Source of the DNA: a virus
Length of the DNA: 39,729 nucleotides
Reading direction: 5' to 3' (one strand)
IMG/VR virus record: IMGVR_UViG_3300025655_006702
Span: 1 to 39,729 of that record
The position numbers were made by a program, and so were the translations under genes. The notes beneath the pieces are model-generated. The model was not told where the DNA came from. It searched no databases and saw only the letters and a list, made by a program, of their open reading frames with translations. Below, piece by piece: positions 1-39,729 of the stretch. Positions within the stretch are counted from its first letter, which is position 1. Each line of letters opens with the position of its first letter.

Positions 1-18
1 ATAAGAGAAGAAGATTAA
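1..18 (+). CDS. Possible 3' end of an upstream gene (partial)
   Basis: Frame 1 reads five codons (I-R-E-E-D) and then TAA at 16-18. This fits the C-terminal tail of a co-directional gene that starts before the window. Too little is present to say what it is. It is supported only by the open frame and by the tight packing of the genes that follow. Confidence 0.3.
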   Translation: MREED

Positions 19-36
19 GTAGAGGCTATTTATACT

Positions 37-1023
37 ATGGAAAAACTACAAGAACAAAAACTAAGAGCTTTTATTAGAGCAGGTATTATTAAAAAGAAGA
101 AAGAAAGATTAGAAGAGCAATTTAAGCAAGCCTTAAATAAAAACAAGCTTAGATCTATTATTAAGAATATACTACTAAGAGAAGCTACAGATGTAAACAC
201 TGATACTCCTAATAGATCTACAGGTATCAATGTACTAGCTACTACTCTCAAATTAGTAATCCCTATTATTAAACAAGGCTATGAACAATTAACTTCTAGC
301 CCAGAGCAGAGAAAGTCTTTTAGAGCACATGTTATTCAGAATGCTATTAATACTTTAGTTAGAGTTGATCTTACGACTGGTTCAGATGAAGAAAGAAGAG
401 CAGGCGATCAAGAAAGAGAAGAAGTTCAAATGCCTCAGAACCCAGAGCTTCCACCAGAAGAAGCAGCCGAGGAGCCACTTGAGGAGCCAGTCGAAGAGCC
501 CCTAGCTGAAGATGTTGTTGTCGAGCAGGAAGCCGACGAGGAAGATGACATTGAAGTTGAAGTTGGTGGAGATGAAGATAAGTTTATCGACATCGAAGAC
601 AAAGTACCAGAAGCAGAGCCAGAGGCTCCAAAAGGAGCTACAAATGTAGCCAAAGCTGTTACTGGTGAAAAAGAGTTTGTTCAGATTGGATCCCTTGACG
701 ACACCGGCATGGAAATGGCTCAAAGAACATTCCCCAAAGTCCAAAAGCAGATTGCTGATGGTTATGCCATGCTTTCACTCAAGTCTGATAAAGAAGATTA
801 TGCTGATTTCCTAGTCGCTAACCTTAAGATGTATTTTGACCAGTTCGATCAGGAAGAGAATGCTGCTCTAGCCGAACCAACTTCACCAGAGTACGAGAAA
901 GCAAAAGCCAACACAGCCCGTTTTGCTGCTGGTGAAGAGGGAGCCACTCTTGAAGAGGGAATTAATGTTCTTAAAGTTTTGAGAAAAGTTGCGCCCCATC
1001 ATGAGTATTTTAAAAAGTCTTAG
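37..1023 (+). CDS. Hypothetical acidic low-complexity phage protein
   Basis: This is a 328-aa protein that I do not recognise. The N-terminal 50 residues are basic and predicted helical (clustered K/R/Q/E). Residues 135-205 are an extreme acidic, proline-containing linker with repeated E-E-P-L / E-E-P-V units. The C-terminal 120 residues look like a compact helical domain with many acidic and aromatic positions. This basic-acidic-globular layout occurs in phage scaffold or core proteins and in DNA-mimic or chaperone-like proteins, but nothing here decides between them. An AGAGG Shine-Dalgarno lies at 21-25, eleven bases before the ATG. The 3' end overlaps the next gene by 23 bases. Real coding is supported by length, an ATG start and the co-directional context; function is unknown. 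Confidence 0.7.
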   Translation: MEKLQEQKLRAFIRAGIIKKKKERLEEQFKQALNKNKLRSIIKNILLREATDVNTDTPNRSTGINVLATTLKLVIPIIKQGYEQLTSSPEQRKSFRAHVIQNAINTLVRVDLTTGSDEERRAGDQEREEVQMPQNPELPPEEAAEEPLEEPVEEPLAEDVVVEQEADEEDDIEVEVGGDEDKFIDIEDKVPEAEPEAPKGATNVAKAVTGEKEFVQIGSLDDTGMEMAQRTFPKVQKQIADGYAMLSLKSDKEDYADFLVANLKMYFDQFDQEENAALAEPTSPEYEKAKANTARFAAGEEGATLEEGINVLKVLRKVAPHHEYFKKS

Positions 1024-1309
1024 AGAGCAGAAAAGAATTAGCAAAGATGTTGAAGCTTTAATTGCTAATCTTACTGTCGAAGAACTAGTCCATTTAAAGT
1101 TAGAGATAGGAGCCAAAGCCCTGAATGGTGAGCCTTATGGCTTTAAAATATGGATGGTTCTACCAGATATGATTAAAACAAGCTTAATTGACTTTACAAA
1201 ACAACATTTTAATACCAACAGTTCAGCCAGCAGATTCCTTGGTGTAGACATGAAGACATGGGGCTTTTTAAAAAAGAGGGCTAATTATAAAACTGGAGAC
1301 GATGAATGA
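1001..1309 (+). CDS. Small hypothetical protein, possible helix-turn-helix
   Basis: This protein has 102 residues when started at ATG 1001. A TTG at 989 would add four residues, but the ATG is the simpler choice and leaves a 23-base overlap with the previous gene. The N-terminal half is helical and charged (I-S-K-D-V-E-A-L-I, V-E-E-L-V-H-L-K-L-E-I). The C-terminal stretch around residues 70-95 (S-A-S-R-F-L-G-V then T-W-G-F-L-K-K-R) has the spacing of a helix-turn-helix, with a turn before a basic recognition-like helix. It could be a small DNA-binding regulator, but this is a weak inference. Its stop overlaps the next start as ATGA, which suggests translational coupling. Confidence 0.6.
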   Translation: MSILKSLREQKRISKDVEALIANLTVEELVHLKLEIGAKALNGEPYGFKIWMVLPDMIKTSLIDFTKQHFNTNSSASRFLGVDMKTWGFLKKRANYKTGDDE

Positions 1310-1500
1310 GCTTAAATAGAAATAACATAAAAACAGAAATTTATCGACTTCTTGAACTCGGTTCAATCACTGGCGAGCAAGCAAATCAAATCTTCGATAA
1401 GTCTTATGAAAATCAACAACCAGATCAAGATGAGCTAGCTGGTGTTACTGACACTGCTGCTGATTGGGTTCAGCAAAAAATAACGGAATTGGGATTTTAA
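1306..1500 (+). CDS. Small hypothetical protein (64 aa)
   Basis: I do not recognise this protein. It is short, acidic and probably all helical, with an amphipathic N-terminal helix (I-Y-R-L-L-E-L) and a second helix near the C-terminus (A-A-D-W-V-Q-Q-K-I-T-E-L). The ATG overlaps the preceding stop as ATGA and the next gene starts three bases after its stop. It is therefore embedded in a polycistronic unit with the adhesin-like gene that follows. The coupling and the lack of a competing frame are the main support. Confidence 0.6.
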   Translation: MSLNRNNIKTEIYRLLELGSITGEQANQIFDKSYENQQPDQDELAGVTDTAADWVQQKITELGF

Positions 1501-1503
1501 TAA

Positions 1504-2478
1504 ATGGCAACCGCTGTATTAGATGCTTATTATCTTTATCGTAAAACCACTGATACTGGTAGAGTAGCCCTATCAAGCCCTACAAGTTTGTTTGGTTCGG
1601 GTGTTGACTCAAGCATTAGTGCTCTAACCAATATTGGCTTTACATTTAATTTTAATAATACTGATTATACTCAGTTTGCTGCTTGTACAGATGGATACAT
1701 TCAACTTGGTGCTGCTGATAGTGCTGACTTTACCAACGATTTAATTCAGGTCGATACAAGAACTATTTTATGTCCATGGTGGGACGACTTGAGAACCATG
1801 GGAAATGGTCTTCGCTATGAACTACAAGGCACCACACCAAATAGAAAACTTGTTGTTGATTTTGATTCTCAGATTTTTTGGAATGATAGTGACCCAAATC
1901 TAAAGTTTCAAGTTATTCTTTATGAAACCACAAACAGAATTGAATTTAGATACGATGATCCCGCATCGGCTGGTGGAGCAACAAGCAATGCTTCTGTTGG
2001 TGCTAAAATAACAATTACTGATAACACTGGAACTAATGCCGATGGTAAATTTAGAGACTTTGTTGGATCGACTGTTGCTCCTTATGATGTAGAAAACAAC
2101 TCAAATGGTGGCTGGTCTCAAGTTATGAGAGATGGTGCTGTTGTTAAGATCCCAAACAATGGACAAATCGGTACTCAAAATTTAGACTATCCGGGTGATC
2201 CAAACAACCGCCAGCAAAGTCAACAATATTACTTCCTATTCTCACCTGATGAAGAAGGTGGTGGAGGAGGCGGCGGTACCTTTCCAAATACTCAATCACC
2301 ACCAACTGGTGTAAAAATATCTGCGGACTTTACAGACAATCAAATGTCTCAATTGGTTACTCAGTATGATAGGGGAGCTAATCAAGAAGCCTATGTTCCC
2401 TTTAGACTTTCTGTTCGTGGACCGTCCAACTTAAGACTAAGACCAACCGATAAGGTTTACAAAATTACTAAAGACTGA
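1504..2478 (+). CDS. Probable displayed adhesin or decoration protein with nidogen-like beta domain
   Basis: This is a 324-aa, beta-rich, Gly/Asn/Thr-rich protein without a signal peptide. Residues about 40-175 follow a pattern known from secreted and cell-surface beta-sandwich domains: I-G-F-T-F-x-F, then D-G-Y-I-Q-L-G, then an I-L-x-P-W-W-D-D-L block, then T-x-P-N-R-K-L-V-V-D-F, then F-Q-V-I-L-Y-E-T-T-N-x-I-E-F-R-Y. The pattern resembles nidogen-like repeats in marine bacterial exported proteins. A run of seven glycines (residues 252-258) separates it from a C-terminal segment of about 65 residues that could be a virion anchor. Without a signal peptide in a phage operon, display on the particle is more likely than secretion. 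I infer a head decoration, fibre or host-binding role; the exact family and partner are unknown. Confidence 0.6.
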   Translation: MATAVLDAYYLYRKTTDTGRVALSSPTSLFGSGVDSSISALTNIGFTFNFNNTDYTQFAACTDGYIQLGAADSADFTNDLIQVDTRTILCPWWDDLRTMGNGLRYELQGTTPNRKLVVDFDSQIFWNDSDPNLKFQVILYETTNRIEFRYDDPASAGGATSNASVGAKITITDNTGTNADGKFRDFVGSTVAPYDVENNSNGGWSQVMRDGAVVKIPNNGQIGTQNLDYPGDPNNRQQSQQYYFLFSPDEEGGGGGGGTFPNTQSPPTGVKISADFTDNQMSQLVTQYDRGANQEAYVPFRLSVRGPSNLRLRPTDKVYKITKD

Positions 2479-2490
2479 TATAATCTTCTT

Positions 2491-2802
2491 ATGAAGATTT
2501 CAGAACTGGTTGTAGGAGAGTTCTATATTATAAAACCAACTACCAAAAAGCAGGTAGTAATAAATAATGATACTTTAAAGCTCTCTTCTTATTCACCAGT
2601 CTACAAAGAAAATAAAATATATAAAGAGTCTCTTTTTATTTATACAGGTCAAAAAAGAATACAGATAGAGAAAAGACTTGACAGTAAGAAAAGAAATGTT
2701 TATACTTATAAACCACACATGATGCAGTGTGTGAAGACTGGTGAAACATTCAAAGTAGCCAGCTATTATATTCAAACATATTTCGTTAAGCCAGAGAAAT
2801 AG
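2491..2802 (+). CDS. Hypothetical protein (103 aa)
   Basis: This protein is not recognised. It is Lys/Tyr-rich and probably a small beta-barrel: alternating hydrophobic strands include E-F-Y-I-I-K-P, S-L-F-I-Y-T-G and Y-Y-I-Q-T-Y-F-V-K. It has one Cys and no catalytic motif that I can see. It begins 12 bases after the adhesin-like gene. Its stop codon is part of a strong AGGAGG Shine-Dalgarno that serves the next gene. Confidence 0.6.
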   Translation: MKISELVVGEFYIIKPTTKKQVVINNDTLKLSSYSPVYKENKIYKESLFIYTGQKRIQIEKRLDSKKRNVYTYKPHMMQCVKTGETFKVASYYIQTYFVKPEK

Positions 2803-2806
2803 GAGG
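2801..2806 (+). promoter_or_regulatory. Consensus Shine-Dalgarno overlapping a stop codon
   Basis: The bases AGGAGG include the last two bases of the preceding TAG stop and lie four bases before the ATG at 2811. This is the most perfect ribosome binding site I noticed in the window, and it fixes the start of the downstream 77-aa gene. Confidence 0.7.
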
Positions 2807-2810
2807 TGCT

Positions 2811-3044
2811 ATGGAGGCGAATGCATTATTTGGGCGACCTTGGAAGACAGCAGGTCGCTTTAACACTTTTGAGGAAGCGGATAACAAAAGAAAACAACTT
2901 TCCTCAGATAAAAATTTACAAGTAAAAGTTAAGAAACAAATTAAAGGTTTTGTAGTTAAGACCCGTTCAACAGTAGTTGATACACAGGTAGAAGAAAAGA
3001 AATCCCGTAAAAAGCAACGGAAGGAGAAGACAAATGATCGCTGA
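2811..3044 (+). CDS. Small basic hypothetical protein (77 aa)
   Basis: This is a Lys/Arg-rich protein. Residues 7-52 (F-G-R-P-W-K-T-A-G-R-F then T-F-E-E-A-D-N-K-R then V-K-V-K-K and F-V-V-K-T-R) have a SPOR-like beta-alpha-beta feel, with the aligned 'F-x-T-x-x-E-A-x' turn seen in many small phage proteins. A highly basic tail (K-K-S-R-K-K-Q-R-K-E-K) suggests nucleic acid contact. The start is set by the adjacent AGGAGG. The last 11 bases overlap the adenylosuccinate synthetase gene, so the two are probably translated together. Function is unknown. Confidence 0.6.
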   Translation: MEANALFGRPWKTAGRFNTFEEADNKRKQLSSDKNLQVKVKKQIKGFVVKTRSTVVDTQVEEKKSRKKQRKEKTNDR

Positions 3045-4044
3045 TGTTGTTGTTGGTCTTCAATATGGTGATGAAGGCAAAGGTAAAGTTACTCACCATC
3101 TTTGTAAAACGGGAGGTTATACACATGTCTTACGGTTCAATGGCGGTTGCAATGCTGGGCACACTATTTTTCATGAAGGTAGGAAGTTTGTTACTCACCA
3201 CATTCCAGCGGGTGTTTTCTTTGGGATTAAAAGTATCATTGGCAATGGTTGCGTTCTTGATCCTGTACAATTTTTCCGAGAGTTGGATGAATTGGAATCA
3301 GGTGGAATCAACACTAAGGGACTTATTTATATCGCTAAAAACTGCCATGTAATCACAGATCAACATAAAGAAGAGGACGGTAAAGATACCGCTATTGGAA
3401 CTACAAAGCGAGGAAATGGTCCTGCTTATAGAGACAAGTATTCCAGAGATGGTTATTTAGCTCAGGACATTCCAAGTCTCAAACCATTTTTAATTGATCT
3501 ACATGATGAGTTTTGGAACCATGGTGAGACTAAAATCCTCTGTGAAGGGGCTCAAGGCTTCGGATTGGACATTGACTGGGGAGACTACCCTTTCGTAACT
3601 TCAAGCCATTGTCTGACATCCTCAGTCCTTTTAAATGCTATTCCTCACTATGCCATCCGTGATGTGTGGGGAGTTGCTAAAGCTTACGAGACTTATGTGG
3701 GTTCTAAGAAGTTCCAACCACCACATAACAAGGTGTTTGAACATATTCAAGAAGCAGGGCAAGAGTTCGGAGCAACAACAGGCAGAGTTCGACAGTGTAA
3801 CTGGATCGACTTGCCATTTTTGAAGAGAGCAGTTCAGTTGAATGCCGTAAATAAAATTGTCTTCAATAAAATGGATGTAGTTCGACAAGTACAGAACTGG
3901 AGTTTGAAGAACAACGACGGAAAGTCTGATTTCTTTGAGTATTACTCTACAGAAGAAGAATTCAAACATAGAATCGAAGAGTTCTTAGCAGATGCGGTAA
4001 AAGATCTTGAGATCCACTTCTCAGACAATCCACACAGAATATAG
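3034..4044 (+). CDS. purA: Adenylosuccinate synthetase, short phage form
   Basis: The enzyme joins IMP and aspartate using GTP on the way to AMP, in the cytoplasm. Family landmarks are in order: Y-G-D-E-G-K-G-K (residues 11-18) with catalytic Asp13, N-A-G-H-T with His43, A-I-G-T-T-K-R-G-N-G-P-A-Y, E-G-A-Q-G with L-D-I-D, Y-P-F-V-T-S-S, G-A-T-T-G-R-V-R (aspartate loop), and N-K-M-D for guanine recognition. At 336 aa it is about 95 residues shorter than the bacterial enzyme. Much of the loss lies after N-K-M-D, where the chain goes almost directly to a shortened C-terminal nucleotide-site segment. Phage PurZ enzymes, which make the 2-aminoadenine precursor, are similarly short but usually lack this Asp. 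PurA or an intermediate PurA/PurZ enzyme is therefore the better call. AAGGAG at 3021-3026 supports the start. Confidence 0.92.
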   Translation: MIADVVVGLQYGDEGKGKVTHHLCKTGGYTHVLRFNGGCNAGHTIFHEGRKFVTHHIPAGVFFGIKSIIGNGCVLDPVQFFRELDELESGGINTKGLIYIAKNCHVITDQHKEEDGKDTAIGTTKRGNGPAYRDKYSRDGYLAQDIPSLKPFLIDLHDEFWNHGETKILCEGAQGFGLDIDWGDYPFVTSSHCLTSSVLLNAIPHYAIRDVWGVAKAYETYVGSKKFQPPHNKVFEHIQEAGQEFGATTGRVRQCNWIDLPFLKRAVQLNAVNKIVFNKMDVVRQVQNWSLKNNDGKSDFFEYYSTEEEFKHRIEEFLADAVKDLEIHFSDNPHRI

Positions 4045-4053
4045 GAGAAAATA

Positions 4054-4266
4054 ATGAGTGATAAATTTTTTAAATTTCATTATAAGAATGATAAAGAAAG
4101 TTTAGCAACCAGTTATGATGTCGTCTTTGACGACTTCTCAGATGCGATGAAGTTCGCTTATGATAAGCTGGATGAATTAAATCAGTCGGTCAGCGGTTAT
4201 AGAATTGTCGGTGTTTATGAAATTCTTTACCCAACCAACTCATACAATCCAAACCAAATCAACTAA
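4054..4266 (+). CDS. Small hypothetical protein (70 aa)
   Basis: This is an unrecognised, acidic and aromatic small protein: F-F-K-F-H-Y-K-N-D at the start, then V-V-F-D-D-F-S-D-A-M-K-F-A-Y-D-K-L-D-E-L, then G-Y-R-I-V-G-V-Y-E-I. The pattern suggests a beta-alpha-beta fold of about 60 residues with a disordered Asn-rich tail. It sits between purA and the ClpP-like gene with a GGAGAAAATA ribosome site before the ATG. No function can be assigned. Confidence 0.6.
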   Translation: MSDKFFKFHYKNDKESLATSYDVVFDDFSDAMKFAYDKLDELNQSVSGYRIVGVYEILYPTNSYNPNQIN

Positions 4267-4283
4267 TTATAAAAGGAAACAAC

Positions 4284-4949
4284 ATGACAAGATATTATTG
4301 GTGCGACGATAAAACCAAAGAGAAAATCGAAGAAGAGTCTCAAGATGACGGTGGAGTGACACCAATCATTCTAATGGGTGGTAATGATGGACCACCACCA
4401 GCTATGGACTGCATAGATGTCTCTGATAACACAATTATGTTTTATGGCGAAGTTAGCGAAAAGAATGCTAAGCTATTAAACAAAGCTATTAGAGCCATAG
4501 ACAAGGACCTACAAGTTTTTAAGGTCAAATACGATTCAGAGCCACCACCAATTAAGCTACACATTAACTCTTACGGTGGATCTGTTTTCGCTGGTTTCTC
4601 AACTGTAGATGTAATTTTGAACTGTAAGACTCCAGTTCACACCTACATTGACGGCTCAGCAGCTTCGGCAGCAACACTTATTTCTGTTGTCGGAGATAAA
4701 AGATTTATGTACGAGCATTCACACATGCTTATCCATCAGCTTTCCTCCGCTATGTGGGGCAAGTTTGAGGATTTCAAAGATGAGATGGAAAATCTAGATT
4801 TGTTAATGACAAAGATTAAGAAGATCTATAAAGAAAAAACAAACATGTCTATGCGACAAATCACAGAGATACTTAAAAGAGACAAGTGGTTCGAAGCAGA
4901 AAAGTGTGTAGAGCTTGGACTTGTCGATGAGATTGTAGAAAATGGCTAA
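4284..4949 (+). CDS. clpP: ClpP-like serine protease
   Basis: This is a 221-aa member of the ClpP/crotonase-fold protease family. The catalytic triad is intact: Ser128 in G-S-A-A-S-A-A, His151 in M-L-I-H-Q, and Asp200 in K-R-D-K-W-F before the E-L-G-L-V-D-E-I ending typical of ClpP. The N-I/N-S-Y-G-G-S-V-F-A-G oxyanion loop is at 94-104. The first 45 residues are an extra acidic Gly/Pro-rich segment not seen in bacterial ClpP and could be a propeptide or an assembly signal. In phages such proteins either process head proteins or act with host Clp ATPases. No capsid gene is in view, so I cannot choose. AAAGGAA before the ATG is the ribosome site, and the end overlaps phoH by 8 bases. Confidence 0.9.
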   Translation: MTRYYWCDDKTKEKIEEESQDDGGVTPIILMGGNDGPPPAMDCIDVSDNTIMFYGEVSEKNAKLLNKAIRAIDKDLQVFKVKYDSEPPPIKLHINSYGGSVFAGFSTVDVILNCKTPVHTYIDGSAASAATLISVVGDKRFMYEHSHMLIHQLSSAMWGKFEDFKDEMENLDLLMTKIKKIYKEKTNMSMRQITEILKRDKWFEAEKCVELGLVDEIVENG

Positions 4950-6258
4950 AAAAACTTATGTTTTAGATACAAATGTTTATCTTTCTGACCCAACAGCTTT
5001 TAAAAACTTTGGAAGAAACGATGTTGTTATTCCATTAAAGGTTCTTGAAGAGATTGATAAGCATAAGAAGAGGCAGGACGGTGTGGGGGCTAATGCTCGC
5101 CACACCATTCGTCTTTTGGATGAATATCGTGGAAAGGGCTCTCTTGAAAAGGGAGTCCGTATTGAGAAGGGTAAGGGACTCCTAAGAGCAAGAATCTCTG
5201 ATATTAATGCTCTCCCAGCCGAGTCAAATAAAAAAGACCCAGACAACATTATTCTTGCCTGTGCTTTGAACGAAGTAAATGATGGTAGAAGGGTAGTTGT
5301 CGTTTCCCGCGATATTAACCTCAGAGTCCGCTGTGATGCCCTTGGAATCCCTTGTGAGGGCTACGACATAAACCAAGTCGTTAGTGATCGTAGCGAGCTT
5401 TACACGGGCTTTGAGAGGCATTTAGTAGATGATCAAACAATTGATCATTTTTATGCTGGCGAAAAAATCTTTATTGATAAGGAAGATAAATTACTTTTGC
5501 CTAATCAGTTTGTTATGCTGATATCTAATTCTAATGAGAAGAAAACAGCCTTGGCTAGATTCTTAGCTTATAACAAACCGCTCATCAAAGCAGGAACCCA
5601 CAAACATGGAGTCTGGGAAATCACCGCAAGAAATAAAGAACAATCTTTTGCCATCGATTTATTGTTGGATCCAAATGTTCCTATTGTATCCCTCATTGGT
5701 GCCGCTGGTTGCGGTAAAACTCTACTGGCTGTGGCTGCTGGATTGGAACAAGTTCTAGACGAGGGATCATATGAGCCAATCTACAACAAACTTGTAGTGT
5801 CCAGACCAATCATGCCTATGGGTAGAGATATTGGATTCCTTCCAGGTACAATGGAAGAGAAGATGGCTCCATGGCTAGCTCCAGTTCAAGACAACTTGAA
5901 GTTCTTGATGGGAAATGATAAAGTAGCCCTTGAAATGTATGCTGAAAGAGGTATCATCGAGATCGAAGCTCTAACCTACATTCGTGGTCGTTCTATCGCA
6001 AATGCCTTTATTATCATTGATGAGGCGCAGAACCTGTCAGTTCACGAATTAAAAACAATCATTACTCGTGTTGGTGAGAACACAAAGATTGTTCTTACAG
6101 GTGACATCGAGCAGATTGACACTGTTTACTTGGATGCTACTAGCAATGGCTTATCTTATGCTGTAGAAAAATTTAAACATTATGATCTAGCAGGTCACAT
6201 TTCACTACAGAAGGGTGAAAGATCAAAGGTAGCTACACTAGCAGCTAAGGTATTGTGA
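4942..6258 (+). CDS. phoH: PIN-PhoH family ATPase/ribonuclease
   Basis: This 438-aa protein has the two-domain PhoH2 layout. Residues 1-150 are a PIN nuclease domain with V-L-D-T-N (Asp9), E-E-I-D-K (Glu36/37), D-P-D-N (Asp101) and S-R-D-I (Asp124) as the acidic metal site. Residues 230-438 are the PhoH P-loop ATPase with Walker A G-A-A-G-C-G-K-T at 253-260, the S-R-P-I-M-P-M-G-R-D-I-G-F-L-P-G block, Walker B I-I-I-D-E-A-Q at 357-363 and the T-G-D-I-E-Q sensor. PIN-PhoH proteins are associated with RNA unwinding and cleavage. PhoH genes are widespread in marine phages, but their role during infection is unsettled. The gene overlaps clpP by 8 bases and its stop overlaps the next ATG as TGATG. 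Confidence 0.95.
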   Translation: MAKKTYVLDTNVYLSDPTAFKNFGRNDVVIPLKVLEEIDKHKKRQDGVGANARHTIRLLDEYRGKGSLEKGVRIEKGKGLLRARISDINALPAESNKKDPDNIILACALNEVNDGRRVVVVSRDINLRVRCDALGIPCEGYDINQVVSDRSELYTGFERHLVDDQTIDHFYAGEKIFIDKEDKLLLPNQFVMLISNSNEKKTALARFLAYNKPLIKAGTHKHGVWEITARNKEQSFAIDLLLDPNVPIVSLIGAAGCGKTLLAVAAGLEQVLDEGSYEPIYNKLVVSRPIMPMGRDIGFLPGTMEEKMAPWLAPVQDNLKFLMGNDKVALEMYAERGIIEIEALTYIRGRSIANAFIIIDEAQNLSVHELKTIITRVGENTKIVLTGDIEQIDTVYLDATSNGLSYAVEKFKHYDLAGHISLQKGERSKVATLAAKVL

Positions 6259-6920
6259 TGGGTTTGAGAGAGTTTATTACTGAAAGCCACGACAAGAATG
6301 CTCACAAAGGTGTTCTTGGAGTTGAGTTTATCATTGAGGACAAAGGTAAATTTAATTCAATGGATTTAAAATTTTTCATTAATAAACTTAAAGAAACACT
6401 TTCTCCAAAAGCTCTCAACCATGTAAATAAAATAAAACTTGGAAACTATCCAAAGCTGGATAAAGAAAATTATAAGTCTTACTACAAGGACGGTACAATT
6501 TATTTATCTAACAATGTTGATTTTGTCGAAGACATTCTAATGAACTTCTTTCACGAATTAGCCCACTCATTTGAGAAGCCCTACTATGGGCAAATCTATG
6601 AGGACGGATTCCTAGCAAAAGAATTTAAAAATAAAAGAAATCAACTTAAGAATGTGATATCAATGTACGAAGGTGGAAGACCGCCTCCTTTTGACTTTAA
6701 TCAAATAAACTACTCAAAAGAGTTGGATGATTATTTAGCAAACACAATAGGCTACGATAAACTTTGGAAGTATTGCTCAGGCATATTTACAAACCCTTAT
6801 GCCGCAACATCTTTAAGAGAATACTTTGCAGCAGGTTTTGAGAACTGGCTGAAGGGCGAGCAACAAATGCTTTACAGGATGAGCCCAGTGTTGTATAATA
6901 AACTCAGACAATTTTTTTGA
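6258..6920 (+). CDS. Putative zinc metalloprotease (HExxH)
   Basis: This protein has 220 residues from ATG 6258, which overlaps the phoH stop by one base; a GTG just before it would add only one residue. The motif F-F-H-E-L-A-H-S-F-E places the zinc site at His99, Glu100 and His103. A later R-E-Y-F-A-A-G-F-E (Glu188) is a good third ligand and resembles the arrangement in anthrax lethal-factor-like and related peptidases. There is no signal peptide or membrane segment, so it would act in the host cytoplasm or be packaged. Possible roles are processing a host defence or structural protein, or virion maturation next to ClpP. The substrate is unknown; the family call is inferred from motif spacing. 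Confidence 0.7.
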   Translation: MGLREFITESHDKNAHKGVLGVEFIIEDKGKFNSMDLKFFINKLKETLSPKALNHVNKIKLGNYPKLDKENYKSYYKDGTIYLSNNVDFVEDILMNFFHELAHSFEKPYYGQIYEDGFLAKEFKNKRNQLKNVISMYEGGRPPPFDFNQINYSKELDDYLANTIGYDKLWKYCSGIFTNPYAATSLREYFAAGFENWLKGEQQMLYRMSPVLYNKLRQFF

Positions 6921-6927
6921 GGATGTT

Positions 6928-7710
6928 ATGCCACATATTTCTTATTCAGAACTTAAAAACTGGACCATGTGTCCACACTACAGGAAATTAGTAAATGAAG
7001 ATAAACTTAATCCGCTTACTGATTCTATTTTTACGACCTTTGGAACGGCTGTTCACTCTGTGTGCGAGGAAATTGCACCAATGGATCACCAAGTTAGCGA
7101 TCCAGCTACACTCTTTGAAAGCCGATTCAAAGAAGAACTCACAAAATTAGAAGATGTAGAGCAAAAAACAATAGATCAATTTATGAATCAAGGCAAGGAG
7201 ATCGTAGTAGAAGTCACCGATGCCTTAAAAGACTATTTTGGTGAGTATGAAGTTCACCAAGTTGAGGAGCAACTCTTTGAGCGAATCATTGAGTTCCCTA
7301 ATAAAGAGTATGACTTTAAGGGCTATGTTGACCTTATCGTTAAGACTCCAGACGGCAAGTACCACATTCTAGACTGGAAGACTTGCTCTTGGGGCTGGGA
7401 TGCCCGTAGAAAAGCAGAAAAGATTACCACTTATCAGCTTACTTTTTACAAAAAGTTCTTTGCTGAAAAATACAGTGTTGACCCATCAATGATTGAGACT
7501 CACTTTGGACTACTCAAGCGAACAGCAAAGAAAGGAAAAAAGGTTGAGATCTTTAGGGTCACAAGTGGTGATAAAAAAACTAAAAATGCTGTTAAACTTT
7601 TGACAGATGCCTTGTATAATATTTCTAACGAAAGACACTTAAAAAATCGGCTAAGTTGTCATAAAATGTATGGAACTTGCCCATTTTTTAAAACGGAACA
7701 TTGTACATGA
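6928..7710 (+). CDS. PD-(D/E)XK nuclease, Cas4/RecB-like, with putative Fe-S cluster
   Basis: This 260-aa protein has Cas4/AddB-type nuclease features. They are S-Y-S-E-L-K-N-W-x-M-C-P at the N-terminus, G-T-A-V-H-S (His43), G-Y-V-D-L-I (Asp135), I-L-D-W-K-T (Asp149 and Lys151) and T-Y-Q-L-T-F-Y (Gln170). Cys15 near the start and Cys244, Cys251 and Cys259 at the end form the split four-cysteine pattern that holds a 4Fe-4S cluster in Cas4 and AddB. T4-like phages use nucleases of this fold in recombination and end processing. No CRISPR genes are nearby, so a Cas4 adaptation role has no support. Its TGA overlaps the next ATG as ATGA, linking it to the glycosyltransferase genes. Confidence 0.85.
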   Translation: MPHISYSELKNWTMCPHYRKLVNEDKLNPLTDSIFTTFGTAVHSVCEEIAPMDHQVSDPATLFESRFKEELTKLEDVEQKTIDQFMNQGKEIVVEVTDALKDYFGEYEVHQVEEQLFERIIEFPNKEYDFKGYVDLIVKTPDGKYHILDWKTCSWGWDARRKAEKITTYQLTFYKKFFAEKYSVDPSMIETHFGLLKRTAKKGKKVEIFRVTSGDKKTKNAVKLLTDALYNISNERHLKNRLSCHKMYGTCPFFKTEHCT

Positions 7711-8969
7711 GTGATAAAAAGATAAAGATATTTACATTAAGCGATCATCCACTTACACCATCTGGTGTTGGAACACAGACAAAATATATCATTGAGGGAA
7801 TGCTCAGAACTGGTAAGTACCAGTTTATTTCTTTTGGTGGTTTGATCAGGCATGAAGATTATCGTCCAATCAAAACAGAAGAGTTTGGTGATGATTGGAT
7901 TATTATCCCTACAGATGGTTATGGAACACAAGAATCTGTTAGAGCTATGCTATGGTCAGAAAAGCCAGATATTGTTTGGTTCATGACAGATCCTCGTTTT
8001 TGGGGCTGGCTATGGCAGATTGAAGAAGAGATTCGCCATAATGTCCCAATGGTCTACTACCATGTATGGGATAACTATCCTTATCCAACTTATAATAAAC
8101 CAAATTACGATAGTAATGACTTTATCGCTACAATATCAAAGGTTACAGATGATATTGTAGCAAATGTCTCACCAGATGTAGACAGGCAGTATGTTCCACA
8201 TGCTGTTAATTTAGATATTTTTAAACCTTTAGAGGATGATTTCCTAGAACAGCTTAGAGCAGATAACTTTAAAGAAAACAAAGACAAGTTTATTGTCTTT
8301 TGGAATAACAGAAATGCTCGCAGAAAGATGGGAGCTACTTTAATTCTTTGGTTTAAGGACTTCTTAGATAGAGTTGGTCATGATAAGGCTGTTCTATTAA
8401 TGCATACTAATCCTAGGGACCAAGCAGGATCCAATCTAGAGGCTTTAATTGAAGACATTGGATTGAACGACGGACAAGTACTTTTCTCAAGAGAAAAGCT
8501 GCATCCTGAGAACTTAGCAGCCATGTATAACATGGTTGATGTTACTATAAACATTTCAGATGCTGAGGGTTTTGGACTTGGAACTCTAGAGTCCTTATCC
8601 TGTGGAACTCCAATCATAGTCAACATGACAGGTGGCTTACAAGAGCAAGTTACAGATGGCGAAGAGTGGTTTGGGGTCGGTTTAGAACCAACCAGTAAGA
8701 CCATTGTAGGCTCACAAGAGGTTCCTTTCATCTATGAGGACAGACTCGCAAAGGAACAGGTTGTAGAGGCTCTCCTAGAGATGTTTAACAAGACTCCCGA
8801 GGAAAGAAAACAGCTTGGTCTGAAGGGTCGTCAACATGTAGAAACTAACTACAACTTTGAAAACTTTATTAAGACATGGGACGAGATTTTTACAAAGGTT
8901 CATGAAGAACATGGATCTTGGGAAACTCGTAACAGAAAACAAAATTGGACATTAAAAGAAGTAGCATGA
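7707..8969 (+). CDS. Glycosyltransferase family 4-type (GT-B)
   Basis: This is a 420-aa retaining GT-B transferase. The start is ATG 7707 (ATGA with the nuclease gene); a TTG at 7701 is rejected. The N-terminal domain opens with I-F-T-L-S-D-H-P then S-G-V-G-T-Q, the glycine-rich acceptor loop of GT4 enzymes. The C-terminal donor domain has S-D-A-E-G-F-G-L-G-T-L-E-S-L-S-C-G-T-P-I, giving the E-x7-E pair Glu287 and Glu295. It would move a nucleotide-activated sugar onto a glycan or protein; donor and acceptor cannot be read. Hand-counted lines are about 45% G+C, like the purA-phoH block and unlike the genes after 10240, suggesting it is an older resident. It overlaps the next gene as ATGA. Confidence 0.88.
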   Translation: MSDKKIKIFTLSDHPLTPSGVGTQTKYIIEGMLRTGKYQFISFGGLIRHEDYRPIKTEEFGDDWIIIPTDGYGTQESVRAMLWSEKPDIVWFMTDPRFWGWLWQIEEEIRHNVPMVYYHVWDNYPYPTYNKPNYDSNDFIATISKVTDDIVANVSPDVDRQYVPHAVNLDIFKPLEDDFLEQLRADNFKENKDKFIVFWNNRNARRKMGATLILWFKDFLDRVGHDKAVLLMHTNPRDQAGSNLEALIEDIGLNDGQVLFSREKLHPENLAAMYNMVDVTINISDAEGFGLGTLESLSCGTPIIVNMTGGLQEQVTDGEEWFGVGLEPTSKTIVGSQEVPFIYEDRLAKEQVVEALLEMFNKTPEERKQLGLKGRQHVETNYNFENFIKTWDEIFTKVHEEHGSWETRNRKQNWTLKEVA

Positions 8970-10243
8970 AAAAGAAGATTTTAGTAAGGGGACCAGCCCT
9001 ATCACAAACTGGTTATGGCGAACAATGCCGTTTTGCTCTTAGGGCTTTAAGATCTAGAGAAGATTTATTTGACATCTATCTCCTTAACATTCCTTGGGGC
9101 GGTACTAACTGGATTTTTGAAGACAGCGAAGAGAGGAGATGGCTAGATGAGCTAATCATCAAAGCCAAACCTTTGCTGGAACAACAAAAGCAAAATCCAC
9201 AAATGCCCATCTTTGACATTTCTCTTCAGGTAACGATTCCAAATGAGCTACAAAGAATGGCTCCACAAAACATTCTTTACACAGCAGGAATTGAAACAGA
9301 TAAAGCTTGTCAGGAATGGATTGGCAAATGTCACCAGTTTGCCGACAAGATTCTTGTTATCTCAGAACATGCTAAGGCAGGACTACAGGTTCCAATCAAG
9401 GCTCAAGATCAAAATGGAAATGAACTAGACTTTGTTCTAGATAAGCCAATTGAAGTAGTTCACTATCCTGTCAAGAAAGTCGAGACAAAAGAGCTAGATC
9501 TTCAACTAGAAACAGACTTCAACTTCCTTGCTATCTCACAGTGGGGACCACGAAAGAACTTAGCTAACACAATTGGCTGGTTTTGTGAGGAATTCAAAGA
9601 TAATTCAAATGTTGGTTTAGTAGTTAAAACTTTTGCGAAGGGCAATAGTCAAATAGACAAAGACTTCTTAGAGAAAGCTCTCAAGTCTGTTTTGGACAAC
9701 TTCCCAGATAGAAAGTGTAAGGTTTATTTCCTTCATGGTTACATGAACGAGCAAGAGCTACACTCGCTTTATGTTCATCCAAAGATTAAAGCAATGGTCA
9801 ACTTTGGTCATGGAGAAGGCTATGGTTTGCCTCTATTTGAAGCAGCTTACTCAGGGCTTCCTGTAATCACCCATGACTTCGGAGGGCAAAAGGACTTCCT
9901 CTATGCCCCTAAGAAGGATAAGAAGGGTGTAGAGAAGCTCAGAGCCCATTTCAGTAGGGTTAATCACGAACTCAAGCCAGTTCAAAAAGAAGTTCTTTGG
10001 AAGGGTGTAATTGAGCCTGACATGCAGTGGGCTTATCCAAACGAATCTAGCTGTAAGATAGCTATGCGCGAAGCTGTAAAGAACTATGGGCTATTACAGG
10101 GCGAAGCAAAGCGATTGAAGGAATGGTTGGAGCAAGAGTTTGAAGAGGATAAAAAATACGACTCTTTTGTACAATCACTATATGGCGAAGAATTAGAAAT
10201 ACAGTCAGAAATTGACGATCTATTTAATCAACTAGAGCTATGA
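8966..10243 (+). CDS. Glycosyltransferase family 4-type (GT-B)
   Basis: This protein has 425 residues from ATG 8966; an in-frame TTG at 8945 lies inside the previous gene and is rejected. The N-terminus reads I-L-V-R-G-P-A-L-S-Q-T-G-Y-G-E, a GT4 acceptor-domain loop. The donor domain has F-G-H-G-E-G-Y-G-L-P-L-F-E-A-A with the E-x7-E pair Glu284 and Glu292, followed by S-G-L-P-V-I-T. The last 90 residues carry long helices ending in acidic residues. It is a tandem partner of the upstream transferase and the two probably act one after the other on the same glycan. Base composition is core-like (about 43% G+C on a counted line). Its stop overlaps the start of the AT-rich part of the cassette by four bases. 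Confidence 0.88.
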   Translation: MKKKILVRGPALSQTGYGEQCRFALRALRSREDLFDIYLLNIPWGGTNWIFEDSEERRWLDELIIKAKPLLEQQKQNPQMPIFDISLQVTIPNELQRMAPQNILYTAGIETDKACQEWIGKCHQFADKILVISEHAKAGLQVPIKAQDQNGNELDFVLDKPIEVVHYPVKKVETKELDLQLETDFNFLAISQWGPRKNLANTIGWFCEEFKDNSNVGLVVKTFAKGNSQIDKDFLEKALKSVLDNFPDRKCKVYFLHGYMNEQELHSLYVHPKIKAMVNFGHGEGYGLPLFEAAYSGLPVITHDFGGQKDFLYAPKKDKKGVEKLRAHFSRVNHELKPVQKEVLWKGVIEPDMQWAYPNESSCKIAMREAVKNYGLLQGEAKRLKEWLEQEFEEDKKYDSFVQSLYGEELEIQSEIDDLFNQLEL

Positions 10244-11874
10244 TTATTGTAGTAGCTGATGCTTTTTCAAATCAGTTTTTAGGCGGCGCCGAATTGACCT
10301 CTGATGCTCTACTTGAAGCCGGTTTTAATAATTATAAAAAAATAAATTCACCAGCTTTAACTGAAGAAATTATTGAAAAATATAAAGATAAAAAGTGGAT
10401 ATTTTTTAATTTTGAATATGTCAATAAAAAATGCCTGCTAAAAGTAGCGACAACGATATTAGACTACAGTGTTGTCGAATACGATTATAAATACTGTAAG
10501 TATAGACTAAAGAGTAAGCATGAAAGCTCTGGTGAAAAGTGTGAATGTGAAAAATCACACAGGGGAAAATTAATAGCAATATTTCTAGCAAAATCAAAAA
10601 ATTTATTTTTTATGTCTAGCGGACAAAAAAATGAATATGAGAACATTTATCCAATATTAAAAAAACATAAATCATCACATGTTTTAAGCTCTTCATTTAG
10701 CAAGAAAAGTTTAAACCAGATACGCTCTTTTTTAAAAAACTCAACAAGTAAAAATGATAAGTATTTAATTTTAAATTCTGATTCTTGGGTCAAGGGAACA
10801 AAAAATTGTGTTGAGTACGCTGAGAAAAATAAATTAAAATATGAATTAGTGGGCGGCTTACAACACAAAGATCTGCTAAAAAAATTATCAGAATCTAAAG
10901 GTTTAATATTTTTACCAAACGGATATGATACTTGTCCGAGAATAGTAATAGAAGCAAAACTTCTTGGTTGCGATGTTATATTAAATGATAATGTTCAACA
11001 CAAAGATGAGCCTTGGTTTAACGACAGTTCTAGTATTTTAAATTATGTTGAACAACAAAAGAATTTATTTTACGATAAATGCTTAAAGCAGGAGATAACT
11101 CATAATCGCCTATCTGAAAAAACAAGATTTCATTTTATAATACCGGGATACAACGTTTCTGATTGGATTCAAAAATGCGTGACATCTATAAAACGACAGG
11201 ACTATAAAAATTATTCCGTAACGTACATTGATGATGTTTCAACCGACGACACGGTTGAAATATATGATTCACTAACACCAGATGATTGTGGTTTTACTAA
11301 TTTTGAAAAAATTGTTAATAAAGAAAAAAGTTACGCTTTAAAAGGTATATCAAGTGCCATAAAGACATTAAACATTGACAAAGAAGATGTTATAATCGTT
11401 CTAGATGCGGACGATTGGCTGTCATCACCAGATGTCTTAAGTTATCTAAATACAGTTTATCAAAAGCAAGATTGCTGGATGACCTATGGAAGTTACATGT
11501 ATTATCCATTTGGAGATATGGGTGTAGAGCCTTCTGACTACCCGCAAGATGTGGTGGAGAACAATTTATACAGAGAGGATGATTGGCGAGCATCTCATCT
11601 AAGAACTTTTAAGAAAAAACTTTGGGACAAAATTGACCAACAAGATCTTATAGATGACGACGGAGAATATTATAAAACTGCCTACGATCAGGCTATGATG
11701 TTACCCATGTTAGAGATGGCAAGGGAAAGAGCAAAATACATTCCAGAAGTTCTACATGTGTACAATAGAGCAAACGCTATAAACGTCGATAAACAAAAAC
11801 AAAAACAACAATATGAAACAATGCTTAGAATACGAAAGCAAAAAAAGTATGAAAGGGCAGACTTTGAAGATTAG
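10240..11874 (+). CDS. Two-domain glycosyltransferase (GT-B-like plus GT2)
   Basis: This is a 544-aa fusion. Residues 1-285 resemble half of a GT4 enzyme: G-G-A-E-L-T near the start and P-N-G-Y-D-T-C-P-R-I-V-I-E-A-K-L-L-G-C-D-V, where the first Glu of E-x7-E is Asp230 and the second is Glu238. Residues 296-510 are a GT2 (GT-A) domain with F-I-I-P-G-Y-N-V, D-D-V-S-T-D-D-T and the metal-binding D-A-D-D-W at 389-393. An unusual cysteine group (Cys86, Cys101, Cys103 with His106) sits in the first domain and could bind a metal. The fusion could add two sugars in sequence. It starts with ATGA coupling and marks a sharp drop in G+C (a counted line is 27%). Confidence 0.82.
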   Translation: MIIVVADAFSNQFLGGAELTSDALLEAGFNNYKKINSPALTEEIIEKYKDKKWIFFNFEYVNKKCLLKVATTILDYSVVEYDYKYCKYRLKSKHESSGEKCECEKSHRGKLIAIFLAKSKNLFFMSSGQKNEYENIYPILKKHKSSHVLSSSFSKKSLNQIRSFLKNSTSKNDKYLILNSDSWVKGTKNCVEYAEKNKLKYELVGGLQHKDLLKKLSESKGLIFLPNGYDTCPRIVIEAKLLGCDVILNDNVQHKDEPWFNDSSSILNYVEQQKNLFYDKCLKQEITHNRLSEKTRFHFIIPGYNVSDWIQKCVTSIKRQDYKNYSVTYIDDVSTDDTVEIYDSLTPDDCGFTNFEKIVNKEKSYALKGISSAIKTLNIDKEDVIIVLDADDWLSSPDVLSYLNTVYQKQDCWMTYGSYMYYPFGDMGVEPSDYPQDVVENNLYREDDWRASHLRTFKKKLWDKIDQQDLIDDDGEYYKTAYDQAMMLPMLEMARERAKYIPEVLHVYNRANAINVDKQKQKQQYETMLRIRKQKKYERADFED

Positions 11875-12742
11875 ATTAGAAAATGTAAATTTAAATAGCA
11901 ATTCTGGACCAAACTCCTTTGCTCAAAAGCTAGTAAAGGAGTTTCAAATTCAAGGGCATTCTTTTGCATCTAAAGATTATGACAGCGCATTGTGCTTTAT
12001 AGAGGATCATTCAAACTTGGCGGGTAAAAACCTCTATCAAAGGTTAGATGGCATTTATTTCAATACTCAGTTCAACTATGATATGCAAAATTCAAATATT
12101 TTGAAAACTTATCAAAAAGCTCAAGGAATAATATTTCAATCAAACTTCAGTAAAAAATTAGTTACATCTTTTTTTGGACCACATCCAAATACAATAATTA
12201 TACACAACGGCGCCAATCTAGATTTAATAGAAAAGATAGAACCGATAAAAAATAACATAATTGATCGTTATGAAACAGTTTGGTCTTGCGCTGCTACTTG
12301 GAGACCACATAAAAGACTAAAAGACAACATAGAGTATTTTTTAGAGCACAAGGGTCAAAATGACTGCTTGGTGATTGCCGGTAAACCAGATTACTTTTAT
12401 AAGGATCCAAACATTTTTTATGTTGGGGAATTGAATTATGAAAAACTGTTATCCGTTTATAAAAAAAGCAAGTACTTTATACATCTTGGCTGGCTTGACA
12501 ATTGCCCCAATGTTGTTGTAGATGCTAGAGCCTGCGGCAGTCAAATTATTTGTTGTTCTGCTGGTGGTACTCAAGAAGTCGCAGGTCTAGACGCGACAGT
12601 TGTTGAAGATAATTGGGATTTTAAGCCAACAAGGCTGTATGAACCACCTACACTAGACTTTTCAAAGAAAATTAAAAATAAGTATGATTCATGTTACGAT
12701 ATAAGAGAAGTAGCTAAAAAATACATTGAGTTTATTAAATGA
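11864..12742 (+). CDS. Glycosyltransferase family 4-like
   Basis: The likely start is TTG 11864, preceded by AAAGGG at 11852-11857 at good spacing and giving an M-K-I-R-L-E-N-V beta strand. ATG 11849 or 11813 would add 5 or 17 residues inside the previous gene with no clear ribosome site. The 292-aa product is a compact GT-B enzyme: S-G-P-N-S-F-A-Q-K-L acceptor loop, S-N-F-S-K-K-L, H-N-G-A-N-L-D, then the donor half with W-L-D-N-C-P-N-V-V-V-D-A-R-A-C-G. The usual E-x7-E pair is D-x7-D here. It ends in an ATGA overlap with the next transferase. The family call is good; the sugar is unknown. Confidence 0.78.
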   Translation: MKIRLENVNLNSNSGPNSFAQKLVKEFQIQGHSFASKDYDSALCFIEDHSNLAGKNLYQRLDGIYFNTQFNYDMQNSNILKTYQKAQGIIFQSNFSKKLVTSFFGPHPNTIIIHNGANLDLIEKIEPIKNNIIDRYETVWSCAATWRPHKRLKDNIEYFLEHKGQNDCLVIAGKPDYFYKDPNIFYVGELNYEKLLSVYKKSKYFIHLGWLDNCPNVVVDARACGSQIICCSAGGTQEVAGLDATVVEDNWDFKPTRLYEPPTLDFSKKIKNKYDSCYDIREVAKKYIEFIK

Positions 12743-13659
12743 AAATATTTACCGTAGTAGCTAATGAAAACTGGATATGTGATAGACTTGTAGGTGAGTG
12801 GCAAGAACACGCCGGTTATGCAAAAAGTTACACCGATGCAGAAGTTATCTGGGTTTTTAGTCCGTCTAATTGGAGGCTGGTGCCACCAGAGATTTTAAAA
12901 ACAAAAAAAGTTGTTGTAACAATACATCACATTACTCCACAAAAATTCACAAAAGATTCGTTAAGAGAGTTTTTAATTAGAGATAAAATAGTTGATTTTT
13001 ATCATGTTACTTGTAAACAGACCGAAGATTTTTTGAAAAAAATTACTAAAAAACCAATTTTTAAACAGCCATTTTGGGTTAATTCAAAAAATTGGTTTAG
13101 TTCGCCAAAGCAGGAGCTTAGACAAAAATATAGTATTTCTCAAGATGCATTTTTAGTAGGTTCTTTTCAAAGAGACACAGAGGGCTATGATTTAAAATCT
13201 CCAAAACTAGAAAAAGGACCAGACTTATTCTGTGATATCGTAGAAAAAATGAACAATCAAGTGGGCGATTTACAAGTTTTGTTAGCCGGTTGGCGAAGAC
13301 AATATGTTATTGGCAGGTTAGAAAAAGCAGGAATAAAATATCAGTATTTTGAGAGACCTGATTTATCGGTTGTTAATGATTTATATAACTGTTTAGACTT
13401 GTATGTCGTTTCAGCTAGAACCGAGGGTGGACCACAATCAATTGTAGAGTGTGCTGCCAACAAAACTCCAATAATTTCTACTGATGTGGGAATTGCCTCT
13501 GTTATTCTGGCACCAGAGAGCATATACGATCCAGCTATAGAAATTGGAAAGCCAAATGTCGAATTAGCGTATGAAAACGTTCAAAAATATTTAGTTCCCT
13601 CTGGTTTCAAGCCGTTCATTGATTTTTTTAAAACAAGTTTTAAGTTGCAAAATGTATAA
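12739..13659 (+). CDS. Glycosyltransferase family 4-like
   Basis: This is a 306-aa short GT-B protein. The acceptor half begins I-F-T-V-V-A-N-E-N-W-I-C-D-R-L and contains V-T-I-H-H-I-T-P. The donor half has S-F-Q-R-D-T-E-G, L-L-A-G-W-R-R, and A-R-T-E-G-G-P-Q-S-I-V-E-C-A-A-N-K-T-P with the E-x7-E pair Glu229 and Glu237. It lies between another GT4-like gene and the dioxygenase gene, with ATGA coupling at the front and an 8-base overlap at the back, so it belongs to the same translation unit. Donor and acceptor are not predictable. Confidence 0.82.
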   Translation: MKIFTVVANENWICDRLVGEWQEHAGYAKSYTDAEVIWVFSPSNWRLVPPEILKTKKVVVTIHHITPQKFTKDSLREFLIRDKIVDFYHVTCKQTEDFLKKITKKPIFKQPFWVNSKNWFSSPKQELRQKYSISQDAFLVGSFQRDTEGYDLKSPKLEKGPDLFCDIVEKMNNQVGDLQVLLAGWRRQYVIGRLEKAGIKYQYFERPDLSVVNDLYNCLDLYVVSARTEGGPQSIVECAANKTPIISTDVGIASVILAPESIYDPAIEIGKPNVELAYENVQKYLVPSGFKPFIDFFKTSFKLQNV

Positions 13660-14326
13660 ACAATTTTATAAAGATGGTCTCTGTCAGGTTAATTTTGGTG
13701 GAAAAAAATTAGATCAAGTTTTAACTAAAATTTTAAAAAACGATTTAAAACACGGTTATAACTTAGAATCAAAATATCTTGGCAGTTATGATTTAAGACC
13801 AGATGTTTTGTCGTATGATAAGATTTTTATTGAGTCGCTCAGACAACACAATATTAAAAAAATTATAGAGGAAACCACACTAAAAAATTATTCATTATTT
13901 CATATACAAATTAGAGTGGTTGAAAACACTAATAGCTATATGGATTGGCATAGGGACACGTACTATGATGAGAGTGGAGAATTACACGGAAAAAGCCCAC
14001 ATGGCGTTAAATTAATTTACTATCCAGAGTTAAATAAAGAAAAACAAGACAGGCTTTTATATTTGTGTGGGTCAAATAGAATTCTTTTTCCTAATAACTT
14101 GTATGATAGAGGGCTTTTTAAAATATTAGAAAGTAAGAAGGTAAAATCAAATAAAGATAAGGCTATATTGTTTGATACTAATGGTTTACACTCGGTCTGC
14201 CCAGAGGCTAAAAATAATAAATCTATACGTCTAATATATTCGTTTTTAAGTAAAAAACAAATTTTGGATGACCATAGTGATAGTAAGTTGCATATGAAGA
14301 CAATGCAAATGTTTGAGGAAATTTAA
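13652..14326 (+). CDS. Putative 2-oxoglutarate/Fe(II) dioxygenase, phytanoyl-CoA dioxygenase-like
   Basis: This protein has 224 residues from ATG 13652, overlapping the previous stop by 8 bases; a TTG at 13619 is deep inside that gene and is rejected. A double-stranded beta-helix metal site is visible: D-W-H-R-D with His100 and Asp102, the distal His180 in N-G-L-H-S-V, and Arg193 in S-I-R-L-I-Y as the 2-oxoglutarate salt-bridge candidate. Enzymes of this fold hydroxylate small molecules, sugars, lipids or side chains. Between glycosyltransferase and oxidoreductase genes, a sugar-hydroxylating or oxidative tailoring step is the natural inference, but a lipid or protein substrate is possible. 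The facial triad supports an active enzyme. Confidence 0.7.
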   Translation: MYKQFYKDGLCQVNFGGKKLDQVLTKILKNDLKHGYNLESKYLGSYDLRPDVLSYDKIFIESLRQHNIKKIIEETTLKNYSLFHIQIRVVENTNSYMDWHRDTYYDESGELHGKSPHGVKLIYYPELNKEKQDRLLYLCGSNRILFPNNLYDRGLFKILESKKVKSNKDKAILFDTNGLHSVCPEAKNNKSIRLIYSFLSKKQILDDHSDSKLHMKTMQMFEEI

Positions 14327-15328
14327 ATGAAAGTGGGAATAGTTGGAGCAGGCAAAAGATTTTTTAACGTCTATAAGCCAATATTGGAAAAAATGCAGTG
14401 TTCTATGTTTGTTTGGAATCGTACTAAACAGAAAGTAGAATCTTTGAAAGGGCAAAAAGGCTATGTGCTAGTTGAGGATATTGTTGATTTTGAGGATTTA
14501 GAGATAGATTTGTGTTTATGTTTCTTACCTCCAAGTATAAATTACAGCGTGTTATCCGATATAGAGATTGATTGTCCTTTACTGTTAGAAACTCCTGTTG
14601 TCGATCAGAGATGGTTGCAGAAAAATAATGTTGGCGTACTAGAACAGTGGATTTATTTACCAGTTGAACAATTCAAAGAGAATGTGTACGAGTCCAAAAT
14701 GATTTCTAGACCTTATTGGGTGTTTAATGACGGTAGATCTTTTGAGTATCATGCAATCGCTCAACTAAGAAAATACTGTCAACATCAAATACCAAAAACT
14801 TTTAAGGGTCACCTTCAAAATGTGGAGAATGAAAAAGGATATATTAATAAAAATGGTGAAAAAAGTTTTCAAAATTACGCGTGGATGCATGGTAACGCAA
14901 CCTTGGAAAATGGCTCTTTCTTAACTTATAATTTTTCCTATTCTTGCAAAACAACAAAATTGAAACCATTCCAGATGCTAAGGGCGTACTCATCAGACGG
15001 TTCAATAATTTCTGGCAGATCACAAGAAATGGATAACGATTATGAGCTTTTTGAGGTAAGATATTGCGACTCTGAACGTAACGTTGTGTGTGAGAAAGTC
15101 AGAAGAGAGGCGAAAAACGATACAACAATTTCTCTATCTTTAGGGAAGCTCAAATGGAAAAATAAATATCACCATTTGAATTTTAATGATCAGCAGACGG
15201 CAATTGCATATTTGATTAAGGATGCTAGTGTAGGAAAACTTTATTCTGCAAAGAATGCGTACCTAGATAACTTAACAATGAACGGAATGAAACAGGCAGC
15301 TAACAACAACAGTGTATTAAAATTATAA
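14327..15328 (+). CDS. Gfo/Idh/MocA-like NAD(P)-dependent oxidoreductase
   Basis: This 333-aa protein starts immediately after the previous stop. It begins with a Rossmann fold, V-G-I-V-G-A-G-K-R-F-F, and continues with a second alpha/beta part as in Gfo/Idh/MocA sugar oxidoreductases, followed by an open-face beta sheet domain from about residue 120. The usual E-K-P motif, whose lysine aids catalysis, appears here as L-L-E-T-P (Glu88, Thr89, Pro90). The enzyme may therefore use another base or be altered in function. Its closest roles are oxidation or reduction at C3 of a nucleotide sugar or a free inositol-like ring. The position beside the dioxygenase and a deacetylase-like gene fits sugar tailoring. 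Assignment to the superfamily is fairly firm, to a substrate not at all. Confidence 0.7.
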   Translation: MKVGIVGAGKRFFNVYKPILEKMQCSMFVWNRTKQKVESLKGQKGYVLVEDIVDFEDLEIDLCLCFLPPSINYSVLSDIEIDCPLLLETPVVDQRWLQKNNVGVLEQWIYLPVEQFKENVYESKMISRPYWVFNDGRSFEYHAIAQLRKYCQHQIPKTFKGHLQNVENEKGYINKNGEKSFQNYAWMHGNATLENGSFLTYNFSYSCKTTKLKPFQMLRAYSSDGSIISGRSQEMDNDYELFEVRYCDSERNVVCEKVRREAKNDTTISLSLGKLKWKNKYHHLNFNDQQTAIAYLIKDASVGKLYSAKNAYLDNLTMNGMKQAANNNSVLKL

Positions 15329-16272
15329 TGGCAAAAATTTATCTTAATAGAAAATCAGTTAAAGGACCCTATGGCGGTGGCAATAAAACTCTTACTTTGC
15401 TAGAACAAAGAATAGTTGACGAGGGGTACAAATTAGTATATGAACTTGAAAATGATATAGATATTATCTTTTGTTATGATCCAAGACCAAACCAAAATGG
15501 AATTTGGTATCAAAATTTCATTAATTACAAAAAAATCAATCACAACTGTAAGATAATACAGCGGGTGGGCGACGTTGGCACTCATTCGAAGCCACAATTA
15601 ACGGCGATACTAAAACAAATTGTCAAATTTAAAACTACAGACTTTTTCATATTTCCATCTAAGTGGGCTAGAGATATGATAGAACACTCTAATTCAAACT
15701 ATCAGATAATACCAAATAGACCACTGGCGCAATTTTATGAGAATAGAGATGATGTCCCCGGTAGAAATAAAGATGTCATTAATATAGTAACACATCATTG
15801 GTCAGACAATAGAAAAAAGGGGTTTGAAGTCTATGAAAAGTTTGGAAAGAAAATAAAAGATGGCTTAATAATAAATGATAAAAATGTAAAATTTACCTAC
15901 ATAGGCAGATATTCACAACACTTTACTAGTGATGGGATAAGTGTGATAAGCCCGGTTGGAGTTAGCGACCTCAATAGAATGCTGCCAAAATATGATATAT
16001 ATCTTACAGCCTCGGAGGAAGAGGCAGGGGCAAATCATGTTTTAGAAGCTATGGCTGCTGGATTACCTATATTGTATAGAGAAAATGGCGGCTCAATTAA
16101 TGAATATTGTAAAGATTACGGTATTGAATATAAAAAACTTGATGATTTAATTAAAAAAATACAACAGGTAGATAGTAATTTTGCCTACGAAAAAGAAAAA
16201 GTATTAAAATATTGTGAGACAGCAAACAATACAATTGAAGAGTACATTGGGATAATAAAGAGGATGTTGTGA
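15328..16272 (+). CDS. Glycosyltransferase family 4-like
   Basis: This is a 314-aa compact GT-B enzyme. The N-terminus has N-R-K-S-V-K-G-P-Y-G-G-G-N-K-T-L, an acceptor-domain glycine loop. The middle contains R-V-G-D-V-G-T-H and F-I-F-P-S-K-W-A-R-D-M. The donor half has T-H-H-W-S-D-N-R-K-K-G and S-E-E-E-A-G-A-N-H-V-L-E-A-M-A-A-G-L-P, with the E-x7-E pair Glu232 and Glu240. The start shares one base with the preceding stop, and the next gene begins inside its stop (GTGA). The donor is unknown. Confidence 0.82.
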   Translation: MAKIYLNRKSVKGPYGGGNKTLTLLEQRIVDEGYKLVYELENDIDIIFCYDPRPNQNGIWYQNFINYKKINHNCKIIQRVGDVGTHSKPQLTAILKQIVKFKTTDFFIFPSKWARDMIEHSNSNYQIIPNRPLAQFYENRDDVPGRNKDVINIVTHHWSDNRKKGFEVYEKFGKKIKDGLIINDKNVKFTYIGRYSQHFTSDGISVISPVGVSDLNRMLPKYDIYLTASEEEAGANHVLEAMAAGLPILYRENGGSINEYCKDYGIEYKKLDDLIKKIQQVDSNFAYEKEKVLKYCETANNTIEEYIGIIKRML

Positions 16273-16991
16273 GAAAAAAGGTTAACATAAGTATAGATGA
16301 TGTTTCCCCACACCCAAAATCTTCTATCAAGGTAGTAGAGGAGTGTAAGAGAATTATAAATATATATCCAGATATAAAATTTAGCTTGTTTATACCTATG
16401 GCTTATTGGAGAACAATGCCTTCCTCTGGCATGAAAACTAGCACTCCTTACCCACTAACAATTTATAAATATGAAAAATTTTGTAAATATTTAAAGAGTT
16501 TGCCTAAAAAAAATTTTGAACTTTGCTATCACGGACTATATCATGGAATTCCGCACAAAAGCAACAATGATGAGTTTGAAAACCTATCATATAATGAAGC
16601 TATCGAAAAATATAACAGTATGTTTGATATAGTCAACAAATCAGGCTTAGAAGGTGACTTTAAGAAAATATTTAGACCCCCCGCTTGGAGAATGTCACCA
16701 GACTCTATTAAAGCAGCCCATGACGCCGGTATAGAGATCCTTGCACTATCCCCAGACGAATATGCTAAAAAAACTTACCAAGGTGCTGACGAGGCATTTA
16801 AGAGCGTTGTATACTATAATGTAAACCCGCCATTTAAAGAACTAAAATTATTTGATAAGACAGAGATAGTTTATCATGCGTGTGAATGGGATAGAAACCA
16901 CTTGTCTACTAAAAGAGCAGATGAATTAATAAAATTTTTACAAGAGCAAGACAAAGAAATAGAATTTACGTTTATGGAAGGCGTTATATAA
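16269..16991 (+). CDS. Polysaccharide deacetylase-like protein (NodB/DUF2334-type)
   Basis: This 240-aa protein starts at GTG 16269, which overlaps the previous stop as GTGA. It shows the NodB-fold pattern: S-I-D-D-V-S with Asp10 and Asp11 near the N-terminus, C-Y-H-G-L-Y-H-G with the zinc-type histidines His88 and His92, F-R-P-P-A-W-R-M-S as motif 3, and V-Y-H-A-C-E-W-D as the C-terminal histidine motif. Such enzymes remove acetyl groups from N-acetylated sugars in a metal-dependent way. No signal peptide is present, so it would act on a cytoplasmic, nucleotide- or lipid-linked sugar. It is flanked by a glycosyltransferase and a methyltransferase-like gene, consistent with tailoring an amino sugar. 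Confidence 0.75.
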   Translation: MRKKVNISIDDVSPHPKSSIKVVEECKRIINIYPDIKFSLFIPMAYWRTMPSSGMKTSTPYPLTIYKYEKFCKYLKSLPKKNFELCYHGLYHGIPHKSNNDEFENLSYNEAIEKYNSMFDIVNKSGLEGDFKKIFRPPAWRMSPDSIKAAHDAGIEILALSPDEYAKKTYQGADEAFKSVVYYNVNPPFKELKLFDKTEIVYHACEWDRNHLSTKRADELIKFLQEQDKEIEFTFMEGVI

Positions 16992-16993
16992 CT

Positions 16994-17599
16994 ATGGGAA
17001 GAAGTGATCCACATATATTTAATTTTTATAATCAAAATATTAAACCGTCTGGATCAACCGCGCTCCTCGGGTTTACTAATAACAAATGGTTCAACGGGGA
17101 TTTGTACGATCTTCAATTGGGAAACTGGAACATAAATAGTGAATGGGAACTTCCAAAAAAATATGACACTATTATATGTTTAAGGTGTGCTTATTTTTCT
17201 AAAAACCCAGACGATTTTATTGTTCGTTGTTATAACAGTCTGAATGACGGTGGTAAGTTATATGTTGACTGGGGCTTGGGTGATCATTGGAGATTCAAAG
17301 ATTATAAAATCGGGTGGCTAAAAAATGAAGAGCATGAGTGTGCTTATGAAAGTGATAATTATTTGTGGTCTACCGTGTGGGATGATTCGTTTTTAGAGAA
17401 CGAACAGTTTAAATTATTTTCTAAGAGAGTGGAGAAGTTTGGTTATAATGATGTCAAAGAAGCAATATATCAAGAAACACCCGAGGTCTTAATTTTAAAT
17501 TATATTAAAAAGTTCTTTAAAATAAATTATAATATAATAGCATTGTGGGAAGATATGCCACAACTGTATATCTTTATCAAAGGAATAAAAAATGGCTAA
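16994..17599 (+). CDS. Class I SAM-dependent methyltransferase-like protein
   Basis: This 201-aa protein has a Rossmann-like methyltransferase pattern: a first strand A-L-L-G-F-T, an acidic turn at G-D-L-Y-D-L, a fourth strand Y-D-T-I-I-C-L-R-C-A-Y-F, and L-N-D-G-G-K-L-Y-V-D-W-G for the fifth strand and its lead-in helix. The glycine-rich SAM loop is weak (L-L-G-F-T-N-N), so activity is less certain than fold. A hydrophobic, aromatic C-terminal part may bind the acceptor. The gene follows the deacetylase-like gene by two bases and overlaps the RmlB-like gene by 8. O- or N-methylation of a sugar is the inferred role. Confidence 0.6.
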   Translation: MGRSDPHIFNFYNQNIKPSGSTALLGFTNNKWFNGDLYDLQLGNWNINSEWELPKKYDTIICLRCAYFSKNPDDFIVRCYNSLNDGGKLYVDWGLGDHWRFKDYKIGWLKNEEHECAYESDNYLWSTVWDDSFLENEQFKLFSKRVEKFGYNDVKEAIYQETPEVLILNYIKKFFKINYNIIALWEDMPQLYIFIKGIKNG

Positions 17600-18536
17600 A
17601 AGATTATTAGTAACCGGCGGCGGCGGATTTATAGGTCATCATTTTTTACAACACATTTTAGATGTGACAGACTGGAACGTCGTCGCGCTTTATAGAAAAA
17701 ACACAAAGAGGATTCCAACTTCAAGCAGAATTAATTGTGTGCAAGTAGATTTATCACAAAAAATAGATTTAGATGTCGGCTGTTTAGATTATGTTGTACA
17801 CATGGCTTCGGAAACATATGTCGATGACAGCTTGGAGGATTGTATATCATTTGTAAATTCTAATACATTGGGTACTGCACATCTTTTAGAGTGGCTTAAA
17901 AGAAATCATCCTAAAGCAAAAGTGTGTGTATTTTCTAGTGATGAAGTAATGGGTGCCGCCCCAGAAGGAGTTTATTTTAAAGAAAATGATTTACGAAAGC
18001 CGTCTAATCCATACGCCGCAACAAAAGGCGCCGCAGAGTTGTTGGCTTACTCGTTTGCACACTCTTTTAATATGCCAATTTTTGTTATTCGCTGCATGAA
18101 TGTTCTTGGCGAGCGCGAGAGTTTCAAAAAATTTATTCCAAAAACATTTAAAAGCATAAAAGAGGAGAAAAAGATAGTCCTTCATGGCACCTCACCAGAG
18201 GATGTTGCTTCAAGACATTGGATATACGCCAAGGATGTCGCCAGCGCCGTTTTATTTTTATTAAAAGAAGCCAACCCAAAAGAAATATATCACATTGCAG
18301 GGGAAGAGAGGGATGTTTATTCTTTGGCAAAAATGATTTATTTTTTTACAACAGGTCAAGACATGCCAGCCGATGCTGTTGAGTTTGTTGATTTTCATTT
18401 GGCTAGACCGGGACACGATAAAAGATACAGCCTATCTAGTGAAAAATTAACAAACATGGGTTGGCGCCCCTCCTGGGGCTTAGACAAATGTATTGAAAAC
18501 ATTGTTAATAATTTGAAAGAGGAATATAATGAATGA
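17592..18536 (+). CDS. NDP-sugar 4,6-dehydratase (RmlB-like)
   Basis: This is a 314-aa short-chain dehydrogenase of the extended type. The NAD site is G-G-G-G-F-I-G at 9-15. The dehydratase signature S-S-D-E-V-M-G gives Ser116, Asp117 and Glu118, and N-P-Y-A-A-T-K gives Tyr141 and Lys145. The Asp-Glu pair separates 4,6-dehydratases from simple epimerases. The ending R-P-G-H-D-K-R-Y-S-L matches RmlB closely. The reaction would turn an NDP-hexose into its 4-keto-6-deoxy form, the entry to deoxy and amino-deoxy sugars. RmlA, RmlC and RmlD are not seen here, so the product may go to other cassette enzymes or rely on host genes. LegB-type dehydratases are an alternative. Confidence 0.85.
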   Translation: MAKRLLVTGGGGFIGHHFLQHILDVTDWNVVALYRKNTKRIPTSSRINCVQVDLSQKIDLDVGCLDYVVHMASETYVDDSLEDCISFVNSNTLGTAHLLEWLKRNHPKAKVCVFSSDEVMGAAPEGVYFKENDLRKPSNPYAATKGAAELLAYSFAHSFNMPIFVIRCMNVLGERESFKKFIPKTFKSIKEEKKIVLHGTSPEDVASRHWIYAKDVASAVLFLLKEANPKEIYHIAGEERDVYSLAKMIYFFTTGQDMPADAVEFVDFHLARPGHDKRYSLSSEKLTNMGWRPSWGLDKCIENIVNNLKEEYNE

Positions 18537-19638
18537 TAACTATACAAGGTTTTCTGGAAAGAACCCATTTGCAACAAATGCAAAGTTGTTGCTTCATCAT
18601 ACAAAATTAAACCAGTATTTAACAAAAGATGATACTGATAGTCCAATATTCATGGAGGTTGGCTTAACTAACAAATGTAATATGGCTTGTTTTTGGTGTA
18701 TTACGGAGAATGGGCGAGACAATCAACACGGCGAACATCTAGAAATAGATGTTTTAAAAAGATTTCTGAAAAGCTTTTCTGACATGGGAGGAAAGGCAAT
18801 AACATATGCAGGTCAAGGCGAGCCAACATATTACCCACATTTTGAGGAAGCTGTACTTTATGCTAAGAGTTTGGGTCTACAACTTGGCATGATGACAAAC
18901 GGTGTTTATAAAAAAAGATACAACAAACTCATAGCAGAAAATTTTGAGTGGATAAGAATTTCTTTAGACACTTTAGATGAGAAAAAGTACAAACAGTGGA
19001 AAGGTGTTGACGGTGTAAAAATTATCAAAAGAAATCTAGAAGATTTTAAGCAATATGAAAATAGAAAAGTTAGAGTTGGTATTAATTGCAATGTTGGACC
19101 AAATATCACTTTACAACATGCAAAAGATTTAGTTGACTGGGTTAATAACTCTGATGAAATTTCTTATTTACAATTTAGACCAATTTTGCCAAGGTACTAC
19201 AAAGATGCTGAAACATCTTACAAGAAAACTGGCACCGCTGAGATTAATCTTGAAGTATGGAAATATTTAGACGCTCTCGATAGCAAACAGAGAGAAAAAA
19301 TTAATTTGAGTGATGATAAGCGATACGATTTAAAAAGTGGGACAGCTTTTTCATTTAGGAGTTGTGAAGGGCATTTTTTTGAACCAATATTAGACGCGAC
19401 AGGAGAAGTCAAAGTTTGCACCTACCACCCTCTTGACAAAAATTTATCTTTTGGAAATATTTATGAATCAACACTAGAGCAAATATGGGGTTCAGAACAA
19501 AGAAGAGAAGCCATACGGTATGTTAGATCTCTGGATTACAAAAATAGATGCCAAATGTGTTGCAAACTTTCAGAGCCAAATAAAATGTTGGACTTCTTAA
19601 AACACCCTGAAGAATGTACCGATTTAAACTTTTTATAA
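18529..19638 (+). CDS. Radical SAM/SPASM-type enzyme
   Basis: This 369-aa protein has a clear radical SAM core: C-N-M-A-C-F-W-C at residues 50-57 (Cys50, Cys54, Cys57) for the 4Fe-4S cluster and A-G-Q-G-E-P-T at 94-100 for the SAM-binding GGE-like motif. The C-terminal third adds cysteines in S-C-E-G-H, E-V-K-V-C-T-Y-H-P and R-C-Q-M-C-C, the pattern of a SPASM or twitch auxiliary-cluster domain, with the N-I-Y-E-S-T-L-E-Q-I-W segment typical of it. Members perform epimerisation, dehydrogenation or peptide cross-linking. Given RmlB-like and glycosyltransferase neighbours and no obvious precursor peptide, a sugar-modifying role is favoured. The 8-base overlap upstream indicates coupling. Confidence 0.88.
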   Translation: MNDNYTRFSGKNPFATNAKLLLHHTKLNQYLTKDDTDSPIFMEVGLTNKCNMACFWCITENGRDNQHGEHLEIDVLKRFLKSFSDMGGKAITYAGQGEPTYYPHFEEAVLYAKSLGLQLGMMTNGVYKKRYNKLIAENFEWIRISLDTLDEKKYKQWKGVDGVKIIKRNLEDFKQYENRKVRVGINCNVGPNITLQHAKDLVDWVNNSDEISYLQFRPILPRYYKDAETSYKKTGTAEINLEVWKYLDALDSKQREKINLSDDKRYDLKSGTAFSFRSCEGHFFEPILDATGEVKVCTYHPLDKNLSFGNIYESTLEQIWGSEQRREAIRYVRSLDYKNRCQMCCKLSEPNKMLDFLKHPEECTDLNFL

Positions 19639-19648
19639 GAAATTTGTT

Positions 19649-20452
19649 ATGAGTAAAATACAAATAGGTGTAGCCTGTGGTTCAAATTGTGAATTATATG
19701 TTAATTTTTTAATGAAAACAATAGAAAACACTGTAAGCGATAAAAAAAGAATAGAGTTTATTTTGGGAATAAATAAGCCGAACGTCAATAGAGAATCTCT
19801 TTTAAAATACAAAGATGTTTTTAACATAAAGATTATAGATGCTCTATCAAATGAGCATGGATCTATGGGTCATGGATATTGCTTAGATAAAATACTAGAA
19901 CAAATGAGTTCTGAATATGGAATGATTGTTGATTGTGACGTTGCATTTTTAGAAAAAGATTGGGATGTTAAACTAATAAATGAGCTTGATGATAAAAAAA
20001 TTATCATCGGAGCCGCAACAGAAAACAATCATCACCATTATTATAATTTTCCTTTCACGATTATGGTTTTATTTAAAACTAAAATTTTAAAAACCTTAAA
20101 TGTTTCTTTTAAGCCAAAATTAGTTGATATAATCTTGACAGAAAAAAATGCAAAACTTTTTGGAAGAAAAGTCGGAGACAAAATACATTTAGATACTGCG
20201 TGGCAATTGCCGCTAAAGATAAAAAGCGCGGGCTACGATGGTATATCATTGCCACTGATCAGCCCTAGATGTGACCATGGAAGAGAGAATATGCTGTTTA
20301 TGAAAGAAGGGATGAGAGGCGAAGAACACCAGTTAAATGGGGTGCCAATATTTACACATGTAGGTCGATCATCTACAAGAGTATTTTCTAGTGATCCTAT
20401 TGTGATAAAATGGAAGAACAGGGTGGAAGAGTGGTTGGAAGAAAAAAGATAG
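19649..20452 (+). CDS. GT-A fold glycosyltransferase-like protein
   Basis: This is a 267-aa protein with an I-G-V-A-C-G-S first strand and a Y-G-M-I-V-D-C-D-V-A-F segment whose Asp95-Cys-Asp97 is a DxD metal/nucleotide-sugar site. The remainder has L-D-T-A-W-Q-L-P-L-K-I and a C-terminal helix. The layout fits GT2-like or related GT-A transferases, but it lacks the usual family N-terminal 'P-x-Y-N' motif, so the subfamily is unclear. The start has only a weak ribosome site. The 3' end overlaps the next gene, perhaps by 43 bases. Confidence 0.65.
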   Translation: MSKIQIGVACGSNCELYVNFLMKTIENTVSDKKRIEFILGINKPNVNRESLLKYKDVFNIKIIDALSNEHGSMGHGYCLDKILEQMSSEYGMIVDCDVAFLEKDWDVKLINELDDKKIIIGAATENNHHHYYNFPFTIMVLFKTKILKTLNVSFKPKLVDIILTEKNAKLFGRKVGDKIHLDTAWQLPLKIKSAGYDGISLPLISPRCDHGRENMLFMKEGMRGEEHQLNGVPIFTHVGRSSTRVFSSDPIVIKWKNRVEEWLEEKR

Positions 20453-21609
20453 CAATTTTTTTAGGAGACTGTTTTTGGAGTAGCACGCCTTATGATGGCA
20501 TACCTCTATATAACTTTTTAAAAAATCATTATAGCGTAGATTTTTTAATGTTTGAATCTGATATAAGATTAAACAAAGTCTTTAATTCTAGTGAAAAGTT
20601 TAATTTTGATACAAAAAAATTTAAAAATTTAAGTAATTTAAAAAAAATCAAAAATTGGGATGATCTTTATAATGTTTCTTTAAACTATTCTCTCATAATA
20701 ACAAGCTCTCGTATCGCTCCAAAAACAAGATTTCCATTTAAGTCAAAAAAATTTAGAAGTTTGACCGAGTGTCCCATCGCAGTATGGGATATTGGGGGAG
20801 CCGACATATTAACAGATGCAGTCCAATTTGCTGATTATTTTTTTGTCAAAGGACCTATCTGGAAAAAGTGGATGATAAAAATGGGTTACGATGAAAAAAC
20901 AATTTTTATCACCGGCTCGCCACATTATGACAAATATTTAGAAGAGTATGAAACACACGCTATCGAAAAGGTGTTGAATCGTCAACAATTTAATGAAAAA
21001 TACGATTTAAAATATGAAAAAAGAATATTGCTAGCTCCTAGCAATCCTGCGAGCCACACTAAACAATTTAATGAAAGTATGAATTCTTTAGAAACCATGG
21101 TTAGATTGTGTGAGAAAAATAACATTGAGCTACTTCTTAAAACCTACCCTCACGATTACATATTTTACGATAATGAGATTCCATACAGCGGCATTTACAA
21201 GAGAAAGTATACTAATAAACCACAATACCAATATATTGCAGACATGTTCCCGACAATTAAAATTGTTGAAAGTCAGGATCATTTTGCAGCAGTTAAACAT
21301 GTTGATAAAATTTACAACATGGCGGGTAGTAGCATAGCTTGGGAAACTTTCTTCACAAACTCGGTTTCTTATTCGACAAACTTTAAAAAACAAAAATACT
21401 ATAAAAAATTATCTTATTTACCAGAATATATTGAATTTCCTGACGAAGAAATGAACATTCATGTAGATAATTGTGAACAAATCATAAAAGGGGCGTATAA
21501 TATAAATAAAGATTTGTGTTCTAATTTTATTTTAAAAAATTTTATTTTAAAAGAGATATCAATCTTTAATATATTTGAAGCAGTTAAACAAATTTTAAAT
21601 GGTCATTAG
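20410..21609 (+). CDS. GT-B-like transferase (CDP-glycerol glycerophosphotransferase/capsule type)
   Basis: This protein has 399 residues from ATG 20410. GTG 20431 is an alternative start that would shorten the overlap with the previous gene and begin close to the first beta strand (K-I-A-I-F-L-G-D). The C-terminal half has I-T-G-S-P-H-Y-D-K-Y, I-L-L-A-P-S-N-P, L-L-L-K-T-Y-P-H-D and G-S-S-I-A-W-E-T-F-F, the pattern of GT-B enzymes such as CDP-glycerol glycerophosphotransferases and capsule polymerases. A hydrolysing UDP-GlcNAc epimerase shares parts of this fold but is a weaker match. It may transfer an activated sugar or polyol phosphate to the growing chain. Confidence 0.6.
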   Translation: MEEQGGRVVGRKKIAIFLGDCFWSSTPYDGIPLYNFLKNHYSVDFLMFESDIRLNKVFNSSEKFNFDTKKFKNLSNLKKIKNWDDLYNVSLNYSLIITSSRIAPKTRFPFKSKKFRSLTECPIAVWDIGGADILTDAVQFADYFFVKGPIWKKWMIKMGYDEKTIFITGSPHYDKYLEEYETHAIEKVLNRQQFNEKYDLKYEKRILLAPSNPASHTKQFNESMNSLETMVRLCEKNNIELLLKTYPHDYIFYDNEIPYSGIYKRKYTNKPQYQYIADMFPTIKIVESQDHFAAVKHVDKIYNMAGSSIAWETFFTNSVSYSTNFKKQKYYKKLSYLPEYIEFPDEEMNIHVDNCEQIIKGAYNINKDLCSNFILKNFILKEISIFNIFEAVKQILNGH

Positions 21610-21612
21610 TAG

Positions 21613-22530
21613 ATGAAAATTCTGTGTATAACCCCCGTAAAACATTTAAATGGCGTAGCCGAACTTCTCTCCTCTAAAGGAGAAACATTCTATTACGAGG
21701 GGCATAAAAAAGCAGAGATAAGACAGATATTACTACGCAACAATATAGATGTAATAGTGTGTAACCCTAATCAGCAACTCTACTTAATTGATAAAGAAAT
21801 ATTAGACGGAACTTCTGTAAAGATAATTAATACTTGTTCAACTGGGCTAAATCATATTGATTTAGAGTATTGTAAATCAAAAAGAATTAAAATACAATGT
21901 CTTAAAAATGATTACAAACTTATTAATCAACTACCTTCTACATCCGAACTAGCTTTTGGTTTAATGGTTTCACTTTTAAGAAAAATTCCTTCAAGCCAAT
22001 CCCATGTTTCAAAATATCAGTGGGACTACACCCAGTTTATGGGTAGGCAGGTTAAAGATTTAAAAATAGGAATTGTTGGCTATGGTCGCCTCGGTAAAAT
22101 GATGCATAAATTTTGTCAAGCATTTGAAGCAGAGGTCTATATCTGCGATCCATACAAACCAGAGGGGACAAATACGTTAGAGGAAATATTTTTAAATTGT
22201 GATGTTGTTTCTCTTCACGTTCATGTGACGAATGAAACAAGACATATGATTAATAAGGATTTGTTAAATCTTGCCACTAAAGAACTTTATTTAGTTAATA
22301 CTTCAAGAGGCGAGGTGGTAAGGGAGGAAGACATTGTTTCTGCTTTAGCTAATAACAAATTAACTGGTTATGCCACAGATGTAGTACAAGATGAATTTGG
22401 GTCTTTAAAGCAATCTCCAATTATAGCTGCAATGAACGAGGGCGAAAACATAATAGTAACACCTCACGTTGGAGGCATGACTGTTGAAGGTCAGACAAAA
22501 GCTTATAAATGGTCGATAGGAAAATTATAA
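21613..22530 (+). CDS. D-isomer-specific 2-hydroxyacid dehydrogenase
   Basis: This 305-aa protein has the standard layout for the family. The NAD loop is V-G-Y-G-R-L-G at 155-161 followed by I-C-D-P-Y, whose Asp179 favours NAD. The catalytic set is Arg232 in N-T-S-R-G-E, Glu261 in V-Q-D-E-F and His285 in T-P-H-V-G-G. All are present, so it should interconvert a 2-keto acid and a D-2-hydroxy acid. In a sugar cassette it could make a lactyl- or glyceryl-type decoration or act in a keto-acid branch; a role tied to the NeuB-like enzyme is speculative. The gene begins three bases after the previous stop. Confidence 0.88.
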   Translation: MKILCITPVKHLNGVAELLSSKGETFYYEGHKKAEIRQILLRNNIDVIVCNPNQQLYLIDKEILDGTSVKIINTCSTGLNHIDLEYCKSKRIKIQCLKNDYKLINQLPSTSELAFGLMVSLLRKIPSSQSHVSKYQWDYTQFMGRQVKDLKIGIVGYGRLGKMMHKFCQAFEAEVYICDPYKPEGTNTLEEIFLNCDVVSLHVHVTNETRHMINKDLLNLATKELYLVNTSRGEVVREEDIVSALANNKLTGYATDVVQDEFGSLKQSPIIAAMNEGENIIVTPHVGGMTVEGQTKAYKWSIGKL

Positions 22531-22531
22531 A

Positions 22532-23230
22532 ATGCATATATATGAATCAGCCTTTGATCTTGAACAAAGAGAGGCAATTACAAAAAAAATTCAAGAATTT
22601 ATAGAAAATAGAGATCAGATTACAATGTTGGTGATTGGCTCACCAGATTGCAAAGAAATAAAAAATTTAAGTGAAAAAATTAAAGAAAAAATAAATTTAT
22701 TTGTTTTTGACTTTGAAATAAAACGCGGTAAAATATCAAATAATTTTAAAAAATCTTTTAATTTTTATGAAGAGTACTCTGGCGATTTTTTTAAAAATAT
22801 AGAAAAAATTAAGATAAAGGCAGACTTTGTTTTTCATCGATGGTTTTTGCACCATTGTACAGATCATCAAAAGATAGAATCGTTTAAGATAATTAAAAAT
22901 TTGCTAGCAAATGAGGGTGAGTTATTAATAATAGACTGGATGATACCGGATTATTCTTCTGAACAGGAAAGGTGGAAATCATCAAAAAAATACTATAAAT
23001 ACCACGAACAGCATGGTTTAAAGATTGCAAAAAACAAACAAGAACATAATTTTTCAAAAATAAACACTCCCAACGGAAAAGGTGGAAAGTTTATTTCTCA
23101 TCAAAAATTAGAAGAAATTATGAAAAAAGAAAATTTAGAGTTTAAACGAGAGATCCTACACCAGTCAAAAGTAGAAGATCCAGAATTGTTTGGGGCAAAT
23201 TTATACATATGCAAGGAAGGAGGTAATTAA
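22532..23230 (+). CDS. SAM-dependent methyltransferase-like protein
   Basis: This 232-aa Lys-rich protein resembles class I methyltransferases. Strand 1 is M-L-V-I-G-S-P-D. The central D-F-V-F-H-R-W-F-L-H-H-C is strand 4 and its loop, followed by L-L-A-N-E-G-E-L-L-I-I-D-W-M-I-P (helix E and strand 5), a strong methyltransferase hallmark. The glycine motif I is degenerate (G-S-P-D-C), so either a distant family or reduced SAM binding is possible. It lies between the hydroxyacid dehydrogenase and the cytidylyltransferase, with a TAATG junction at the back. The likely target is a sugar or sugar acid. Confidence 0.6.
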   Translation: MHIYESAFDLEQREAITKKIQEFIENRDQITMLVIGSPDCKEIKNLSEKIKEKINLFVFDFEIKRGKISNNFKKSFNFYEEYSGDFFKNIEKIKIKADFVFHRWFLHHCTDHQKIESFKIIKNLLANEGELLIIDWMIPDYSSEQERWKSSKKYYKYHEQHGLKIAKNKQEHNFSKINTPNGKGGKFISHQKLEEIMKKENLEFKREILHQSKVEDPELFGANLYICKEGGN

Positions 23231-23766
23231 TGAAAATATTAGCAATCATACCAGCAAAATTAGACTCAAAAAGGCTATCAAGGAAAAACATTAGAGAACT
23301 AAATGGAAGACCGATGTTAATACATTCAGTTGAATATGCAAAAAATAGCAAATACGATGTGGATGTGATCGTTTCTTCTGAAAGTGATATCGTCAAGAGT
23401 TTATGCGAACAAAATAATATAAAATTTCATAAAAGACAATTGTCTTTATGCGGTGAAACTGAAGTTGTTGATGTTTACTTGAATGTTGTAAGAGCGGTAC
23501 TTGGCAAATACGACCTTGTAGTAGGTCTTCAACCCGATAATCCAAATAGATCACATACTCTTGATGAGTGTATTGATTATATGATTGAAAACAAATACGA
23601 TGATTTGATTACTGTGAATCCAAGTTATAAGCGTAGTGGTTCCGTTCGGATATTTAAGTATGATTATTTATATTCTGGTCAAGTAAGTAAAAGATTGGGC
23701 TGTATCAAGGATGAAGCTGTGGACATTCATTACGAATCAGATTTAGAATTGATAAGGGAGTGTTAA
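23230..23766 (+). CDS. Compact acylneuraminate cytidylyltransferase-like protein
   Basis: This is a 178-aa member of the NeuA/PseF/KdsB nucleotidyltransferase family. The N-terminus I-I-P-A-K-L-D-S-K-R-L-S-R-K-N matches the CTP loop. L-N-G-R-P-M-L-I-H-S, V-I-V-S-S-E-S, and L-Q-P-D-N-P-N-R-S (usually L-Q-P-T-S-P-x-R) follow, and the end I-H-Y-E-S-D-L-E-L-I corresponds to the family's closing helix. It is about 50 residues shorter than typical NeuA yet has both ends, so the loss is internal. It should couple a sugar acid to CMP, or another sugar to CDP. A nearby NeuB-like synthase supports a sugar acid. TAATG links it to the previous gene. Confidence 0.75.
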   Translation: MKILAIIPAKLDSKRLSRKNIRELNGRPMLIHSVEYAKNSKYDVDVIVSSESDIVKSLCEQNNIKFHKRQLSLCGETEVVDVYLNVVRAVLGKYDLVVGLQPDNPNRSHTLDECIDYMIENKYDDLITVNPSYKRSGSVRIFKYDYLYSGQVSKRLGCIKDEAVDIHYESDLELIREC

Positions 23767-23767
23767 A

Positions 23768-24364
23768 ATGTTATATACAAAAAAAATGAAGCGCACGTTC
23801 AAGGGTCATGCGCTAGATCAAATAACTCAATTAAAAGAAAAATACTGTGTAAGTCTAAATAATCCAATTATAGCTGATATTGGTGCTAATATTGGATATT
23901 GGTCTGAATCATTTTTAGAAATCTATCCTGCATGTGAACTTCACGCATATGAGCCACACCCGGATAACTTAAAAGAACTAAAACAATTAAACGATGGTAG
24001 ACTTACAATACATGAATACGGACTGTTTGACTCTGATGGTGAGTTTACAATAGGAATGCGTTCTGATGGCAAATCAAATAATGGAACCTATGGAATCTTT
24101 AATAAAGAAAATCCAACTAGCGTTCCTTTCAAAAACGCGAACAATGAAACTATAAGACCAAACATTGTTAAAATGGATGCGGAGGGCGCTGAACCAAATA
24201 TACTAGAGTGTTCGGATTTCTTTTCAGAAACAAAGGCAATTTTAATTGAATTACTTCATAGGGATGACTTTGGCTTGAACCAAAAAATCGAAAATAATTT
24301 AAAAAAACTTGGATTTAAATATAAGTGTAGTTTAGGGAGAAACGATCAACTATGGTTAAGATAA
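23768..24364 (+). CDS. FkbM-family methyltransferase
   Basis: This 198-aa protein has a clear SAM site: I-A-D-I-G-A-N-I-G-Y-W-S with Asp37 and the glycines of motif I. The FkbM signature V-K-M-D-A-E-G-A-E-P-N-I-L (Asp138, Glu140, Glu143) comes later. The A-Y-E-P-H-P-D-N segment is the acidic SAM ribose ligand region. FkbM enzymes O-methylate hydroxyls on sugars and polyketides, and methylated surface sugars are a common phage or host variation. It overlaps the NeuB-like gene by 13 bases and starts one base after the cytidylyltransferase stop. Confidence 0.85.
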   Translation: MLYTKKMKRTFKGHALDQITQLKEKYCVSLNNPIIADIGANIGYWSESFLEIYPACELHAYEPHPDNLKELKQLNDGRLTIHEYGLFDSDGEFTIGMRSDGKSNNGTYGIFNKENPTSVPFKNANNETIRPNIVKMDAEGAEPNILECSDFFSETKAILIELLHRDDFGLNQKIENNLKKLGFKYKCSLGRNDQLWLR

Positions 24365-25152
24365 TTGCAGAAATAGGGTGGAATCACTGTGGTGATATGA
24401 ACTTAGCCAAAGAAATGATTTTGGCAGCGCACAACAGTGGCGCTGATTACGCAAAATTTCAAACATGGTCTGTTGATAGGCTTAAATCTGGCAGTTGGGA
24501 CTATGATGGTAGAAGACAAATATATGAAAAAGCTGAATTGACACATGAAAAACATTTAGAGTTGAAAAAATACTGTGAATTGATTGGTATTAAATTTTTA
24601 TCTAGTGTTTTTAGTATAGAAGATGCTAAAATGTTAGTTAAAATAGGGTGTAAAGAGGTTAAAATACCAAGTTTTGAGTCTAGAAATGAAGCGTTGATTG
24701 CATATTGCTTAAAAAATTTTAAAACTGTTTTTATGTCTACTGGCACCTCTTCTTACGATGAGATTAGGAACGTTTATGAAAAAATAAACCATGAAAGTTT
24801 TTATTTATTACATTGTGTATCTTCTTACCCATGCAAGCCGGATATAGCAAATATACCAAAAATGTTAAAATTAAAACAATTAACAGAAAAAATTGGGTAT
24901 AGCGATCACATACAAGGGGTTGAATCGGCAAAGGTCGCGATTGAGTTTGGCGCTAAAGTAATTGAAAAGCACTTTACTACAGATAACGATTTGCCGGGAA
25001 GAGATAATAAATTTGCAATTTTACCAAGCGATATGAAAAATTTATCAAATTATATAAAGCTGAGAAACGAAATGCTAATTGATCATGGCTCTGGATATCA
25101 AAGCTGTGAGAAGGACTCAAGAGAAAATTATGCAGGCAGATTTGATGGATAA
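24352..25152 (+). CDS. NeuB/SpsE-like sialic-acid-type synthase lacking SAF domain
   Basis: The family condenses phosphoenolpyruvate with an amino sugar to make a nonulosonic acid. All core TIM-barrel motifs are visible: I-A-E-I-G-W-N-H-C-G-D at 5-15, A-K-F-Q-T-W, V-K-I-P-S-F-E, F-M-S-T-G-T-S, L-L-H-C-V-S-S-Y-P, I-G-Y-S-D-H, V-I-E-K-H-F-T and G-R-D-N-K-F-A. At 266 aa the chain ends after the barrel, so the C-terminal antifreeze-like (SAF) domain of about 70-80 residues found in NeuB, PseI and LegI is missing. In those enzymes that domain reaches over the active site of a partner subunit, so its loss could change the substrate. It overlaps FkbM at the front and the GT2-like gene at the back. 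Confidence 0.85.
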   Translation: MVKIIAEIGWNHCGDMNLAKEMILAAHNSGADYAKFQTWSVDRLKSGSWDYDGRRQIYEKAELTHEKHLELKKYCELIGIKFLSSVFSIEDAKMLVKIGCKEVKIPSFESRNEALIAYCLKNFKTVFMSTGTSSYDEIRNVYEKINHESFYLLHCVSSYPCKPDIANIPKMLKLKQLTEKIGYSDHIQGVESAKVAIEFGAKVIEKHFTTDNDLPGRDNKFAILPSDMKNLSNYIKLRNEMLIDHGSGYQSCEKDSRENYAGRFDG

Positions 25153-25786
25153 GGTAAGTGTAATTATTAGAAATAAGAACGAGAGTCAATTTATAGGATT
25201 CGCCCTTCAATCAGTTTGTGATCACTTACCTAATTCTAATGTTGTTGTGGTAGACGATAATTCTTTAGATGATTCCATGGATATTGTAAAAATGTTTAAT
25301 ACAAGATTAAACATAAAAACAATTAAAATTGATGACTATTCACCAGGAAAAGCATTAAATATAGCAATTAATTATTGCCAGCATGAAACTATTTTAATAT
25401 TGTCTGCCCATGCTCAGATTGTAAGAATGGATCTGCACTCTGTAAAGAAAAAATTAAAAAAATTTGCCGCAGTATTTGGAAACCAAACACCAATATATCG
25501 TGGTAAAAAGATTACAAAAAGATATATTTGGTCTCATTTTATTGATGGCGAGGTAACAAATATGTGGTCCGACATTGAAAATCGACCTTTTTTACACAAT
25601 GCTTTTTGTTTTTATAATAAAAAAGACTTAATCGATCTACCATTTGATGAAAGCTTATCTGGAAAAGAAGATAGGTATTGGGCTATAGATCTACTGAAGA
25701 AGAAAAAATCTTACTTGTATACACCAGAAATAGAGGTTAATCATTATTACACTGTTAATGGCGCAACTTGGAAAGGCATTGGATAG
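25145..25786 (+). CDS. GT2-like glycosyltransferase with altered DxD
   Basis: This protein has 213 residues from ATG 25145, which overlaps the previous stop by 8 bases. A TTG at 25079 would put 22 extra residues inside the neuB-like gene and is rejected. The GT-A start is plain: V-S-V-I-I-R-N-K-N-E then V-V-V-D-D-N-S-L-D-D-S. Where the DxD motif is expected the sequence is L-S-A-H-A-Q. GT2 enzymes with S-A-H-x in this place are known, so it need not be inactive. The C-terminus has E-D-R-Y-W-A, fitting the acidic base motif (E-D). It closes the run of overlapping genes before the 58-bp gap. Confidence 0.75.
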   Translation: MDKVSVIIRNKNESQFIGFALQSVCDHLPNSNVVVVDDNSLDDSMDIVKMFNTRLNIKTIKIDDYSPGKALNIAINYCQHETILILSAHAQIVRMDLHSVKKKLKKFAAVFGNQTPIYRGKKITKRYIWSHFIDGEVTNMWSDIENRPFLHNAFCFYNKKDLIDLPFDESLSGKEDRYWAIDLLKKKKSYLYTPEIEVNHYYTVNGATWKGIG

Positions 25787-25844
25787 AACTTTTTAAATTA
25801 AAAAAAACTTAATTTGTGTTAAAATTAAAAAAAGGGGGTTGTGC
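25787..25844 (+). promoter_or_regulatory. AT-rich intergenic region with nested short palindromes and a strong Shine-Dalgarno
   Basis: This 58-bp gap is the longest one inside the window. It holds AAATTAA (25795-25801), TTAATTT (25809-25815) and AAATTAA (25822-25828), so the middle unit can pair with either flank. The TTAAAAT at 25819-25825, preceded by TGTG, is a possible -10 element with no convincing -35. AAGGGGG (25832-25838) is a Shine-Dalgarno six bases before ATG 25845. The gap may carry a promoter or a weak transcription pause; all-AT stems make a strong terminator unlikely. Confidence 0.4.
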
Positions 25845-26768
25845 ATGAGTAGATGTTTGGTTACTGGTTATAAAGGATATATTGGAAATAAATTATATAA
25901 TAAATTAAAACAACTGGGTCATGATGTAATTGGTATAGATTTGCAAGATGGTCACGACATTAACAGCGATTTAAATCACGGTTTAGATAAGAAATCATTT
26001 CATCCGAAGTATTATAATTTTAAGCCTGAATACATTTTTCACTTAGCATATATTCCAAGAGTAGCCTATAGTGTTGAAAATCCCGTAGAGACAACAAAAA
26101 ATAACATTCTATGCACAACAAACGTTTTAAATTTTGCAAAATCGGTTGCAGCAAAAAGAGTTATTTTTTCAAGCTCTTCTTCTGTTGTTGGAGATGGTGA
26201 CGGACCCGTTAGCCCATACGCACTACAAAAACTTTATGACGAAATGCAGTGTAGGCTATGGTCTAAAATTTATGGCTTAGACACAGTGTCTTTAAGATAT
26301 TTCAATGTTTATTCAGAAGATCAGGAGGCTAAAACTGCATACGCTACTGCTATAGCTAATTGGATGCACTATATAAAAGGAGACAAGAAGCCATTTTTAA
26401 ATGGTGATGGCGAGAACAGAAGGGACATGTTGCATGTTAATGACGCAGTGTCGGCAAATGTGTTCGCTATGAATTATGATGGACTATTTGCAGGAAAGTC
26501 TTTTGATGTTGGCACGGGAGACAATATATCTTTAAATGAAGTAATTAAAATAATACATAGTCACTTCCCAGAAGTAGAGTTTGAAAGGCGTCCACCAAGA
26601 AAGGGGGATGTTTTACTTACCAGGGCAAAAACATCAGATCTTAAAAAGCTGGGCTGGGAAACCACTGTGGATATAAACAGTGGGATAAATTCCTGTTTTA
26701 AACAGTTAAAACAATATAAGCAGGGTATTGGAAGATCTCAATTTAGAAATAACAATGGAGTAATGTAA
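25845..26768 (+). CDS. NAD-dependent epimerase/dehydratase (GalE-like)
   Basis: This protein has 307 residues from ATG 25845; the Shine-Dalgarno at 25832-25838 fits this start, not the TTG at 25839. It is an extended short-chain dehydrogenase: G-Y-K-G-Y-I-G at 8-14 for NAD, F-S-S-S-S-S-V-V-G, P-Y-A-L-Q-K with Tyr125 and Lys129, S-L-R-Y-F-N-V-Y, and G-D-G-E-N-R-R-D-M-L-H-V-N-D for the sugar-nucleotide end. The serine in place of the dehydratase Asp-Glu pair points to a 4-epimerase or reductase rather than a dehydratase. It follows the only real gap in the cassette and ends in TAATG with the next phage gene. Confidence 0.85.
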   Translation: MSRCLVTGYKGYIGNKLYNKLKQLGHDVIGIDLQDGHDINSDLNHGLDKKSFHPKYYNFKPEYIFHLAYIPRVAYSVENPVETTKNNILCTTNVLNFAKSVAAKRVIFSSSSSVVGDGDGPVSPYALQKLYDEMQCRLWSKIYGLDTVSLRYFNVYSEDQEAKTAYATAIANWMHYIKGDKKPFLNGDGENRRDMLHVNDAVSANVFAMNYDGLFAGKSFDVGTGDNISLNEVIKIIHSHFPEVEFERRPPRKGDVLLTRAKTSDLKKLGWETTVDINSGINSCFKQLKQYKQGIGRSQFRNNNGVM

Positions 26769-26953
26769 TGAAACTATCAGATCAAGCACTAGGAGCCGTA
26801 ATGATGGCTCTACAAAAGTCACTACTAGAACAATCAGACATTGTACCAGTTCTTAAAAATTTTGACTTTGTTCTAGATGGCGAAGAGTTATCAGTAACTA
26901 ACCCACCAACCTTTAAGGTTGATGAGCAGCAGTCTGAGTTTGTTTATGAATAA
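26768..26953 (+). CDS. Small hypothetical phage protein (61 aa)
   Basis: The function is not known. The N-terminal M-K-L-S-D-Q-A-L-G-A-V-M-M-A-L-Q-K-S-L is an amphipathic helix, followed by E-Q-S-D-I-V-P-V-L and an acidic tail ending in F-V-Y-E. I recall similar short proteins in T4-like marine phages, which marks the return from the sugar cassette to core phage genes. It is coupled upstream by TAATG and overlaps the cupin gene by 8 bases. Confidence 0.65.
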   Translation: MKLSDQALGAVMMALQKSLLEQSDIVPVLKNFDFVLDGEELSVTNPPTFKVDEQQSEFVYE

Positions 26954-27308
26954 GATAATTAAAAAGCCATGGGGACATGAAGAAATCATAGTTCATACTG
27001 ACAAATATGTTATGAAAAAACTATGGATCAATGAAGGGCAACGACTTTCAAGACAGTTTCATGTTAAGAAGGATGAGACTGTGTTTGTTTCAAAGGGAAC
27101 ATTGCTTTTAGATTTATCAACAAATGATCTTGAGAGCAATATTATGAGGCTTGAAGAGGGTCAATCGTGGAGAATTATTCCAAACACCATCCACAGATTC
27201 ACAGCCCCTGATGATCAGCCAGTAGAGCTTTTTGAAGTTTCTACTCCAGAATTAGATGATGTTGTAAGGTTATCTGATGATTACGGGAGATCAGGTGCCG
27301 AAGTATAA
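26946..27308 (+). CDS. Single-domain cupin, ManC/type II phosphomannose isomerase-like
   Basis: This protein has 120 residues from ATG 26946; an upstream ATG at 26919 would lie within the previous gene. It matches the C-terminal cupin of bifunctional GDP-mannose pyrophosphorylase/phosphomannose isomerase: K-P-W-G-H-E-E-I, Q-R-L-S-R-Q-F-H-V-K-K-D-E-T-V-F-V-S-K-G, and I-P-N-T-I-H-R-F. Metal ligands are Gln37, His39, Glu44 and His83. The pyrophosphorylase part is absent. It may isomerise a hexose phosphate or just bind a sugar, and it is a plausible supplier for the adjacent glycan cassette. Confidence 0.8.
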   Translation: MNKIIKKPWGHEEIIVHTDKYVMKKLWINEGQRLSRQFHVKKDETVFVSKGTLLLDLSTNDLESNIMRLEEGQSWRIIPNTIHRFTAPDDQPVELFEVSTPELDDVVRLSDDYGRSGAEV

Positions 27309-27537
27309 ATTTAACTGCGATTATTGTAATAGACAATGGTGGGAGTGGATGGGGATAAAAGATCCAATTCCAACAGAATGTCCTCATTGTGAACAGGGCA
27401 AGCCCTACAAAGTTCCTACAAACTTTGTTACAATAAGCAAGAAAGAAGAAAAAAAGTCTGCTAAAGAAAATGTGATTGATCACATTGAAGAAAACAGAGA
27501 AATCTTAAAGCAGATGAAAGCTGAGGCAACCAAATGA
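27277..27537 (+). CDS. Zinc-ribbon-like small protein
   Basis: This is an 86-aa protein with paired cysteines F-N-C-D-Y-C and T-E-C-P-H-C spaced 20 residues apart, a four-cysteine zinc ribbon. A charged helical tail (E-E-K-K-S-A-K-E-N and I-E-E-N-R-E-I-L-K-Q) follows. Start ATG 27277 has TAAGG about seven bases upstream and overlaps the cupin by 32 bases. GTG 27295, with GGGAGA at 27285-27290, is a rival start. Such proteins often bind nucleic acid or RNA polymerase, and the gp55-like gene is close by, but there is no direct evidence. Confidence 0.65.
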   Translation: MITGDQVPKYKFNCDYCNRQWWEWMGIKDPIPTECPHCEQGKPYKVPTNFVTISKKEEKKSAKENVIDHIEENREILKQMKAEATK

Positions 27538-27839
27538 TCGTTACACTAACAATAGTTACAATTACCCTCTCAATCGCTCTAGGATTGGCTGTGTGGTATG
27601 TTAAAGGTTTACTTAGGGTAATGTATCAAATGACCGTAGATGTCCAACAGATGGAAGATAAGATGGTTGAATTCTCAAAGCATTTAGACAATGTTTATGA
27701 GATGGAGATGTTTTATGGGGATGAAACCCTTGGTCAACTCATCCGTCACTCTAAAGAAGTCGTTGATAGTATTAGCAAGTTCAGAAACTTATTTGAGATA
27801 GAAAATGGAACAACAGAAACAGAGACGGAAGAGAACTAA
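27534..27839 (+). CDS. Small membrane protein with coiled-coil tail
   Basis: This is a 101-aa protein. Residues 2-22 are a hydrophobic membrane-spanning segment (V-T-L-T-I-V-T-I-T-L-S-I-A-L-G-L-A-V-W-Y-V). The rest is a Met/Glu-rich helical region with heptad-like spacing, ending in T-E-T-E-T-E-E-N. It is probably anchored in the host inner membrane with the helix in the cytoplasm. It overlaps the zinc-ribbon gene as ATGA, and the sigma factor start lies 35 bases before its stop. Function is unknown. Confidence 0.65.
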   Translation: MIVTLTIVTITLSIALGLAVWYVKGLLRVMYQMTVDVQQMEDKMVEFSKHLDNVYEMEMFYGDETLGQLIRHSKEVVDSISKFRNLFEIENGTTETETEEN

Positions 27840-28506
27840 AAGACTTTATTTTACAAAAGTCCACGAAGAAGCAATAATTCAATATGCTCTCACAAGAGAT
27901 CGTTTTGAGAGAGATCGCCTTTATGGAACTCTCATACAGCCAGCTTTTAGCGAGATGGTAGATAAGATTATCTATACATATAAATTTAATAACTTGCCTA
28001 ACATAGAAGTAATGTCAGATGAGTGTAAGATTTGGCTCACAACTATTTTAGACAAGTTCGATCCTGATAAGGGACACAAAGCATTCTCTTATTTTAGTGT
28101 GATCACCAAGAACTGGTTCATTCAGAAGGTCAAGAAGAACACTAAGCGGCTTCAAAGAGAAGTAAGATGTGACGATGTTTATCAGCAGATAGATAATGAG
28201 GACTTTGTAACAAAAAACCATTATGAAGACGACAGAGCCCACCGAGAGTTTTGGACTGCTTTGTGTGGTGAAATAGACGGTTGGAAGCAAATGCAGTTAA
28301 AAGAGACAGAGCAAAGAACCATTTTAGCTATAGAAGATTTAATTACAAACATTGATAACATTGAGATTTTTAACAAAAAAGCTATTTATCTATATCTACG
28401 AGAGATTAGTGGTTTAAACACTAAACAACTTGTAGCTAGCTTGAGCAATATCAAGAAAAGGTATCGAGAGTTCAAGCATGATTGGATAAATGGTGAGCCT
28501 AGATGA
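27805..28506 (+). CDS. 55: Late-transcription sigma factor, gp55-like
   Basis: This 233-aa protein has the sigma region 2 of T4 gp55-type factors: F-D-P-D-K-G-H-K-A-F-S-Y-F-S at 85-98 followed by K-N-W-F-I-Q-K-V-K-K-N. The upstream helix has L-I-Q-P-A-F-S-E-M-V-D-K-I. In T4-like phages gp55 redirects host RNA polymerase to late promoters and works with the sliding clamp and gp33. Its position next to the virion genes is logical. I did not see the hydrophobic-acidic clamp-binding tail expected at the C-terminus: the chain ends H-D-W-I-N-G-E-P-R. It overlaps the next gene by four bases. Confidence 0.88.
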   Translation: MEQQKQRRKRTKRLYFTKVHEEAIIQYALTRDRFERDRLYGTLIQPAFSEMVDKIIYTYKFNNLPNIEVMSDECKIWLTTILDKFDPDKGHKAFSYFSVITKNWFIQKVKKNTKRLQREVRCDDVYQQIDNEDFVTKNHYEDDRAHREFWTALCGEIDGWKQMQLKETEQRTILAIEDLITNIDNIEIFNKKAIYLYLREISGLNTKQLVASLSNIKKRYREFKHDWINGEPR

Positions 28507-28805
28507 TAGACCCAGATGAGTTAGCCGAGCAGGCGATTAAAAACATAGAAGAAGATAGAAATAAAGCAGACTATCTTGTAACTCAGATTCTAACAGACAT
28601 TCAAGCTGGTAAAACAAACCACCAGAGCGCTGGCATGGTTCTATCAAAGCATTTAGAAACAATGCAGCGAGCTAACGAGCAGTTGGTTAAGCTCACTGCC
28701 CTATTCAAGAAAACAGAAACCAATCATTTTACTGGGTTCTCCGATTCTGAAAGAGACAAGTTGTTTGAAGAAATCAACAAAAAAGAAGAGGGACCTAGTG
28801 AGTAA
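28503..28805 (+). CDS. Small acidic helical protein (100 aa), possible late-transcription partner
   Basis: This is a 100-aa, all-helical, acidic protein: D-P-D-E-L-A-E-Q-A-I-K-N-I-E-E-D near the start, a long helix through S-K-H-L-E-T-M-Q-R-A-N-E-Q-L, and a tail S-E-R-D-K-L-F-E-E-I-N-K-K-E-E. Size and place right after gp55 recall gp33, the T4 co-activator of about 112 aa, but no sequence similarity can be claimed and a clamp-binding end is not obvious. It starts inside the sigma gene stop (ATGA), and its stop shares one base with the ATG of the next gene. Confidence 0.6.
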   Translation: MIDPDELAEQAIKNIEEDRNKADYLVTQILTDIQAGKTNHQSAGMVLSKHLETMQRANEQLVKLTALFKKTETNHFTGFSDSERDKLFEEINKKEEGPSE

Positions 28806-31030
28806 TGTCTGCTAATACAAATCATCGCATAATAAGCGGAAAAGCAGAGAGTATAAGTGATATTGCTAGTATCGCTAATAAAAGAAATACTACGGTATCT
28901 GATGTTCTTATTGCCTTAGCTAAAAAACAACTAGAATCAGTAAAAAATAAGGGCAAAGGTAAGTTTTTAGCTGTTGTCACTAAAGTTTTGGAGGGTCACA
29001 CTTCTGATCCATTCTTAAATGAGGAATACGAGGCTGATAGGGTAGACGGTACCACCAAACAACTACAAGAAAATAGTAAAGTTGTTTTGCTTCATGTACC
29101 AGCCCTTTACACTTATTATGAAAATCAAAGCGTTGAAATAAAAAACTCAACTGATCTAAAACGAGAAATAGGAACGATTGATTTATACAAAATATCTTGT
29201 GTAACAACAAAGAACGTTCAACCAAATGATGTTGTTAATGTTGAATTTGAGGATATTTCTAATTTTAAAAATCCTAAAATTACAACTCTAGATAAAGAAG
29301 ATAAGAAAAGATTAAGCATTGACGTAGTAAAGTTTCTTAAAGCTAAAGAAATCTTAAAGGAACAAAACGCTTGTAAACTTTTAAACACTGAAGAGGCTCA
29401 AGGTTACGCAATTAAATCAAAGGTATTTTTAAACCCCGGCAATCCAAAATTTGGATACACTCAATTTTATAACAACTTTTCAGATATAGCAAAAAAAGAT
29501 AATATTTTAAAGCAGATAGTAAGAAACAAAAGTTCGGCAGAGTTGTCTCAGATAGGATTATCAGTCAACGCAACATCGGCAAAAGCTTATAGCGAATTAA
29601 CAACAAACTCACAATACAAATTTTCAATAAGTTTAAATGGGAATACTCAAGTTGTTAATTATATTAATTCAAATACTTCCATTAAGCCAAGTGAAAAAAT
29701 TATACCAATTACGACCAATAATGAAGCTCAAAGAGAATTGTATTTAAAAATTGAAACACCAAATGTAAACAGCAATACTTTTAAGAATTATATTGCCGAA
29801 TATTTAAAATCGATTATCATCAGCGAGTTTAATTATAGTTGGGCTGACTCTGGTGATAAAGGTTATAAAATAGATATTTTTGGCAGCAGCAAGATAGATG
29901 ATGGTTTAAAGAATGGTAACGCTAGCTTGGCTATTGAATATTCTACTAAGGTTGATAATGTTTCTAGAAACAACGCAACTTCAATAACCGAGAAAACAGT
30001 TAAAACACCACTTAAAACCTCAAAAGCTCCACAACAAGCAGCATCGGATGCCACGCAACAAAATGTAACAGGTAGTCAACCTGCCGCAGAAACACCAGTT
30101 TGCGATAATATACCCACTGTTAATGACTCTCTTTATATTAATGTTAAGGAAAGCAAAAAGACATCGTTTAATAATGATAATAAAAAGTTTAAAAGTAATG
30201 ATGTTTCATTAGAAAATTGGTTTAGCGAGGGACTTAAACTCGCCATATTTAAAGACTATGATGAAACTCCTGCTAGTTCTTTACCCACTAATAACAACTT
30301 TAGTTACGCTAAAGAAGTAGAGGTTATTTCTGGTACGCCAGAGTCTGTGAAACAAAACGCTGCGACCATAATTACAAAGAAAAAAAAGATAGTAAATCCA
30401 ATACAGAGAGGGACAAATGATACTAAAATACAAAACAACTTAAAAGAGTTGGTTAGATTTTGTAAAGAACTTACAAAGCTGATTGCCGTAAAAGAGAATG
30501 TTCCTCTTAATAAAGTGTATGTTCTTCCCATTAGCGTTTTTAGAAAATATACAAAGACAAAAGAAGAAGACGGCAAAGATGAAAATAGTCGTCACTTTTT
30601 TGGCAGGGCGATTGATTTTACTGTATATGTAAATTACGACGAGCAGGCTGATTTAAAAAGCAACTCAATTCCAACAGAAGGTACTTATGAGATACCAAAC
30701 ACAATTATTTATTTGTATGTTTTGGCTCTTTTAAAACTACACAAAACAAAATTTGGCGTTTGCGGCATTGGTCTTTTACGAGACGGTACTACAAGAAAAT
30801 CTGGCTATGTTCACTACGAATATATGAGAGAGACCTCCAATGAAAATGTTGGTTTACTTAAAAATAGAAGATGGGTCTCGCAGCCAAAGAAAAAAGACGA
30901 AAATACTGTCTATGGTAAAGCATTTGGTCAGCTAGATAGCAGCAAGGATAGAATCATAAAAGATTTTGCTTTTAAGGATATTAAAGCTAAAATTGGTATC
31001 ATACCTGAAAAGCTAGAAAACTTATTGTAG
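28805..31030 (+). CDS. Baseplate/tail protein with C-terminal M15-type peptidase domain
   Basis: This is a 741-aa virion protein. The N-terminal 60 residues look like a small helical domain. The middle 400 residues are Asn/Lys/Thr-rich with a low-complexity Q/A/T linker near 410-435. Residues about 545-710 are a D,D-carboxypeptidase-like (M15) domain: S-R-H-F-F-G-R-A-I-D-F gives His597 and Asp604 (H-x6-D) and G-Y-V-H-Y-E-Y gives His670, the three zinc ligands. The domain would cut peptidoglycan peptide bridges during DNA entry. Lying at the start of the baseplate module, it may take the place of the lysozyme in T4 gp5. The M15 call is good; the hub role is inferred from gene order. Confidence 0.78.
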   Translation: MSANTNHRIISGKAESISDIASIANKRNTTVSDVLIALAKKQLESVKNKGKGKFLAVVTKVLEGHTSDPFLNEEYEADRVDGTTKQLQENSKVVLLHVPALYTYYENQSVEIKNSTDLKREIGTIDLYKISCVTTKNVQPNDVVNVEFEDISNFKNPKITTLDKEDKKRLSIDVVKFLKAKEILKEQNACKLLNTEEAQGYAIKSKVFLNPGNPKFGYTQFYNNFSDIAKKDNILKQIVRNKSSAELSQIGLSVNATSAKAYSELTTNSQYKFSISLNGNTQVVNYINSNTSIKPSEKIIPITTNNEAQRELYLKIETPNVNSNTFKNYIAEYLKSIIISEFNYSWADSGDKGYKIDIFGSSKIDDGLKNGNASLAIEYSTKVDNVSRNNATSITEKTVKTPLKTSKAPQQAASDATQQNVTGSQPAAETPVCDNIPTVNDSLYINVKESKKTSFNNDNKKFKSNDVSLENWFSEGLKLAIFKDYDETPASSLPTNNNFSYAKEVEVISGTPESVKQNAATIITKKKKIVNPIQRGTNDTKIQNNLKELVRFCKELTKLIAVKENVPLNKVYVLPISVFRKYTKTKEEDGKDENSRHFFGRAIDFTVYVNYDEQADLKSNSIPTEGTYEIPNTIIYLYVLALLKLHKTKFGVCGIGLLRDGTTRKSGYVHYEYMRETSNENVGLLKNRRWVSQPKKKDENTVYGKAFGQLDSSKDRIIKDFAFKDIKAKIGIIPEKLENLL

Positions 31031-31042
31031 GATAATTATTAT

Positions 31043-31924
31043 ATGCCACAACAACAAGCAGGGATAACAAAATCAAATAACTCAAGATTGTCTGAGCCGT
31101 CTAGAGTAAGACTAGAGGCAGCAACAAAGGCAAAAAGTGGTGTTGACGCCAACAATAATAGCTATCCAAACCCAACATTAGTTTTACCTTCTGACGGTGA
31201 ACTAATCGGAAAACATCCAAATAAAGCAGGATATATCGTCTTTGGGAATAACGAAAAATATGCGGCTCCAGAATTAAACATAACTGTGGGTGTTGGTGGT
31301 CCGTTTAAAAAAGAGGGCGTAGATTATACCTACCCAAGTCCTTTAGATGCGGCTTCGATTGTTTTATCAGAGAAAACAGACGATACAGGCATTGTATCTC
31401 TCGTAGGAAAACCAAACTCTAGAGCAGCCATTAAAGCCACAGCAGACATGATTAAAATCCATGGTAGGGAAGTGGTTGAAATTGCCGCTGGTGGAACTGA
31501 ATACATTCATGGAACTGGAACAAAGAATCAAGCTAAAACTGGAGCAGTTCACATTGTAGCGGGTAATAGAACTGATGGGCAGTTTAAACTACAACCAATG
31601 GTTAAGGGAGAAAATTTAAAAAACTTTTTAGATGAGCTAACCGAAACAGTTGCTAATATAAATTCAAATCAGCAAAAAATTATTGAAATGATTATAAAAA
31701 TGCAGGCTATATTTACGGCGCTTGGTACTGGGCTTTCAGCAATACCATTTACGGCTGCTGTCGGAGGTCCAATATTATCAGCCATAGCTCCAGATATACC
31801 AAAATCAGTTATAGCCCTTACAAACAATTTGTCAAGTGGACTCAATACAGAGTTCAAAAAGATTAACTACAGTCAGCCCTACTCTCCAAAGAATATTTTA
31901 AGCAGGTACAACAAGGTAAATTAG
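31043..31924 (+). CDS. Putative baseplate spike or hub-associated structural protein
   Basis: This 293-aa protein starts 12 bases after the peptidase protein. Its central part (residues 95-180) has short repeating beta strands with Gly turns, such as S-R-A-A-I-K-A-T-A-D-M-I-K-I-H-G-R-E and V-V-E-I-A-A-G-G, similar to the beta-helix of T4 gp5 or VgrG spikes. Residues 190-260 include a long hydrophobic helix region (N-Q-Q-K-I-I-E-M-I-I-K-M then A-L-G-T-G-L-S-A-I-P). The order M15 protein, spike-like protein, large proteins, gp25, gp6 fits a central tail hub. I cannot assign a T4 equivalent. Confidence 0.6.
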   Translation: MPQQQAGITKSNNSRLSEPSRVRLEAATKAKSGVDANNNSYPNPTLVLPSDGELIGKHPNKAGYIVFGNNEKYAAPELNITVGVGGPFKKEGVDYTYPSPLDAASIVLSEKTDDTGIVSLVGKPNSRAAIKATADMIKIHGREVVEIAAGGTEYIHGTGTKNQAKTGAVHIVAGNRTDGQFKLQPMVKGENLKNFLDELTETVANINSNQQKIIEMIIKMQAIFTALGTGLSAIPFTAAVGGPILSAIAPDIPKSVIALTNNLSSGLNTEFKKINYSQPYSPKNILSRYNKVN

Positions 31925-34900
31925 ATGTCTAATTTTGATAGTAAAATTTATAAAATAGCCAAAGAGTATGTAAGGAGCAGGGCAACAGCAAACCCATCTC
32001 AGCTAAATTCTATTTTTGAGGCTGAAAATCAATTTGAAGCTAAGAAAGAAAATGATTTCGCTTTAGCTTGTTTGCGATTAATTTGTAAGGACACCAGAGC
32101 AGGCATCGACCCAACCAAGAATCCAGATGAGTTCTCTCAAATGGTTAAAGATTTAAAACTAAACGAGTTGGGAGGCATAGATCTTGGATTTGGACAAGGG
32201 ACTTCAAACAATCTTTTTTATAGGTTAGCTATTAAATACTACCCATTAAATCTTAAAGAAGAGTACGACTATAAAGATGAATTTTTAAAAACTGCGTTTG
32301 TAGACTACAATTTTCTTAATACATTGGCTGTAGACCAATTAAATGATACAGAAACTTACGAAGTATTAACAAAACAAGCATTCTTTAAGTGGCATTACAA
32401 AAATTTTATTGAAGATTTAGAATACAACAAGGTTATAAAGACGGCAAATCCCGGTGATGGCTCTTCTAATGGTTGGACATCTTTTAGAGAAAAAGAGGGG
32501 TTTTATGTTTCACCAACCGGCGCCCCATTCAATACTGGAACGCCAACGGTTTGCTGCTTGATAGAAGAGAAAGTAGAAAATGTATTAGATTTAGATGTAG
32601 AAAATTTAGAAAAATACTATCCCAGAGCTTTTAATCCGGTCTTATCTGCCTTCGGAAAGAAAAACTGGGAAAGCTTAAACGCAACAGAAAAGTCTAAACT
32701 TTTAGTTAGTGTTGTAGACCACAGAAAAAATTCATCAGAATATTCTAAATTCTTGTTTAATTTGGTCGATACAAAGCAAAAAATTTATAGATTGTGTTTT
32801 GGGCTTGACTACGCAATACTCAACACTTTAGAAAGCATCAGTCTTCCAAGCAAAAATTATAAAAAATTAAGTCAAATAAAAACTTTTGTAGGACAAGAAC
32901 TTAATGATAAGTCTCCACTAGTAATACAAGCCTTTTCTGCTACAGAGGAACAGGAAACAACAAGACTATTTCTTGATAAAATCAATAAAGCAAGTGATAT
33001 CTTAGAGAAGAAAGATGAGGCGATTCAAAATGGACCAGCTTTATTTTTCGATACAGAAACAAATGAAAATAAGGAAGCTTACAATTTAGTAAAACAAGAT
33101 TTAGAAACTTATGAATTAATTGACGAGACTACATCAACAGAAATATTAAAAGCTCAATATTCACCAAGCGGTATTGATTTTGGTCAATCAATGAGGGGAG
33201 TTTATGGAGAGCTTATATACAACTACTATGTTAAAAATAGAATACAATTTATACAGTTTTTAACTGATATAAAGCCCAAACAGGGTCTTTTAAGACAAGA
33301 CAAAGCGACGGAAGATTTAAAGTTTTATTTTAAATTCAACAAAGGGTATCCAGTATTATTAGCTGTTGGAGCAGAGCAGAAAAACTCTAAAAAGACAGAA
33401 CCCAGTAACGATGTAATAAAAACCCAAAGTAAAAGCAACCCATTTGAATTTTCAGAACTAAAAGATAATCAAGAACAGCCACTCTATATCGATGAAATTG
33501 ATAAAGCATATGCTGTTATAAAGAAAGTTGATTTTACAGATAAAACCGTTGGCTCAGCCTCAAAGTTTACAGGAATAAATGGAGAGTTTTTATTTGTAAC
33601 TGAATTTTTATTAAAGGAAATATTAGCGTCAGAAACTCTTTTAGCTAAAGAAATTCAACCATTAATAGATAAAGATAATTTACAATTCAAAGAAAGTCTT
33701 TATGATGTAATAAGTTATGATGATATGCTTTCTGAGATGTCGGCAACCAACAATTCTTTTGGACCGATATTGCTATCAACCATAAACGGTTTTGTAATTG
33801 GATTAAATTACATACTTTTATCTAATGAAACTGGTGGCTTGTTAGATTTTTCATCAGCCAACTTAGAGCTTGGAACAAGTTTCTTATCGTCAACACAGAC
33901 ATTTAAAGATAGGGATACTTTCATTTTAGATAATGTCGGCAAGTTTTTAGAAACACTACATTATCCAAGGCTACAAATAAAGCCTACAGTCCCAAAGCAA
34001 AAAGCGGCGACTGTAGAAGAGCCTGACGCTGGCTTGGTAAAACCAGCAAATGAGAATGCCCTAACTTCTGCGAAAAAGAAAAAAGAAAAAGTTTATGACT
34101 TAGACAGCTACAATAGCTGGTTAAAAACCGGTGGTAAAAAGATTTTTGTTACGTTAGCTCAAGTAAGTGGAAGTCCGTGTTATGAAGATCTAGCGAGAAT
34201 AGTATCAAATGGAACGGTAGACCAAATTTTTGAATTTCTTTTAACAAAATTTCCATGGGATGAACTACTAGCTAAATCGCTATTAACGAACCTTAGACGT
34301 ATAGCTAATTTAACCCCTGGGGAAACAGGCTTTGCTGATGCTGTTAACGCCTGTTTAAAAGACGGTGGTGTTGATGATTTGTTAAACAGCTTTGCTAGAA
34401 CTCTCGATGTTTTACAGAATTTCGATAAGATAATTAACTCTAACATACCACAGGTTCCAACAATACCAGAATTACCAAATCTTTTTGTCTTAGACTTTCA
34501 AAAAGTGTTCCGAGATGCAGTATTTAACGCTGTTCAAGAAGTAGTTTTAGCTATTTTAGGTCAAATTTTGGGTGTAATGCTTCAAGAAATTCTAGGAGAT
34601 TGTCAGTTAGACGGTGAATTAGATGACTTATTAAACGAAAAATTAAAGGGAAGTAAGGACAAAACAGCCACCGGAGCCAACCAAAGCCCGACAGATTTAG
34701 CTTTACAGTCAAATATTGATGAATTATCAGATTTTGGTACTGACTTAAACAGCGTCTCAGTTGATATTGTAGCGATTTTAAGGGCTAGTAGGCAAGATAG
34801 CTTAGATAACATCTTTAACGGCGTTCTAGACCTATTCCCGAGCCTTAGAATTAAGTTTAAAGCGACTAATTCTGATCCACTAGTGGTGATTGAAAATTAT

Positions 34901-36043
34901 TTGAGCGATTTGACGGCGGAGGTCTTATCAGCTTTACAAACGAAAAACTTACTAAACCGTGTTGCTGGTGAGAGAGAATATTCAAGAGTAAAGATATTTA
35001 CTGAAAATTACAACAACAATGCCCTGAAACCAACATTTTTATCAAACAAAAACATTTCATTGTTGTTTAGATACCTAAGCCAATTTATTGATGAGAATCT
35101 AATCAATCAAGAAATAGTTTCTGCTAACGTAATCATACCAGACCCATGTTATGTCAACTTTGGAAGACTTAGCAACGAGGACATTAATGTGTTACGAAAT
35201 CTGCTGGGCGACGATTTAGCAAATGATTACGCTAGAAACAGCGCAAATATATTTTCAGATCAAATAAACTCTATTTGTAGTAAGTTAGCTAATGGTGTTT
35301 TTAATTTTGCTAACAATTTAGAAAATTTAAACTTGGTTTCTGATAGCTCTAAAAAAGCTTTACAAAAAGCAGTTGATTCATCTTTTGATTATTTGGTGGC
35401 TCTACAGAATAGTACGAGAGCGGGAGCCCTACAGAGAGCTTCTTTTATTAACGATTTCATTAAAGCAGCGTATTTTGGTGAAATAGCTAAAAAACCTGAT
35501 GATTATTATAATGGTCTAGATTTTAAATTAGGATATAAGGCTTTTTCTGAGGACCTGTACAAGCAAATTTTTAATTTGACTTTCGGAGAGGCAGAGTTTC
35601 TACTAAACAAAGACGTAATAAAAAACAATACAACATTCTTTTCAGAACAAATAAACCTCGATCAATCTGGCTTAGGACCAATATACAAAAAATCCGGTGA
35701 AACGCTTCCATTCTATAGCGATGTCTATGAAGACACCAATCTGCTAGAAAGAGATAGATATCAATATAGATTCTTTATAGGACTTTATTATTCAGACGTA
35801 ACCAAATTTGGTTCACAAGTTGTGGCTGATGTAGGGTCAATTGAAGAATTGTTTAAAGGTGAAAATTTAAATAAATTGTCTCAAGTGATTCTTGATATAT
35901 TTAAAAAATCATCTGAACTAAAGAAGAAATATATGGAACAATTTGATGAAGTAATCGCTGAGGGTGGTAAAAACACAAATAAGTTTATTGCTAATTTACA
36001 GAGAATGAAATCAATTATAAACAACGCAACGGAAGGTGAATAA
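31925..36043 (+). CDS. Very large virion structural protein (1372 aa)
   Basis: This is the largest gene in the window, in one open frame. I do not recognise a named family. It is Asn/Lys/Leu-rich with mixed alpha and beta character. A very hydrophobic helix lies near residues 870-892 (V-V-L-A-I-L-G-Q-I-L-G-V-M-L). A charged, low-complexity stretch lies around 700-730 (P-K-Q-K-A-A and K-K-K-K-E-K-V). The C-terminus is helical. It has no enzymatic motif I can see. Placement between the spike-like gene and gp25/gp6 suggests a baseplate or tail component. It starts on the base after the preceding stop and ends abutting the next gene. Confidence 0.75.
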   Translation: MSNFDSKIYKIAKEYVRSRATANPSQLNSIFEAENQFEAKKENDFALACLRLICKDTRAGIDPTKNPDEFSQMVKDLKLNELGGIDLGFGQGTSNNLFYRLAIKYYPLNLKEEYDYKDEFLKTAFVDYNFLNTLAVDQLNDTETYEVLTKQAFFKWHYKNFIEDLEYNKVIKTANPGDGSSNGWTSFREKEGFYVSPTGAPFNTGTPTVCCLIEEKVENVLDLDVENLEKYYPRAFNPVLSAFGKKNWESLNATEKSKLLVSVVDHRKNSSEYSKFLFNLVDTKQKIYRLCFGLDYAILNTLESISLPSKNYKKLSQIKTFVGQELNDKSPLVIQAFSATEEQETTRLFLDKINKASDILEKKDEAIQNGPALFFDTETNENKEAYNLVKQDLETYELIDETTSTEILKAQYSPSGIDFGQSMRGVYGELIYNYYVKNRIQFIQFLTDIKPKQGLLRQDKATEDLKFYFKFNKGYPVLLAVGAEQKNSKKTEPSNDVIKTQSKSNPFEFSELKDNQEQPLYIDEIDKAYAVIKKVDFTDKTVGSASKFTGINGEFLFVTEFLLKEILASETLLAKEIQPLIDKDNLQFKESLYDVISYDDMLSEMSATNNSFGPILLSTINGFVIGLNYILLSNETGGLLDFSSANLELGTSFLSSTQTFKDRDTFILDNVGKFLETLHYPRLQIKPTVPKQKAATVEEPDAGLVKPANENALTSAKKKKEKVYDLDSYNSWLKTGGKKIFVTLAQVSGSPCYEDLARIVSNGTVDQIFEFLLTKFPWDELLAKSLLTNLRRIANLTPGETGFADAVNACLKDGGVDDLLNSFARTLDVLQNFDKIINSNIPQVPTIPELPNLFVLDFQKVFRDAVFNAVQEVVLAILGQILGVMLQEILGDCQLDGELDDLLNEKLKGSKDKTATGANQSPTDLALQSNIDELSDFGTDLNSVSVDIVAILRASRQDSLDNIFNGVLDLFPSLRIKFKATNSDPLVVIENYLSDLTAEVLSALQTKNLLNRVAGEREYSRVKIFTENYNNNALKPTFLSNKNISLLFRYLSQFIDENLINQEIVSANVIIPDPCYVNFGRLSNEDINVLRNLLGDDLANDYARNSANIFSDQINSICSKLANGVFNFANNLENLNLVSDSSKKALQKAVDSSFDYLVALQNSTRAGALQRASFINDFIKAAYFGEIAKKPDDYYNGLDFKLGYKAFSEDLYKQIFNLTFGEAEFLLNKDVIKNNTTFFSEQINLDQSGLGPIYKKSGETLPFYSDVYEDTNLLERDRYQYRFFIGLYYSDVTKFGSQVVADVGSIEELFKGENLNKLSQVILDIFKKSSELKKKYMEQFDEVIAEGGKNTNKFIANLQRMKSIINNATEGE

Positions 36044-37993
36044 ATGCTTGGCTTTGATGCTTATACAAAATCAAACTTTGGAGCAATTTTAGAACAAAGA
36101 ATTAGAATCTTTTTCTCAAAAAGACTTTTAGTTAATTATCCAGTTATTTTACAGATACAATCAAGTAACAATACCGCTGAAATTAATACCCTTATCGATA
36201 CCACTTTCGCTACATTTAAAAAAGAGCTTGAAAACAAAAAGTTGTATTATCACTACTCTGTATCTTCTCTTTTATTAGATAATCCAGACTACGATTTTTT
36301 AACAAACAATGAGCAAGATACCATAGAGTTAGCGAATGAGTCTATATTTAACATCTACTCCCAGATAGTAAAAGACATATTAAACACTTCAAACTCACAG
36401 CAAACTGCTACGCAATCTGAATCGCAGTCTGAAGAGCTATTTTCTTTTTTGGAAGATCAAACTTATCACAGACTTATTCCAAGCTATAGTGATCCTGGCT
36501 TCGCCAACAACGAACTAAAGTCTTTTAAAGAAGACCTTTTAGATTTTCAAAAACCACCCGCTATAGCAACGTTTGATGAAGCAAAACCTGGCGTTAATGA
36601 ATTTAAAGCCCCAGGTTCGCCAGCCATGGCTGGTTTGTCCCTAGAAGAAAAAGAAGAAAATGAGAAATTACGATTCGCTGATAATGGGGTAAATGTTCCC
36701 ATAAGCAGAATACCATCGCCATTTTATATTGAATACTTTTGGAGGCTACAACCAGCGAACAAGCAAACATATTTTACAGAAGGGAGCCAATTTTTCTTAT
36801 TTTTAGCCAATATTGAAAACCAACAATTAGAATTTGGGAAAAAAAGAGGAAATCTTATACAAAATTTTAAAGAGCTTCGTCAAAAGTATTATTATATGGG
36901 CGCAAAAGAAAGAGAGCAGTTTGACGAACCGAACAATGTTCTTTTCGCAGAATATACACTACAACGTGGTGTGAGACTGATGTATAACTTAACTGCGTTT
37001 ATTGATGAGACTAATACACTTTATTATCCAACCATAGGCAGTGAAACTTATAACTTTAGACTTCTTAGACCACAACAATGGACACCATTTCAAGGAATTG
37101 ATAATTATAAAAACGTTCCAATTGGAGACCAACACCCTTTTCCACTACCATTTTTAACGGGAGAAAGTCCAACTGTAACAGGCTTTGATCAAACGCAGGG
37201 AAGCTTTTTACAAAATGCTTATTTAAAAATGGCAAGAACAAAAAGCCCTGGTAAAATGAAAGCAAAAGATCGTAATCGTAATGATCCTGCTGGTATAACA
37301 TTAAAAAACAATTTATATTTTACAAATGATTATGGCGTATCCAGCGGCGGAAAAATTTTTAATATCAATAGAAATTATTACTGGGCTTATAACGAAATTC
37401 AAAATTTATACCCATCAGTAGATTTTTTCAAAATGAGGGCGTCTAAATCTTTAATAAGTTTTGAAATAGAACAAGTTAAAACTGGCGGCGTGACCGTTGC
37501 GGATCTGACCGCTGCGGATCCTGGTTTTATTGGCGATACAACTTATTTTCTTAACCTATATTTTCCAATAATTTTAGCAGAAGAGGTATCGGAAGAGGTT
37601 GTTAAACCATCAATGCCAGTAGCTGATCAAATACCAGCTTTTCAAGAACTAGTAAAAAAGCTTCTGAGTGATAATAAGCAAGTAAAATACTTAAGAAGCG
37701 TAATGGATTACAATAAAACTAGTGAGTTTCTTTCAGTAAAGAAAACAAACACGCCTTCCCCTTTGATTAGTATATTAGAAAAAAATGAAAAGAACTTACA
37801 AGTTATGATGAATTCTGAACCGTCAGCAAAAGAAGCAGAGGCATTTTATAACTCTATACCCGAACCACTTAGAAGTGTTTTGTTCCCAAATGGACCAGTT
37901 TATGAAAAGGCAGTCTTTTTTGATACAGCGGAAACAGAAAATAACTTAGATAATCTATTGTTAAATCTAATTAATTTTGATGAGGAAACATAA
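36044..37993 (+). CDS. Large virion structural protein (649 aa)
   Basis: This protein is not recognised by family. The N-terminal 130 residues are helical and contain aromatic-rich short motifs; a Q/S/E-rich stretch at 120-145 is probably a linker. The middle has F-Y-I-E-Y-F-W-R-L-Q-P-A and several Tyr-rich segments typical of beta-rich tail proteins. A 15-bp tandem duplication at 37492-37521 codes for V-A-D-L-T-A-A-D-P. It directly abuts the 1372-aa gene (TAA then ATG) and joins gp25 as TAATG. It is probably a baseplate component. Confidence 0.7.
   Translation: MLGFDAYTKSNFGAILEQRIRIFFSKRLLVNYPVILQIQSSNNTAEINTLIDTTFATFKKELENKKLYYHYSVSSLLLDNPDYDFLTNNEQDTIELANESIFNIYSQIVKDILNTSNSQQTATQSESQSEELFSFLEDQTYHRLIPSYSDPGFANNELKSFKEDLLDFQKPPAIATFDEAKPGVNEFKAPGSPAMAGLSLEEKEENEKLRFADNGVNVPISRIPSPFYIEYFWRLQPANKQTYFTEGSQFFLFLANIENQQLEFGKKRGNLIQNFKELRQKYYYMGAKEREQFDEPNNVLFAEYTLQRGVRLMYNLTAFIDETNTLYYPTIGSETYNFRLLRPQQWTPFQGIDNYKNVPIGDQHPFPLPFLTGESPTVTGFDQTQGSFLQNAYLKMARTKSPGKMKAKDRNRNDPAGITLKNNLYFTNDYGVSSGGKIFNINRNYYWAYNEIQNLYPSVDFFKMRASKSLISFEIEQVKTGGVTVADLTAADPGFIGDTTYFLNLYFPIILAEEVSEEVVKPSMPVADQIPAFQELVKKLLSDNKQVKYLRSVMDYNKTSEFLSVKKTNTPSPLISILEKNEKNLQVMMNSEPSAKEAEAFYNSIPEPLRSVLFPNGPVYEKAVFFDTAETENNLDNLLLNLINFDEET
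37492..37521 (+). repeat. 15-bp tandem duplication
   Basis: Two adjacent 15-base units (37492-37506 and 37507-37521) differ at two positions. Both read GACCG-Y-TGCGGATC with a final T or C, and each encodes five residues of a T/L-T-A/V-A-D pattern. The units are locally G+C-rich in an AT-rich gene. This looks like a recent slippage duplication in frame, so the gene stays open. Confidence 0.7.
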
Positions 37994-38382
37994 TGGCAAC
38001 AGGTATTTCAGTTAAATTACCCTTGAGAGTGACAGCCGAAGACGGTCCATATGGACTAACAAAAGACTTGGCTTCAACTGTTAAGCAGAATTTTAAAAAC
38101 TTAGTTTTAACAGCCCCCGGAGAGAGAGTAATGGACGCCAACTTTGGTGTTGGAATATATGCGATGTTGTTTGAGAACTACAACTCAGAAGTTCAAATTC
38201 AAATGCGAGAGAGAATAGCGTCACAAGCTAGCGAGTATATGCCATTCATAAAGATAAGAAGTATAAATTTTGACGACTCAGACATCGATTCAAACAAAAT
38301 ATATGTAGCAATAAATTATTATATTGAGCCATTAAATTTTACTGATGAACTAGCCTTAAGCCTCAACGGAGAACAACTTTAA
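37993..38382 (+). CDS. 25: Baseplate wedge protein gp25-like
   Basis: This is a 129-aa protein of the GPW/gp25 family. The landmark is a helix then Q-N-F-K-N-L-V-L-T-A-P-G-E-R-V-M, followed by D-A-N-F-G-V-G-I-Y-A-M-L-F-E-N, which matches the conserved core of T4 gp25 and P2 gpW. gp25 joins gp6 and gp53 in the wedge and helps nucleate the tail sheath. The neighbouring gp6-like gene confirms the context. Junctions on both sides are TAATG. Confidence 0.93.
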   Translation: MATGISVKLPLRVTAEDGPYGLTKDLASTVKQNFKNLVLTAPGERVMDANFGVGIYAMLFENYNSEVQIQMRERIASQASEYMPFIKIRSINFDDSDIDSNKIYVAINYYIEPLNFTDELALSLNGEQL

Positions 38383-39729
38383 TGCCTAACGTAAAACCAC
38401 CAATTAGCTATACCAGTAGAGACTTTAACTCTATTAAACAAGATTTAATAAACTACGCTAAAATTTATTATCCCAACACATATAAAGATTTCAATGAGGC
38501 ATCATTTGGTTCAATGATGATCGACATGATCTCTTATGTTGGAGACATTTTATCTTTCTATGTTGACTATCAGACTAACGAAACACTACTCGACTCAGCC
38601 ATTGAAGAGGGGAGTATTGTAAAGATCGCAAAGCAACTTGGCTATAAATTTAATAGTACTCCAATAGCAACAGGCGAGGCAGCTTTCTATGTTTCTGTAC
38701 CGGCAAATGATAGCAGTTCTGGACCAGACAACGATCTAATTCCAATTCTAAAAGCTGGAACGTTGGTTTCCTCCGACTCAGGAGCTATCTACACTCTAAC
38801 CGAGGACGTTGATTTCGCAAACGCTAATACAGAAATTAAAGTCGCAACAGTAAATGATGATGGTACTCCACTAACTTACGCATTCAAAGCGTATGGGACA
38901 ATTGTTTCAGGAGAGCAGTCACAAGAACAGGTAGATGTTGGAGACTTTGAGAGATTCCTAAAAATCAAACTTGGAGATACAAACGTTAGTAGTATCCTAA
39001 GTGTTATTGACTCTGATGGTAATGAATATTACGAGGTCGATTATCTGTCCCAAAATACTGTATTTAGAGCCATAAGAAATATAGCTGAAAATGATGAGAC
39101 AGTTCCATACGTCTTAAGAAGCATGTATGTCCCAAGAAGATTCGCAGTAGAACATACACTCGACAACGAGACATACCTACAGTTTGGATTTGGTTCAGAG
39201 ACCGAAATTGAAAATAAGTCTTTTCCAGATCCAACATCAGCAGCTTTACAATTAAATGGTAGAGATTACTTTTCAAATAGTAGTTTTGATCCATCACAGA
39301 TTCTAAAAACAGAAAAGTTGGGCATTGTACCAGTAAACACAACTTTAACAATCAACTATAGAAAGAACACCATCGAAGACGTTAATGCCTCTGTAGGGGC
39401 GATTAGTACTGTAGTAAGCCCAAAAACAGAGTTTAGAAAAAGCTCGGTAGCTAATTCAACAGCATTACAGCAGATCTCTGCTTTTGAGGTTGACAATGAA
39501 GAACCAATTGTTGGTAGCGTATCTCTTCCAACAGCAGAAGAAATTAGAGTTAGAGCGATTGATAATTACGCTGCTCAAAACAGAGCAGTTACAAAGCAAG
39601 ATTACATTAGTTTAATTTATCGTATGCCTGCTCAATTTGGTTCAGTTAAAAGAGCAAACATAACGCAAGACACAAATAGCTCAAAAAGAAATTTAAATCT
39701 TTATGTTATCTCTGAGGCTGAAGACGGAT
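38382..39729 (+). CDS. 6: Baseplate wedge protein gp6-like (baseplate J family), partial
   Basis: An open frame from ATG 38382 (TAATG with gp25) runs off the window, covering 449 codons without a stop. The N-terminus P-I-S-Y-T-S-R-D-F-N-S-I-K-Q-D-L matches T4-like gp6, followed by F-G-S-M-M-I-D-M-I-S-Y-V-G-D-I-L and Y-Q-T-N-E-T-L-L-D-S-A. Near the end, A-V-T-K-Q-D-Y-I-S-L-I-Y-R-M-P fits the baseplate J-like core. gp6 forms the inner ring of the baseplate. The C-terminal part lies outside the window; T4 gp6 is about 660 aa. Confidence 0.9.
   Translation, partial: MPNVKPPISYTSRDFNSIKQDLINYAKIYYPNTYKDFNEASFGSMMIDMISYVGDILSFYVDYQTNETLLDSAIEEGSIVKIAKQLGYKFNSTPIATGEAAFYVSVPANDSSSGPDNDLIPILKAGTLVSSDSGAIYTLTEDVDFANANTEIKVATVNDDGTPLTYAFKAYGTIVSGEQSQEQVDVGDFERFLKIKLGDTNVSSILSVIDSDGNEYYEVDYLSQNTVFRAIRNIAENDETVPYVLRSMYVPRRFAVEHTLDNETYLQFGFGSETEIENKSFPDPTSAALQLNGRDYFSNSSFDPSQILKTEKLGIVPVNTTLTINYRKNTIEDVNASVGAISTVVSPKTEFRKSSVANSTALQQISAFEVDNEEPIVGSVSLPTAEEIRVRAIDNYAAQNRAVTKQDYISLIYRMPAQFGSVKRANITQDTNSSKRNLNLYVISEAEDG

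Follow-up and report, generated by a model that had tools for sequence, protein, structure and literature searches.

What might a T4-like phage make with a long run of glycan genes, and on which acceptor? The original prediction for this DNA was a phage-borne cassette of 21 co-directional, mostly abutting genes at 7707-26768 of the window (the whole stretch of 39,729 nucleotides analysed here), able to make and transfer a full glycan that would either remodel the host surface or glycosylate the virion. The role of phage 'LPS' gene clusters, on record for many years, has gone untested, and related glycan clusters are already known from cyanophages and pelagimyophages.

Extent and integrity of the locus

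The predicted gene arrangement was borne out: 21 intact plus-strand ORFs tile 7701-26768 of this T4-like phage contig, with the first ATG at 7707, and the widest gap between them is 52 nt (25787-25838). The actual unit is nevertheless smaller than 7707-26768. Comparison with relatives delimited a variable glycan island of 19 plus-strand genes at 10240..26768, whereas 7701-10243 is a pair of GT4-type glycosyltransferases that forms the clade core. These core genes, GT1 (7701..8969, ATG at 7707) and GT2 (8945..10243), both scored above the Pfam curated cut-off. GT1 was present in 87 of 88 related intervals, the relatives having been selected by GT1, and GT2, which anchors the island on its left, in all 88. 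The predicted structures of GT1 (pLDDT 88) and GT2 (pLDDT 91.9) both had as their best PDB match 3oy2, a chlorovirus GT4; this match is weak evidence because the GT4 fold varies little among enzymes of many different functions, and the 3oy2 protein itself carries no assigned function in the available part of PMC5408694.

Upstream of the core lies a conserved plus-strand neighbourhood (4942..7710) of a PhoH-like gene (4942-6258), an ORF at 6255-6920 and a PD-(D/E)XK-type exonuclease gene (6928-7710), assigned from PHROG matches. Homologues of all three occurred in each of the 35 relatives that hold 10 kb upstream of GT1. Nucleotide similarity to three relatives (G002, G003 and G004) stops within the 3' end of GT2 (10141..10161) and restarts (26745..26767) at R61, a conserved 61-aa plus-strand ORF (26768..26953) that serves as the right anchor. 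R61 was recovered in 69 of 88 related intervals and had no Pfam or PHROG match. Beyond it on the same strand, a profile match identified a variably present mannose-6-phosphate-isomerase-type cupin (26919..27308), with a 96% identical copy at the same place in G002 and only distant copies, inside the islands, in G003, G005 and G006. The right search anchor, a gp55-like late sigma factor gene (27805..28506, plus strand, PHROG_234), was collinear with GT1 in 92 of 92 records.

A chimaera of phage and bacterial DNA joined at 10,240 or 26,768 was ruled out because a second contig (G001) matches window positions 1-35620 at 99.992% identity and spans both junctions. The glycan genes are thus truly phage-borne, as had been proposed; the collinear anchors in 92 records also contradict an assembly chimaera. 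The window is a genome fragment that contains gp25 and the gp55-like gene and no gp23-type capsid gene. The gp23-type major capsid protein (PF07068) was found in 18 of 22 large relatives, which places the clade among the T4-like phages. Neither window 1-10240 nor the protein at 36044-37993 had a near match among isolate phages, and a scan of genome contigs for a host returned five MAG contigs from five different taxa, none of them trustworthy. A scan for late-promoter motifs gave 9 matches against 4.8 expected, a number reached by 4 of 100 shuffles.

A fixed slot with exchanged contents

Both anchors were present in 92 of the 100 related IMG/VR records examined for the second anchor, these being a subset of the distant loci found in which longer contigs were preferred. 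The anchors were collinear in all 92 and lay 2.0-26.3 kb apart. We fetched 83 of the 92, leaving out near-duplicates (G008, G009, G013, G018, G030, G039, G082, G084 and G085); beyond these nine, further near-duplicates are possible among the 92. In G002, G003 and G004 the island is replaced by other genes, and in G057 and G063 the slot is empty, with R61 overlapping GT2. Where R61 was recognised, the slot measured 4.3-24.2 kb and was dense, almost wholly co-directional and rich in sugar-nucleotide enzymes and glycosyltransferases; R61 was not recognised in 19 of 89 intervals, in which the island end is uncertain. At thresholds of at least 40% identity and 70% coverage, 18 of the 19 island genes were each found in 0-16 of 88 relatives, and the GalE-like gene in 22 of 88. 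One slot, running from core GT2 to R61 near the PhoH, nuclease and late sigma factor genes, is therefore fixed in this clade while its contents are swapped. No description of this slot was found in the literature searched, which was mostly open-access and is weak evidence on the point.

The change between relatives is often wholesale, but not always. We compared 47 phage pairs whose anchors, two proteins only, are 80-90% identical: 25 had no island gene in common and 13 had at least five. Conversely, the anchors of G005 and G102 are only 58.8% identical, yet eight of their island genes are common at 94.5%. Purifying selection acts on the island genes that phages share: of the 52 island gene pairs for which dN/dS could be estimated, all gave values below 0.3 and 40 gave values below 0.1, and decay of these genes was accordingly dismissed.

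These results make it hardly credible that the island serves as stuffer DNA, is a decaying remnant of host sequence or arose as a chimaera in assembly. A 2010 comparison, in the part available to us, left open whether cyanophage LPS clusters are functional or stuffer DNA (PMC3037559), and the GC content of the island (29-37%) does fall below that of the left flank (35-42%), but the right flank is GC-poor too (30-38%). The chimaera version is countered by the second contig across both junctions and by the recurrence of the slot in 92 records. We rejected stuffer or decaying DNA on the grounds of selection, with dN/dS below 0.3 wherever it could be estimated, and of tight packing, with 1044 of 1116 internal gaps no longer than 20 nt; gene numbers here are approximate, as ORFs of at least 60 aa were called by a greedy script.

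Enzymes encoded by the island

All island genes lie on the plus strand. The block 10240..14326 begins with a GT2-family glycosyltransferase with an extra N-terminal half (10240), followed by a GT4-like gene (11813), a GT4 gene (12739) and a possible 2OG oxygenase (13619). The block 14327..16991 holds a Rossmann-type oxidoreductase (14327), a GT4 gene (15328) and a well-supported Pfam DUF2334 protein (16269). The block 16994..19638 encodes a possible methyltransferase (16994), an RmlB-like SDR (17592) and a radical SAM/SPASM protein (18529). In 19649..22530 are a possible glycosyltransferase (19649), a 399-aa protein (20410) and a 2-hydroxyacid dehydrogenase (21613), and in 22532..25152 a possible methyltransferase (22532), a short CMP-sugar transferase (23230, 178 aa), an FkbM methyltransferase (23768) and a NeuB-family synthase without the C-terminal extension (24352, 266 aa). 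A GT2-family glycosyltransferase (25079-25786) and a GalE-like SDR (25839-26768) complete the island.

How firmly these labels hold varies. The 'about ten' glycosyltransferases first counted are an upper bound, since seven are supported by Pfam: those starting at 7701, 8945, 10240, 12739, 15328 and 25079 exceeded the curated cut-off and 11813 fell just under it (24.8 vs 26.4 bits), while 19649 (GT2 family, E=0.067) and 20410 showed only faint similarity. The radical SAM assignment was confirmed, with Pfam support for both domains. For the RmlB-like and GalE-like enzymes the SDR fold is well supported, but both scored below the NCBIfam equivalog cut-offs. The 2OG dioxygenase-like match at 13619 exists but is weak and below cut-off (E 0.0094). 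Two other oxidoreductases had been named, and the one at 21613 is well supported while that at 14327 is weak and below cut-off (E 0.0017). Similarly, among the three methyltransferases FkbM stands on good support, and 16994 (E 0.0057) and 22532 (E 0.0009) are weak and below cut-off. The deacetylase-like protein corresponds to DUF2334, which we take to be deacetylase-like.

The NeuB/NeuA-like pair was upheld in part. Both members passed the Pfam cut-off (24352, E 1.2e-57; 23230, E 6.5e-18), but the synthase failed the NCBIfam equivalog (196.9 vs 399.65 bits), and the transferase passed only Pfam and covers 131 of 217 profile positions. The 20410 protein resembled NeuC/Epimerase_2 faintly (Epimerase_2 E=0.00015; NeuC 24.9 vs 235.9 bits) and had no match in a PDB sequence search. 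Thus NeuC, NeuB and NeuA above their family cut-offs, which would mark a sialic-acid-type CMP-nonulosonate pathway, were not found together in the island. The NeuB-family synthase occurred in 23 of 50 records tested.

Glycosylation of DNA by phage enzymes has a precedent in T4, and a 2024 paper reportedly, by its title, concerns diverse DNA glycans. The island might accordingly place sugars on modified phage DNA bases and evade restriction, and the oxygenase-like gene 13619 could hydroxylate a base. We consider this improbable: a 19-gene exchanging set far exceeds the needs of known DNA sugars, and the thymidylate synthase/hydroxymethylase family (PF00303) was found in 0 of 22 large records (control positive in 9 of 14), which makes T4-type glucosylation, with its pyrimidine hydroxymethylase, unlikely. 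A Tet/JBP profile search of the 22 large records gave no match and was uninformative, as its control gave none either.

Export machinery and the candidate acceptor

No protein with at least three predicted membrane spans was found among 2043 ORFs in 89 intervals, a set that includes the anchors and some spurious ORFs (22 on the minus strand). In the same scan E. coli Wzx, Wzy, WcaJ and WaaL scored 5-11 spans. The initiating-transferase family PF02397 and the flippase family PF01943 were each absent from all 50 records searched (controls positive in 9 of 14 and 13 of 14, respectively). These results indicate that no island supplies its own membrane export machinery, although the absence of multi-span proteins is partly expected because phages seldom carry large membrane proteins. 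The claim that the set could make and transfer a full glycan alone was therefore not supported, a convincing NeuC being missing as well. A self-contained O-antigen or capsule (Wzx/Wzy) locus was rejected on the same absences; such bacterial loci likewise exchange interior sugar genes between conserved flanks, but the phage island lacks Wzx, Wzy, ligase and initiating transferase. The seroconversion gtr operon of temperate phages comprises a GtrA-type flippase and membrane glucosyltransferases, and no multi-span protein of that kind was encoded in the 89 intervals.

Because the enzyme set is soluble-only, an acceptor reachable from the cytosol is favoured, namely a virion protein or at most the LPS core. 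This narrows the original choice between host remodelling and virion glycosylation without deciding it. With about even confidence, we propose that this marine clade of T4-like phages switches glycotype at the locus, the soluble enzymes of which would add glycans to virion proteins in the cytosol. Recombination within the conserved flanking sequences would exchange the islands. In an infected cell, the enzymes of the island would make and modify activated sugars, the precursors of which might come from the host; the core GT1 and GT2 would lay down the common inner part of the glycan, and the variable oligosaccharide would be built directly on a cytosolic acceptor. By analogy with chlorovirus capsid glycosylation, the likeliest acceptor would be one or more virion proteins. 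A swapped island would then alter the sugar coat and therefore the binding, exclusion or neutralisation of the particle.

In the available part of PMC5408694, chlorovirus capsid glycans are made by virus enzymes, most of them predicted to be soluble, with two glycosyltransferases in all strains and others variable; the likeness extends to the 3oy2 match of our core pair. Chloroviruses differ in being eukaryotic viruses with scattered genes and no exchange slot described there, and their acceptor is a known one, whereas that of the phage locus is proposed here.

The same soluble enzymes could instead act on the LPS core or lipooligosaccharide of the host while it still faces the cytosol, extending or modifying it ahead of the host's own flipping step, and so keep other phages from superinfecting the cell or progeny from re-adsorbing. 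Pelagimyophage glycosyltransferases have been interpreted in this way in the available part of PMC7029224. The island gene types fit it, and LPS-core enzymes are themselves largely soluble (in our span scan E. coli waaF, waaO and waaP scored 0 and waaG 1). It would, however, need a matching host acceptor for each exchanged island, the islands hold no ligase, flippase or initiating transferase, and the two core glycosyltransferases are kept with or without an island, a better fit to a phage-encoded acceptor. We regard host-surface remodelling as the main alternative, though somewhat less likely than virion decoration.

Returning to virion decoration, a wider and more tentative proposal is that phages own serotype-switch loci for their particles, in which a conserved inner-sugar glycosyltransferase pair and a slot exchanging outer-glycan gene sets across lineages may give T4-like phages interchangeable virion glycan coats. 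Cyanophage 'LPS clusters', such as that of P-SSM2 without predicted membrane proteins, may be of the same kind and misnamed. The clade islands combine selected genes and cassette exchange at a fixed address with a soluble-only make-up, the last a poor fit to self-contained surface-polysaccharide synthesis. If the virion is the target, these phages would have a means of diversifying their sugar coats much like the serotypes of bacteria or the antigenic variants of chloroviruses, with consequences for host range, for neutralisation and for how well particles survive at sea.

Like the cyanophage clusters, the island packs genes for soluble sugar enzymes closely together in a T4-like phage genome. 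The clusters of P-SSM2, S-SSM7 and S-SM2 are runs of sugar-nucleotide and glycosyltransferase genes, one near phoH, and the 23 cluster genes of P-SSM2 have no predicted spans. In the part of PMC3037559 available, however, they occupy more than one place and only some genomes, whereas here one GT2-R61 slot recurs in 92 records in empty and filled states. The pelagimyophage host recognition cluster is also a hypervariable, glycosyltransferase-rich island in marine T4-like phages. As described in the available text of PMC7029224, it sits between VrlC and gp14, includes tail fibres and was judged to diverge gradually; by that description it is set apart from the GT2-R61 slot near the late sigma gene, where many exchanges are wholesale and no island protein, of 1325 in the 83 fetched records, exceeds 909 aa.

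Direct testing is possible in cultured relatives that share this gene order. In Flavobacterium phage immuto and Microcystis phage Mel-JY01, nuclease, GT1 and GT2 are followed by soluble glycan genes, but GT1 and GT2 are only 27-33% identical to those of the window and the late sigma homologues lie elsewhere. In Mel-JY01, furthermore, GT1 is split, with GuaB intervening.

Gene content and junctions

The 39.7-kb record of this uncultivated virus carries T4-like genes identified by profile match: a prohead-protease-like ORF (at 4284), PhoH (4942), an exonuclease (6928), a late sigma factor resembling gp55 (27805) and several baseplate genes, gp25 (37993) among them. The 21 genes at 7701-26768 run in one direction, overlapping or close to abutting. 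Profile searches bore out most of the labels previously given to these genes, some of them weakly, and supported seven glycosyltransferases where the original prediction had counted about ten. Upstream, positions 3034-4044 encode a phage adenylosuccinate synthetase that keeps the GDEGKGK motif. Its PurA score (275.9 bits) exceeds its PurZ score (125.7 bits), but neither reaches the cut-off. Only 4 of 35 relatives have this gene in the 10 kb preceding GT1.

A chimaera joined at about 10,240 and 26,768 had been considered possible. This is ruled out, since record G001 (IMGVR_UViG_3300025674_008651, possibly from a related assembly) matches window positions 1-35620 at 99.992% and runs through both suspected junctions, which three more distant contigs share. 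At the nucleotide level, the flanks of the related records G002, G003 and G004 show about 79-89% identity to the window; their alignments end at 10141-10161, within the 3' end of the core glycosyltransferase gene GT2 (8945-10243), and restart at 26745-26767, at the conserved 61-aa ORF R61 (26768-26953).

A fixed slot with exchanged contents

The island between GT2 and R61 (10240-26768) occupies a fixed slot, and its contents are exchanged and under selection. The upstream core glycosyltransferase gene GT1 (7701-8969) and the sigma factor gene (27805-28506) were collinear in 92 of 92 records, at a spacing of 2.0-26.3 kb (median 16.2 kb). The second anchor was present in 48 of 50 records found with GT1 and 44 of 50 found with sigma; the eight records without it end 5.7-21.6 kb from the first anchor and are uninformative on the slot. 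We read the GT1-to-sigma interval in 83 of the 92, in the window and in G002-G006 (89 intervals, 2043 ORFs). GT2, which was no selection criterion for relatives except in six records, was found in all 88 relatives and R61 in 69 of them. The gene following GT2 starts within 20 nt of it in all 89 intervals, and R61 lies within 20 nt of its upstream neighbour in 60 of 70. Island size was 4.3-24.2 kb in 68 of the 70 intervals holding GT2 and R61; in the other two, G057 and G063, the slot is empty, with a GT2-R61 overlap of 29 nt and 14 nt, respectively. The GT2 ORF exceeds 1800 nt in 24 of 89 intervals, for example G003 (about 1300 nt in the window), through a predicted C-terminal extension. A cupin gene beside R61 (26919-27308) is 96% identical in G002; the cupins of G003, G005 and G006 are distant and lie inside islands only, and from sequence it looks as if the gene had moved between flank and island.

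With minima of 40% for identity and 70% for coverage, 18 of the 19 island genes of the window were found in 0-16 of 88 relatives, and the GalE-like gene in 22. In the interiors of G002, G003 and G004 (about 7.7, 19.2 and 15.0 kb), no gene reaches 40% identity to one of the window island, and the sole nucleotide traces are a 262-bp match at 69% and a 26-bp match to G004. Among 3741 pairs of island-bearing intervals, 47 (drawn from 37 intervals) have a combined GT1-plus-sigma identity of 80-90%. Twenty-five of these pairs have no island gene in common. Thirteen have at least five in common (14 for G047-G051), and gradual change therefore also occurs. The G005 and G102 anchors are 58.8% identical, yet these records have eight common island genes with a mean identity of 94.5%.

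The baseplate region (28805-37993) is a second variable block, in which four large proteins are about 27-67% identical between the window and G002, G003 or G004, as against 68-98% for adjoining genes. G003 and G004 are 91.8% identical over 9.8 kb of this block, whereas their islands have no nucleotide match; the island therefore moves independently of it. Selection was assessed on 61 common island genes from seven chosen phage pairs. The dN/dS ratio, estimable for 52 genes, was below 0.3 in all 52 and below 0.1 in 40; in the nine with saturated dS, pN/pS was below 0.4.

Soluble enzymes and the likely acceptor

The island enzymes are predicted to be soluble. A Kyte-Doolittle scan found no protein with three or more membrane spans among the 2043 ORFs (two spans in 11, one in 151) or among 1325 island proteins of at least 100 aa (two in 2, one in 48); as controls, E. 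coli Wzx, Wzy and WaaL gave 6-11 spans and WcaJ 5. The profile search for export and initiation genes covered PF01943 (flippase) and PF02397 (initiating transferase) only, and neither was detected in 50 records (of 14 control genomes, 13 were positive for the former and 9 for the latter). No span was found in the glycan runs of Flavobacterium phage immuto (14 ORFs) or Microcystis phage Mel-JY01 (10 ORFs). In the two 'LPS clusters' of cyanophage P-SSM2 (193428-205500 and 235282-241291), none of the 23 annotated genes has a predicted span, with PsbA (3 spans) as positive control, so these clusters likewise encode no export machinery.

Among 150 random island proteins, counted as proteins with a match and ranked over the 25 commonest of 148 families, SDR epimerases/dehydratases were commonest (23), followed by NeuB (7), then DegT aminotransferases, UDP-sugar dehydrogenases, FkbM methyltransferases and family GT1 (6 each), with family GT2 at 5. 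Of 50 records, 23 have a NeuB-family synthase, and two of these 23 (G000 and G001) represent one phage. Models of the core enzymes, built from alignments of 47 GT1 and 29 GT2 sequences, had pLDDT values of 88 and 92. For both, the top PDB match was 3oy2, a chlorovirus GT4, ahead of numerous further GT4-like enzymes; because the GT4 fold is common, this match is an analogy. The protein O-glycosyltransferases GtfA and SdgB were among the matches of GT2.

We infer that the island enzymes would make unusual activated sugars, from which they and the core glycosyltransferases would build an oligosaccharide on a cytosolic acceptor. This acceptor is most likely a virion protein; the main rival is the host LPS core. 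The sugars are unlikely to be attached to DNA: a search of 22 large, possibly incomplete records for hydroxymethylase-family genes, which covers that base chemistry alone, gave no match.

Published work has already described sugar clusters and hypervariable regions in phages (PMC3037559, PMC7029224). As far as a limited literature search goes, three aspects appear to be new: one address that is either empty or filled, measured wholesale exchanges together with sharing across lineages, and the lack of multi-span proteins in all examined islands and in the P-SSM2 clusters.

Phage affiliation and older relatives

The gp23 gene was found in 18 of 22 large relatives. The one gp23 sequence compared, that of relative G080, is 47.8% identical to immuto, 47.3% to Mel-JY01 and 40.5% to Rhodothermus phage RM378, its nearest named isolates, each match covering about 60-66% of its length. 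In immuto, as in the window, a glycan run comes after a nuclease gene, GT1 and GT2. Mel-JY01 keeps this order, except that GuaB lies in between and GT1 is split. In RM378, the gene after GT1 is an ORF with weak similarity to GT2; ribonucleotide reductase comes next, and this place has no glycan run. This clade's PhoH and nuclease genes and part of its GT1 also occur in a WOR-3 MAG 'chromosome' (CP070664.1, 1478594-1499526). The match to the phage clade stops inside GT1, and the segment is a misassembled or integrated phage piece.
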